DNA from: Gentiana macrophylla
Taxonomy: Eukaryota; Streptophyta; Magnoliopsida; Gentianales; Gentianaceae
Direction: 5' to 3'
Assembly (NCBI GenBank): GCA_026214975.1
Contig: JAOBSW010001236.1
Span: 248,001-312,000 of the forward strand
Length of the DNA stretch: 64,000 nucleotides
Below the pieces are notes generated by a model. The model was not told the DNA's origin and ran no database searches. It was given only the letters and a program-made list of their open reading frames with translations. Position 1 is the stretch's first letter; every line of letters starts with the position of its first letter. Of this stretch, positions 1 to 64,000 are shown in pieces. A program made the position numbers and the translations under genes.

Positions 1-1389
1 GATGATAAAAAATTATATGATAGTTAACCTTATTAGTATTGAGACAACTGCTAAGACACGTCGAGTGATGCAATATGTTTTTGTATCATTCGTTGTGCGC
101 GTTTGAGTGGTTGCGACACTAACATTAACTTGTATCCTTTGTCATTCAGTTTTGGGTTAATTTTTCTTTCAATAATCTATTGATCCATTAGCTTTGTGTT
201 TAGTATAACTGGAGTACTGTGGTGGTTCAAATTTCGTATCAATCAACCTCTTTCAACGAAAAAGGTTTGTCGCCAATCCGAATTCACTGAACCATTAACG
301 CATATCTCTCGATTTACATTCTCCCTGTACTTATCCTAGAGTCGGGGCCGTGCATGGAGGACCTTTGAGTTAGGGTTCAACTTAATATTTTTTTTACTAG
401 CTATATGTGATTCAATTCATAGGTAATGACTTCTAGTGCTACTAGCAAACGTTGAATTGCTTTTAAGAAAATAAGACTTTTGTCAAGAACAAACATAATG
501 ATGATGTTACATTTATGGACCAACATGTTATCATCTGAATGATTATTACTTAATCTATGACTTAATGGCTTAAGGTGACACAAAGTTCGTAGACAATAAC
601 AACATAGTATTAATATATACTGTTATTGAAAAGCCATATACCTAATCATGTACATTGTGGTTGTCTTTGTCATGTACCATGTATAATTGAAAATTAATTT
701 CTTCTTGAACATTCTGTATTCAATTCAACTCAAAGAAAAGTCCTTAATACAAAAGTAGTGGAGTGTTTCATTGGCTTTCTTTATATTCTTTACTAGATGA
801 TAAAGTGTGCCAGACCTATATATATATATAGGCACATAGCTTTGTTTCTATACATTTCGATGTTTCTTAAAAAAAACCGTCAAAGTGGAGATGATTGCAG
901 GGAATAATTACTTTTTTAGTCATTCACGTTTTCTTTTTTCTTCGTTATTTTAAACTACCATCTATCTTTTATTGTTACGATAATCATCTTTATGTATTCG
1001 TTTTTGTTACAAAATATATCATTATATTTTATTGTTACGATAAATCTTTATGTATTTTTTTGTCACGAAAAACATCCATATTGCAACAATACTATCATTC
1101 CACAATATTTTCGCCGAAATTTTGTGCATCGGTCTTGCCACTGCCGAGACAACGCGTTGCTGCCAAAACTCGTTAGCATTGTTTATTTTTGATCTATTAT
1201 ACGTTTACGTTTTTTCTTCTTATATGAGTATTCAGTGATCTCTAATCAGTCAGACATACGTGTTTCTTAAATTTAACATAAAACGACGCGTACCTTTAAT
1301 CATACATATGTATGTATTATTAGATCATTAATCCAACGTTGGGTTTATATGTGAAATGATTATTTATTATTGACTGTCAATACAGATTA
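1..1389. other. AT-rich DNA, no gene recognised
   Basis: Only short open frames with low-complexity translations occur here on both strands. I found no retroelement domain, paired terminal repeat or RNA gene. A short TA run lies near 820-833. It may be old intergenic DNA or a decayed repeat. Confidence 0.5.
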
Positions 1390-1426
1390 GCCCGTTGTAA
1401 AAGTGATCTAATTCGGTTTACGGTTG

Positions 1427-1560
1427 TTGGGCCATGATATATCATCAGGGTGTGGGCCTTTTATGTGTAGGGACTAAGAGGTAATTTCCGTTTCGTTGAT
1501 GGGTAGAATCAGAAAGACCTAAAATATAATTAACTATATAAAGATGTCATGGTCCCTAGG
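1427..1560 (+). promoter_or_regulatory. Candidate host promoter with TATA box and two GGGCC boxes
   Basis: TATATAAAG lies at 1535-1543. Two TGGGCC boxes lie upstream at about 1428-1433 and 1453-1458; they resemble the site II/GGGCC elements common in plant housekeeping promoters. A pyrimidine-rich stretch (1566-1600) follows, then an ATG at 1617. The arrangement looks like a real core promoter and 5' UTR. No transcript evidence is available. Confidence 0.4.
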
Positions 1561-1616
1561 TCACACACTATTCTCAACTCTTCTGTCTCCCATTATCAGA
1601 TTACAGAGGATTTCAA

Positions 1617-1698
1617 ATGGGTTCTCTGAACAGTTTCAGAAAGTGTGTAGATCTAAAAGATCGGATCCTACGGGAGATCTGCAGCACTACAAATTCAG
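1617..1698 (+). CDS. Possible first coding exon of an unidentified host gene
   Basis: An ATG 75 bp downstream of a good TATA box opens 27 codons beginning MGSLNSFRKCV. They end at a plausible splice donor, CAG|GTACGC, at 1698/1699. The product is not recognised. No second exon could be identified between 1700 and the LTR at 2699, so the gene may be interrupted, have a long first intron, or be an artefact. A second ATG at 1544 opens a longer overlapping frame of 68 codons, with no recognisable product, that starts before the expected transcription start. The call rests only on promoter, ATG and donor order. Confidence 0.25.
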
Positions 1699-2693
1699 GT
1701 ACGCTTCCGTTTTTTCATCTTTAGTTCAGATTCTTGATAGTTTAGAATAAAGATCCTGGATCAAAATGATTCATCACTTACGGTTAGATCTAACAAGTGG
1801 TATCGGAACGAATTATGTTAAAATTATCGAGAATCCGCATATATTTGGGTCTGTTAATATACGGTCGTTTGTTGTCCACATAAAGTTCTTATCAATGAAT
1901 ACAGGCTTTGGTTTCTTATACATCCAGTAATAGTGTGGCTGCAATGTGATTATGGTTAGATCTTTTTCCTTGCGGCCCTTTGTATTCATAAATAAAATTA
2001 AGTTGCTTTTGGTTGCTGCTAGCTTCTTCGTTAGGTAGGCAAGGATGAGTAGAAAAGTCAGTTTTTTTTTTTTTTTTGGTGGGGAGGGGAGGGGGCTATG
2101 CCGGGCAGGAATTGCGGCGGCGGTAACTTTGCCAAAGGTGAAATTTTAGGGTGGTCCAGGTGTAAGTTTTGGACCACTAAGTCAGCACTTTTAAAGGCTG
2201 ACGTTGGTAAAAGTTTTTTATTGAGAGGCTCGTTTTAGAATGTTGGATTCCTATTTGTTTTTCACAAGACTAAGTAGATTTCAGACTGGGTCCAACATAA
2301 AATTTGTGTTGCCACAGAAATTAGGGTAATGTATTTTAATTTGTTTTATCCTCTTTATTTTGGGCCAATAAAGAAAAAAAGGGTTTTTTTTTTTTAATTT
2401 TTTATTTTAAGTTTCTTATGGTAGTCACAGTTTGACGGCAAGGCGAATGTTATTTAGGGTATGTATTTTTCTTATTGGCTCATTAATATAAACTAGTGAT
2501 ACTATTTGCCGTGCAAGAACGACATGCTTACTACAGAATATGCATTATAATAGACGGTTCAAGTATTGGGCTAACACAAAAGGGACGGTACTACATAGAT
2601 AATTGCATAGAGCATGTCAGCTACCGTATCTATGGTATGACATAGTTTACAGAAATACACAAATTACTACCGGTCTGTTCAAGGTTTAATAAC
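1699..2693. other. Unassigned spacer, possible intron
   Basis: Noncoding in all frames. It holds a T tract near 2062-2080 followed by a G-rich patch, and a second T tract near 2383-2396. No repeat boundary or domain was recognised. Confidence 0.4.
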
Positions 2694-2698
2694 AAAAT

Positions 2699-4514
2699 TG
2701 TTAGATGTAATATCACCGGATGGATCAAAATCCACCCGATTACGCAGCGGAATAGTATAGATATAGATCTAGTCAACCAAAATACGTAAAATAATAGATC
2801 TAAACCTCTGTCGGTTTAGATTGCTACCGAGTTTACGGTGTATAAGCGTCAAGAACAATCTCTAATCCAAGCTACTTGATCCAATGAGATGCCACCGTTT
2901 TCCAACGTGTATCTCCAAGCAACACCAAGTGGATGGTGTTTCAAGCCGCCGGATCTCCTTGATATGCTACCTTAGAAAACCCGAAGTTTTCTAAAACTCA
3001 AACCCAAAGAACTATAGCCGAAAATTCTAAGCTATTTTCTTACAACAATTTCGAAAATTATGTGTCTAATTTGGCTTGGAAGAACTCTCTTTATATAGAA
3101 GAGTAATCATTGTCCTTCAAGGATTTAATAATTAAGAGATAATTATTAGATTAATCCTTATTCCAAATAAAAGATAAATAAAATAATTATCCCAAACAAA
3201 TTAGGATAAATAATATCATTATCTAATATTTCATGAATTATCAATTAACAAATAAAAGATAAATCACATCTCAAATAATTATCCAAGAAAACTAATTTCT
3301 TAATAATTAAATTGACACAAAATGCGCCATCCCTAATTAAATAAAGGTCCACACAATTTTTTTGACACATTGGGCCGAGTGCACGAAAAATTTCTTTTCC
3401 ATGTATTTAATTATCTAGTCCACTAAACAATTAATCCGCATATCAATTAAATAGTCCAATCCAACTATTTAATCATAATTGAGGTGAAACGACGAGAAAA
3501 CATATATGATATATTAGGAGCCACGTCGGGGACCATGGACCTATATTTAGTAGCTACAATAAATTAAATAAAATTATCCGTCAGACCGAACAATAATATT
3601 CAATCTATTAATTCCGGGATTACACCACCATAAACCCGAAACTGAACTCTGCTGAATATAGATATAAACTTACACTCAACTATGAGTTGATAAGGTGTCC
3701 ACTGATATAATCATTACATACGGATAAATCCTCCATAGACTGTTCACTTCGATTCGGGATATCTCCGTAAAACCCCTTCTCGAAACATATTATCCCTATT
3801 TACCATTAACACCCTAGTGATCAATTAGTTCATAACTAATGTAATATGAACTGGGCCCATCGACCAATTTCTAGGGTTAACAAATGAGGGAACTGTCTGT
3901 CTACTTCTTGAGGAATGAATGGATTCCATATCGTGATAGATAGCACGGACTACTCACTCATCCTATAATAGAGCCAACGAGAAGTATTGGACCACATACT
4001 AAGAAGTGATCCTTACTAACACATCAAACCCTACCCTAGTCTAAGCAGTCTTCTGTGATCACCTCAGGATTGAGATTAATCCATATATGATCATCTTGTG
4101 ATTCGATAAGACTTCTCGATCATGGAATTATATCGTGAACTCAAATCAAATCGGTCCAGCCCTATATGATTATCATCATATATAAATGCCCCACTAGGTA
4201 CCCTATTACCGACAGTCCGGATAAGACCGTCATACCTAAAGTGTTCTGGGCGCATTATTAGCAAATTAATCTTGAGACCCGTACTCAGATTAATAAACGC
4301 TACGGACTAAGTTAATTTTAAGTACATCTCACTAACTCAATCCTCTTGTGTATAGCCATACACTGAGTTATGTGATTACATAAACGAGGTACTTAGGTTT
4401 TTTTTTGTAGTGTATTAATATTGACAATAAATGCGAATAAATAAGATGAAATAAATTCTGCCATTTATTTAAATAAAACAATTACAAATTGTCTTTCGGG
4501 CATAAAACCTAACA
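2699..4514 (-). mobile_element. Solo LTR, 1.8 kb, with AAAAT target duplication
   Basis: The segment starts TGTTAGATG and ends CCTAACA, so it has TG/CA termini with a TGTTAG/CTAACA inverted hexamer. It is flanked by identical 5-bp duplications AAAAT at 2694-2698 and 4515-4519. No ORF or second internal copy of the end is present. A minus-strand TATA (CTATATAAAG, 3089-3098) divides it into about 1.4 kb of U3 and 0.4 kb of R/U5, so I read it as a single LTR on the minus strand left by LTR-LTR recombination. The lineage is not assigned. A non-autonomous element with short terminal repeats is the alternative. Confidence 0.7.
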
Positions 4515-4550
4515 AAAATAAGCAAGGTTATTAACAATCTAGGCCCAAAG

Positions 4551-5307
4551 TTATGTATAAGCTGTATTACGCAGCCCTCCCACAAACGATGTGATCAGAA
4601 GTCGGTCATATGCGTCCTTGACTTGCATGGCCTTGAGATTGAACCTCTTCAGATATTCTAGCACTGTTTCATCTTTTTGTTGCTTCATATTCATGAGGTA
4701 TGTAGCGCTTAAGTGAAACTTCCTATTTACAATAAACGCATCTTGAAACTTGCGAGCTAACATGGTAAAACTAGAGATTGACCTGGGTCGTAGCTTGGTG
4801 AACCATTCTCTGACTCGACCAACAAGCAGCGTCTCGAAAGCCCGACATCGCATCGCATCGGGTGCGCCGTCCAACCTCATCTGAGATAGATACCTATGTA
4901 GATGATCCTTGGGGTCAGTGGTGCCATCATAGGGTTCTATCTTTGGTATTTTAAACCCCTTGGGTTATGGAAACTCTTCAATCTCCTTCATGAAAGGAGA
5001 TTCCAACCACAGTGAGACCTGATTTTTTCCTAGAATAACATCCAGCTCTTTCCTAACGCTGTCCTCATCCATCATTTGATGTTTCTGTTGGATATCCCAT
5101 CTCTTTCTCTCCACGGAGCTGGTAGACGACCGACTTCGCCCCCCAGGAGCTCGCTTGGGCTTTTCTACAAGATCTTTCCTACCACCGTCCTCGCTTCTCG
5201 CTATGCCATGAACGCCTCGCTATAATCCTCGACATTAATTCACGATCGCCCCTCGCTAGTTGATCCACAATAACTTGAAGTTCCAGAGCGAGACCTTGCG
5301 CCTTCAT
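4551..5307 (-). pseudogene. Tat-type Ty3/gypsy gag fragment
   Basis: Reading leftward from an ATG at 5307, the frame shows the start of a gypsy gag, in-frame stops near 5170 and 4965, and then a retrotransposon-gag domain. Recognisable blocks are PKIEPYDGTTDPKDHLHRYL, the REWFTKL tryptophan motif, and KQQKDETVLEYLKRFN. Gag coats element RNA in cytoplasmic particles. No protease or pol follows on the left; the frame ends at 4551 close to the solo LTR, so this is an orphan fragment. A second, related gag relic lies at 18500-19313. The Tat assignment is from the style of the motifs. Confidence 0.7.
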
Positions 5308-5314
5308 TTGCTAT

Positions 5315-5336
5315 ACACACACACACACACACACAC
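5315..5336. repeat. (AC)11 microsatellite
   Basis: Perfect dinucleotide run just upstream of the gag start read on the minus strand. Confidence 0.95.
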
Positions 5337-5551
5337 GTACCTCCGTTCCACAATGTAAGTTATCCTAAGAAATTTGACACAGATTAAAAAAGTGATAGTA
5401 AAAGTTTGGTAAGATAATTTTATTCACACTCCGAAAGAATACATGAATGGTTACATATATAGTACTCACTAGAAGGATCTAGACACGGTATTAATTACAT
5501 AACGGGAAGAGAGTTTTGAGAAATCCGATTGGCTTGGTTGATCAAGTCGAG

Positions 5552-5911
5552 TCAAATGAGGAAACTATGAGGATGCAAACTGAATTGGCGGATCTTAAAA
5601 AGCAAGTGAATGAGATGAGAGCTTGGTAGAAGAGCTCCAAAACTTGTGTCAAATGTGGTGGTGATCACTTGGCTTATAACTGTCCTCAAACCTCCATGCA
5701 AGTGAATCAGTTGACTATGAATCAGATGTTGACAAGCCCGACCATGGAGAATGCATGCAGCATGAATTACATGGATATGAATCCTGAATCCATTATGGAC
5801 GAGTCCCATGGTTTACCAAACTGCAGATCCGAATTTGACTCTATTGGAAACAGATGGATGTAAATTACTTGGCCTATTGGAACATGGGGCAAAATTTTCG
5901 AAACTTTTTGG
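5552..5911 (+). pseudogene. Older Athila-type gag, left fragment (zinc knuckle)
   Basis: The plus-strand frame reads EETMRMQTELADLKKQV, an in-frame stop at 5627, then a CVKCGGDHLAYNC knuckle (about 5649-5690). This is the CX2CX3HX4C pattern of Athila gag. Downstream the frame decays but still gives NMGQNFRNF, typical of the Athila gag linker. It stops at 5911-5916, exactly at the left target duplication of element 1, and the same gag resumes at 17098. It is therefore the left half of an older plus-strand element split by a younger minus-strand one. Confidence 0.7.
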
Positions 5912-5916
5912 ATAAT

Positions 5917-7150
5917 TGATGTCCAAAATAGTAACGTCTAACTTTGATCGGCAGTGTACCGAGTTGGATGCACTATAGTAGCGAGCAATGTCGTATCCCA
6001 CGAGGAATTTATCGAATACCAAAGTCGCCTCTTGATTTAGTTTAGGCAACCAAATTGTTTCAACTTCAATTACACTAAAACGTAATGTAAACTAAAGATA
6101 CTAAGGGAAGAGAGACATAGTCAAACCATGATTCAATTGATTACTTTCGCCCCTCTAATCGATTAACTTTGGAATAGGATTAACCAACCTACCAACCTAT
6201 AATTATATCGACTCATTCATGGGTGCAAACTCCTAAACTAGTGTAAGATGCCATGCAACTATCAAACACCCTTTGCTCGGTTCAACAATCCACTTTAAGG
6301 ATTTAATCGACCGAAACAAGATTAACGGGCTGAGTTGCTCGATTTCACAACCGATTAAGCCTCACTCCTAATCAATCTAAACGACTTAGTTGATTATAAG
6401 AAATGATCTTAAAACCCCTTTTCCCACATGCCTTCGCAACATACATTTATAAACTTGGTGTGTGTTCATTAACTAGGTATACGCCTAATTCAAGCATTAA
6501 GAACAACTTGTAAGACTCAAACAACATCAATTAAGCACTACCCATTCCCAATTTCATCAATTAGTGGGTGATTTCTTCAACTTTCACATGATTTGACTAT
6601 GAGATATTTAGCTACTCATAATAGAACTAAAAACAACAATCAAAGGCAAAATTAAAGCCATAAGAAAGAGGAAACTTAAATTGATTACCAAATTCATAGA
6701 GAAATGAATTAAATCAAGCTTTATCACACCTAATGTCAATTGATGATGAAGAAGACCCAAAATAACCAAAATCCAAAAGTAGAAAAGAAAATTGAGCTAG
6801 ATTATGCTAGTTCTATGTAATAACTAACGTAGAAGTGAATCTAAGAGTGAAAGGAGAAACTTTGATAAAGGGGTGAAAAGGGTATGAGGAAGAGAATTCT
6901 AGGTAAAGTGTATTATCCAAAGTATCTCCAACTCAGTGCAAAGAACTCTATTTATATATGCCTCAAAATTGCTCTTTAAACAAAGTTTAATACGTACACA
7001 TCCTGTCTCGAATGCGCACGCATTGCTCTTTGGTCGTCTGGGAAAACTTTATCCTGGCTGATATGGATGCGCACAAGATTGCCTCGCATGCATACGCATT
7101 GAATGTTTTGCCCTTAAATCCTTGACTTGCCGCCGCTTCGGAATGCGTCA
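5917..7150 (-). repeat. 3' LTR of element 1, truncated
   Basis: It matches 15350-16595 closely along its length, then diverges at about 7143-7150 inside a palindrome site (GAATGCGTC followed by unrelated bases). The remaining U3 and the PPT are absent. TATATAAATAG (minus strand) is at 6949-6959. Palindrome sites lie upstream at 6990, 7012, 7067 and 7088, pairs spaced 22 and 21 bp, plus the truncated one at 7143. Confidence 0.8.
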
Positions 7151-7854
7151 CGGTTAAGGAGAGTTTGACTCGATTTTTGCTAGGATGCAAACGGTTAAAA
7201 AGGAATTTGAGGAGGAATTTCGTTGCATCGGATATGGGACTTATCAAGAGACCTGGGGATTTACTAGATTGAGAGGAAAAGGGACATCGGGACACAACAC
7301 TAGCCTACCCTCATCATGGTAATTTGGCTTATCCTTCTTGAGATTTTTAAGAGTCGCGATATAGTCCTTGTCCAAAGGTACCGTGGGTATGCTATAGTGT
7401 GTGTTGATGACCTCCGTGAGATAGGAATGGTGACACCCCAGACTTTAACCGAAGTGCATGGCTGAGGTGAGGCGGACCAATTGGCGAAGAATTCACGAAC
7501 AATGGCGAGGTTTGGTGGTTTGGCGGGAGTGGTCAAAAGAGGTGTCCACTTACGGTTCTTAATGTTTTCATCGAAATGCATCCCAACACCTGCAGAATCG
7601 GAACACCGCTCAACAATGGGGTTCTTTTTTATTAAGAAGTTTTTGTAGTTTTCTTGAGCTAAAGGTGAAATAAAGTGCTGCTCAAACGGGATGGGACCGG
7701 TGGCACCTTAGGAGGGTTGGACCTAGGTTGACTAGGCGGTTCCCGGATGGTTAGGGCTACCCCTCCTCTAGTCTTTGGCCTCTTTGAGGGTTTCTCGGCG
7801 GTAGCCTGCCAAGGAGGACGAGTCGGGATTCGATTTAGACCTGGGAGGAGCCAT
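7151..7854 (-). pseudogene. Element 1 accessory ORF (env position), broken
   Basis: It starts at ATG 7854 (MAPPRSKSNPDSS), has an early stop, then resumes in another frame with the family core: KNRKWTPLLTTP, IVREFFANW, VWGVTIPIS (about 7300-7560). This matches the core of the accessory ORFs at 36907-37758 and 57956-59431. I recall the family as the 'putative plant transposon protein' domain; its function is unknown. The 3' end is lost at the LTR junction. A palindrome array with TATA box lies upstream at 8503-8757, and an apparent 5'-UTR intron ends four bases before the ATG. Confidence 0.65.
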
Positions 7855-7858
7855 TAAC

Positions 7859-8189
7859 CTAGGGTTTGGATACACTAGAAACGACACCACCGGAACAACA
7901 CCACAACAACCAACAAAAACAGAACCCGATTATCGTCCAACCGGGATTTCCCAAACACACCCACAACACCAAAACCAACAGAACAACACAATCACCCAAA
8001 GCACCACACCCAAACACCATCAAAATGAACACAAAAGAACACCACCACAACAACGGAGAAACAAAACATCAAGAAAAATTAAGGCAAACGGATCAAATAT
8101 GATCTAAGGGGTACAAGGGTAAAATTGCAAGCAAAAATAATTTGAACCCTAAGAACCGAATTTGAACAAGAGAGGATCATGATGCTTAC
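7859..8189 (-). other. Probable 5'-UTR intron of the element 1 accessory transcript
   Basis: On the minus strand a donor reads ATA|GTAAGC at 8190/8189. An acceptor reads CCCTAG|GTTAATGG at 7859, just before the ATG. Introns in the same place are readable in element 3 (59441-59716) and element 2b (about 45610-45751), which supports the call. Splicing itself is inferred. Confidence 0.45.
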
Positions 8190-8502
8190 TATACTAGAGA
8201 GAGGAGAATGTGGAGAAGATAAGCCATATGCACAAAGAAAGAACCATGCAGAGAACTAGGGGGTGGCCGGAGAAGCTTTAAATAAGACGGAAATGGTGGA
8301 ATCGCAATAGGGGAGGTGGTTCAAAATTTGGTGAAAAACAGGTTGGAGGGAAAAGAAAGGAAGAAGAAGGATGGGGAGGGATTGGGTATTTGATTTTTCG
8401 GTTGGAGGGGTTGGATTTGGAAAATCCGTGGTGAGAGAGCCGGAGAAGAGAGGAGATGCGCTTGGAATTAGGTTTGGAATGGATTGGGAATGGCTGGAAA
8501 TG

Positions 8503-8757
8503 TTTAAATAGGGGTGAGGAATGCATACGATTCGTGACAATGCGTACGCATTGGCCGGAGCAAGGAAAATAAGGAACAAACTCTCTTGAAGGGATGCGTA
8601 CGCATTCTCAACAATGCATACGCATCGAACTTACTTGAATTCTCTAAATGAAGGATGTGTACGCATCCAAAACAATGCATACGCATTAAGCATACTGAAC
8701 TCTCTGCTGACTCTCTGGTTGTGGAATGCGTGCGCATTGAAAAGAATGTGTACGCAT
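8503..8757 (-). promoter_or_regulatory. Element 1 internal promoter: palindrome array plus TATA
   Basis: The minus-strand TATA-like TATTTAAA is at 8503-8510. Eight sites related to ATGCGTACGCAT lie upstream, starting at 8521, 8540, 8594, 8614, 8655, 8675, 8726 and 8746. They form four pairs spaced 19, 20, 20 and 20 bp. Most departures from consensus are CG to CA or TG. The same motif and pairing precede the LTR TATA of this family. Its position suggests a dedicated promoter for the accessory ORF, with sites for a dimeric DNA-binding protein. Confidence 0.6.
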
Positions 8758-8857
8758 TGGACGGGGCTTCATCAAAACTTTACTTTTTCAGCCTAGATTC
8801 CCACTCCAACACTCGAGATCACTTGTAACACCTAAAAACTACTCAAAAAACAGAGAA

Positions 8858-8911
8858 ATGGTGGGTTGCCTCCCCCAAGCGCCTTTGTTTTACGTCGTTG
8901 TCTCGATGAAA
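8858..8911 (-). other. Conserved intercistronic hairpin motif
   Basis: On the minus strand AACGACGTAAAACAAAGGCG is followed by CTTGGGGGAGGCAACCCACC. The second part can fold as a short stem around AGGCAA. Close copies occur in element 3 at 60385-60435 and 60966-61010. In each case the motif follows the integrase or the next small ORF. Its role is unknown. Confidence 0.55.
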
Positions 8912-9163
8912 TGACTTATACGGTATCAACTTTAGTGTTATAACATTGACACAAGGGTGGAATTGGTGGATAGAAATAAGTTTGATGGAATTAAAAGATT
9001 TGAATTTGGTCAAGTTTACGTCATTGACAAGACTCACACGAACCAACGCAGTGGACGGGATCCTTAAGGAGAATAACCTCGAGTGCCTCATCAAAATGTA
9101 ATCTTTCATACTTCTTCAACGGAGACCATTTGTAACAAATGTCCCCTTGGTTGGGTGAATAAT

Positions 9164-10359
9164 TCAAGGCGCCGGAGGGGTAGACCTTAGAAACGATATA
9201 AGGACCCGACCACCGAGATTTGAGTTTTCCTTTAAAAGGTGAAGACGAGTGTTATAAAGGAGGACTTCCTCACCTTTCTTAAACTCGGGGCCTAATGGAT
9301 CGATCATGAAGTAACTTAGTCTTTTCCTTATAGTCTCTCGCACTCTCGTAAGCTCTAAGGCGAAACTCATCCAACTCATTCAACTGTGCTAACCGCCTCT
9401 CACCAACTAGACCATCATCAAAGTTTAGGAAGCGGGTGGCCCAATATGCCTTATGCTCGAGATCTACGGGTAGGTGACAAGACTTCCCATGCACCAACAT
9501 GTAGGGAGACATACCTATGGGAGTCTTGAAGGCGGTTCTAAGGGCCATAACGCATCATCTAACTTATTGGCCCAATCCTGTGTGGTGTGAATTAACGGTT
9601 TTCTCAAGGATACGCTTAATCCCCGGTTACTCACTTCCACTTGGCCACTAGTTTGGGGTGATAGGCTGTCCCTAACTTATGCTTGAAGCCATACTTGGCT
9701 AGAAGAGTGTTAAAAGGATGGTTGTGGAAGTGACTACCGTTAGCACTAATGATAGCACGTGGCACCCCAAAACGAGCAATGATATTCTTTTAATGAACCG
9801 GATGACCACATTCCTATCATTAGTAGGGGATGCTATGGCTTCTACCCATTTCAAACATAATCACACGCAACTAGGATATACTTATTGTTATACGATGAAG
9901 GATAAGGTCCCATAAAGTCCAAATTTCAAACATCAAACACATCACACTCTCAGATTGGCTTTTGGGGCATCTCATTTCTCCTAGAGATCCTACTACCCGC
10001 TGACACGTGTCACAAGATTTGACATAGGAATATGAGTCACTAAAGTTAGTTGGCCAATAAAACCACTTTGGAGCACTTCGAGAGCGGTTTTGTCCCCTCA
10101 AGATGACCATCGGCTTCCCGGTCATGGAAAACGAAAGGATATTCCTAATCTTGCTATCATGCACACACCTCCTAATTATACCATCCGAGCAACGCCTAAA
10201 TAGATATGGATCATCCCACAAGTAGAATCGAATATCACTATAGAATTTGTTGCATTGGTAATCCTTCGAACTAGGATCCACATACCCATAAGCAAGAAAT
10301 TTCACAAAAGGGGCATACCACGGGTCACCATACCTATCCCGCTGCTCATGAGCACTCAC
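9164..10359 (-). pseudogene. Element 1 integrase
   Basis: Integrase inserts the cDNA into the host genome. From 10359 leftward the frame shows a decayed HHCC zinc-binding region (YVKSCDTCQRVVG), a core too frameshifted to read D-D-E, then [19 protein letters not shown] and the C-terminal KKGEEVLLYNTRLHL. It is spread over at least three frames (10359-9871, 9548-9279, 9379-9164). It directly follows RNase H and precedes the intercistronic motif, the usual Athila order. It is not functional. Confidence 0.75.
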
Positions 10360-11733
10360 TTTTCACCTGTATCATCATCGCATCAACTACCATCAATCGC
10401 TCATTCGGGAAAGATTCATTGATTTCATTCTCAAATCTCTTCACTTCCTCATCTAACGTCATACGACTTAAGTGATCCGCCACCACGTTTTCACAACCCT
10501 TCCGATCCTTAATCTGCACATCGAACTCTTGAAGAAGCAAAATCCACCGCAATAAGCGGGGTTTTGCCTCTTGCTTTGCAAACAAGTACCTCAACGCAGC
10601 GTGATCGGTGTGCACTATCACTTTAGACCCAAGTAAATACGACCGAAACTTATCAAAGGCAAAAACAACAGTGAGCAGTTGTTTTTCGGTCGTGGCATAC
10701 TTGGACTGTGCGGGATTAAGTGTGTGACTAGAGTAGTAGATAGGCTTAAATATCTTATCGATTTTTGCGCCTAAAATAGCCCCCCTACAAAGAGTGTCAC
10801 TAGAATCACATATAACCTCGAACTCTCGTGACCAATCAGGTGCAACTAGAATCGGTGCGGTCACTAATAACTTCTTAAGCATGTGAAAAGCATCAAAGCA
10901 CTCTTGAGTGAAAATGAAAGGAGTGTCTTTTGTGAGCAGGAGTGTAAGTGGCCTAGTAATCTTGGAGAAATCCTTGATAAAGTGCCGGTAAAAACCCGCA
11001 TGACCAAGAAAAGCCTGAAGGGGCTTCAAGTTCGTGGGGACGGGCAATTTCTCAATTGCCACAACCTTGGCCCTATCAACTTCTATCCCCCTATGTGAAA
11101 TCTTATGGCCTAACACTATGCCCTTTTCTACCATGAAATGACACTTTTCCCAATTAAGCACAAGAGTGGTGTCTTCACACCTTTGCAAAACTTTATCGAG
11201 ATTACTCAAACAATCATCAAAGGAGTCATCCATAAAGACTTCCAAGAATTTCTCAATCATGTCCGCAAAGATTGCCGTCTAAATACAAAGGTACCATAGG
11301 GACATGTAAAGGTAGTTTTCTCTTGGTCCTTAGGATCAATGCAAATTTGGTAATAGCCACTAAAACCATCAAGAAAGCAATAAAAAGCATGACCACTTAA
11401 CCTATCTAGCATTTGATCAATAAAAGGCAAAAGAAAGTGATCTTTCCTAGTGGCATCATTCAGTTTTCGATAATCAATGCAAACACGATAGCCAGTGACT
11501 AAGCGGGTAGGGATCATTTCATTGTTTTCATTAGGTTGAACAGTCATACCTCCCTTTTTAGGCACCACTTGGGTAGGGCTTACCCACTCGCTATCCGAGA
11601 TGGCATAGATGATTCCATGCTCTAGCATCTTCACCACGTCCTTACGCACCACCTCTTGAAGGGGTGGATTAAGCCTTTTTGACATTGCCTCACCGGTCTC
11701 ACATCCTCTTCCAATATGATTTTGTGCTTGCAA
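10346..11733 (-). pseudogene. Element 1 reverse transcriptase and RNase H
   Basis: RT copies element RNA into cDNA; RNase H removes the RNA strand. Visible RT blocks are SDSEWVSPTQVVPKKGG, CIDYRKLNDATRKDH, FLDGFSGYYQI and the catalytic FMDD (normally Y/F-x-DD). RNase H shows [34 protein letters not shown] and [10 protein letters not shown]. Near 11270 the reading passes from [10 protein letters not shown] straight to IFADMIEKF with a frameshift, so the usual MPFGLCNAPATFQRCM block, about 50 bp, is missing. The polymerase is inactive. The rest of the 304-aa frame (11260-10346) is uninterrupted. Confidence 0.85.
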
Positions 11734-11768
11734 ATCTTGGGGCTAATACCCCAGATATCAACCATCTT

Positions 11769-12783
11769 TCATCCAAAGGCTTTCTTATGAATCCTTAGCA
11801 CTTTCATTAGCTTTTCTTCCTGTAAAGATGTTAGTGCCGCAGAAATAATCAAAGGTAATAAATTATCGGACTCAAGAAAAGCATACTTAAGGTGCTCCGG
11901 GAGTGGCTTTAGTTCCAAATCCTTTGGTGGCTCTTCAATAGACGGCTTCATTTTCTCACTGTTTAGGCCAAGCTCTAGATATTTATGCCATGACGCCAAG
12001 AAAAGGCGCTTCTCCAACTCACAAGCCGCTTCTCGCTATTCGTCATTATCATCATGAATTGTGCTAGTCTTCATTAAACACTCCTCCATTGGCTCTTGAT
12101 AACCCTGCGTGTTAGCAACTTCGGAAACACAAGAATATATAGACTCAACTTCATCACATTCCGCGTTATCATCATGAGGGTACTTAATGGCATCAAACAC
12201 ATTCATGGTCACACTCTCATCCCCCACTCTCATAGTAATATCACCTTTTGCTACATCTACATTTGCACTCCCGGTGGCAAGAAAAGGTCTTCCTAGCAAG
12301 AGTGAATTCCTAGGGTCCTCCACAACATCTAGCACGACAAAGTTGGCCTGGAACACAAACTTATCAACTTGAACCAACACATCCTCCCATATCCCCATAG
12401 GTCTTCTAAGGGTCCGGTCGGCCATTTGTAAAGTCATATTGGTCTCGGTCAACCTACCTAGGCCCAACCTCTCATAGATACTTCTAGGCATGAGGTTCAC
12501 ACTAGCACCTAGGTCACATAAAGCTTTCGGGAACCTAATAGAGCCAATGGTGCAAGGGATAGAAAACATCCGGGTCTTTCTTTTTAGGCGGAAGCTTGTT
12601 TTGAAAGACCGCAGAGCATTCTTCATTTAAACACACCACCTCATCCATCTTGGCCTTATTGGACAATATCCCTTTTAAGAACTTAACATACGAAGGCATG
12701 TTAGCTATAGAATCAACCAAAGGGATATTTATTTCAACCTTGCGCAAGATGTCTAGGAACTTGTTTTGACTCTTGGTCAACAC
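11769..12783 (-). pseudogene. Element 1 protease and PR-RT linker
   Basis: An aspartic protease that would cleave the gag-pol polyprotein. Frames at 12783-12535 (FLDILRKVEINIPLVDSIA) and 12626-12036 carry KALCDLGASVNLMPRSIY and LLLGRPFLATGSANVDV. The catalytic motif is D-L-G-A rather than the usual D-S/T-G-A; element 2b shows the same D-L-G-A, so this looks like a lineage trait and not a random mutation. A conserved linker follows at 12017-11769 (PPKDLELKPLPEHLKYAFLE). A frameshift separates the two protease frames near 12540. Confidence 0.8.
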
Positions 12784-15185
12784 ATCTTTCTTAGGACCTC
12801 TAGGGGAAAAGGTAAAGTGCTTAAATCAAAAGGCGTAGAAGAAGTATTCATACCATTGCTACTTGTACCTTTCCTTTTCGGATTGAATGTGGTTGTGTCC
12901 CCTTTGCTAGCCACTTTCAGTGCCTCCTTGCTTGTGAGCTTCACTATCTTGCTCTCTAACAATTTGATTTTCACTATCATCTCTTACCATATCATCCACT
13001 TTGCTTTTACTATTATCTTTAACGCTTTCCTTCAACCCAATGTCACTACCAACCACCTTGCCATTTCTTGTAGAGATAGCATTCACACCCTTGGGATTTC
13101 TCACGGTGTTACTCGGTAGGCCTCCAACCCGGTGCTGTATTTGCATTTTCGGTCAATTGTCCCACTTGAGTCTCAAGATTCCGTGATTGCCGATTGGAAT
13201 GTGGTCGTGGTGTTGTTGGCACTTGTTTTGATGTCTCTCAATTCCGACCTTGATCTTGGAGCATTCTTCCATGCTCTTGCAATGTCTTGTTAATTTACTC
13301 CAAAAGAACGTCGGTTGAACTCTTTTGTGGAATAGAGCCATTGGTGTAGGTTGAGAGTAGCTTCCTTGAGAGTAGTTTTGATGAGCATTCGGATGTTGGT
13401 AAGTTCCGGATTGTTGTTGTCGTGGAGCTTGATTGCCTTGATAAGAGTAACTTTGTTGAGGCCTGAGAGGATTGCCCTTGATTCGCACTCATGACCCCAT
13501 GTCAAATTAGGATTCTCACGCCAATTTTGTGGAACTCCTTGAAAATCATAGTTTTGGACACGCCTTGTCCCACATAGTTAGCATCGTAGGATGCGTGTCC
13601 AACATCAAACTCATATCCATAGGTTCAACCACCGGATTTACATACGTGGTGAGAGAGGGTTGAATTCCATTTGCCCCGCATTCAATTGCCTTAAAGTGTA
13701 GGCATTCATCAAATATTGTTGCAATGAATTTGCATTAGCCACTAAGGTACCGGCTTGAGGTGCTACTTGAGCTTTCATTGGGACAGTTGTTAGTGGTGTA
13801 TTTGGAGATGTGCAGTTTGTAGCCGAATGTTCACCACCACAAACTTGACATAACCGGGCCTTCTTGTTTTCTAGAGCTAAATCATCAACTTTTTGTTCCA
13901 TAACTAACACCTTGTTATGCCACTCGGAGTTCCTTTCGGGCTCATCTACCACGGCGGTCACGAGTGGCTTTTTATGCTTCAATTGACTTCTTCCCGAACT
14001 CCATTGCCTATTGTTCACACAAATCCTCTCAATGCTGGCCAATGTCACATCCGGTGCTACATCCATGATAGATCCTCCACATGCCCCATTCAGTTGTTGC
14101 ATTGAACTACCATCCAAATTCCTATAAAATAGATGCAATTGGTCCCATGCTTTGAATCCATGTTGAGGGCATTTCCGTAACATAGTTTTGAACCGATCCC
14201 ATGATTCAAACAAGTCTTCACCCAATAGTTGCTCAAAATTGGAAATGTCGGATTTCAAGTCAAGAGCCTTCGATGGTGGAAAGTACTTGAGCAAGAATGT
14301 GCTCGCAACTTGTTCCCATGTGTGGAGGAGTCATGAGCCAAAGATGAATACCACTCCATTGCCTTTCCTTTTAGAGCAAAAGGAACAAAAGTAGCCGAAC
14401 CGCTTCCTCACCAACCCCATTTATCTTCACTATTTTGCATACCTCAAGGAAATTATTGATAAAGGTATTCGGATCATCCATCGCCTTTCTTTCGAATTGA
14501 GCGTTGTCCCCAAGTAAATGCCAAACATGTTGTCTTATCTCCAAGTTTTTAGCCGCAACGGCTGGTACTCGAATAAGACTATGGCCCGTGGTAGCCATCG
14601 GTGTCACATAAACTCCACAAAGCCTTACTGGTCGATTTCCGCTTGGTTTACTTGAGCTTGAGGAGCATATTGTTGAGGATTCACTATAGGGTTCGGTTGA
14701 GGATTAGCTTGAGGATAAAATTGTTGAGCATAGGGATTGGCCATTTAAGGGTATTGGTTCATCATGGGATTCGTCATAGGGTTCATCATAGGATTGAATT
14801 GGGGCATTTGCATCATCATTTGTTGATATTGTTGAAGAAATTGGGGGTCCATTTGTGGAGGTTGTTGTGGTTGAGGGATTTGTGGAGTTTGGAGAGGGAT
14901 ATTGGTTCGTTGTTGAAAGTTATTGTTCACTGGGGTATTATGCACAATATTCCCTTCTCTAGGAAGAGGTTCCATTATAGGGGAATGTGGATTTGATTGT
15001 TGACCTTTTCCTCGGTATTGACTTGTATCCCCTTCCTCAAATGGATTTACACTTCTCTCCCGCTCCATACCCAGATCAAATTCAAGGTCTTCATTTCCCG
15101 TAGCCATACTCTCAGAACTAGAACTAGAACTTTCACTTTCCAAGTATTGAGTCACTTCTTCAACTAAAATCCCGTGTCTAGCCAA
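12784..15185 (-). pseudogene. Element 1 gag
   Basis: The frame opens at 15185 (MARHGILVEE) with a Q/P/M-rich stretch. The capsid domain (DDPNTFINNFLEVCKIVKINGV, about 14480-14400, then FESWDRFKTMLRKCPQHG near 14190) lies across a frameshift at about 14370. The zinc knuckle CQVCGGEHSATNC lies near 13850. The C-terminal GGLPSNTVRNPKG signature is near 13100. Several frameshifts and stops break it. Order and motifs are those of Athila gag. Confidence 0.8.
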
Positions 15186-15325
15186 AGCCTCAATCTCGGA
15201 TTGTATGGAAGTAAAGGTTCCTTAGAGCTTCGGGTCATGCACTACAAGAAGCAAACAACAAGAAAACCGTAAAATAAAATAACCCAAGCCTAAGCCTTCA
15301 AAAGACTTATGAGATATCGATTAAT

Positions 15326-15342
15326 TCCCGGAAGCGGCGTCG
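15326..15342 (-). other. Element 1 primer-binding site, decayed
   Basis: It matches the complement of a tRNA-Asp 3' end at 12 of 17 positions when aligned with the intact PBS of element 2b (52937-52953). It lies 7 bp inside the 5' LTR, the same offset class as in 2b. Confidence 0.6.
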
Positions 15343-15349
15343 TAAAACT

Positions 15350-17092
15350 TGGTGGCCAAAATAGCAACGTCCAACTTTGATCGGCAAAGTGTACCGAGTC
15401 GGATGCACTATAAGTAGCGAGCAATGTCGTATCCCATGAGGAATTTATCGAATACCAAAATCATCTTCAGATTTAGTTTAGGTCAACCAAAATGTTTCAA
15501 CTTCAATTACACTAAAACGTAATGTAAACTAAAGATACTAAGGGAAGAGAGACATAGTCAAACCATGGTTCAATTGATTACTTTCACCCCTCTAATCGAT
15601 TAACTCGGGAATGGGATTAACCAACCTACCAACCTATAATTATTTCGACTCATTCATGGGTGCAAACTCCTAAACTAGTGTAAGACGCCAAGCAACAATC
15701 AAACACCCTTTGCTCGGTTCAACAGTCCACCTTTAAGGATTTAACTGACCGAAACATGATTAACGCGCTAGAGTTGCTCGATTTCACAACCGATTAAGCC
15801 TCACTCCTTAATCAATCTAAACGACTCTGTTGATTATAAGAAATGATCTTAAAACACCTTTTCCCACACCCCTTCGCAACATATATTTATAAAAGTGGTG
15901 TGTGTTCATGAACTGGGTGTACAGTCTCATTCAAGCATTTAGAACAAGTTTTAAGACTCAATACAACATCAATTAAGCACTACCCATTCCCAATTTCATC
16001 AATTAGAGGGTGATTTCTTCAAATTTCACATGATTTGACTATGAGATATTTAGCTACTCATAATAGAACTAAAAACAACAATCTAAGGTAAAATTAAAGC
16101 CATAAGAAAGAGGAAACTGAAATTGATTACCAAATTCGTAGAGAAATCTGAATTACATCAAGCTTCATCACACCCATTGTCAATTGATGATGATGAAGAC
16201 CAAAAATAACCAAAATCCAATAGTAGAAAAGAAAATTGAGCTAGATTATGCTAATTCTATGTAATAACTAATGTAGAAGTGAATCTAAGAGTGCAAGGAG
16301 AAACTTCGATCTAAAGGGGTGAAAAGGGTATGAGGAAGAGAATTCTAGGTAAAGTGTATTATCCAAAGTATCTGCAACTCTGTGCAAAGAACTCTATTTA
16401 TATGTGCCTCAAAATTGCTCTTTAAAATGTCCAATGCGCGCACACATCCTCGCCTCGAATGCGCACACATTGCTCTTTGGCTGTCTGGGAAACTTTATCC
16501 TGCTGATATGGATGCGTACGCATTGCCCTGCATGCATACGCATTGAATGTTTTGCCCCTAAATCCTTGACTTGCTGCTGCTTCTGGAATGCGTACGCATT
16601 ATACGCAATGCGTACGCATTGTTCCCAATTCCCCATGCTTGAGCATCCTATATCAAGGATGCGTACGCATTAGCTGCATTTCTCCAAACCTTTGCATCCT
16701 GTACCAAGGATGCGTACGCATAGCTTAGAATGAGTACACATTGACTGCATTCCTTCAGCTTCTGCGGTTTCCTTCAGTTTTTCCCATCCCCCGAACCTTG
16801 GTCTTGCCTTTATGAGCTTAGTACCTTATCTTCCAGGATCACTAGCACCTATATCCCGCGTCATGATATCTAAACAGATACCGAGCATAATCTCGCAAGA
16901 TAAATGGGACTCAAAAGGACTAAAAACATCATCGAATAGCAAGGTTTGCCATCTATATGATGGTTTACCTCAAAGTGAATGCATTGTGTGTTTTCTCCCT
17001 TAACATGGCCTATAATTGCCCGGAATGAGCCAAAAATGCCATAAACGGGGGTTGAAATATGCACCAAAGCAAAGTAAAGTTGACTCTCATCA
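15350..17092 (-). repeat. 5' LTR of element 1 (1743 bp)
   Basis: TG at 15350 and CA at 17092, with the ATAAT duplication just outside. It is repeated as the truncated LTR at 5917-7150 and as a solo LTR at 24140-25849. The minus-strand TATA ATATAAATAG is at about 16394-16404. Confidence 0.85.
16391..16741 (-). promoter_or_regulatory. Element 1 LTR promoter: palindrome array plus TATA
   Basis: Upstream (rightward) of the TATA lie about nine sites related to ATGCGTACGCAT. Starts are about 16434, 16459, 16512, 16532, 16588, 16608, 16659, 16710 and 16730. Pairs 16512/16532, 16588/16608 and 16710/16730 are each exactly 20 bp apart. Five copies are perfect 12-mers. The same motif array precedes the internal TATA at 8503, so one binding factor could act at both promoters. 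Confidence 0.65.
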
Positions 17093-17097
17093 ATAAT

Positions 17098-18452
17098 CCC
17101 AACCTTGTGTGGGCATGAAACCCAAGGCCCGGGCAAGCTTCTCAACAACAGTTGGTGCAGCCTCAATAAAGCCAATATAAGCCTCAATCGGAGAATACTT
17201 TTGGGAATCAGAGGCAACTCCACCAAGGCCCGTATATGCACCCTAATGCGGATTTGCAATATGCCCCGCCCCCACAGACAACACCACCGCCTCATGAACC
17301 CTTGAAACCTAAAAGTTCCAGAGGTATTCTGGTGGAGAAAATAATCAAAGATATGAAGGAGAATAACAGGGAGTTGGAGGAAATGAAGAATGGCTATGTG
17401 AACTTGAAATCCGTGGTAAGAAATTTGGAGACACAAATGGGGCAAATCATAGAAAATTCGACTTCAGCTCTAAGTGGTGGGTTGCCGAGAAGCACAGCAA
17501 GGAACCCCAGGGGGTGAATGCCATTCTACAAGGAGTGGGAAAGCCGTGGGTAGTGATGTTGAGGCTCCGGAGTTTGAGAAGAGGGAAAGGCGATGAATCC
17601 AAGTGAAGAAGCTGAAGATTGGGTAGTGGTTGATGAGGAGAAGGATGGTGACGAGACTAAGAAAGGAGTGGAGGCACCAAGCTCATTGCCAGAGAAGAAA
17701 TTAGACACGACAAAATAAGGTACACAAAACTCATATATGAATGCTACTAAAAAGCCGTTTGATACATCGACTTTGCCTTATCCTCATCATGGCCTTAAAA
17801 TGCCAACCCTCACAAAATGTCAAAACAAATTTCTCCATATCTTACGAAGGGTTGAGATTAATATCCCACTTGTAGATGCGCTTGCAAATATGCTATCGTA
17901 TGTTAAATTTATAGAAGGGATTTTATCCAACAGAGCTAAAATAGAGGAAGTTGTTTGTCTTAATGAAGAGTGTTCTAATGTTTTCCAAAATAATTTACCC
18001 CCAAAGTTGAAAGATCTGGGTAGTTTCCCTATCCCTTGAACTAGATGTGCAGAAGGGAGAGATCATGGTGAGAGTGGGTGATGAGACTGTGACCTTAAAT
18101 GTATATAAATCTATTAATCACCAATGTGATGACCCAAATGAATGCCACTTTATAGATTCTGTTTATCCTCTTGTTGCTGAATGTACTAACACGAGGGATA
18201 TTATGAGCCATTGGAGGAATGCTTGATGAAGTCAAGCACTACGGAGGATCCTGATGAAAAGTTGAGGGAGGCCACTTGTGATTTGGAGGCCACTAAGTAT
18301 GTTTGTGCCAAGTGGCACAAATTTATGGAGGTGGAGCTGAATGTAAAGAAGATAAAACATTCCATCGATGATCCACCAAAAGACTTGGAGCTAAAGCTGT
18401 TGCCTGAACACCTCAAGCATGCACCTGAATATGTGACACAATACCTAGTTTT
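17098..18452 (+). pseudogene. Older Athila-type gag/protease, right fragment
   Basis: This continues the plus-strand gag cut at 5911. It reads NPNLV, a decayed Q-rich linker, ILVEKIIKDMKENNRELEE with NLETQMGQIIENS (about 17320-17460), GGLPRSTARNPRG (17478-17516), and INIPLVDALANMLSYVKF (about 17850-17910). After 18036 the catalytic part of the protease is missing and the text resumes at GEIMVRVGDETVTLN. The linker PPKDLELKLLPEHLKHA (about 18372-18425) is the last recognisable block. RT is absent. Confidence 0.75.
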
Positions 18453-18499
18453 TCAAGTTGATTAAAACGATTAATTAGTTGGAGGATTCTTTAGCCCAT

Positions 18500-19313
18500 A
18501 TTAATTTCTGTTTATTTATTCTAAGGCCATTCAGTTTCTTGGTGGATGAATGTGAGTTGGATTTTTAAAAGTTTGACCACTTGTGACAAACGGACATATT
18601 CCTACAACATCTGCGCCATTGTCTTACATATTCTCTGGAACAGTTTTGTTGTGATGAAAGCATGCATGAACTTTCTCACTAGGGTCCCGAAGTCTGAGAT
18701 CGATCTTGGCGGTATCTTTCGGAACCACTCACAAGCCCCCGCCCCGTGAGTAGTGTAGAGAGGGTTTACACTTCATCTAATCAGATGCACAATGTAAATT
18801 CATGTGTGTCTTGTACTGGTGCAGACGATCTTGCGGATCCTTAGATCCATCACAAGGTTCAAGCTTTGGCACCTTAACTCCGCATGTCGGGGGAAATTTT
18901 ATTTGCACTGTAAACGGAGATACGAACGAAAACTCGTCTGATCTCCTCCCTAGTATTGCATCTAGCTCTGCCCTGGCCGCATCCAGTGTGTGAGGGCTAA
19001 GATATTATTTCCCTAGGTTTGCAGTAGATGAATGATCATCCTGCTTGCTTTGCTAGGTCGAGGAATAGCCTTATTTTCTGTCGTGTCCGCTTCTAGATCT
19101 TCATCCTGTTGAGCTGCCTGAAGGATGGCTTGTCGAGTAGGTGCATCCATAGCCTCCAGCTAGTCTACCAATGCTTTTTGGGCTGGATCAAATTCCATCC
19201 CTTCATGCTGTTGAGGCTAACTTTAAGAGTTGGTGGATTGCCTCCTCACCGTTAGTGTTTTGGTCAACCGGGGCATTTTCTACTACTGTTTGTTTACGTG
19301 TCTTTGGCGGCAT
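18500..19313 (-). pseudogene. Second Tat-type gag fragment
   Basis: ATG at 19313 starts MPPKTRKQTVVENAPVDQNT, followed by stops and frameshifts. Near 18900-18800 the frame gives VPKLEPCDGSKDPQDRLHQY, closely like the gag at 4551-5307, and then decayed capsid sequence to about 18500. No pol is attached. The start lies 66 bp from the presumed LTR at 19380, a short leader, so some leader sequence may be lost. Confidence 0.65.
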
Positions 19314-19379
19314 GATGGTGATGGGAAATTTTGAATGAATTTGTCAGTAGAAGACCCTCATTCTAGTGCCAATTGATGA

Positions 19380-20032
19380 TGTTGGATTTCGTCTATCTAT
19401 TATCTGGGCAGTATTCTCCCAGTGACAATAATTCAAGACTATGAACCCTATGAAAAGAGAAGATTTTTGTATTGATATTTAGACTGAGCCTGAGATTGTA
19501 TAATCCTAAGTTGTCTACGTATCCTGTAATTGTTCAGGAATCAAGTCACTTCGTAGTTCTTCAGATTGTTTAGATAGAGGGGGTTTTTACCTAAGCTTGC
19601 CTGTGTCGAGTCCATTGTGGACTTTATTTCATATCCCTCAAGGATTGGATTTGTACGTGTCAATTCCCTTCATTTTAGGAGATAATCACGGTGGTTTAAA
19701 TGATAGGATCAGAACCTTTATGACCGAAGATTCTTTCCATAGTTATCTTTTATATTCAGCATGTGGGCTATTTACTGGGGGTAGCTCTGGCTGACATGTG
19801 TCGAGCCCCCGAGGCCATAATGACCCGAACTGCACCGACCCAGCTCCGTTGCGACCTGACCGACCTGCGGTGGACTGAGAAGCGTGCCAACCCGATCTCC
19901 CACCTGGGATTTAGATATGCTCTTAGGCTTGAAGTGGGGCTCCTGACCCTTAATGTTATGGTTCTATTTAATGCTTGGTTAATATGGGGTGACAAGTGGC
20001 GAGGTGCAGTCCGACCTTAGTCATACATCATC
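19380..20032 (-). repeat. Probable LTR of the Tat-type element
   Basis: TG at 19380 (TGTTGGATTTCG) adjoins the leader of the gag at 18500-19313. The segment is noncoding with LTR-like composition. The right boundary is uncertain; a CATCA near 20028-20032 is one candidate. No target duplication was found. Confidence 0.4.
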
Positions 20033-20074
20033 ATAAATCATTCTGTCACATGCATCATGTTATGTAAATTATTA

Positions 20075-20524
20075 TGTTAGAATATTGTGACAATAAAGTA
20101 CTCCGTTATTGTGAATAGGGATAAAAAACATTAATGTAGTGATTTTAGTTTTTTCAAGCAACATGCAAGAAGTGTAATTATAATGATATTTTGGAAAGAA
20201 AGCAAAAATGAAATGCCCCACCATCAGTGGTGAATCAAGAAATTTTTTTTAGTGGTGTCATCAGATTCTAAAACTATGTTTTTGGTCTATAAATTTGTTC
20301 CAGTGGAATCAGCGGAGCGTAAAATGTCATTTTTAACCATAAAATGTCATTTTTTAACAACAAAACAACATCGTTTTAATACTAAAAAGAATTTCCCCGG
20401 ATCTCAATGGGGTCACGTGACCCCACCATTCAACATGTGGATACGCCCCTGCCCACCACCACACCACCAAACTAACTATGTGTAAGCATGTAGATAATAA
20501 TTTACTCTTTTTTCCATCTTAGTT
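20075..20524. repeat. Duplicated segment, copy A (copy B at 27755-27990)
   Basis: Leaving out two insertions, 20075-20224, 20452-20524 and 24107-24128 align with 27755-27985. Shared landmarks are AAGCAACATGCAAG, CACCACACCACCAAACTAA, TAGATAATAATTTACTC and GAAATTTGGATAAACGT. Copy B has neither the MITE nor the Copia element, so it records the pre-insertion sequence. Confidence 0.7.
20225..20451. mobile_element. hAT-like MITE (227 bp)
   Basis: Ends are CAGTGGTGAATC and GGATACGCCCCTG, imperfect inverted repeats of the hAT type. It is flanked by CCCACCAT (20217-20224) and CCCACCAC (20452-20459), an 8-bp duplication with one mismatch. The empty site is present in copy B near 27902. No transposase is encoded. 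Confidence 0.7.
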
Positions 20525-20755
20525 TGTCAAGATATGTGAAATTTTCAGTGTGTATTTCATTCAATATCAAGCATTATAAATATACAGAGGTTACAATATA
20601 ATCAGGGCCACAAATCACGCCCGCAATCACTAAAATCACTACTTACATAAATGAGAAATATTGCACAACTAAAATCACTACTTACATAAATGAGAAATAT
20701 TGCACAGTAATTACACAATATTTACTTCCTAAAATAAATGTATTACGTAACATCA

Positions 20756-21034
20756 TTCACATCAGAAGCCCTATATGACTCTCTATCACTAAAATAAAGA
20801 TAACATTGGAAATTTTCTTTAAATACCTTTACAACACAAGCCCCTCCTATTTATTTTTAGGGTTAATGAATAGTGTGTCCCCATTTAAGAGCACTATCCC
20901 TATTTTAATGGTATTTGGTATAAAGATAGGGATACGATGGTGTTGTGCAGTGTTTTGAATTGAGATGTTGTAAAATAGGGATATGTATTATTTTATATTA
21001 TTTTAGGGATAAAAAATAGGGCTTCTGACGTGAA
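20756..21034. mobile_element. MITE nested in the Copia 3' LTR (279 bp)
   Basis: Terminal inverted repeats TTCACATCAGAAGCCCTAT and its complement at 21016-21034 match at 18 of 19 positions. The LTR text resumes just after it with TAACA, which also stands just before it (20748-20752). The superfamily is unclear because the target duplication cannot be fixed. Confidence 0.6.
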
Positions 21035-21059
21035 TAACAACCCCCCTCAAGTTGGAACG

Positions 21060-23900
21060 TGAAGGTCTCAAACGCCCAACTTGCAAAGTAAGTAGAGAAA
21101 TTGTCGCTTGCCCAAAGCTTTTGTTAAGATGTCGGCAAGCTGTTCATCAGTTGACACATGCGAGGAGCTATAAGACCCTCTTGGATGGCATCTCGGACAT
21201 AGTGACAGTCGACTTCAACGTGTTTCGTGCGTTCATGGAAAACCGGGTTGTGAGCAATGTGTAGCGCTAATCGATCGTCCCAAAAATTTTATAGCACGAG
21301 GATGATCTACGCTAACGCCTTGAGCCATTTTAATTTCAAAGTGAGACTATATATCGGCCTCGGCGGAAGAAGCGCGAGACAGTGTGTTGTTTCTAGTTGC
21401 GCCAAGAAATCGGGGAGCAACCGGGAAACACAATCCATCATGTGAGAGACTGATGCGTCAGCGGGCAACTTACCCAACCAGAATCACACCACCCGGTAAG
21501 AGACAAGCCACAATCACTACGAAGCAAAATACCCTGACCCGGATGATCTTTCAAATACCGGACTGCCCGCATTGTAGCATCCCATGGTTTTCGCCTGAGT
21601 GACTGCATAAATTGAGCTAAAATGTGTACTGTGTAAGCCAAATCCGATGGAGTAAAAGATAAGTAGATAAGGCGTCCAACCAATCGGCGATAGTGTTCCG
21701 GATCCTCACATAGTGGACCAGTAGGGGTGGCAAGAGAGTGATCTGCTCAACGGGGAAACTGGAAGGCTTAGCACCAAGCAAACTAGCATTAGCAAGGATG
21801 TCAAAGGTATACTTTCGCTGACAAGGAAAAATTCCTTCCGGACTACGTTCCACCTCGATGCCCAAAAAATATTTTTAATACCCAAAATTTTCATATGGAA
21901 GAAATCGCCCAAATATTGTTTAAAATGCGCAATAGTGGAGAAGTCGTTAATTTCTGGATAATGAGATCATCAAAGTATACTAGCACGTTAAGGTGGATTG
22001 AACCTCGCGTAAGAGTGAATAAGGACTAATCCGAGTAAGACTGAAGAAACCTGTAGTTCTTCAGAATGGTAGCCAAATTTTGCAAACCAACGCGGAGCGT
22101 GCTTCAAACCATATAAGGACTTATTTAATCGACATACCATACCGGGCTGACGCACCGTAAATTCCGGTGGCAATCGCATGTAAACTTCATCATTTAAATC
22201 GCCATGAAGGAAGGCATTGTGTACAACCATCACGATTCCCGATTTTTTTCGCCAAGCTACGACAAACTAAAAACACTTAATTGTAACCATCTTAGCTACC
22301 GGGGCTAACATTTCATTTTAGTCGATGCCTTCCACTTGATGGGTACCGAAGAGGACAAACGAGCTTTCAAGCATTCAACCGCTCCATCCGCATGTCGTTT
22401 TATTTTATATACCCATTTACATACGAAAGTGCCTTTTTCCCGGGTGGCAATGGATGCATGACCCAAGTGTCATTGTTTTCAAGCGCAATAATTTCGCGTT
22501 TCATGGCTTCTCACCATCAAGGATCTTACATGGCCTCTTTAAAATTATGAGGCTCAATTGTGGAGGTGATAATGCAAGAAAGATGTGATGGTGCATAGAA
22601 AATTTATCACAATTTACAAAATGCGCTATAGGATAAGGCATACCAAGAGTGGCGACAACAGTGGTGAGAACCGAGGGACAGACTCGTGTGTTGTACATTG
22701 TGTGCGACATAATCATTGAGCCAACCTGGAGGACGGCGATTCCGTAATCCACGGATCAACTCACTAGGGACGTCAATCTCAACAGGGGTTGGAGAGGAGG
22801 GAGATGTTGCAGCTTCCGGTGGGATAGGGTTGTCATTGGGAGGGTCGGGTACAGCATCGGGCTCAGATAAAGTGCCATACATGTCGGCCAAAAAATCAAC
22901 ATCCATCCCGACATTGGTAGTGGACAAAAGCGGGTTGTCACTAGATTATTCAGATTCTTTATGGACGAAGGGAAATTCAAACTCGTAAAACTACACATCG
23001 CGGGAGACAAAAAAATCGCCTGTAGTGATGTCATATATCTTCCAACCTTTTGATTATTCGGATATCCAACAAAGACACACTTTCAACTTCTTAGAGCAAA
23101 TTTATTTCCCTTAGACCGATGACCATGAGCAAAACATAGACATCCAATGGTCCTAAGGTGATCGGAGCATAGGTGTTGTGCCATATAAAATTTCGAAGGT
23201 GTTTTATCCCGCAACAACCCGAAAGAGTACAATTAATTAAATGCACGGCCCTTAGTATACATTCGCCCAAATTTGTTCGGCAAATTCCTTGGAACATCAA
23301 AGCGCGATCGACATTAAGAATGTGTTGATGTTTACGTTCGACTCTCCCGCTTTTTGTGGTGGTCCCACACAAAAGTTTGAAATATTATGCCGTTGTCATC
23401 AAAGTAATCGAGCATGCTACGAAACTCAGTACCATTATCACTTCACACTATTTTAACAGTCATTCTAAATTGCTTCTCAATCATGGAAAAAAAGAACGAA
23501 ACTCTTTTTCGACTTCAGTTTTTGCATGCAATATATAAACCCAAACCATACGAGAAAAATCATCCACCAAAGTCAAAAAATAATGCACCCCACTTGATGA
23601 GGGAATCTTATGAGGCCCCCACAGATCGCAGTGTATGAGTTTGAAAATTCGAGTTGCCTTATTATCACTAACAAGAAAGCTATCGCTAGATTGTTTGGCT
23701 TGTGGCAAATATCACAAGCTTTATTCAGTTTCTTAATCATACCAGAACAATTTTTAATTGCAGGAACTAACCTGAGAACTTTATCAGACGGATGCCCAAA
23801 TCAACGATGCCAAGGCTCAAAAGTAGATAGGGTCGGAGCAGTCACTGCACACATTGTAGGAATCGTTCGGAAATAATAGGGTCCGTCCTTTCGTTCACCG
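21060..23900 (-). pseudogene. Copia pol relic (integrase, RT, RNase H)
   Basis: Read leftward: pre-integrase WHRWFGHPSDKVL and CDICHK (about 23820-23700); integrase FKLIHCDLWGPH and LTLVDDFSRMVWVY (23650-23530); [16 protein letters not shown] and [15 protein letters not shown] (22215-22090) with the catalytic pair as YFDD near 21980; then [17 protein letters not shown], the lead-in to RNase H (21683-21630). Frames change several times and stops are frequent. This is the Copia order (integrase before RT), unlike the gypsy elements around it. Confidence 0.8.
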
Positions 23901-24139
23901 GCTTCAATCATGCTCTTCAAATGACGGTCCTGTATAAATGACATGGTATAAGAGCACTATAAATATACAAGAGGTTACAATATAATCAGGGCCACAAATC
24001 ACGCCCGCAATTGCTAAAATCACTACCTACATAAATGATGAATATCAAACAATAATTACGCAATATTTGCTTCCTAAAATAAATATATTCTGTAACGTCT
24101 GTAACATAGCTGAAATTTGGATAAACGTATAGAAAACTT

Positions 24140-25849
24140 AATGGCCAAAATAGTGACAGTCCAACTTTAACCGGCAGAGTACCGAGTCGGATGCACTATA
24201 GTAGCGAGCAGGGTCGTATCCCACGAGGAATTTATCAGATACCAAAGTCGTCTTCGGATTCAGTTTAGACCAAGATGTTTCAAGTATTCAATTATGCTAG
24301 AACGATATGTAGGTTAAAGATAATAAGAGATATAGAAAGAGACATAGCCAAACCACGATCCAATTGAATACTTTCACCCCTCCAATCGACTCGTTGGGAA
24401 CGAGCTTAACCAACCAACCAACCTACTGATCATATCGACTCGTTCATGGGTGCAAACTCCTAAGCTAGTGTAAGACGCCATGCAACAATCAAACACCCTT
24501 GCCTGGTTCAACAGTCCGCCTTTAAGGATATAACTAACCGAAACAAGATTAACGCACTAGAGTTGTTCGATCTCACAACCGAATGAACCTCACTCCCTAA
24601 TCAATCTAAACAACTCAGTTGATTATAAGGAATGATCCTAAAACCTCTTTTCCCACACCCTTCGCAACATACATTTATAAAAGTGGTGTGTGTTAATGAT
24701 CTAGGTGTGCAGTGTAATTCAAGTTTTAAGACATGAATTTGTCGATACAACAGCAATTAAACACTACCCTTTTCCCAATTTCATCAATTAGAGGTTAATT
24801 CTTCAATCTTCACATGATTTGACTATGATATACTTAGCTACTCATATTAAAACTAAAAACAACAATCATGAGATAGAATTAAAGCCATAAGGAAAATGAA
24901 ATCGAAATTGATTACCAAAATCGTAGCAAAACTGGATTACCTCAAGCTCCAACACCACCCAATGTCAATTGATGATGAGGAAGACCCAAAATGATAAAAT
25001 CCAAGAGTAGAGACGAAACTTGAGCTAGATTAAGCTAATTCTATGTAATATCTAGTGTGAAGTAAATCTAAGAGTGAAAAGAAGGAATTTTGACCTAAGG
25101 GAAGTAAAAAGGGTATGAGGAAGAAGCTTCAGGTAAAGTGTAGTGTGAGATGTGTCTCAAATATCTCATGCAAAACATTCATTTATATGTGCCCAAAATT
25201 GTACTTGAAAAATCGTGCAATGCGTACACATCCTTTTGTAATGAGCACGCATTTCCTGTAGCTCTCGAAGACTTGATTCTGCCGAGGTGAATGCGCACGC
25301 ATTGAACGTGCTCCTCCAATCCGAATGTTGTTGCCGCTTTGTGATGCGTATTACATTGCCTCGTATTTTTCCGCATCGAGCATCTCGTTTCCATCGATGC
25401 GTCGCATTACACATAATACGACGCATTGATCGCACCTCACCAAATCTATACATCTCAGATCATGGATGCGCGCACGCATTGCCTCAAATGTGTACACATT
25501 GCTTGCTGCACCTTCCAATCTTCACTCTTTCTACAACTTTTCCATCCCCGAACCTCAGTTTTGCCTTCATAAGCTCAATGCCTTACCTTCCGGGCTTACA
25601 AACTCCTATATCCTGCGTCATAACATCTAAACACATACCGAGCATAACTTCGCAAGATAAATAGGACTCGAAAGGAATAAAAACACCGTAAAATGACAAG
25701 GTTTACCATCTATATGATGGTTTACCTCAAAGTGAACGTGCTATGTGTTTTTTTCCTTTAAAAAGGTCTAAAATTACCCGGAATTTAGCCAAAAGTGCCG
25801 TAAATGAGAGTTAAAACACGCACCGGAGCGTAGTAAGGTTGACTCTCAT
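24140..25849 (-). mobile_element. Solo LTR of the element 1 family
   Basis: It aligns with 15350-17090 throughout. The left end is mutated (TAATGGCC for TGGTGGCC), and the right end stops at GACTCTCAT where a LINE tail begins. No internal domain follows on either side, so it is a solo LTR. TATAAATG (minus) is at 25179-25188. It is the most decayed LTR of this family in the window. Confidence 0.7.
25179..25499 (-). promoter_or_regulatory. Palindrome array of the solo LTR, decayed
   Basis: Sites related to ATGCGTACGCAT start at 25220, 25241, 25291, 25344, 25397, about 25415, 25465 and 25488. Pairs are still spaced about 18-23 bp. Several carry CG to CA/TG changes or small indels, so the array has decayed along with the LTR. 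Confidence 0.5.
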
Positions 25850-25856
25850 TGCTCTT

Positions 25857-26430
25857 TAATTTATTTATTTATTTATTTTTTAAGAAAACCAACCAATATT
25901 ATTAAATCAAACATGTAGCTAAAGCAGAGAGTACATCATCAGGAGGAAAGTCTCCCCATGAGGTGAAACCAATTTCGAATAAACCATACCTAGCCAGCGA
26001 ATGCGTGGGACATTGCCAATATGCTTGACAAACGAGAAACTAAGAGTAGTAAAAGAAGAGCGCAAGGACAGACAATCCTACACCAAATAGCCCAAAATCG
26101 ACAGATCCTCCGAGCCACCCGTGAGAGCCTGCACACAAGATAGACAATCACTCTCCACCACAAGCACTAAAAAACCCATCCTCAAAGTCTCCTCCAGAAC
26201 TATAAGAATCACCCTCAACTCCAGGATCTCCGGCCTAATCCTTGGATCCTGGATATACGAGTATGATGCGACAATCGACTCAGCACTATCCTCGAAGATC
26301 AACCCAACCCCTGAACCACCTTCTCCCACCGCCGCATCCGTATTACATTTCGAGGCACCGAATAGGCGGTAAACTCCAAGCACTGGTGCCCTCAGAACGC
26401 CCCTGCACTCCGGGCCTGGTAGCGCTAAAT
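25857..26430 (-). pseudogene. LINE 3' end with RNase H-like domain
   Basis: The minus frame shows CNTDAAVGEGGSGVGLIFED, LELRVILIVLEETLRMG and VESDCLSCVQAL, the pattern of the plant RNase H-like domain at the end of L1 LINE ORF2. A frameshift near 26010 separates it from the last codons. It ends in a (TAAA)n-type tail seen as TTTATTTATTTATTT at 25858-25876. The copy is 5'-truncated and was apparently inserted at the end of the solo LTR. Confidence 0.7.
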
Positions 26431-26440
26431 GAGTCATAAA

Positions 26441-26980
26441 TGTCCGGTCAACTGCTTAGACCGCCGTCCTCGCTTGGTTTAAAAGGGCTAACCCGAGTTG
26501 ATAAGACCTTTATGTCTCACACTTATATGGGGGTGAGCATTATCTTATTTTACCGATGTGGGACTTTACATTCTCGCCCTCTTATAAGGGACTGGCGTCC
26601 TCGCCAGGACGGCCAAGACTAGTCCTGGATCGTCCCTACCAGAGGTAACTAGAGGCCATCCTTACACCGTCTACTTGTATGGTTTAGGGGACTTTTGAAG
26701 ACTTGTGTGGAGGGATTGGTAACTTATCATATCCTACAAGGATTGCAGTATGTAGACATATTTTGGTTTGTATTTTTGGAGTAACGAACAAAGATATATG
26801 TTACTCAAAGACGTAATGTTACGAAATTGTGCAAACATGTATCTACATGTAATTGCTTTTGGAACAAAGTGTCTTTGTATGTTTTGATAATATAATGATA
26901 ATGTGATTACATGTGAATGTGGGTTGTATTTATTTGATTCATTAAAGTAATTTTAAGGTTATAAAAGAATAATAATATCT
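26441..26980. other. Unclassified repeat-like spacer
   Basis: It contains CCGATGTGGGACTTTACA (about 26555), a phrase I have seen in many plant repeats, and GTCCTCGC three times in partly inverted context (26465-26605). No coding potential or clear ends. Confidence 0.3.
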
Positions 26981-27039
26981 GCATAAAAAGTGGCAATATT
27001 ATATTTAAATCAGCAAATAATATGGGTCAAATTGTAGCA

Positions 27040-27445
27040 GATAAAAGTAGTTTTTTATGACGGTATATTTAGCCATTAAATGTATTTTAGTAATAATGAA
27101 GAGAACAATTTAGTAAGGGGGTTATGCTCATTAACGAGAGTAATTCCCGTCAATATCGTGACATAAACTAAAGAAAAATCGAGAAAATAATGAGGGGCAA
27201 ATAATATGATAATAAGGAATTTTATAGTCATTATAAATTATTTTTAATGAGTGTATAAAACCGTTATTGATTGTCATCCCATTTTTAATGACAGGATATA
27301 TTTACCGTCATTGTTTACTTTTACCAGCGGAAGCTATTATAAGGGGCGATGAGGGTAAAGTTCCCCTTATAAAAAGTCTTTAATGACGGGAATCAAGCAT
27401 TTAATGAGGATAATTCCCCTTATTAAAATCCCTTTTTCTTGTAGT
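27040..27445. mobile_element. CACTA transposon terminus
   Basis: The right end reads CCCTTTTTCTTGTAGTG (27429-27445), the complement of the CACTACAAGAAAAAG terminus. Inside it are subterminal repeats of AATGACGG/CCGTCATT type (27059, 27288, 27313, 27385). No matching left end was seen, so it may be a fragment or extend left into unrecognised sequence. It abuts a Copia coding relic. Confidence 0.55.
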
Positions 27446-27446
27446 G

Positions 27447-27625
27447 CTAGTTGCGGCTCGTCTACTCACCATTTCTTTCATCAGCTCTAAGGATCAACTT
27501 GCGGACATTCTTACGAAGCCTCTGGGGCATCCTCTCTTTCACACTATGAAGACCAATCTCCGTGTACAGCCACTTCCTACGGGATTGCGGGGACGTGTCG
27601 AGAATATTATCACCGAAGATAAATA
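27447..27625 (+). pseudogene. Copia RNase H C-terminal tail
   Basis: The frame reads [20 protein letters not shown] then LRVQPLPTGLRG and ends at a TAG at 27626. This is the usual end of a Copia polyprotein. It is on the plus strand, unlike the Copia element at 20525. The CACTA end lies immediately to its left; no further pol was seen. Confidence 0.7.
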
Positions 27626-27626
27626 G

Positions 27627-28140
27627 TGTAGAATATTTTATTTATTTGTATTATTTATTTTACCTAAGGCAAATATAATCGTCTTTTATAAATACCTATC
27701 AGTAACACACTTTTACATTTAATGACAATACAATTACTTTTCTAAAACCTGATATCAGGATATTATGACAATATTATTGCTCTGTTATTGTTAATTAATA
27801 GGGATTAAAAAAAAAAACCGTTTATGCAGTGATTTTAATGTTTTTAAGCAACATGCAAGTAGAATGAAATTTCGGAAAGAAAACAAAATTGAAATAAAAT
27901 CCCCACCACCACACCACCAAACTAAGTAGGTAGATAATAATTTACTCTTTTTTACATGCTTAGTTGAAATTTGGATAAACGTCTACCTCTCTAATTTATT
28001 CAACTAAGGAAATATTACCGTTATTTATCATATGAATATTTTTAAGCACAATTTTATTTTGTCATAATACTATACATTTTCTGAATAAATAACTAACATA
28101 ACGTATTATTCATAACTAATTCTAATACCTACCTCTCATC
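27627..28140. other. Noncoding DNA with duplicated segment copy B
   Basis: 27755-27990 is the diverged copy of 20075-20524 plus 24107-24128, without the two insertions found there. The rest is AT-rich and unassigned. Confidence 0.6.
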
Positions 28141-28226
28141 TCTTTGTCTCTATATATATCTTCAAATATATTCACATTAATCCCACATTAATTAATCCAC
28201 GCTAATACTTCCGATAAATTATCATT

Positions 28227-28355
28227 ATGGATCCTAAAGCTTCTTCTGCTACTCTATTCTTACTCATGCTGCTTTTTTCGACTGCATGGCCCTCAGAAAG
28301 CATTGTGTATTCCACCGCCGAAACACATGTGAGCCAGAGATCGACGCTTGCGTAA
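28227..28355 (+). CDS. Short secreted-peptide ORF or signal-peptide exon
   Basis: A 42-codon frame starting MDPKASSATLFLLMLLFSTAW has a clear signal-peptide shape: a short N-terminal region with one lysine, then a hydrophobic core at residues 8-20. A TATA run TATATATAT at 28151-28159 lies about 70 bp upstream. The frame ends at TAA 28353-28355, which overlaps a possible donor C|GTAAGA at 28351/28352, so it may be the first exon of a larger gene. The cystatin-like exon at 28810 follows, but the splice phases do not match. A (TA)n run lies at 28413-28437. Confidence 0.35.
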   Translation: MDPKASSATLFLLMLLFSTAWPSESIVYSTAETHVSQRSTLA

Positions 28356-28809
28356 GAATTCCCTATTAGGGAGTCCCAATGATAGAACGACCCCAATGGT
28401 ACGTGTCTGTCTATATATATATATATATATATATATTAATATAAAATTAAGTTTGTTTGAGTTGATAGAAGATTCATGCATGCATATATAATCATGTATT
28501 AATTATCCGATTGAACAAAATTCTGAACAATAACTTCATGTTCTTCTTCATAATTTCAGATATATATATAAGAATGGCTGGAAAATGGGAAACAAATATT
28601 TCTTATCACTCCTGCATTACAAAGCTCTAAAATCTCATCTTATGAAGTTCCCATCATCTAATTGCTGATTATTAGTTTATGTAGCATGTAACTAACCACC
28701 AAACTAATTGTTGCTTCAAGTGTTCGATGAAATGCCTGAAAGAGCAGTTCACTTTCTTCTGCTGTCTAACCGCTGTTGGTCTTCTTGTACTTGTAACATT
28801 TCATTTCAG

Positions 28810-29088
28810 CTTGCTCTAGAAAAAGTCGAAATATCCCTGAACGACTGCTCTGCAAAACAAGCCGCAAAGTTTGCGGTTAATGAACACAACAATCAAAAGA
28901 AGGACAACCAATTAAAGTTTGAGAAACTTACTGCTGCATTTTTGGATCTTCAAGCCCGAACTAAAAGCGTGATATATGAGTTGAATGTCGAGGCGAAAGC
29001 AAAGTTCTTTGGTTCCCAATCTTACGAGGCTAGAGTTGAGGTGACTATGGGAAGAAGCAAAGTTCTTTTGTTTCGCAAGAAAAATTAA
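28810..29088 (+). CDS. Cystatin-like exon with degenerate inhibitory loop
   Basis: After an acceptor TTTCATTTCAG|CTTG at 28809/28810 the frame reads to TAA at 29086. It contains AAKFAVNEHN, the plant cystatin signature helix, followed by cystatin-like strands IYELNVEAKAKFF and YEARVEV. Phytocystatins block papain-like proteases through a QxVxG loop and a later tryptophan. Here the loop position reads LQARTK and no tryptophan is present, so inhibitory activity is doubtful. It may be a pseudogene or a diverged paralogue. A longer frame begins at 28708 but lacks family features before the acceptor. Confidence 0.55.
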   Translation, partial: LALEKVEISLNDCSAKQAAKFAVNEHNNQKKDNQLKFEKLTAAFLDLQARTKSVIYELNVEAKAKFFGSQSYEARVEVTMGRSKVLLFRKKN

Positions 29089-29700
29089 TATCTTGGATGT
29101 TTTACAAGTTTGATTTAGAAATACAGTAATTTTAGCCAACAACAAATTAAACTCGCCAATACATTGAAATATTGAATCCAAGGGACCCCTTATATGAAGG
29201 TCGGTACCTGATATATAATTATCGAACAGCTTCGAGTATTACTAGTCAAAAATCAGACTTTCCCCTTCTTTAAGAATTGTTGAAACACCGGGATTCTATT
29301 AGAGAATTCAAGAAGTAAGCCCCCTGTAACTCATGACGTACGTATATTCATTTCCATCTGAAAATGCCGGAAGTACGACGATTACCTCAATGAACTTTAC
29401 TCTTCATTAACGAAGATTACCTTAATGAACTTTACTCTTTATTAACTTTACGCTCTGTGCTTAACGATTAAACAAACAGCCCTTCATGCTTCATTCTTTG
29501 TGAAATTTATAGCTTTTTATATGCATTCAATCAACTTTTGATATCTTCATTCACCAACAAAGATAGTAACAAACTAAAAAAACATGTCTCTCACCGACAA
29601 AGATAATGCCAAGTACCATCTTCAAGCCTCTTATCATTATCAAACTCTAAAAGATGTGCAACTGGTGTAGTCCCCTCAATGGATATCAGTGGCACATGAC
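29089..29700. other. Spacer before element 2a, nothing recognised
   Basis: AT-rich, no open frame of note. A direct repeat GATTACCT(C/T)AATGAACTTTACTCTT occurs at about 29380 and 29417. Confidence 0.4.
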
Positions 29701-29999
29701 TGACGTGGCCTTTTCTAGTGCTATTCCAGTCCTTAACCGACAGTGTATCGGGTCAAACTGTAGTGCTAGTATGGTGAGTCAGGTGTCGAATTCTCAGGGA
29801 AACAAGGTAATTCTTTTAAGTGTGGTTAAACACCAAACAACTATTATTATCTCGATCTAAATCGCAGGTTTATCATACGAGTCACTATTCTACTAAGAAA
29901 CAAAAAATGAATTTATAAATTAAAACTAAACTATTATAATATATATAAATACATAAATATATATAGTAATACATAAATAGTACAATATATATATATATA

Positions 30000-30026
30000 C
30001 TAGTGGCGGCAAACGTGCGCTGCACG
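30000..30026 (-). other. Helitron 3' terminal hairpin and CTAG end
   Basis: Stem AACGTGC/GCACGTT with loop AGC (30010-30026), then GCCGCCACTAG. This is the expected termination signal of rolling-circle transposition. Confidence 0.8.
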
Positions 30027-30030
30027 TTTT

Positions 30031-31006
30031 TGGCCCTCGTTTCTGTTTTCAACAAGGCGGGCTGCAAAGCAGTTGAACGAGAACGTAGATCAAAGGTATG
30101 TAAGTAGATGCAATAAGAACCCTCTTTGTAGTCTCACTGTCAGTATTCACAAGACAACATAAAACAAGCTAAGAAATAAATATACATATATCAGGTAAAT
30201 AACCTTCATTACATCCAAAAGGTGGAATATTCAATCCCGCAGAGGTTGAAACAAACCAAAAAAAGGCACTCAGAGGATCATTGTGGATGGTTAAAACAAT
30301 AAGAATTTATAAACAGGCAATGATGGAGAAGACAATGTAAAAGGTAAACATATACAAGTCATTGTGCCTTCTTACTGAACTTATTATTCCTTCCTCACAT
30401 CTTTGCATTCCGAACGTATGTACAAGTGAATACTGAGACCCAAAATCCTACTGCAAGATGTAATTCAAGGCCAAAGAAAAAAAAACACAAAGCACCCGAA
30501 ATAGAGAGTAGAGACTTATCACCTCAAATAATAAGGAAAATTATCAAACGACACATCAATGTTGTTGGGATCAAGTAGTCCTTGTTGCAATGTATCTTTA
30601 AAATCCTGACTCGATTCTAGAGCAGGTGAAAATGTCTATTTATATTTGTCTTTCCATTAACAACGCCATAATTGAAAAGTTTCCATTATCTCTTTTTTCT
30701 TGGAGGGTAAAAATCATGAAAAATAAAAGGTCATACTTGATGTAAATTGTTTCAGAAAAAAAAACAAACACGAGCATACGGAAGTGCAAAAGAAGAAAGT
30801 TTTCTACTAATCTGGAAGAGCAAATATTTCAACCTAGTTCATCTATAAAGAAGTGAAATTACAAATACCATTTCTTGTAGCTTAAGTTGAATGGAATATA
30901 TCACACAAACATCGTATTCGCAAATGGCTAGACGAAGCGGGAGAAAAGGAAGAACTTGCATTAGATGAAAAGATACACAAGTATTTATATGTAGACGAAG
31001 ACATAC
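30031..31006 (-). other. Helitron 3' third, noncoding
   Basis: AT-rich sequence with no exon that I recognise. It may include the intron after the PWP1 exons. Confidence 0.4.
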
Positions 31007-31585
31007 CATCATCTTCGTCATCATAGTAAATCCATATTCAGTCCTTTCAAGGCATCTGCCATGCTATCAGTGTCAAGGTCTTTACCCACAGAACCTTTTC
31101 CAAGAGCACCTGCGGCAGCAAGTGCTTGCGCAACATCATCATCTTGATTAGATATATCAGCATCTATAACTTCTTCATTGTCTTCGTCTTCATCATCCCT
31201 GCAGCGAAAACCAATAGGCCTCAAAATTATACAACCACACGTACTTCTATCACCACAAAAAACAAGGTCTCCCTTTACAACATGCCAAAATGCATCCCTC
31301 GGAATAAGCTAAAAATGAAAATCATGAAAAAGGTAGGATCAATGGTAAATGGTAGTGATAAAAAGGACTCCTAAGTTCTATGTGCAGCAGCAAGACACTA
31401 TTGAGGAGGTATTGCTTTTGCCCAGAACCAAAAAACGCACTTACTAAGTTAGGACTTACATTATCCCTTCAACGCTGTTTTCCAATATCTCTTCAATCTC
31501 TTCCTTTGAACGAGGATCGAAACCTACAGCATCGATTTTAAGGCACCCTTTGGTACCAAGACCACGAAATTCTTTGAGATATCAT
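31007..31585 (-). pseudogene. Captured PWP1-like gene fragment
   Basis: Periodic tryptophan protein 1 is a nucleolar WD-repeat protein of ribosome biogenesis. The exon at 31585-31460 shows ISW, VPKGALKSM and, after a frameshift, SKEEIEEILENS, ending at a GTAAGT donor. The exon at 31198-31007 starts after CTGCAG and reads DDDVAQALAAAGALGKGS then MADALKGLNMD and DDEDDG, ending at a GTATGT donor. This is the acidic N-terminus before the WD repeats; no WD repeat is present. Small indels in the first exon show it is not translated correctly. Confidence 0.6.
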
Positions 31586-31828
31586 TCTTCCAATTAAATT
31601 CGTTAAAATAACTCTCGAATGTCGAAACAGAATCCCAAAATCGCTCTGCATTTAAAAAAGAAAGGGTTAGAATGAAGGGAACTGAAAGACATTTGCAATA
31701 TAGAAGGTGGTACATAAAAACCATCAGAGACTACAACAAAATCAGAATCCAAACACACAAATAGTTCCAAATATTAGAGAACAGCTTATGTTGACATACT
31801 TAAATTGATCATGACAGCATATTCTTAC

Positions 31829-32211
31829 AGGTAAACGTGCTGGTTTTTTGTCCGATGGGTGTAGATATGCTTTTGTGAGAGCTGGAGGTTCATATGGTGC
31901 GAATGCCTTCCTTGTCAAAACAAAACAACATAAATCATACAAAATCCACATTGGTCACCAATCCAACATGAAAACAAGGATTGCATAAATGTATCTGCCA
32001 AGTCTCATGCTTTATAGATAACCATATAAGCTGCCACCCAAACTTCAATAAGCAAGAAAATTTGCTTCAGGAAACTATTAATTACCTCTTTAGATACAAC
32101 ACACAGCTTTCCATCCGCCATCCCATGCTCAACAAATGTCCTAGCAGCATAACCAGCTGCGTTTCCACCTCCCATTATCACATACCTATCATTATTCATT
32201 AAGTTTGACAA
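31829..32211 (-). pseudogene. Captured monodehydroascorbate reductase fragment
   Basis: MDAR regenerates ascorbate using NAD(P)H. The exon at 32211-32086 carries the FAD-binding Rossmann motif YVIMGGGNAAGYAARTFVEH and MADGKLCVVSKE, ending at a GTAAT donor. The exon at 31910-31829 reads AFAPYEPPALTKAYLHP and SDKKPARLP, ending at GTAAGA. The wording fits the organelle-targeted MDAR type better than the cytosolic ones. Only the first roughly 60 residues of the mature enzyme are present, so no activity is possible. Confidence 0.7.
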
Positions 32212-33199
32212 TGAGTCCTACATCATGATCAATTGTGGCCGTATTGTTACTCTAAAAGCAATTCATAATGCAATTTTGCATCATCATAAAAGGGGAAGAA
32301 AATAAAAGTACTAACAAGACATTAAAAACAAGGATCCGATCCTTTAACCGGTAGAATTCTTTACCAAGTCATTATTATTTCTCACTGAGTATCGAAATGC
32401 TCTTTCACTAAGATCATTGATTTACAATGTAAAATATATATCTTACTCGCGATTGTCATTGGAAAAAGAGGACGATAAATCCTCCACCGATCTGCCGAAC
32501 GCCACCAATACCATCACCGCCACATCCATTTACAACTCCTCCAGCTGTTAGATTTCTCTTCCACAAATCACCGGTAGCTCGAAACACCCTGCAATCCATC
32601 CACAATACCAACAGCCCCTGAATTCAACTAACAGCATACAAAATCAATCCTATCCTTTCCAATTCCACACCTAGGTGAAAACAATTCCAAATTCTGAATT
32701 CCGAAGCTCCAATTCAAAAAAAAAATGCAGCTAAAATTAGGCCTTAAAAGAGGAGGAAGACGCTAAACACACAAAAACAGGCTATGCCAAAATTCTCAAA
32801 TGCAATCAAGAACTAAATAAAGTATATACAAAATAATCAAAATAGATTCCAACCACAAAAAGCAAAACCCGAAAATTTGACATGCAAAAACTAACAAAGC
32901 AAGAACAATGGCGAAAAAGAAGAAAAGTCACCCAAAGGCAAGAAACCAACAACACAGGAAGGACAAAAGTAGGATGAGCAGGTTGGACACTAACCTCGTA
33001 AATCCATGTTAGAAATTTGTTGTAGAAGAAGATAAGAGGAAACACAGCACTGGAGATTCAAAGATCCAACATGCAAAACAAATGCACAAATTGATTCATC
33101 GAAATGCAAAAGAAATCAAAACAAAATCCAAAATAAGAGCAATCTAAAGAAGCACAACACATACAAAACCAAACCAGAAACGCACAAGATTGAACCCAA

Positions 33200-33438
33200 G
33201 AATCAGACTCACCGTCCTCTGCTGCAATATCCCGGTGGTCGACGATGTCAGAACCGATGAGGTAGCGGCGATGACACCTACCGACATAAACCGGGTGGAG
33301 ATCCTTTCGGTACGTCTCATCATCGGAGGAATTCGTGGCGGCGACAATGGGGGTTCCGTAGTTGGCCTTGCCGAGCTTGAATGATTGCATTTTCTTTAGA
33401 ACTGATTTTAGTTTGTTGATTTTGCCGCCTTTTGCCAT
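33200..33438 (-). pseudogene. Captured SAUR-like gene fragment
   Basis: ATG at 33438 starts MAKGGKINKLKSVLKKMQSF, and DLHPVYVGRCHRRYLIGSDI follows; this is the start of a small auxin-up RNA protein. After about 67 residues (DIVDH) it changes to unrelated sequence at a GGACG|GTGAGT donor-like junction near 33212. About 200 bp of upstream sequence up to the Helitron end holds an ACACGTGT G-box (about 33500), so part of the promoter may have been captured too. The conserved SAUR C-terminal half is missing. Confidence 0.65.
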
Positions 33439-33637
33439 TGTTATTAATTGGAAGGAGGAAGAAGATATGAGTTGAAGCGGTGGTGCGGTGCTGGAGCTAT
33501 AACACGTGTGGTGAGAAACGGACGCGTGTGAGGAAAGGAGCGACGACCCAAAAAAAAACAGAAAAAAAAGGAAAAAACAGGACGACCATGTCTTTTGTCG
33601 TCACCTGGCTTGCAAATTTAATAGATACTACCTAGTA

Positions 33638-33640
<3 letters not shown>

Positions 33641-33696
<56 letters not shown>
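33641..33696. repeat. (TA)28 microsatellite
   Basis: Perfect run immediately right of the Helitron insertion point. A shorter TA run stands on the left side (29985-29998), so the Helitron entered a TA tract of the LTR. Confidence 0.95.
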
Positions 33697-33698
<2 letters not shown>

Positions 33699-34717
33699 AA
33701 TATATTAAATACTTATAATTATTATAGAACTAGCCAAGATATATATAATTGAATTATTCAATCTTTTTAGCTTAATGAATGTGCTCGATCTTCCTTTTAT
33801 TAGGTCCAATCGAGTAAATGAAACGGTGCACTCCTGAAGTTAACAATTCCTTCTCACACGAGAGTATGAAATTGTCATATGTTACATTGTCATCAGTTCA
33901 ATCTCCAGAATTGCCCCATGCTAATCTCAGTTAGTCTGAACAGGTACCGAGTACAAATCTACCCCGGATAAAAGAGGTTATTCCGTTTGTCAGACGGCCG
34001 ATGTTATTCAAAAGGCTCCGGTTGTCAGGCGGATTGATTTAACTTTCCGGTGTTAGTTTCAATTAAACCATTGATTTTAACATTATTACGATCTTGAGCA
34101 CAATTTTTAATAAGATTCACCTTTCCCAAGACAAATCGCCTCGGGTAGGAAATAGGATTCCGTTGTCACGCCAGACGGCCAATTTTACCTTCGGTTTTTC
34201 TATCTTTTATCTCATATCCTAACTTCTCTGGTCAGTTCATCGTTAGGTTATATGTTGCGATTCATCTTGGTTAATTACGTCAATCCGAATATTATCGATA
34301 CGTTACAAAATAGAAAAAGATTCAATTAACTCAATTTTAGTCAATTTTACTTAGACGGCATTCATTTACCGAAAAGATCGAAATAATACGATTACATAAT
34401 CTTGGCTAGTTATTAGATTTAGCCTAATAACATTATAACGATTAAAAAGATAAAAATAAAAATAACAAACATAAATACTTTAGAAATTTACCGATTACAA
34501 TGTTGAATCGAAGAGGTCGTATTCTTCCGACATTACAACGACTTCAAAGAACATTGAACTTCCGATAATTTCCGAGCATTATAACGATACTACTATTTAT
34601 TTATGGCATAAGGCCTATATACATACATACTACTACTAATTAAGAGATTAGAGGATATATATAAGCTAGTATATATATATATATATTGGTACCCCTTTTT
34701 TGTCTGCAAGTCTGCTG

Positions 34718-34888
34718 AATTTATAGGCCAAATTTTCCAGGGCCGGACCGATCCGAGGTGATGCCGGATCGATCCGGGAATAAAAAATATTATCCACTGG
34801 ATTATTTTATGCAGGATCACATGCTAATCATCATTATGTTTCCAACTGACAAGCCAGATCGATCTGAGGTTATTCCGGATTGATCCGG
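34718..34888 (-). promoter_or_regulatory. Element 2a LTR promoter: palindrome array plus TATA
   Basis: Four sites related to CCGGATCGATCCGG at 34743, 34764, 34854 and 34875 form two pairs, each with 21-bp spacing and 111 bp between pairs. The nearest lies about 18 bp upstream of the minus-strand TATAAATT. Three sites carry single substitutions, in keeping with the age of this LTR. Confidence 0.65.
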
Positions 34889-35430
34889 TTAGCATTTTTC
34901 CATAACTTGATCTAAAACTTGATAAAATCATAACTTGAGCTCTGGATCTCCAAATGTCATGATTCAAGAAGCGTTGGAAAGCTCTTGAAAAGATCTATAA
35001 CTTCCATGAAGGACTCTTCTTCAGAAAATGCCTTTTTGATGGGCCATTTGCTCGTCGAGAATATAATTCAATAATAGTATCACGAACCGTTGATCCACTT
35101 GAACTTTAAGTCTCGTGGAACTTCCTTACTTCCTTCAACAGATATGATTTTACTTCAAAAAGTGGCGTCACTCGGGGTCTTGGTTTACCTAAAAATCTGC
35201 AATAAAATACCGAAAATACCCACGTAAAACTGACACGACACTCCGGTTATTAAACCGGTACAAAATTTATAACTTTTTATTACTTTTACTAGATTTTTAT
35301 AGTATTTAGATCTATTCATTACTATTAATATTTCATAAGATTATCGTTCTAATTTCTTATATTTTATATAGAAAGAGTTAATAAAATATATAAAACATCG
35401 TAATTTTTATCATACAAATGTTATACATCA

Positions 35431-36906
35431 ACTACTCCCCACTTAGCTCTTTGATCGTCCTCGAGCAAAATAAGCGTAATATATAAAAATTACAATAAAA
35501 ATGATATACTTGGTAGATTAAATTTCAAGTCAAGAAATATCATTTCAATATTATAAATATATTAATTATATCTTTCTTAGAAATTAACAAGATAAAAAGT
35601 GTACATAACTTAGATAAATTATTTATCAAATATCATTTAAATGAAATTCTGCCTCATCTACTTAATAAATATAATTAAAATTCTAGAATTATTCTCCTAT
35701 CTCAACTTATATGAAATATTTGGAATCAAGGACTATGTCAAGTAGTTGACAAAATGGCTTATAACGTTTTTAGGCTCAGGGTGTTGGTTAATCGAAATGA
35801 TAGAAAGGAAATCAAAAGAGAAAGAAGCAAGTAAATGCGTATTTACACCTTCATAATTTTGATCAAAAATATCTCGATTAATAACATCCTAATATCATTT
35901 CACCCTTTTTTTTTTCCAGATTTTCTCTCTTTTTTTCTTTTTTTTTTTATAACAGTTTTTGACAAAAGATTGCCTTCCGAATAATATTTATTCCAATCTC
36001 AGCATATACCACTACTGAATTTCGATGTCGTTATCGCTATCCATAAACACATACTAAACTTGCGGGATTTCAAGGAAATGTAGACCATTTTAAGTTAAGG
36101 GTCGGTTTTATCTAGTTAATCATAATGGTTAATTTCGAGTGAGGTCTTGATCACTCTACAAGGCTGAGGTGGGGACAAAAATTGGAAATTACATTCGGGT
36201 AAGCTTATTTGGTCATAGTTAGTCAAAGTAATGCCAAAAATCTCATCATTCCTAATCCGACTCCATATTCATATTTCGTTTTGAAAAGAAAATTATCCTA
36301 ACCTTTCATTATAGATATAAGTATATCTGCTAAATTTCATAAAAATATTACTTGATAATATTTATGTATAGTTACATATACTTGAAATCTTATAAAAATC
36401 TAAAATGACATATATAATATAATTATAATATATCTAATTAAAATCTATTTTTACCAATTTATATTATTTTTATTCATATTACTTATACATTATCTACTTA
36501 TTTTTGTTCAAGAAAAATTAAACTAAGTATTAAGCAATTAAGTATAAATTTATATGAAAAAATTTTAATTTTTATTTTACTAACCTAACTCTACTCCCCA
36601 CTTACGAAGTGGCATCGTCCCGATGTTCAGTGAGTAATAAAATAGGTTCGAAAATAAAATTAAATTTTTTATATGATTGTTATTATTTTAGCGATATTAC
36701 TTGCGTGTATTTCTACTAATAGAATCATCATAAAAAAACATATATATTAAACAAGATTATTAAAATTATTAAACTGAAAGAGAAACATAATTAAACAGAT
36801 TATTAGTCTACCAAATTAAAGAACTACTATCTAAAAAAACTAACTTCTTAACTAACGAACCTCCAACTGTCACTACCAACTGATAACTACTAACTCAAAC
36901 AACACA
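35431..36906 (-). other. Element 2a polypurine tract and 3' noncoding region
   Basis: On the minus strand AAGTGGGGAGTAGT (35431-35444) adjoins the LTR and is the PPT. The remaining 1.4 kb is AT-rich and noncoding. It matches 40555-42166 of element 2b in order, which marks the two as the same family. Confidence 0.7.
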
Positions 36907-37758
36907 TCAAACTGTTGACGAACATCCGGGAGTATCAACCGGAAGTAGGCCAACTTGAGAACCACGAGATGGAAAAATCTCGTCTTGATCAAACTCAGGC
37001 ACTCCATGCAAATGAACACAAAGTCTCGATATAAGCCAAGCGAACGGCATTGGCTTCCCTCTACTACGTCGCTCTATTGCGAAATTGACCGCTGTCTTGT
37101 GAATCAAAATCCCCCAGTCTACATATGCTCCAATAGTGATTGCATACATCCGAAGCAATTCACAATCCTGAATTCCCGAGAAATCATTTGTGGGATAGAC
37201 TCGTGAATTAATAAAATGTTTCAACGCCCTCAGGTGAGGGGATAACGCAAGAGTGGAAAAATCATAATTATGATCGAAAAGAGGAAACAAGTACTGGAAC
37301 GCTTCTGCGGTTCTATTGACAATATTAGATGGATTTTCTAGTTCCCATTGGAACTCAAAATGTGTACTGGGATAAAAACCACAAGGCGGAATTTCATAAA
37401 CTTGATTAATAACGAAAGATGAAAAGGGAATAACAATGCCTCGGACAGTAATGAGTTGAGTTGCTGTTATCGCAGTGTTTTCAGATAGAGATGAATAAAA
37501 ATCCCTAACCACAGAAATATTTATTCTACCCCTAGGATATTTAACAAATTTCTTCCAACCAAAGCCTCGTATCAAATTCCTACCCCATTGATCAACTTTT
37601 TCAGTATTTAAACCTTTCTCCATTAGAATATGAGATCGGACAAAATTTAAACGTCTTGGAATGTCGTTATGAAAACACGAGGCTTGACTTTCGGGAACCA
37701 CACCGTCAGGCGTATGTGGTTCATAACTATTAACCGAGGGGGATGAGTGATTAGACAT
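36907..37758 (-). CDS. Element 2a accessory ORF-B, intact 283 aa
   Basis: A single open frame beginning MSNHSSPSVNSYEPHTPDG and closing at a stop at 36907. The family core lies at residues 55-130: WGRNLIRGFGWKKFVKY, SVVRDFYSSL, VRGIVIPFSSFVINQVYEIP. Further on, residues 200-260 include AYVDWGILIHKTAVNF and LCVHLHGVPEF. The family (I recall the 'putative plant transposon protein' domain) has no known biochemical role. The ORF has its own TATA box (37835-37844) and palindrome array (37902-38009). I see no transmembrane segment, so a retroviral-type envelope is unlikely. It is the only accessory ORF here with no break. Confidence 0.7.
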   Translation of the reverse strand: MSNHSSPSVNSYEPHTPDGVVPESQASCFHNDIPRRLNFVRSHILMEKGLNTEKVDQWGRNLIRGFGWKKFVKYPRGRINISVVRDFYSSLSENTAITATQLITVRGIVIPFSSFVINQVYEIPPCGFYPSTHFEFQWELENPSNIVNRTAEAFQYLFPLFDHNYDFSTLALSPHLRALKHFINSRVYPTNDFSGIQDCELLRMYAITIGAYVDWGILIHKTAVNFAIERRSRGKPMPFAWLISRLCVHLHGVPEFDQDEIFPSRGSQVGLLPVDTPGCSSTV

Positions 37759-37834
37759 TTTTATTACAGATAGGAAAGCTTATACAGATAGAAGTTAAAA
37801 AGGAATGAGCAATTGTTGAAGGCATCTGCTATTT

Positions 37835-38009
37835 CCTTTTATAGAAATGTACCTATCATGCAAAAGTAGAAAAGATCTCTTTTTTGGCGTTTTTGTACTT
37901 CCCGGATCGATCCTGGAAAGGGCCGGATCGATCCGGCCTATAGCTGGAAATCTTGTCAGGTCGGTACACTCACGCCGGATTGATCCGGGATTAAGTCGGA
38001 TCGATCCGG
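37835..38009 (-). promoter_or_regulatory. Element 2a internal promoter: palindrome array plus TATA
   Basis: The minus-strand CTATAAAAGG is at 37835-37844, 77 bp before the ORF-B start codon. Four CCGGATCGATCCGG-type sites start at 37902, 37923, 37975 and 37996: two pairs of 21-bp spacing, 73 bp apart. The nearly identical array in 2b (43731-43835) shows the arrangement is maintained. Confidence 0.7.
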
Positions 38010-38281
38010 TGACTACTATTCACGGACAGAGTTGTTTCAGCGTGAAAGTTGCCCAGAATTTTTTTCAAGTTGATAAAATTTTGCTCAATAACTTTGGTTT
38101 CTTATTTTATTTTGTTATTTTTATAGAGTATTGATAACGATAAACTTTACTACATGGTGCGTAAAACAAAATCACACGAAAATAAAATCAAAATAACATA
38201 AAATCATATGAAAATAAAATCGAAAACTAGTTGTACGAAAATTAATTGTCTTAAGTGTCAATAATCATAAAATTGTTTAAA

Positions 38282-38626
38282 TCACTCCTCATCATCACTC
38301 ATCTCGACAAAGCTTGAACTCGGCATGGCTTGAGAATTAGCTGGATCATAAGTCGATTCATGAAATGGTTCTTGAAAATGTGTTGACATTCTAACCGAGC
38401 CATCGAATCCCATCGAGCTCATCCCTGTCGTGACATCAGTATAAGTGCTTTCCCATCCCGTCGTGGTATGGCTAAATGCTCCTAATCCTCCCCAACCAGA
38501 TGTAGCTGCTGTCGTAGTACCTGTCGAAAAATCCCCTATACCACTAGTTTGATTTCCAAAAGAATGCGGCATTTGTTGGAAGTTTGATCGAGGTGGCATC
38601 GGTGGAATAAAGTTGGGCATGGTATA
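38282..38626 (-). pseudogene. Element 2a accessory ORF-A, C-terminal part
   Basis: The frame ends with a stop at 38282 and reads FIPPMPPRSNFQQMPHSFGN, a G/T/S-rich stretch, and the acidic tail VEMSDDEE. It matches the C-terminus of ORF-A in element 2b (44112-44450). The upstream part is missing because the LTR of element 2b begins at 38627. Confidence 0.65.
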
Positions 38627-40554
38627 TGACGTGGCCTTTTCTAGTGCTAATACCAGTCCTTAACCGACAGTGTATCGGGTCAAACTGTAGTGCTAGTATG
38701 GTGAGTCAGAGTATCGTATCCTCAGGGAACTTTGTAATTCTTCTAAGTGTGGTTAAACACCAAAGAGCTTTTATTAACTCGATCTAAACCGCAATTTTAT
38801 AACACGGATCACTACTATTCTAGTCAACATAAAATAAATACGTAAATTAAAATTTTATTCTAATATAATATATATAGATACATAAATATATATAGATGTG
38901 CATAAGTTGCAAAGTATATATATAGATATAAATATATAGATGCCAAATATATTATTAGAGAACTAGCCAAAGTTTATATAATTGATTTATACGATCTTTT
39001 CAATTGAATGGAATGTGCTCGATCTTTAGGTTCAATTGAGTAAATGAAACGGTGTACTCTTAGGTTAACAATTCGCCCTCACATTAGCGCATTTAAATTG
39101 TCATATGTCCATTGTCATCACCCAAATCCACAATCATTACGGTTTTTCGAATGTGTCCCGAAAGTACGATTCTACCTTTGAATAAAAGGAGTCATTCCGT
39201 TCGTCAAACGGTCAATTTTATTTAAAGGCTCCGGTTGTCAAGGCGGGCGATTCAACTTTCCGGTTTAAGTTTCAATTAATCGATGATTTTAACATTATTA
39301 CGATCTTGAGTACAAATTTTAATAAGATTTATCTTTTAGGACAAATCGCTTCGAATAGGAAATTGATTCCGTTGTCACGTTTTCACTCGGCCAATTTTTA
39401 CCCTCCGGTTTTTCTATTAACGAGTTCATAACTTAATTATTGAGGCGCCAATTCATAATTAGATTATGAATTCTTTCAAGTCAAACTTTATCAATAGAAA
39501 AAGATTCAATTAGCTCAATTTTATTCAATTTTACTTAGACAACATTCCTTTACCGAAAAGATCGAAATAAAACGATTACATAACTTTGGCTAGTTATTAG
39601 ATTTAGCCTACTAACATTATACGAAAAAATAAAAAACAAACATAATAAACATAAATACTTTAGAAATTTTACCCGATTACAACGATTGGATCGGAAGATG
39701 TATTCGCCGGATGCTGCTACAACAACTTCAACAACATTGATCTTCCGATAATTTCTCGAGCATTATGACGATACTACTTTATTTATGGCATAAGGCCTAT
39801 ATATATACATACTACTACTACTAGAAAGAGGTAAAAGAAATATATTTGGTACCCTTTTTGTGCCTGCAATGCTGCCCTTTTTATAGGCAATTTTTCCCTT
39901 GCCGGATCGATCCGAGAAAGGGCCGGATCGATCCGGGAATAAAAAATATTATCCCAGGATATTCTCTGCAGGGCCACATGCTGGATAATCATTATGCCTC
40001 CTCGGATCGATCCGGATAGATTTTTTCCAATCTTAATCCGAAACTTGATAAAATCATAACTTGAGCTCTGGATCTCCAAATGACATAATTCAAGATGCGT
40101 TGGAAAGCTCTTGAGGAGATCTATAACTTCCATGAAGACTTCTTTTTCAGAAAATGCCTTTTTGCTGGGCCATTTGTTCGTTGAAAATATAACTTGATAC
40201 GGCGTCACGAACCACTGATCCACTTGAACTTTAAATCTCGTGGCACTTCCTTTATTCCTTCAAAAGATATGATTTTACTCCACAAAATGTCGTCACTCGG
40301 GGTCTTGGTTTACCTAAGGTCTGTAAAATACCAAAAATACCCACGTGAATCTGATACGACACTCCGGTTATTAACCCGGTACAAAATTTATAACTTTTTA
40401 TCATTTTTTTACTAGATTTTTATAGTATTTAGATTTATTCATAGCTATTAATATTTTATAAGATTATCTGTTATAATTACTTATATTTTATATAAAAAGA
40501 GTCGATAACGTATATAAAACATCGTAATTTTTATCATATAAATGTTACACATCA
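38627..40554 (-). repeat. 3' LTR of element 2b (1928 bp)
   Basis: TGACGTGG...ACATCA, nearly identical over its length to 52960-54901. The PPT AAGTGGGAGTAGT (complement of 40555-40567) adjoins it. Confidence 0.9.
39876..40015 (-). promoter_or_regulatory. Element 2b 3' LTR promoter array
   Basis: CCTATAAAAAGG (minus) is at 39876-39887. Sites start at 39902 and 39923 (21-bp pair) and at 40002. The partner of the last site, present as a pair in the 5' LTR (54335/54355), has been lost by a roughly 20-bp deletion. Confidence 0.7.
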
Positions 40555-41350
40555 ACTACTCCCACTTAGCTCTTTGATCGTCCTCGAGCAAAATAAGTGT
40601 AATATATAAAAATTACGATAAAAATAATATAAGTGGTAGATACAATTTTTAAATTAGTAAAATATCATTTCAATATTATAAACATATTAATTATATCTTT
40701 CTTAGAAATTAATAAGATAAAAGTGTAGATAACTTTGATAAATTATTTATCAACTATTATTCAAATGAAATTTCACAAAATCTACTCAATAAATATAATT
40801 AAAATTTAGAATTATTTTCCTATCTCAACTTATATGAAATATTTGGAATCAAAGACTAAGTCAAGTAATTGACAAGATGGCTTTTAGGATAGGACATTGG
40901 TTAATCGAAAAGATAGAAAAAGAAATCAAAAAGAGAAAGAGGCAAGTCGTGACGTATTTACACCTTCACGCTTGATCAAAAACAGTTTCGATTAATAATA
41001 TCTCCTTTTCCAACTATTTTTCAGATTTTCTCTCTTCTTTTCAATATTAAGAACTAAAAGCGTGAGTGTGTGTAGAAAATCAAATTTACAGCATTGCTTC
41101 ATCAAGATTGATCGGAGTAATACTCTTTCGATCTAAAATTACGAGTCCGGTTTCTTAAACTCGTAATCATTCTTGAGATCTTATGATTCAATTTTTATCG
41201 GGAGCTTTATACCTCATGTAGTGATATAGGACGCTTTCTAGATAACACCCTACTGCACTCAAATCATTGGAAGCTACTACCGATATCTCATCGATCAAAG
41301 ATAAGGAAGATACACAGTATTCGATTAATTCTCTGTAATTATGGTGCTTT

Positions 41351-41389
<39 letters not shown>

Positions 41390-42166
41390 CACCTCAAGAT
41401 ACACCATCCTTAGCTTCGTGCTATCATCTCCTTTCATAATGCATTACAAACTCGTGGGATTTTTAGGAAATGTAGACCAAAAATAAGCCAAGTGGTCGGT
41501 TATGATAAAAATGGCTATTTTGAGTGAGGTCTTGATCACTCTAATCAAGGTTGAGGTAATTTTTGTGGTGTCAAAAATCTCATCATTCCTAATCCGATTC
41601 CATATTCATATTTCGTTTTACAAAGAAAATTATTCTAAAAAATTCATTATAAATATAAATATATTTGCTAAAATTTCATATGAAACTTACTTGATAATAT
41701 TTATGTATAGTTACATATACTTAAAATCTTATAAAGATCTAAAATTGACATATATAATATAATTATAATATATCTACTTTATTTTACTTAATTAAAATCT
41801 ATTCTTACCAATTTATATTGTTTTTATTCATATTAATTATATATTATCTAATTATTTTGTTCCAAGAAAAATTAAACTAAGTATTGAGCAATTAAGTATA
41901 CATTTATATAAGAAAATTTTAATTTTAATTTACTAACTTACTTCCACTTTCACTTATTTAACTAACATCGTCCGATGTTGGTGAGTAAATAAAAAAAGTA
42001 GGTTGCAAATAAAATTAAAATTTTATATGATTTTGATTATTATTTCTTATTTTTAGCAACCATATATTATTTTGATTAAAGAAAATGACATATATATTAA
42101 ACACTATTACAAACTATAAATAAAAGTAACAAACAACAAAAACAATTAAACAACTAATTTAAACAA
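40555..42166 (-). other. Element 2b PPT and 3' noncoding region
   Basis: PPT next to the LTR, then AT-rich noncoding sequence. A run of 38 T lies at 41352-41389. Confidence 0.7.
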
Positions 42167-42972
42167 CTACCATCTTAACAACACAACTTCTAACCGATTA
42201 TCAAACCGTAGATGAACATCCGGGAGTATCCACGGAAGTAATCCTAATCGAGAATCACGAGATGGAAAAATCTCGCCAAGAGCAAACTCGTGCACGTGAT
42301 TGCTTGGATACAAAGGTGAGAGATAACCAGTGCAAATGGTAGCGGTTTTCCCTATTACGCCTTTTATCGCAAAATTAATTGCAGTCTTAAAAATCAAAAC
42401 TCCCCAATCAATGTATGCTCCCACGGTCAACGATACAACAAAGCAAAGATCTCATCATCCGTAACCCCATAAAAATCTCTAGTTGGATAGATCCGAGAAT
42501 TAATGAAGCGTTTCCAAGCCCTTAAATGAGGGGGTAAAGCCAGAGTTGAAGAATCATAGTTATGATCTATGAAGCACCGACACTTCAATTAGGTCGCCGT
42601 GCGCTGTGTCCGACACATTTTCAGCCCGACACGCGCCCGACACGCTCCCGACACGTGTCGGAAACGTGTCGCCGATTAAAATAATGTTAAATTCAAATTT
42701 TGAATTCGACACGCCCGACACGCCGGGGACACGGCCCGACACGCTGGGGACACGGCGGACACGGCCCGACACGTTGGGGACACGTTGGGGACACGGCGGG
42801 ACACGTTGGGGACACGGCGGGGACACGCAAGGGACACGGCGGGACACGGCGGGAACACGCAGCGGACACGGCGGGACACGTTGGGACACGTAAAGGGACA
42901 CGCAAGGAATGCAATCCGTCCTGTGAATTGGCATCAACCTACGTCTATGTTTTTTTAATAATATATATATTA

Positions 42973-43009
<37 letters not shown>

Positions 43010-43600
43010 CGTGTCGGCGGCGTGTCGTTCCCTCAAATTCTGAAAGTAACCGTGTCGCCGTGTCCGTGTCGTGTCGTGCGCCGTTCCCGTGTCCGTGTCC
43101 GTGCTTCATAGGTTATGATCAAACAACGGAAATACGAACTGAAAGGCTTCTGCAGTACGGTTTACAACATTATACGCATCCCCAAGTTCCCAAAGAAACT
43201 CGAAGTGTGGGTTTCGATCAAAAGTACATGGTGGAATTTGATAGATTTGATTTATGATGACTGGTGAAAATGAAATAACGATTCCCCTAACTGTAATAAG
43301 TTGAGATGAGGCTACTGTCGTTATCTCAGTGAGAGACGCAAAGAAATCTCTAACTATCGAAATGTTTACTCGACCTCTGGGAGTCCTTATCAACTTTTTC
43401 CACCCGCAACCTCGGATTAGATTACGTCCCCACTGATCAATTTTTTCAGTGTTTAAGCCTTTCTCCATCAGAATAGGAGAACGGACGAAATTTAGATGTC
43501 TCGGGACGCCATTATGAAAACAAGAGGCATGCGCCTTCGGGACCACACCATCAGCGATGTGGTTCATAACTATTAACGAAGGAGAGGAGCGGTTAGACAT
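42167..43600 (-). pseudogene. Element 2b accessory ORF-B, broken by a MITE
   Basis: It starts at ATG 43600 (MSNRSSPS) and matches the intact 36907-37758: WGRNLIRGCGWKKLIRTP, SIVRDFFASL, VRGIVISFSPVIINQIYQIP. After FPLFDHN the frame is cut by a 545-bp MITE (42568-43112). It resumes on the far side as TVGAYIDWGVLIFKTAINF and then frameshifts. Its own TATA and palindrome array lie upstream at 43664-43835. Confidence 0.75.
42568..43112. mobile_element. hAT-like MITE with GGGACACG minisatellite (545 bp)
   Basis: Terminal inverted repeats TATGAAGCAC(C/G)GACAC are flanked by a perfect 8-bp duplication TTATGATC (42560-42567 and 43113-43120). Inside, 42714-42905 is an irregular array of GGGACACGTTG/GGGACACGGCG units, and 42949-42993 is TA-rich. 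It interrupts accessory ORF-B, whose reading continues on both sides. Confidence 0.8.
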
Positions 43601-43663
43601 TTTCAAATAGAGATTAAAATAGAAGAAAGGAAAGAATGAGCAAAAGGTTGGCTGTTGCTCTTT

Positions 43664-43835
43664 CCTTTTATAGAATACATCCATCAAGCAAAAGTAGAAA
43701 AGATCTACTTTCTGCGCGTTTTTGTACTTTCCGGATCGATCCGAGAAAGGGCCGGATCGATCCGGCCTCGAATCGATAATGTTGTCGTCGGTATACTCAC
43801 GCCGGATCGATCCGTGAAAAGCCGGATCGATCCGG
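43664..43835 (-). promoter_or_regulatory. Element 2b internal promoter: palindrome array plus TATA
   Basis: CTATAAAAGG (minus) is at 43664-43673. Sites start at 43731, 43752, 43802 and 43822, pairs of 21 and 20 bp spacing, 71 bp apart. All four keep the GGATCGATCC core. Confidence 0.7.
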
Positions 43836-44111
43836 AACATTATCATTCACGAGATGAGTTGATTTTTCTTGAAAAATACTTAGTTTTTTCTAGGTGACAA
43901 GTTTTCTTCCTATTTTTGGTTTATTTTCATTACGTTATAACGATAAATTTTAGTACACGATGCTTAATACCATAATATGCAATGAAAACATGAAAATCGA
44001 TAAAAATCTACTATGATCAAAACAACTTAAAATTTAACTAAAAAACGAAAGAAAAAGTGCATGATAAATAAAATTGTTTCAATGTCAAAACCATAGAATG
44101 TTTAAAAATTA

Positions 44112-45608
44112 TCACTCCTCTTCATCACTCATTTCGACGTGGCTTGAACTTGGCATAGCTTGAGAACGGGTCGATTCTTGGGATGGATCTTGAAAATAAG
44201 TTGACATCCGCATCGAGCTATCTAGTCCCATCGAACTCATTTCTCTCGTGATATCGAAAAAGTGCTTCCCCATCTCGTCGTGGTATGGCCAAATGATCCA
44301 GATCCAGTCCATTTCGATGTCGCGAATTTGCCATAGTACTGCCGAAAAATCTCCTACACCACTAGTTTGAAATCCAAAAGAATGTGGCATTTGTTGGAAA
44401 TCCGAGTGAGGTGGCATCGGTGGAATGAAATCGGGCAAGGTATAAGGTGGGTTTGGCATTGCGGAATATCCATCTCGGCATAGGTAGGGTTCTGCAAAGA
44501 TATTCATTTGATATAAACCTCGTATGCCTTGACGTAAATCTTCGCACCATAATTTATTCCTTTCATAAAAACACCATATTGGCATTAGCACGATGAACAT
44601 CATAGGCCATGGATTGAAACATATCGTAAGTGATGGTATTGGGAAGATGAGTTTGAGATTATTTGGATGAAGGAGAGGACAAAGAGTAGATGGAGTAGGC
44701 CGAGGTCGTTGACGGTTAGGGTCCAAAAGTTTATTCTTCCCGCCGCCTAAGTGGTAAACTAGGACCGATAAGTGTGTCATCTACCATCATCAAATTATCA
44801 TTTGGGAGCTCGGGGACTCCTATCCGACGACACAAGGAAGAAATAAAACACGGAAAAGGCATGTGGATCGCCGTCTCAGCGATCAGGTAAAATCTTTGGC
44901 CCTTCTATACATCACTCGCCTATATCCACAGTACATCATTAACTATAGCCCAAGCAATACACAAATCCTCTTTACCAAAAGATGTAAAATGCCGAGTCGG
45001 GTAAAAAGTGTGGATCGATAAAACGTTTAATGGCTTTCATATCCCGGATACATTTCCCATAGGAAAACTGTTTTCATGCCAGGCAATGGATGGGATCTAA
45101 CTCATTCAGGCTACCGCAACAATATGATCAAAGTCTCATGGCTCATCCAAATTCCAAATCGTATAATAATCCTCATTCTCGGTATATCAGAATACCATAA
45201 ATAGCATTAATAATGTGAGGAGTAAACGGCATCGCCCTAGTTCTCAAAGTTGACAGAGGTTAACTCACCTTCATCCGTAGCATTGTGAGTTGTTGCTACC
45301 AGAGAATAAAATTCGCTACTAAGGTGGTGTTAATTTCTCCCGACCTTAAACTGGCTAATTCCATCCAATGCCTCCCTTCAAAAATTTCCTTCACCTCCCT
45401 TCCCAAATTTTTAAAGTCTAAGCCCCTCTCTATTGCAACTAAACATTGTCCAAATTTATTTTTCAATGCTTTCTTAGCTGCAGCAGACGCGGTTCTTTCA
45501 AAACTAACTGCCAATTCTTCTTCTGTTAAAGGCCTAGTTTCTATAACTGGAATTTGGGTAGGGATATGCGGTTTGCGTTTTTTTACTAGCTTTGGATGAT
45601 TCGGCCAT
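44112..45608 (-). pseudogene. Element 2b accessory ORF-A, frameshifted
   Basis: ATG at 45608 follows an acceptor-like CGTAG|AATGG; a frameshift near 45575 leads into KKRKPHIPTQIP with a KKRK basic patch. The next block is PLTEEELAVSFERTASAAAK with FEGRHWMELASL and INTTLVANFIL, the counterpart of the family core (W..L, LVREFYAN). The middle (45290-44780) is decayed. The C-terminus, PPMPPHSDFQQMPHSFGF and the acidic VEMSDEEE, is readable. It stands between integrase and ORF-B, so this family carries two diverged accessory ORFs in tandem. Confidence 0.65.
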
Positions 45609-45989
45609 TCTACGATAATGACACAATAACAAAACAACAAAAAAAAAAAAAACAACACAAAACAACAAGTACAAATGTGAGTGACAAAACAAGTTGAAAA
45701 ATAAAAATTGCATAAAAACGAAATTAAGAAAATAAGTGACTACAATGTTACCTTACAAAGCTTAAAGAGGTTGAAATTTGGCGGAAAAGATGGAAAGTCG
45801 CCGGAATGAAAGTTGAAGCTTTCCTTGAAAATTACTTCAATGTTAATGCAAATTTGAAGAGAGGAGTGGAAAATGAGAAAAGTTTAAGAAGTGGTGTAGT
45901 TTAATGGTGATAGTGTGTGATGATTTGAAGGAAAAATTCGAATTGGGGAAGAAGGGAGGGGCGGCTGTTTTTAGAAAAAGAAGAAGAAG

Positions 45990-46080
45990 AAGAAAGAGGT
46001 CCCCGTCCCTTTTTAGGTTTTTTCAGTTCCGGATCGATCCGGGACCAAATTTTTTTTTTTTTTTTTTTTTTTTATTTTTT
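45990..46080 (-). promoter_or_regulatory. Single palindrome site upstream of ORF-A
   Basis: One perfect CCGGATCGATCCGG is at 46029-46042. A minus-strand CCTAAAAAGGGACGG near 46004-46018 resembles a mutated form of the LTR box CCTATAAAAAGG. A long T run (about 46050-46072) lies beside it. It could be the remnant of an array like that before ORF-B. Confidence 0.4.
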
Positions 46081-46217
46081 ATAAAACTTAATAAAACTTC
46101 TACAAAAATAAAAAAAACTTTTTATAAAAACTTTATAAAACTTTTAAGTAATTTCATAAAGATCCTATTTATAAAATTTTCAAAAGTTATATAAAAATTT
46201 TATAAGTACTACAAAAT

Positions 46218-46547
46218 TCACGAGGGTCCTAATTCTAATACTTCTAAATCTTCCAGAGTTCTGATGTAACGTTCTATCAACCTAACCTTAAGAAATGAGG
46301 CGTTCGAATTTTCTCTTTGATCTCCATCGGGATTTTCGGATAACCACCTAATCGTTCCCTTCTTAACAATATTCAAACACTCATCCTGTGATTTGGTTGT
46401 GCTTTCCCTGCATTTCCCTTCATGCTCACTTTTCCCACGCCTTCTACACCTTCTTAAAAACTTTGCCCTTCTCTTTATCGAACTTCTCGATTTTCCATTA
46501 CATAGTTCTTTCAATCGATCTCTCTCAACAATTGCTTGTTTTCTCAA
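46218..46547 (-). CDS. Unrecognised basic ORF between integrase and ORF-A
   Basis: 109 codons rich in K/R (KSRSSIKRRAKFLRRCRRRG), with a leucine-rich end (IRTLEDLEVLELG). No family is recognised. It may be the C-terminal extension of integrase in this lineage or chance coding potential. Confidence 0.3.
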   Translation of the reverse strand: MRKQAIVERDRLKELCNGKSRSSIKRRAKFLRRCRRRGKSEHEGKCRESTTKSQDECLNIVKKGTIRWLSENPDGDQRENSNASFLKVRLIERYIRTLEDLEVLELGPS

Positions 46548-46559
46548 AAGCTCAAGCTT

Positions 46560-47960
46560 CTATCTTAAACGCGACATCTTTATCCAAGCCTAATTTCAAA
46601 AGCAAAGATAAAAATTTCTATTCTATCTAAAAAAGACATCCGGTTCTTTTACGTCTATCCGTAAAAGACGAAACTACTTTAAACATAACTAAAACACAAA
46701 AAAAAGTAGAGTAAAGATAAATAGCACTGGTATTCGGCCGAGTTTAACTCTCTCGCTTTTCGGTTTCTCGATTTCTCGCTTTTACTTTGTCGGAGGATCG
46801 CTTAGTAGCATTATTTCTTCTTTCGGTCATGGTTCCTTCTCCTTCCACAAATAACTTTACTCTATGGCCATTGGCTATAAAAGTTGTATTTCCATTTGTT
46901 AGTTCAATACTCAGATTTGAAAACTCGTTACTTTAAATGGACTGTCCATCTTGATTTAAGCTTTCCGAAATAACTTTAAACGTGAATTGTACAAGAGCAC
47001 TCGATCACCTACATGGAACTCACGACTATAGATTCTCTTATCGTGAAAGGATTTCGTATGCGTTCCTTGTAGATTCGAGCGTTTTCATAAGAATCGAGAC
47101 GGAATTCTTCTAGTTCTCATCAATTGAAGCAATCTATGATCACCGATGACCTTAGGATCAAAATTCAAAATTTAATAGCCCGTAAGGCTCGGTGTTCTAA
47201 CTCAACCGGAGATGACACGACTTACCAAAAACTAACCTATAGGAGAACAACCAATTGGTGTTTTAAAAGTCATTCTATATGCCCATAATGCATCGTCTCA
47301 GTTTAATCGCCGCGCTTTTTCGATTTGAATCCACTTTGTCTTTTCTACAATTCTTTTGATCTCTCTATTAGACACCTCTACCGACCACTTGGTTTTGCGG
47401 ATGATGTATGCTCTAACTTATGCGTTACACCATATTTTTCAATTATCTTGGTAAATGGTCTATTACAAAAGTGCGAACCTCTATCACTAATGATAGCCCT
47501 CGGAATGCCATAACGTGTAAATATATTCTTTTTAAGAAATCGTATGACAACTTTGGTATCATTAGTGGGAAGAGCTTCAGCTTCTACCCATTTCGAAACA
47601 TAATCTACCATTACTAGAATAAATCTTTTTCCAAAAGATATAGGAAATGGTCCCATGAAATCTATACCCCAAACATCAAATAACTCACATTCTAAAATAG
47701 GTTGCATAGGCATTTCATGTTTTTTAGATACATTTCCCCATTTTTGACAAGATTCACAAGATTTGACATATTTATAAGCATCTCTATATAGCGAGGCCAA
47801 TAAAAACCACATTGTAAAACTTTAAAAGCGTTTTCCATCCTCCATGATGACCTCCTCGCCTCACGATCATGACAAAATGATAAAATACTTAATATTTCAT
47901 TATCGTGCACACACTTTCTCGATTATCCCATCCGAACATTTACGGAAAATGTCCGGTTCC
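46560..47960 (-). pseudogene. Element 2b integrase
   Basis: Zinc-binding remnants HDNEILSILSFCHDREARR and YVKSCESCQKWG lead into the core: FDVWGIDFMGPF (first D), AIISDRGSHFCNRPF (second D), KYGVTHKLEHTSS where the glutamate region is disrupted. The C-terminal part (47370-46800) is in pieces with many stops. Frames break at about 47800 and 47380. Confidence 0.75.
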
Positions 47961-49500
47961 TCCCAAGAATAAAATTTTAAGTCATAAAAGAATTTCTTTT
48001 TTTCACGCTAAGTCCAATGAGACGGAATATAATCACAAAGTTAAGTAATTAATGATATCTCCAAACCATGGTGACATTTCCTTAGAAGGAATTCTATTCT
48101 TTAATAATCGCATGGTTGAAGGAGTATCTATTCTAAAAGTTGTTCATCGTGAAATGAATCTTTAATTTCTATTCCCTTTTCTCCATCATTTTCCATTCTA
48201 CTTTAGTGATCTCGCTACTACATTCTCACTTCCCTTTTATCTTTAATTTCCAAATCGAACTCCAAGTAAGAGAATCCATCTAAGAAGACGTGGTTTCGCA
48301 TCTTTCTTACTCAGCAAATACTTCAAAGCTGAATGGTCTGTATAAATTATTACCTTAGAACCAACAATATACGATCTAAACTTATCTAAGGCAAAAATTA
48401 CAGCCAACAGTTCTTTTTCTGTAGTTGTATAGTTCAGTTGAGCTGCATTTAACGTATGAGATGCATAGTAAATAGCTTTGAGAATTTTGTTATATCTTTG
48501 ACCTAAAACTGCTCCTACCGCTAAATCACGGCATCACACATAATCTCAAACGGTAAATTCCAATCTGGTGCTATTAGCACTGGTGCAGTAGTTAATTTCG
48601 CTTTTAAGGTCTGAAAAGCTTCCTTACATTTACTATCGAAGTTAAAAGGTACTTCCTTTTCAAGCAAATGACTTAGGGGCTTTGCTATCTTTGAAAAATC
48701 TGCAATAAATCTTCTATAAAATCCTGCATGTCCAAGAAATCCTCTTAGAGTCCTTAGATTAACTGGTGGAGGTAATTTTTCAATTACTTCAACCTTAGCT
48801 TTATCAACTTCAATTCCTATTTCAGAGATTCTATGGCCTAGAACAATTCCTTTCCGATACCATTAAATGACATTTTTCCCAATTTAAGACCAAATTGGTA
48901 TCCTCACGACGTTGCAACACTCTTTCTAAGTGCGATAAACATTTACCAAAAGAATCTCCGTAAACACTAAAGTCGTCCATAAAATTTCCAAGAATTTCTC
49001 AACCATATCGTAAAATATAGCCATCATGCATCTTTGAAACGTAGTTGGAGCATTACATAAACCAAACGGCATTCTTTTATACGCAAAGTTCCATAAGGAC
49101 AAGTGAAAGTAGTCTTTTCCTATCTCTGCTTTGCAATGAAAATCAGAATAACCTCGAATAACCATCTAAGAAGCAATAATATTTATGACCACTTAACCGC
49201 TCCAACATTTGAACTATGAATGGAAGTGGGTGATGATCTTTCTTAGTATGATCATTTAGTTTCCTAAAATCAATGCACATTCGATATCCTCGTAATTTCT
49301 CTTGTTGGAATCCATTCATTTCTATCATTTTCTTTCACTGTGAAACCTCCTTTCTTTGGTACCACTTGAGTTGGACTTACCCATTCACTATCTGATATGG
49401 GAAAAATTATTCCCATCTCTAACAGCTTAATGACCTCTTTCTTAACAATTAACGCAAATTTGGGTTGAGGCGGCGTTATGTTGAATACAAGGCTTAGCAT
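47961..49500 (-). pseudogene. Element 2b reverse transcriptase and RNase H
   Basis: RT blocks SDSEWVSPTQVVPKKGG, CIDFRKLNDHTKKDHHPLPF, YYCFLDGYS and MPFGLCNAPTTFQRCMMAIF are readable in three frames (49500-48926). The DD pair is shifted out of frame near 48980. RNase H text runs to about 48250 ([30 protein letters not shown]). Single-base indels every 100-200 bp keep it from coding. Confidence 0.75.
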
Positions 49501-49553
49501 CTTCCTTCGTAATTATCTTATGAACGCAAATCTCGTGGCTAATACCTCGAATA

Positions 49554-50420
49554 TCAAAGAATCGTCCATCCAAAAGCTTTCTTATGCTTTTTCAACATTC
49601 CAAGTAATTGATCTTCTTGTTGCTCAGTTAAAGCTGATGAAATAATAATTGGTAATAGATTATCAGTTTCAAGAAAAGCATATTTCAGATTTAAAGGTAA
49701 TGGTTTCAAGTCCAGGTTCTTTGGCGGATCTTCTATTGACGATTTAAGAACTGGTCCTTCTAGTTCTAATTCCAAGTACTTATGCCATGGTGGCTTAAAG
49801 GTAAAACTTTCTGTATCTAAAGAAAGAATTATCTCTTTCATTTCAATGTCTTCCTCATCTTCTTTATAGATAGACAGAGTTAAGCATTCTTCTAATCTGT
49901 CTTCAAAAAGTTGGTAATCGATTATCATAGTAGCAGAATGAATATCTTCTATAAAAGAACATGATTTCGATGATGCATGATTCATAGCTTTGAAAATATT
50001 GAAAGTAACTTCGTCTTCATTGACTCTTAAGATTAATTCTCCTTTTCAACATCGATTAAAGTTCTTCCCGTAGCTAGAAATGGACGACCTAGAATAAGAG
50101 AGGCTTTGAATAACCGTCTTCCATTTCCATAACTACAAAGTCTCTTTGGAAAATAGAATTTGTCTACTTTAACCAATATGTCCTTTATAATTCCTTTAGT
50201 GGTACTTAATCGATCTATCCGCCATTTGCAGAGTCATTTCGATCTTAGTAAGCTTTCCTATGCCTAACTTTCTATAATCCTCATAAGACATGAGATTTAT
50301 ACTTGCTCCTAGATCACATAAGACCTTCTAAACAGTAAATCCTCCAATTTCACACGGAATGGTAAAACTACACGGATCTTTCGGTTTAGGTGGTAACTTA
50401 TGTTTTGTAATTATGAACAT
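49554..50420 (-). pseudogene. Element 2b protease and linker
   Basis: The protease motif CDLGASINLMSYE is near 50315-50280 and LGRPFLAT near 50085. Then an open 143-codon frame (49985-49554) carries the PR-RT linker PPKNLDLKPLPLNLKYAFLE. The D-L-G-A active site matches element 1. Confidence 0.7.
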
Positions 50421-50605
50421 TCTTCATTTAGGCATATATTCTCATATTCCTCTAATTTTTTCTTGTTTGATGTAATTTCTTTCGTAAATTTTCCATAGGC
50501 AGTATATTAATCAAAGCTTCGATAATGAGGATATTAACTTGAATATGACGAAAAGTGTCAGAAACGAGCATACTTCTTATCGCTTTTTGCTTTTTGATTT
50601 GATCT

Positions 50606-52758
50606 TTAGGAGGGTAAGGTAAAGATTCTAAATCTATGACCTTTGGCTCCTTTGTCGTTTCTCTTTTCCTTTTCCTTAAACCTTTGAGTATTACTCGGTC
50701 GCCATGTTTCAGGTTCTTGAATTCTTTCTTTTAAATTGTTCCCTGAATCAATCTCTACTTCAGATCCCTTCATTTCTTCATGTTTTTCATCCTTGTTTTC
50801 ATTTTCTTCCATTCTAATGTGTTCCTTAAATAAAGTCCTTAAATCTTTATCCATGGGATCTTTCAGAATCTTAGGATTTTTACCCAATTTTCCCTTTCAC
50901 TTTCAAAGTTCGAACTTTCATTTCTTTTTAAGAAATTGTCTATAATTTCTTCTTCCTCATCTCAGAATTCAAGTTCATCTTTAGTTTTATCATTCTTACC
51001 ATCTAAGTCATCTTCTACTTCATTATTCCCAAGGTTTTCAACTCCATTACTTCCACTCGAGCTTCCTACTTCTCGTGAACTACAACATTTACCTCTCTTG
51101 GGTTCCTTTCGGTGTTACTTGGTAATCCTCTGGGGTCTCATTGTTATTACGTTCACCTGCCCTACTCAAATGATCTTCCATATTCCTTAATGAGGCTTCT
51201 ATCGTTCTCATCCTGGTATCATGTCCACTCATAGATGTTTTCATTGAACTCATGTCCTTAGTGACTGTACCAATAGAAGTCACCATCGTTTCTATATTTT
51301 TAGCTTGAGTAGATACTACACCCATCATATTTTCCATTAGTTTTTCCCATTTTTCAACTCCTTCGCAGTTGAGTTGAACTTTGAGTTACCGTATACTTTG
51401 AGTGGTATGTTGAGGATAGGATCTAGGTAATGATTGTAAATTCTGATTAGATGTGTTTTCTTGATAAACTTGATTATTATTCAAGTTCCTATATGGAACT
51501 GGATACGGCGGTTGTCCTTGCTTGCTAGGGTTTTCAGACCATCGATAAGTAGGGTGATCTCTTCTAATAGCATTGAACGAGTTTGAATAAGCATTGTTTA
51601 AATTTCTATGCTGCTCAAGAAAACTCACCTCCTCTCTTGAGCATCCTGTCGGTTCTTCAATCCCTAGTGGTATTTTATCCCGATTTGAGTATTCGGTTGG
51701 TGCACTATTTTTCGAACTTTGGTTCTTATTCTCGTTGTAATCCATCAAATTTCCTACTCAAATTTTCTAAATGTGCTAGAACTTCCGTGATTAGACGTAC
51801 ATTCTCCCGCAAAAGCTACTTTTCCGGTGCTAGAACCGGTTTCCCACATTCTCGTTATTTTTGGAAATCTTTTCTATGGCATCGTAAACTAATTGAGCTT
51901 CACTCATCATTAAAGAACCACCACATGCATGGTCTACATCAAAGACGTGAATCTTTTCTTAATTTCACGACGTAAAAGTTGAATTTGCATGTCTAAGGAA
52001 TAACCATGGTGGGACACGCTCTTAGTAATTTTTAAATCTTTCCCACGCATTCCAAGCGTTTCTTCGATCCTTGTCTAAAATTAGCAACCTCGACTTTTAA
52101 TTCCAAATTCCGTCCAGAGTGAAGTATTGTTTCGTAAATTCAGTTTGAATCTCCTCCCAACTTGTAAGTGAATGATGTGGAAGAGACATAAACCAATCTC
52201 GGCTCTCGTCCTTTTAGAGAAAAAGGAAACATAGTCATCCTTGTTAATTCCTTATGAGCACCTTGACTTTTGGGTGTGATTGCACGCTTCTTCAAAAGAT
52301 AGAGATGATGATGCGGATCTTCATCATCTTCTCCTAGAATTGGGCTCTTGCGTCAATTAAACCAAAAGATGAGATTTAATCTCGAAATTATTCGCTCCTT
52401 CATTAGGTAAAAGTATGGGATTATTAGTCTGATTTCTTCTTATGGTTTGGTCACAGATAGGCCTTGGGTTTACTGGGTTGTTACGATTATTCTGGTTCCG
52501 ATTCTGATTATTTCTATTATTATTATTATTTTGATTATTAAGGTTAACAGGGTTTTGTCCATGCCCTTGAGCATGTTCCAGCCCTTGTTCAGGTGTTTCA
52601 TCACTGATTTCAGCCATTCTCGTATTTCTGTTTGAAGACGATTCGTCAGATTTCCGACTAGTATGACCACGTTTTCTCTCTACTCTTAACTGCCTTTCGT
52701 AAGTGTTTATGTCAGGCTTATAAGGAGTGAGTGGGGCCTTACCACTTCTGGTCATCAA
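50606..52758 (-). pseudogene. Element 2b gag
   Basis: ATG 52758 (MMTRSGKAPLTPYKPD) opens an N/Q-rich N-terminus with an (NNR)n stretch near 52500. Frameshifts follow; capsid text is decayed between 52350 and 51990, with DHACGG near 51930 and LVYDAIEKISKNN near 51890. Later frames are 51748-51386 and 51337-51089 (GHDTRMRTIEASLRNMEDHL, coiled-coil-like, the Athila NLE..IGQ region) and 50887-50606. The PBS lies 179 bp upstream of the start. Confidence 0.7.
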
Positions 52759-52936
52759 CTAACGAAATTAGAAAATAACACGAAATTGATAGTAGTAAAA
52801 TTTGGTAACTTACCTATAAGGTAAGTACTGATGAAAATAAAATTAGAAATGAGATAAGAAAAGTGTTGACTTATTCTCGAGAATTTTGAGCTAATACAAG
52901 TAGTAACCATAGACACAAAAAGAAATTAGCGTCGTT

Positions 52937-52953
52937 CCCCGGCAACGGCGCCA
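52937..52953 (-). other. Element 2b primer-binding site (tRNA-Asp type)
   Basis: The minus strand reads TGGCGCCGTTGCCGGGG, complementary to the 3' end of a tRNA-Asp as known for Athila elements. It starts 6 bp inside the 5' LTR. Confidence 0.85.
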
Positions 52954-52959
52954 GAAAGC

Positions 52960-54901
52960 TGACGTGGCCTTTTCTAGTGCTAATACCAGTCCTTAACCGA
53001 CAGTGTATCGGGTCAAACTGTAGTGCTAGTATGGTGAGTCAGAGTATCGTATCCTCAGGGAACTTTGTAATTCTTCTAAGTGTGGTTAAACACCAAAGAG
53101 CTTTTATTAACTCGATCTAAACCACAATTTTATAACACAGATCACTACTATTCTAGTCAACATAAAATAAATACGTAAATTAAAATTTTATTCTAATATA
53201 ATATATATAGATATATAAATATATATAGATGTGCATAAGTTGCAAAGTATATATATATAGATATAAATATATAGATGCCAAATATATTATTAGAGAACTA
53301 GCCAAAGTTTATATAATTGATTTATACGATCTTTTCAGTGAATGGAATGTGCTCGATCTTTAGGTTCAATTGAGTAAATGAAACGGTGTACTCTAAGGTT
53401 AACAATTCGTCCTCACATTAGCGTATGAAATTGTCATATGTCCATTGTCATCAGCCCAAATCCACAACTGTTACGGTTTTTCTGAACAGGTCCCGAGTAC
53501 GATTCTACCTTTGAATAAAAAGGAGTCATTCCGTTCGTCAAACGGTCAATTTTATTTAAAGGTTCCGGTTGTCAAGGCCGGGCGATTCAACTTTCGGTTT
53601 AAGTTTCAATTAATCGATGATTTTAACATTATTACGATCTTGAGTACAAATTTTAATAAGATTTATCTTTTAGGACAAATCGCCCCGAATAGGAAATTGA
53701 TTCCGTTGTCACGCTTTCACTCGGCCAATTTTACCCTCCGGTTTTTCTATTAACGAGTTCATAACTTAATTACGAGGCGTCAATTCATAATTAGATTATG
53801 AATTCTTTCAAGTCAAACTTTATCAATAGAAAAAGATTCAATTAACTCAATTTTATTCAATTTTACTTAGACAACATTCCTTTACCGAAAAGATCGAAAT
53901 AAAACGATTACATAACTTTGGCTAGTTATTAGATTTAGCCTACTAACATTATACTAAAAGATAAAAACAAACATAATAAACATAAATACTTTAGAAATTT
54001 TACCCGATTACAACGATTGGATCGGAAGATGTATTCGATGCGGATGCTACAACAACTTCAACAACATTGATCTTCTGATAATTTCTCGAGCATTATGACG
54101 ATACTACTTTATTTATGGCATAAGGCCTATATATATACATACTACTACTACTAGAAAGAGGTAAAAGAAATATATTTGGTACCCCTCATGTGCCTCGCAA
54201 TGTGCCGCTACTTTTATAGGCAATTTTTCCCTTGCCGGATCGATCCGAGAAAGGGCGGATCGATCCGGGAATAAAAATATTATCCCAGGATATTCTCTGC
54301 GCAGGCCACATCTTTGGATAATCATTATGCCTCCTCGGATCGATCCGAGGTAAATCGGATCGATCCGGATAGATTTTTTCCAATCTTAATCCGAAACTTG
54401 ATAAAATCATAACTTGAGCTCTGGATCTCCAAATGACATAATTCAATATGCGTTGGAAAGCTCTTGAGGAGATCTATAACTTCCATGAAGACTTCTTTTT
54501 CAGAAAATGCCTTTTGCTGGGCCATTTGTTCGTTGAAAATATAACTTGATATGGCGTCACGAATCATTGGTCCACTTGAACTTTAAATCTCGTGGCACTT
54601 CCTTTATTCCTTCAAAAGATATGATTTTACTCCACAAAATGTCGTCACTCTGGGTCTTGGTTTACCTAAGGTGCGTAAAATACCAAAAATACCCACGTGA
54701 ATCGACACGACACTCCGGTTATTAACCGGTACAAAATTTATAACTTTTTATCATTTTTTACTAGATTTTTATGGTATTTAGATTTATTCATAGCTATTAA
54801 TATTTTATAAGATTATCGTTATATTTTATTATATTTTATATAAAAGAGTCGATAACGTATATAAAACATCGTAATTTTTATCATATAAATGTTACACATC
54901 A
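52960..54901 (-). repeat. 5' LTR of element 2b (1942 bp)
   Basis: TGACGTGG...ACATCA next to the PBS, nearly identical to the 3' LTR at 38627. It ends 3 bp before the LTR of element 3. Confidence 0.9.
54207..54368 (-). promoter_or_regulatory. Element 2b 5' LTR promoter: palindrome array plus TATA
   Basis: CCTATAAAAG (minus) is at about 54211-54220. Sites start at 54235, 54255, 54335 and 54355: two pairs, 20-bp spacing each, 100 bp apart. All four contain CGGATCGATCCG. Confidence 0.7.
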
Positions 54902-54904
54902 GCA

Positions 54905-56452
54905 TGTGTCACGGATTTTATTAACAAAGCAAACAAGTAATAAAATTTATAAATCCGGTTTTTCCTCAAGTATAAGGATCGTTGTATAGAGGTTGATACC
55001 GGGTCGATCTTACGGGGAACTGGCGATTGTTAACCCTAGTGTTTGTCTAATTAAATTATGTCACGAAAAACTAATCTAAACAGCGGATAAAACTAAACGA
55101 AACTGATAACAAACTTAACTAAAACGTAAAACTGGACAGAAGATATGATCTAAAGCCAGGAAAGATACGGGTTGCGAACTATTAAACTAAAACTAATATG
55201 AAATAAAAGTAACTAATCTAGACAATTCAAGTTTCACAGGATTAAATTCAAGTTTTAATGAACAAACGAGCGATTGATCCACCTATCCTAACAAGTATCA
55301 ATTCCTATCTCGATTAAAGTGCGTTTTCTAACCAAGTTGTGATTTCACATTGTCTAAAACATGAACCCTAATTTCTTAGGTAATTCACCTATTAATCTAT
55401 ATCTTTCGATCTAAGATTAGCGATTTTACGAAGCAAAGGTGTAAACTTTAACCTAGAAATCTAACCTATTAACTCTCGTTATGATAGATTAAACAAGTAT
55501 TCCTTATCATGGTGATCTAAGGCTTATAGAGACTTTCATCGACATAAGACAATCATAACATGCAAATCTTTCGATACAATTGCAATTAAACAATATAAAC
55601 ATGCAATAAGGAAACAACTTTAGGTAAAACTCACAATATAATCGCAGAAACGGAATCAAAACGTGTAGGATGGCTTCACAATGCTCGTTTGATGAAGCTT
55701 AGCCTCTCAACATCCTCTGGAAACTCAAAATTGCAGGAAAAACTAACATAAAACTGCCTACTTTTAATCTAGAATTTGGAGCATAAAAACTGGAATAAAA
55801 GAAGTAAAAATGCAGCCTAAAGCCGCCCCTAGGTTTAGGGTTTCGAATAATGAGTATATCGTATCCTTAAGGTAGAGAAAACGCGTTGTATATATAGAAA
55901 ACAAAGGCGGCGCTGCTAAGTCGGCCGAAGGACGCCCGTCCATACTTGTGAACGCCCGTCCAGATGGATTTGGACTTGCTTCAGACGCCCGTCCACTCAA
56001 CGTCCATACTCTCTGTATCAAATTTCTCAACTGGACGCTCGTTTGGAGATGGTGGACGCTCGTCCAGTCTGGACGCTGATTCAATCTTCTGGACGCCAGT
56101 CCAGAATCAACTTCATCTTGATTTTTTTCATACTTATCCCTTCTTCTTCAATGTAAATCATCATTATCTCCTCCTCTTTAATTAAATCCGACTTGATCAT
56201 CTTTGAATCACCTCTTGAGCTCGAATTTGTGAATCTATAACACATTAAAACATCGCAAAATGTAGTAATGTCCAAATAATCATAAAATAACAATTAAAAC
56301 ACCAAAATCAACCAATTTTGCTCTTAACTCGTTAAAAACCCCATTTACTCAATACTTCCGTTAAACACTCGTTTCTTATGCAATTTTATACGAATATGAG
56401 GGAAAATATCATAGAATATAGCGTTATAAATCGTATAAATTCACCCTTAACA
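54905..56452 (-). repeat. 3' LTR of element 3 (about 1548 bp)
   Basis: It starts TGTGTCACGG at 54905 and ends CCCTTAACA at 56452, followed directly by the PPT. No second copy is in the window, so the left end rests on the TG and its position beside the 2b LTR. Confidence 0.7.
55887..56102 (-). promoter_or_regulatory. Element 3 LTR promoter: palindrome array plus TATA
   Basis: CTATATATACA (minus) is at 55887-55897. Sites of GGACGSSCGTCC type start at 55930 and 55950 (20 bp), 55983 (half partner after it), 56033 and 56054 (21 bp), and 56071 and 56091 (20 bp). Both arms, GGAC and GTCC, are kept in 55930, 56054 and 56091. Confidence 0.65.
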
Positions 56453-57955
56453 ACTCCCCCACACTTAAGCTTTTGCTCGTCCCGAGCAAAACAAAATGAA
56501 AACCAAGGCTCGGAAAAAAGATAGACATCTCAGACTATATAGCATAAATCCAATAAATCAGAGGTTCACCGTGTGTGTGTGCAAAGCCATAGAAAACTTC
56601 CACTAAATCCAAACTTGAGAAACTCAAAGCAAAACTAGCTAATACCCCCTCGTAGACTAGCAATAAATGACACTCATAAGATGTACCCTACAAACGTGAC
56701 ATATCCCGAGAAGGATGATCGATTATATCTAGGGCCTTTCTGAAATACTCAGAGGATAATCCCTACAGCATATCTATCAGTTTCTACTGGGGATAAGATA
56801 GACGATAACTTAGTCTTTCATTCATTTCATAACAATTCTTATGTAAGTTGATTTAACTATTTTCACTTTTAAACGCACATCAGAATGAGCTATTGCCCTG
56901 TCATAGCAGAATAGGATATTCGAGATATACCCTACCTTACTCCAATCATAAGGCAGCTTTTTCTGACTGTCGTGAGCCTTTAGTCATCATAGTGGTATAG
57001 GACATACGTGGTATACCCTATCGCACTCAAATCATCGACTAGCTTCCGACACACCCAATTACTTCATATTTTTCAACTTTTTCATTTGACAATAAGTCAT
57101 GTGTTACTTATCACATTCAAACCTTAGATATTCACAGTATACCATACTTCGGATCTAAATACAAACTATCATAAATCTCAAGATATATACGTAGCACTAA
57201 GCACATGACTTATGAGAAAATCAAAAACCACTAATCCAAAAAGGGGTATAACTATATAAATTAGCTCATCGCTTACTATGGCTCGTGAAAAATAGACTTC
57301 AGGTGAAACAACTAACTTATCAAACATATGATATATAGCTTGGATGACTATAAAAATAACGAACATTGAATTGAATTGCCTACTCGGGACAAAACAAAAA
57401 CAAAAATGTCGGAAAAATTTCAAAAATTCTAGCTCATTTTGCATAGAAACATAACGAATTAAGCAAATGTATAGGTAGATACACCAAACCATTCCCCTCC
57501 CCCACACTTAAAGATCAACATGTTCTCATGTTGTGCAGAACGAAAGAAAAGATAAAGAACTTAGCTGATTTGAACAGGTACTCGAATCGTCGGTCTGGCC
57601 GGAGCCTACGTAGTGACACTAAGAACTCGGAACCATACAATGTAGCTCGACAAAACCACTAAAAATATACCTGCACGACTTGACAAACACGGAAACATCT
57701 CGGGGAAACGGGGAATTATACCAGAATGGAAAGATATAGCAAAACCGAGTAATATCAAAAGATGAAACGTGAAACACATCCACAAGTTTAAACAAAGTAG
57801 AAATGAAAGTACTGATGCCTTATGGCTTACATGATCCATCGGAAAGAATAAATAGTAGCTAAATGAAAAATACAACGAATCACGTAATCAAAAGTAGCAA
57901 AAATATACAATCACAGTATCTAGGACAAATAAAAATCGAAAATGGACAAATAAAA
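56453..57955 (-). other. Element 3 PPT and 3' noncoding region
   Basis: The minus strand TTAAGTGTGGGGGAGT next to the LTR is the PPT. A second purine run, TTTAAGTGTGGGGGAGG, occurs at about 57494-57510 and may be a secondary PPT. The rest has no convincing gene. Confidence 0.65.
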
Positions 57956-59431
57956 TCATGACTGCCCCGGAGCCGCAGAATCATCAGCCAGAGGTACATC
58001 ACCCGCCGGGGTATCAGGCTGCTCCTCATCCGAAGAAGACTCAGATTCCTCCAAAACATCCGCAATGGCCTGCTCAATCGCATCAGAATAGCTATAATCC
58101 ATGGTGCTCGGAGCGAAGATTCTGTCATCCTCGCCGCCGCCCTCACTGATACACTGCAGAATCGTCAAAATGTTGTTTTGTGTAGTCCGAATATCCTCCA
58201 ACCAGTTCCGAACACTGTTGCCCATACTCAACCTCATCCGGACTGAGGGAGATATAGGAGGAAGTGAGGATGCTCGAGGCGGTGCTGATGACGAACCAGG
58301 CTCCTGTGGTGCCCCCGACTCAGAATGTCCCGAAGACTTACCCTTCTCCCTCTGTATAGGCCTCGGGTTCTTCGGTCTATGATCCGCTCCATACTCAGGC
58401 ACACCGGCATCAAGACACAAACTGTGAATCAAGTGAGGGATAATCAAGCTACGTGTATAAATCTTCTGATTGATAGCCACCTCATCGTATAATGCTTGTC
58501 CCACGTTCATATTTAGGCCAAAAGTCAACGCATAAAGCATGCCTAGGTCACCAATATGAAAATGCGTCAAGTTGTTCTTCGGTAACAACCGACTCTGAAT
58601 AAACCTACACTGGACTTTCCAATCCTCCGTCCAGGTAGTGGTGACTAACTCTTTCCGGTCTCCACCCGGCCTCAATGTCCAAGCCACCTCCGGGCAAACT
58701 CTCAACCGTAACTCCTCCAAAGGATCTCGCCCCGTACTCTATCTATGAACAATTTCTTCCTTGTAGTCCCGTCCCTCAAAAGCCGCCAAGTTATACTTCT
58801 GATTAATCACTTCCGGCGTAAACGGAACTTCTACCCCTCGAACCACAACTACCCCCATCCCCAAGTCGGTCTCCGAGCAATTAGCGTAAAATTCCCGAAC
58901 TAGGGAACCATTGACCGGAGTAGTCGGGATCGTCATCAAGGCATCCCATTTCCGGTCTTTTAGCAACTTAACGAAACCCGGATCCACCTTCGCCTCCAAC
59001 GTAGCCCTCTCAATCAACATGGTCCTCGAGAAATAGTGTTTAGTATAAGCGTTGTGGGCTCTAGGGTTCACGAATCTACGAGGCATCGGCGTGGGGGCTA
59101 TGGTTTTCGCTTTTTTCCTAGGTTGTGCAGCCCTAGTCTCCACCGGTTCCTCTTCCCGAGGAGCATCCATAGCCTCCTCAACCCTAGACGATGCTCCACC
59201 TCTCTGAGCTCTAGGCATCCTTACCAAGGGAATATCATCATCCGTCTCAGATTCCGAGGTTGGCTCATCCCTCAAAGTAGCCCTAGTTTGGGTGGCTCTA
59301 TGGGGTTGCTCACGAATACTAACACCTCGGTTTGGATCAACTAAGGTGGGATCAAACTCTTTCCGCTTCTTCCCGGCCTCCCTGGCCACATCCTTACCAT
59401 GCCGTTTGACTACCGCCTTCTTATGCACCAT
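57956..59431 (-). CDS. Element 3 accessory ORF, 492 codons with one in-frame TAG
   Basis: ATG 59431 (MVHKKAVVKRHGKDVAR) to a stop at 57956 is one frame broken only by TAG at 58739-58741. The N-terminus has basic patches KKRK and RKKAK, like nuclear localisation signals. The family core follows at residues 155-225: LKDRKWDALMTIP, SLVREFYANC, VVVRGVEVPFTPEVINQKY. After the TAG come VAWTLRPGGDRKELV, a helical LPKNNLTHFHIGDLGMLYAL and the tail LEESESSSDEEQPD, strongly acidic. No transmembrane segment is visible. The intact frame after the stop suggests a recent mutation or readthrough. A 5'-UTR intron and a palindrome/TATA promoter lie upstream. Confidence 0.7.
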
Positions 59432-59440
59432 GATTCAATC

Positions 59441-59716
59441 CTAGACTAAACCAAAACAATCCCAATTCAAAACAAGGTACCCGTTTAACATCCAAAGCGG
59501 GATTTCAAAACAACCAAACCACCAACCACAACCATAATCAGCACCAAACAACCCATTCATCATCCATCACAACACCACAACACAATAACAGAGTAGAAAG
59601 AAACCATAAAACCTGAAAAAAAACGAATTAAGGTAATATTCAAGTGAACGAGCCGACCCAAAGATCGAACTCAAAAAAAACGTGAATGAAATCTAGAAAA
59701 GTTGTTACTAACTTAC
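59441..59716 (-). other. Probable 5'-UTR intron of the element 3 accessory transcript
   Basis: A strong donor CTTG|GTAAGT at 59717/59716 and an acceptor TTTAGTCTAG|GATTG at 59441/59440 place the intron nine bases before the ATG. Same position as in element 1. Confidence 0.5.
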
Positions 59717-60012
59717 CAAGTAAGGTGAGTAGATGCTGATCGAGATGAAAATTAGTCCAAACAACACCAAGGTGGCTTCCAAAATCGGATCTTTTCCTCA
59801 AAAAGTCGGACTGAAAAGGGCTCTGATTCTCCAAAAAGATGGTGTGTTGGGTAATTTGGCTTTGAAAATCAAAGAGAGGGGATCAAGAGCGGTCTATAGC
59901 AATTTGAATCGCTTGAAACGGTTTAGAATCGAAGATTATAGGGCAAAAAGGGGGGAGAAAAGTCGGGTTCGCGTTTGAAATCCTGAAAAGTGAGGGCTCA
60001 TGGAAGGAGGGG

Positions 60013-60234
60013 GTATATATAGACAGATGTGGGACACTCGTCCAACTCAGCGGACGGACGTCCAGCTAGAAATTATATGAACTGGACGGGCGTCATGATT
60101 TTCAGACGCTCGTCCAAACATTTGAAAACTGAACAGGATTGGAGGGAAATAATCGGACGGGCGTCCAAAATGTTGGACGGGCGTCCAATTGATACATTGA
60201 GGCGACGGACGCCCAGTCCTTCAGACGGGCGCCC
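60013..60234 (-). promoter_or_regulatory. Element 3 internal promoter: palindrome array plus TATA
   Basis: CTATATATAC (minus) is at 60013-60022. Eight GGACGGGCGTCC-type sites start at 60032, 60052, 60084, 60104, 60155, 60175, 60203 and 60223: four pairs, every one exactly 20 bp. The pair 60155/60175 is perfect. This is the best preserved array in the window. Confidence 0.75.
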
Positions 60235-60384
60235 AGCGGCGCTCAACAAAATTATCAAATTTTCATGCAATTTAAATTCAAATAAGCCGTTTTTCATTAA
60301 ACTTAAATAAAACTTCAAAAAAAACAAATGGAAATCAACGAAGTACATAAAATTACTAGAAAATAAATAAAAACAAATAGGAAA

Positions 60385-60435
60385 CAGTGGGTTGCCTCCC
60401 ACCAAGCGCTTTTGTTTTACGTCGTTTGCTCGACG
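60385..60435 (-). other. Intercistronic two-hairpin motif, copy 2
   Basis: The minus strand reads CGTCGAGCAAACGACG (stem CGTCG/CGACG), AAAACAAAAGCGCTTG, then GTGGGAGGCAACCCAC (stem GTGGG/CCCAC). It follows the stop of the small ORF at 60452. It is close to 8858-8911 of element 1. Confidence 0.6.
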
Positions 60436-60451
60436 AAACAACCTAACAACG

Positions 60452-60856
60452 CTAGTCATCGTAAATTTTTGACCAATCTATCACCCGGATAAGACGGCGG
60501 AGCATGTCAATCGCCGGAGGGAAATCATACTCATCCTGCAGACCCCTGTCCTCACCAGCTACATCAACACCTCGAAAATGTTCAGCTTGCAGAACTAGCA
60601 GTAAATCTGTCAGCATTAGATCATTGAGGATTGTGTACGGACGTCCTAGAGCTGCCTGCAACTCCTCAGTAGTAAAGTCTCCACCTCCCGAACAGCGGGG
60701 AACAATAAGAACATAGGTGACAGTCCTGATGCGGGTACTAATATCAAAATCTACGTACAAAACGATAGTCGCTCCGGGCCGTCATCTACAAAGTGATAAG
60801 TGGGATCCTCACAGGAAAGGTAACTCCTCTCGGTAGAACTCCAAATCCATATCTAG
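60452..60856 (-). pseudogene. Element 3 small ORF between integrase and accessory ORF
   Basis: From ATG 60856 (MDLEFYREE) the reading shifts frame within 40 bases and again near 60775. It then stays open for about 100 codons: TVTYVLIVPRCSGGGDF, TTEELQAALGRPYTILNDL, FPPAIDMLRRLIRVIDWSKI. No known family is recognised. It is bracketed by two copies of the hairpin motif, which suggests a separate cistron of the element. Confidence 0.4.
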
Positions 60857-60965
60857 AAAGCACAAATAATCGATGATATAAACAAAAGCAAAACTTAGTA
60901 AGCTAAACTTAAATACTAAAACTACAAAAGCACAAAACAAAAACAACTAAAGCTAACGATATCTA

Positions 60966-61010
60966 GGATGCCTTCTAGTGGCGCTTTTGGTTAATGTCGT
61001 TAGCTCGACA
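60966..61010 (-). other. Intercistronic hairpin motif, copy 1
   Basis: GTCGAGCTAACGACATTAAC, then CAAAAGCGCCACTAGAAGGC on the minus strand, directly after the integrase stop at 61014. The first stem (GTCG/CGAC) is kept; the second hairpin is lost. Confidence 0.5.
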
Positions 61011-61013
61011 CGT

Positions 61014-62430
61014 TTAAAGTTCAACCTGGATCAAGGCCATTCGACTTTCTCGCCAAACCACTACCTCGTCTAGACTTTGATCAGTAGTTTGGCTGCAGAA
61101 ACAGCACTTAACACATGGGGTGAAATCTTTGATAGCTTTCCAAACACGTTTGAATTTCCCCATGGTTGACTTCTTCATCTTCTGAGTCTTCTGATGACGT
61201 TTCAACTGACGCTCCCTCTTATACTCTTCCATATCCCAACTACCTGCTAGAACTTCTTCAGATCGACCACTACCGTCATCCTCTGAAAACAGGTCGGGTG
61301 AAAACTCGTCAAATTCTTCGACTTTTGTAGCACCACACCCGAGGATATCGAGGAAACGAACAATCAAAGGCTTTTCCTTAGGTTCACCAATGTAGTGCTT
61401 ACACCTTTGACCATTCACTCGAAACGGTTGGTCACCATAACCTCGTAGTTCTAAGACACCTTCAGGAATAATTTGGAGAATCTCAAAGGGACCGGACCAT
61501 CGTGTCCTCAGCTTACCAGGGAACATATGTATCCTGGAATTGTATAATAAAACTTGTTCCCCAACATGGAATTCTCTTTTCTTAATTTTGGCGTCATGGA
61601 GGAGTTTCATCTTATCTTTGCTAATCCTGGCGCTTTCATAGGCTCGAGTCGACCGCCCAACTCATACAAGCTCACTGCGCATCGGTGCTTACCACAAGAT
61701 TGGGAATCAAAGTTCGTAAACTTTGTAGCCCAATAAGCTCTATGCTCTAACTCATTGGCGCAGATGACATGGCTTACCATTTGATATGGAGATGTACCCA
61801 TAGGAGTCTTATAGGCGGTCCTGTATGCCCATAGTACATCATCCAACTTCAAACTCCGCTTTTCTATGATGTTGGACCGCTTTTTCCAGGATTTTCTTAA
61901 TACTTTGGTTGTTGCTTTCAACCTGACCACTAGTCATCGGATGATATGGTGTGCCAGTCTTATGATGAACACCATACTTTTCAAGAACTTTCTCTAGGGG
62001 TCGATTGCAGAAATGCGTCCCTTCATCACTGATCAAGGCACGTGGACATCCAAACCTCACGAAGATGTTTTTCTTTAGAAATTTCATGACCGTCTTATGA
62101 TCATTGTGAGGAGTGGCTTGAGCCTCCACCCATTTCGACACGTAATCTATGCAGACTAAGATGTATTTGTTACCACAAGATGATGAGAATGGTCCCATAA
62201 AATCGATACCCCATACATCAAAGACTTCGCATTCTAGGATGGGTTTCAAAGGCATGTCAAAACGCCTTGTCAGAGTACCGGTTCTCTGGCATCTATCACA
62301 AGCTTTACAGAAAGCTTCGGTGTCCTTAAAGATCATGGGCCAATAGAAACCGGATTGGAAAATCTTAGCAACGGTTTTCCAAGGACCAAAGTGACCTCCA
62401 AAGTGGGTCCACTCGTGGGCCTTCGCTCAA
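61014..62430 (-). pseudogene. Element 3 integrase, nearly intact
   Basis: Core with all three catalytic residues: VWGIDFMGPF (D), ALISDEGTHFCNRPL (D), MTSGQVESNNQSIK (E). CKACDRCQRTG upstream is the second half of the HHCC finger. The C-terminal domain VGEQVLLYNSRIHMFPGKLR and RWSGPFEILQIIPEGV (61550-61430) is followed by a K/Q-rich tail. One frameshift near 61850 and one near 61610 divide it into three frames (62336-61839, 61930-61607, 61610-61014). Confidence 0.8.
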
Positions 62431-63977
62431 TAATATCGCTTGCGCCAGATTTGGAACACATCTTCTAAGCAAACCATCTTTGCAGATCTTAAGCAGAGAT
62501 AAGGTTCATCCCAAACGAAGATTTCAAATCGAGAAGAACTTTTCTTCTCCTGATAGGACAATTCTGGATCGAGATATCGGGCATGAAGGTAATTTACAAT
62601 GGAAGAATACCAAGGAACATCAGGAGGACAACCGTCGATAAGCATAATGTTCTCTAGAGGAAAGTAAAGATCTATATCGTCTGGATCATCCTTTTCCTCA
62701 CTTAGCATTCTCGAAACGTGATCAGCCACTACGTTTTCACTACCCCTTTTGTGTTTAATTTGAATGTCAAACTCTTGTAGGGTCAATATCCAACGCAGTA
62801 GGCGCGGTTTAGCCTCCTTCTTAGTCATCAGATACCGCAAAGCAGCGTGGTCAGTCCACACAATCACTTGAGCTCCTAACAAGTAACTCCGAAACTTGTC
62901 CATAGCAAAGACTACGCCAATAATTCTTTTCGAAGAGTAGTATAGTTAACTTGAGAAGGATTCAATGTGTGACTGGCGTAATAGATTGGCTGGAATTTCC
63001 CTTTGATTTTTTGTCCTAAAACAGCACCAACTGCATAGTTTGATGCGTCACACATAAGCTCAAAAGGTAGGTTCCAGTCAGGCGATATAAGAATTGGAGC
63101 AGAGATTAAACGGTCCTTAAGCTCCTCAAACGCTTGCTTGCAGCTCTCATCAAAATTGAACTCAACGTCTTCCTTTAGTAAAGTAGACAGGGGATTGGCT
63201 ATCTTGGAGAAGTCTTGAATGAATCTTCTGTAGAAACCGACATGTCCAAGAAAGCCTCTTACTTCACGCACATTCTTGGGATAACTCAACTTCTCGATAG
63301 CTTCTACTTTTGCCCTGTCAACTTCTATACCCTTGGCGGAGATCTTGTGGCCAAGAACTATTCCCTCATCAACCATGAAATGGCATTTTTCCCAATTGAG
63401 CACTAAGTTCTTTTCCACGCATCTGGATAACACTTGATCAAGATTGTCAAGACAATCATCAAAAGACTGACCAAAGACTGAAAAATCGTCCATAAAGATT
63501 TCCATACACTTTTCTACTAGCCCGTCAAAGATAGCATAGATACATACATCTTTGAAATGTAGCTGGGGCATTGCAGAGACCAAATGGCATTCTCCTGTAG
63601 GCGAATGTACCATAAGGGCAAGTGAAAGTGGTCTTTTCTTGGTCAGCTGGATCAATGGGTATTTGAAAGTATCCTGAATATCCATCCAGGAAGCAGCAGA
63701 ATGCGTGCCCCGCCAGACGTTCAAGCATCTGGTCAATGAATGGAAGGGGAAAGTGATCTTTCATGGTTACCTCATTGAGCTTTCGATAATCGATGCAGAC
63801 TCTGTAACCAGTGACAAGTCTCAATGCAATTTCCTCTCCCTTCTCATTCTTCTCAATCGCAATTCCACCTTTCTTGGGAACTACCTGAGTCGGGGAGACC
63901 CATTCACTATCAGCGATGGCATAAATGATTCCCATGTCCAGAAGTTTGATAATTTCTTTCTTAACCACCTCTTGCAT
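62427..63977 (-). pseudogene. Element 3 reverse transcriptase and RNase H
   Basis: RT: SEWVSPTQVVPKKGG, CIDYRKLNEVTMKDHFPLPF, CCFLDGYSGYFQIPID, MPFGLCNAPATFQRCM, catalytic MDDFSVFG, then [20 protein letters not shown]. RNase [44 protein letters not shown] and NVVADHVSRM, all catalytic acids present. Only two single-base shifts (near 63600 and 62908) break the frame. The RT N-terminus begins close to the window edge. Confidence 0.85.
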
Positions 63978-64000
63978 ATGAGGGTTGAGCCTCCTCTGGG

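Follow-up and report, generated by a model that had tools for sequence, protein, structure and literature searches.

The 64,000-nucleotide stretch of Gentiana macrophylla DNA that we analyzed (hereafter the window) holds three Athila-type families, each with its own palindrome in front of its promoters, raising the question of what reads these sites. The original prediction was that each family encodes a regulator matched to its own palindrome. The lineage name Athila is a provisional one taken from that prediction; the integrases of the window elements are 27–71% identical (most matches 40–65%) to integrases adjoining PF03078 ATHILA matches.

The three palindromes are unrelated: ATGCGTACGCAT in family 1, CGGATCGATCCG in family 2, and GGACGNNCGTCC in family 3. 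With up to two mismatches, motifs 1 and 2 have 23 and 21 sites in the window, against shuffle means of 1.2 and 0.7 (maximum 4 for each); motif 3, with up to one mismatch, has 13, against a mean of 0.4 and a maximum of 2 (30 shuffles per motif). Read by eye, clusters of palindromes precede TATA-like boxes in LTRs and accessory ORFs, and a motif-agnostic scan of positions 5918–64000 found 15 pairs of like palindromes at a spacing of 19–22, versus 0.2 in shuffles. The claim that all three families have their own palindromes before TATA in LTRs and before accessory genes was confirmed. The predicted pairing is also real in all three, but the motif of family 3 is a gapped palindrome. Family 2 carries a pair of accessory genes, A and B. 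The sites are distributed as follows.

6990..7100, minus strand: other LTR of family 1, decayed motif sites, then TATATAAATA near 6950
8538..8760, minus strand: family 1 array before the accessory-gene region, ATGCGTACGCAT-type pairs 8594/8614, 8655/8675, and 8726/8746, spacing 20; after it, TATTTAAA at about 8501–8510, by eye
16459..16742, minus strand: family 1 LTR array, pairs 16512/16532, 16588/16608, and 16710/16730; then TATAAATA at about 16395–16402
25220..25500, plus strand: decayed sites of family 1 type, 25220/25241 (spacing 21), 25291, and 25488, close to a divergent copy of the LTR repeat of family 1
34744..34887, minus strand: another family 2 LTR, pairs 34744/34765 and 34855/34876; TATAAAT at about 34718–34724
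37903..38008, minus strand: family 2, before ORF B, two CGGATCGATCCG pairs, spacing 21 and 21; TATAAAA at about 37837–37843
39903..40014, minus strand: family 2 LTR, palindromes 39903/39924 and 40003; TATAAAA at about 39878–39884
43732..43835, minus strand: family 2, second copy, before ORF B, two palindrome pairs, spacing 21 and 20
46029..46042, minus strand: family 2, before ORF A, a single palindrome
54236..54367, minus strand: third family 2 LTR, two palindrome pairs, spacing 20; TATAAAA at about 54212–54218
55930..56102, minus strand: family 3 LTR sites, pair 55930/55950, then 55983, 56054, and 56091; TATATATA at about 55888–55897
60032..60186, minus strand: family 3 array before the accessory ORF, GGACGNNCGTCC-type pairs 60032/60052, 60084/60104, and 60155/60175, spacing 20; TATATATA at about 60014–60021

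The centre-to-centre spacing of the pairs is nearly fixed at 20–21 bp whatever the motif sequence, a feature that is new here. We searched the genome for exact pairs at any spacing from 12 to 42, using reversed patterns as controls. Motif 1 formed 269 pairs (spacing 19–21 in 47 of the 50 listed; the others 27, 40, and 41), motif 2 formed 6,545 (19–22 in all 50 listed), and motif 3 formed 6,295 over both strands (20–21 in 66 of the 100 listed, the others 18–42), with 0 pairs in each reversed control. For CGGTYTGCRCCG, the complete list has 30 of 32 pairs at 20–22 and the others at 39; its reversed control gave 0 forward and 1 reverse. Pairs of motif 3 are less strict in spacing than those of motifs 1 and 2, and the CTCGGTCGACCGAG clade has a 22-bp pair in six of nine loci, both of which count against the explanation favored below. 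Across 16 ORF B promoters, a spacing of 20–21 / 50–54 / 21 is kept, with a majority of 0.965 in palindrome columns versus 0.735 elsewhere, and the spacers between paired palindromes vary in sequence while their length stays. Strict helical phasing between pairs is hinted at but not consistently kept, and is not claimed: many distances lie near 71, 101, and 112, but 28, 48, 76, and 94 occur too.

What do the accessory genes encode? By the order read from sequence, the accessory ORF of the window elements sits between pol, in which an integrase domain was found, and the 3′ LTR. The following pieces were recognized.

7300..7707, minus strand: piece of the broken family 1 accessory ORF, similar to PF20167 (E 1.8e-7, under the curated cut-off)
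36907..37758, minus strand: family 2 accessory ORF B, intact, 283 aa, PF20167 E 1.5e-18
38282..38659, minus strand: family 2 ORF A, C-terminal piece, acidic tail SDDEE
43106..43612, minus strand: second family 2 copy of ORF B, N-terminal part, interrupted by a small insertion (about 42551–43115)
44112..44780, minus strand: family 2 ORF A, C-terminal piece, SDEEE tail
45296..45658, minus strand: family 2 ORF A, N-terminal frame piece, KKRK patch; the piece resembles locus L043 (a PF20167 match)
57956..58720, minus strand: family 3 accessory ORF, C-terminal piece, rest of PF20167 and acidic tail SESSSDEEQPD
58739..59431, minus strand: family 3 accessory ORF, N-terminal piece, KKRK, RKKAK, and first part of PF20167

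The element 3 ORF is split by an in-frame stop, and that of element 1 is broken. A Pfam scan of the accessory proteins found no DNA-binding domain, only PF20167 (Transposase_32), a family of unknown function. ORF B (67.8 bits) and the element 3 N-terminal piece (46.8) score above its curated cut-off of 45, and the element 3 C-terminal piece (43.8), the second ORF B copy (36.5), and the element 1 piece (31.6) score below; every one of the 15 sequences in alignment A4 matches the family at E ≤ 0.1. No relative emerged from a PDB profile search (best E 0.4 and 1.8) or from a scan of viral contigs, and an AlphaFold model of ORF B, built on a four-row alignment of window sequences, was unusable (pLDDT 38). 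Among 20 ORF B copies picked from rows free of internal stops, dN/dS had a median of 0.14 over the 136 pairs, out of 190, whose dS was finite, and synonymous divergence reached about 1.0–1.6 among the pairs listed.

The basic patches and acidic tails expected of nuclear regulators were found in part: the element 3 ORF has KKRK, RKKAK, and SESSSDEEQPD, and ORF A has KKRK with SDDEE or SDEEE, but ORF B has neither feature, so that NLS-like patches and acidic tails mark only some of the accessory ORFs. Hydropathy maxima in a 19-residue window were 1.52 for ORF B and 1.16 and 1.04 for the element 3 pieces, with no clear transmembrane segment in these by this simple measure. One degenerate C-terminal piece of ORF A reached 1.61, and the ORF A frame piece reached 2.35 at its very start, ahead of the likely start codon.

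If these proteins read the palindromes, motif and protein should change together, as the original prediction proposed, and clade-specific motifs across 40 loci bear this out. All 14 loci of the family 2 protein clade (65–95% identity) have at least two exact motif 2 sites, versus 0 of 26 others (Fisher 4e-11, ignoring relatedness among loci). Motif 3 occurs in three of four element-3-like loci and in 0 of the 36 others. A clade at 62–64% identity carries a shifted motif, CGGACCGRTCCG, with at least one exact site in 6/6 loci versus 0/34 others; it is found at spacing 21 in all six, occurs twice or more in exact form in two, and at one mismatch also matches all 14 motif 2 loci. The match between motif and clade stems partly from common descent. 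Divergent proteins sharing one motif, the pattern named beforehand as contrary to the proposal, are weakly seen: CACACC/GGTGTG half-sites are common to L010 and L023/L027, whose proteins are 52.6–55.9% identical over 136–173 aligned residues and whose half-site architecture differs. Two of the 12 protein clusters compared (L032 and L045) had no motif. Motifs of L029, L037, L040, and L043, read by eye from single loci and hence circular in the cluster comparison, were left out of the tests; for the L030 motif the check covered the whole genome.

In seven families, one motif recurs in the ORF promoter and an LTR or downstream promoter; the L010, L023/L027, and L073 stretches are taken for LTRs from their position, and the 62–64% clade is represented by one LTR. 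In six families compared at up to one mismatch, each motif was present in both its own ORF promoter and its own LTR and in no unrelated family; for family 5, the written pattern matched nothing even in its own segments, and its single palindromes were read by eye. The seventh family is L034/L073. The top four BLASTN matches per family between ORF-promoter and LTR segments consist mostly of palindromes, spacers, and a few flanking bases. Among LTRs of the 62–64% clade, one has the shifted motif and L069 has only diverged half-sites; the downstream stretches of L030 (L072) and L029 (L074) contained no matching array.

We also surveyed the top 20 of 63 ATHILA-ORF1 (PF03078) matches, reading eight loci by eye (L009, L010, L012, L015, L016, L018, L023, and L027) and the others by script. 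Arrays were called in four of the 20 (L009, L010, L023, and L027), with single palindromes instead of pairs in L023/L027. The motif-agnostic scan found 11 pairs at lag 19–22 in these 20 loci, versus 0.2 in shuffles, located in L010, L011, L012, L017, L018, L023, L024, and L026. In L018, a TCGAACATGTTCGA array follows the ORF at an uneven spacing of 16–23. CTCGGTCRACCGAG and CGGACCGATCCG are further candidates for paired palindromes.

These patterns make it reasonably probable that the elements encode a DNA-binding regulator that reads their own LTR and internal promoter, diverges with its site, and likely activates or de-silences. Between pol and the 3′ LTR, each such family would code for one protein, or two, built around a PF20167 core, and the protein would bind its own family's palindromes, one dimer per palindrome. 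The 20–21 bp between paired palindromes amounts to two helical turns, which would place two dimers next to each other on the same helix face. Since its sites precede both the TATA of the LTR and the promoter belonging to the accessory gene, transcription of the element's genome and production of the protein itself would both fall under the protein's control. We infer this binding, the dimer-of-dimers, the direction of the effect, and the feedback from the arrangement of sites and genes; the effect would most likely be activation or removal of silencing, as with foamy-virus Tas or VANC, giving the feed-forward loop originally proposed. As protein and site diverge together, families would be insulated from one another.

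The same anatomy, with sites close upstream of TATA (within about 20 bp in family 3), would also suit an element protein that acts as an autorepressor, closing the LTR and its own promoter once enough protein is present, for copy-number control or immunity. We think this unlikely, since Tas and VANC, the known systems of similar anatomy or logic, act by activation or de-repression; the acidic tails of ORF A and the element 3 protein, which we take to be more like activation tails, count weakly in the same direction. The palindromes could instead be read by host transcription factors, a different one recruited by each family for its LTR and its internal promoter. Palindromes are characteristic of dimeric factors. 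Sites for host factors may occur in plant LTRs (PMC12844716). However, a 20–21 bp geometry common to unrelated motifs makes assorted host factors hard to invoke, as different factors are unlikely to impose one pair spacing, and in the sampled loci the motif shifts where the clade of the element protein shifts, which is unexpected for a host factor. We therefore regard host factors as quite improbable readers.

Being inside the element, the palindromes are also present in its genomic RNA, where palindromes can form kissing loops, and might act in packaging, dimerisation, nuclear export, or integrase or Gag binding rather than in transcription. That role seems very unlikely, given that the sites precede TATA in distinct promoters of the same element and that the spacing, about two turns of B-DNA, keeps its length while its sequence varies. 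Least of all do we expect the arrays to be functionless remnants of local tandem duplication, even though TRF finds a 20-bp tandem unit at 16587–16629 and VANC sites, too, are described as having spread through tandem repeat formation (PMC5735166, in part). Palindromes are better kept than flanks and spacers between copies whose synonymous divergence is up to about 1.0–1.6, and one motif recurs in LTR and internal promoters that have little other DNA in common.

A self-encoded regulator of this kind would have precedents. Spumaviruses have an internal promoter and, between env and the 3′ LTR, the gene for Tas/Bel-1, which dimerises and binds both LTR and internal promoter in the account available (PMC4929722). 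The elements described here likewise have one motif in LTR and internal promoter and an accessory gene near the 3′ LTR, but differ in their palindrome pairs at 20–21 bp and in the several families with different motifs in one genome; their regulator is putative, and we claim no sequence relation. VANC proteins of the Arabidopsis VANDAL DNA transposons read family-specific clusters of short motifs in non-coding parts, with motif and protein diverging together (PMC5735166, in part). Our families resemble them in having family-specific clusters matched to protein clade, with putative binding. In contrast, the VANC21 motif YAGTATTAY has one orientation and is non-palindromic, VANDALs belong to another class, and demethylation was measured there.

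In sunflower, the 3′ additional ORF of Athila has the PF20167 domain found in our accessory ORFs, with a predicted NLS and nuclear localisation, and was grouped with env-like proteins; the sections of that source available to us report no cis sites or site-protein match (PMC11728184). The gene23 of Grande has its own promoter and a nuclear protein, and for it and Retand TRP28 DNA binding is considered possible and a regulatory role suspected (PMC7264820 and PMC11963269, in part). Both accessory ORFs lie between pol and the 3′ LTR as here, but antisense; Retand's belongs to another Pfam family, PF04195, and a palindrome code goes unreported for Grande and Retand in the available portions of these sources (PMC7264820, PMC11963269).

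The Athila-type accessory ORF has hitherto been called env-like, with its function unassigned. One sunflower Athila clade shows a drop in methylation in its LTRs, and the same 2026 paper, in the part available, does not settle whether Athila ORFs influence the epigenetic state of their own elements (PMC12844716). With motif and protein paired, this question can be put to a direct test using single proteins and short DNA probes. More tentatively, at somewhat short of even chances, PF20167, whose present label is putative plant transposon protein, may be a large family of transcription regulators that retrotransposons encode and whose palindrome code is switchable: the dimer-of-dimers geometry would be fixed and the half-site free to evolve, and the env-like genes of these elements would be regulators rather than envelopes. 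Several, perhaps many, private promoter-regulator pairs could then coexist in one plant genome, and in some elements two paralogues, ORF A, which has the NLS-like patch and acidic tail, and ORF B, which lacks them, would share one site, where they could oppose or complement each other. If true, these elements would provide a natural set of orthogonal binding pairs in which the specificity of a DNA-binding module changes while its geometry is kept.

The assembly containing the window spans 1.79 Gb, and on the minus strand of the window several gypsy-type LTR elements lie nested in one another. The original prediction that three Athila-type families, each with a different 12-mer, share one architecture held up: each motif precedes a TATA-like box in an LTR and also precedes the accessory-gene region of its own family.

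Palindromic motifs of the three families, with their sites in the window
Family 1 (motif 1): ATGCGTACGCAT; 23 sites, shuffle mean 1.2
Family 2 (motif 2): CGGATCGATCCG; 21 sites, shuffle mean 0.7
Family 3 (motif 3): GGACGNNCGTCC, a gapped palindrome; 13 sites, shuffle mean 0.4

An 18-bp perfect palindrome at window 20408-20425, TGGGGTCACGTGACCCCA, is not part of the arrays discussed here.

The palindromes had also been noted to come in pairs, and a motif-agnostic scan bore this out, with 15 pairs at a lag of 19-22 in the window versus 0.2 in shuffles. Beyond that observation, we found that the spacing within pairs is nearly constant, regardless of motif sequence. Applied to the upstream parts of 20 loci with PF20167 (Pfam Transposase_32, the domain hit by the accessory proteins) and to 20 ATHILA-ORF1 (PF03078) loci, the same scan returned 10 and 11 such pairs, respectively, versus 0.2 in shuffled sequence in each case. 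Two helical turns of DNA measure about 21 bp. Genome-wide, with centre spacings of 12-42 permitted, there were 269 pairs of motif 1, 6,545 of motif 2 and, with the first site set to GGACGCCCGTCC, 3,158 forward and 3,137 reverse pairs of motif 3 (the same pair possibly counted on both strands), with 0 in the control for each motif. Among the pairs listed for these motifs, a non-random set consisting of the earliest hits along the first chromosomes, spacing was 19-21 in 47 of 50 for motif 1 (the remainder 27, 40 and 41), 19-22 in all 50 for motif 2 (21 in 32 of these) and 20-21 in 66 of 100 for motif 3 (the remainder 18-42). A further motif spotted by eye in locus L030, CGGTYTGCRCCG, forms 32 pairs genome-wide (19 forward, 13 reverse; controls 0 and 1), and its complete list holds 30 at 20-22 and two at 39. 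Finally, a clade of nine loci with proteins like APPGRVNVNWVREFY carries the motif CTCGGTCGACCGAG, with a pair at 22 in six of the nine; by the scan, L033 has one at 41, L039 has one at 45 and L048 has none.

We compared motifs with protein clades across 40 loci, and the claim that motif and protein diverge together was supported, in that the motif follows the clade. For ORF B, one of the two family 2 accessory genes, 138 relatives 62-100% identical were listed, and 20 were fetched to cover this range. All 14 relatives at 65-95% identity have at least two exact copies of CGGATCGATCCG, and none of the 26 other loci has even one. The six at 62-64% instead have a CGGACCGRTCCG-like pair with a spacing of 21; an exact site of this type occurs at least once in all six, twice in two of them and in none of the 34 other loci, and at one mismatch the shifted pattern is indistinguishable from motif 2. 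Three stretches were retrieved as candidate LTRs of this clade: L070 has the shifted motif in pairs at 22 and 21, L069 has diverged half-sites 21 apart, and L071 turned out not to be an LTR. At least two motif 3 sites were present in three of four loci resembling element 3, the fourth being shortened by a contig end, and in none of the 36 others. The motif CTCGGTCRACCGAG (two sites, one mismatch) was found in 7/9 of its clade and 0/31 others, and in sequence downstream of one member there are pairs with spacings of 23 and 22, the former ahead of TATATAA. Among the 12 protein clusters compared, L032 and L045 lacked a motif, and the upstream region of L045 resembles unrelated DNA.

Common descent partly explains this clade matching. 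Across 14 fetched ORF B promoters and two from the window, 16 in all, the four sites are consistently spaced at 20-21, 50-54 and 21 bp, and the gap between the last site and the ATG ranges from 130 to 161. The mean majority fraction is 0.965 in palindrome columns, 0.821 in spacers, 0.811 between pairs and 0.735 across all non-palindrome columns. Synonymous divergence reaches about 1.0-1.6 in the more distant ORF B pairs among those printed, and conservation of the palindromes above other columns at such divergence argues for selection on the sites.

For six families, each family's motif was also scored, at up to one mismatch, in every family's ORF promoters and LTRs. Matches were confined to a motif's own family, apart from mutual matches between the two motifs of family-2 type, which are closely related. 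As written, the pattern for family 5 matched no family; by eye family 5 has single palindromes, GTCACACC-NNN-GGTGTGAC. When the ORF promoter of a family was compared with its LTR by BLASTN, the top four hits consisted mostly of palindromes, spacers and a few adjoining bases. Downstream of L030 and L029, the stretches retrieved as candidate LTRs showed no matching array. In the ATHILA-ORF1 group, where 8 of the 20 loci were read by eye, arrays were called in 4/20, and two of these four have single palindromes. The L010 protein is 52.6-55.9% identical over aligned parts to those of L023 and L027, which have single palindromes, and half-sites are common to all three, so that specificity may change slowly in this group. 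At L018 3980-4200, 3' of an ATHILA-type ORF and beside AT repeats, lies a TCGAACATGTTCGA palindrome array with uneven spacing of 16-23. Downstream of the ORF in L015 and L016, at about 6800-8150 in ORF-forward orientation, a tandemly repeated region holds 11 copies of AGTCGAAA and 9 of ATTTCGAC, with about 0.3 expected of each.

Five sequences match PF20167, two of them above the curated cut-off: the intact ORF B (36907-37758), a second ORF B copy, the two element 3 ORF pieces and a piece from element 1. Both family 2 accessory genes (window 36907-46042) lie under the same palindrome. The NLS-like patch and acidic tail ascribed to the accessory proteins are present in the element 3 protein and in ORF A, where the patch is KKRK, but ORF B has neither, so the combination is not general. 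Among 20 ORF B relatives, picked from rows without internal stops, median dN/dS was 0.14 (range 0.07-0.66) over 136 of 190 pairs, those whose dS was finite. The predicted structure of ORF B gave no usable fold (pLDDT 38), and no relative of the accessory protein was found in the PDB. For the N piece of element 3, all 150 scored relatives in the genome (of 11,816 candidates) are at least 88% identical, and family 3 looks like a recent expansion. A small insertion (42551-43115) in the second ORF B copy, read by eye, resembles a Mutator-type MITE: its ends are inverted (CTATGAAGCAC...GTGCTTCATAG), it contains GACACG-type tandem repeats, and a 9-bp duplication, GATCATAAC, flanks it.

In the searched literature on Athila or LTR palindromes and PF20167, mostly papers available without subscription, we found no report of such palindrome pairs. 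A sunflower Athila ORF combines PF20167 with a predicted NLS, according to the accessible text of PMC11728184. Athila clades differ in methylation, one showing a drop in LTRs, according to the accessible text of PMC12844716, which does not settle whether Athila ORFs influence methylation. In foamy viruses, Tas recognises two sites of transcription control, the LTR and an internal promoter that precedes the tas gene itself (PMC4929722, as far as accessible); its likeness to our elements is one of anatomical arrangement, and that of the VANC proteins of VANDAL transposons (PMC5735166, likewise in part) is one of logic, with no relatedness claimed for either.

The model we propose starts from the sites, their spacing and positions, their matching to clade and the low dN/dS, all of which are observed. 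From these we infer DNA binding, dimers, a direction of effect and feedback. The palindromes would be read by the PF20167 protein of their own family, putatively as one dimer per palindrome and two dimers side by side on a pair. Such a reader would be the simplest model for unrelated motifs that share one geometry, occupy both LTR and internal promoters and keep step with the protein clade.
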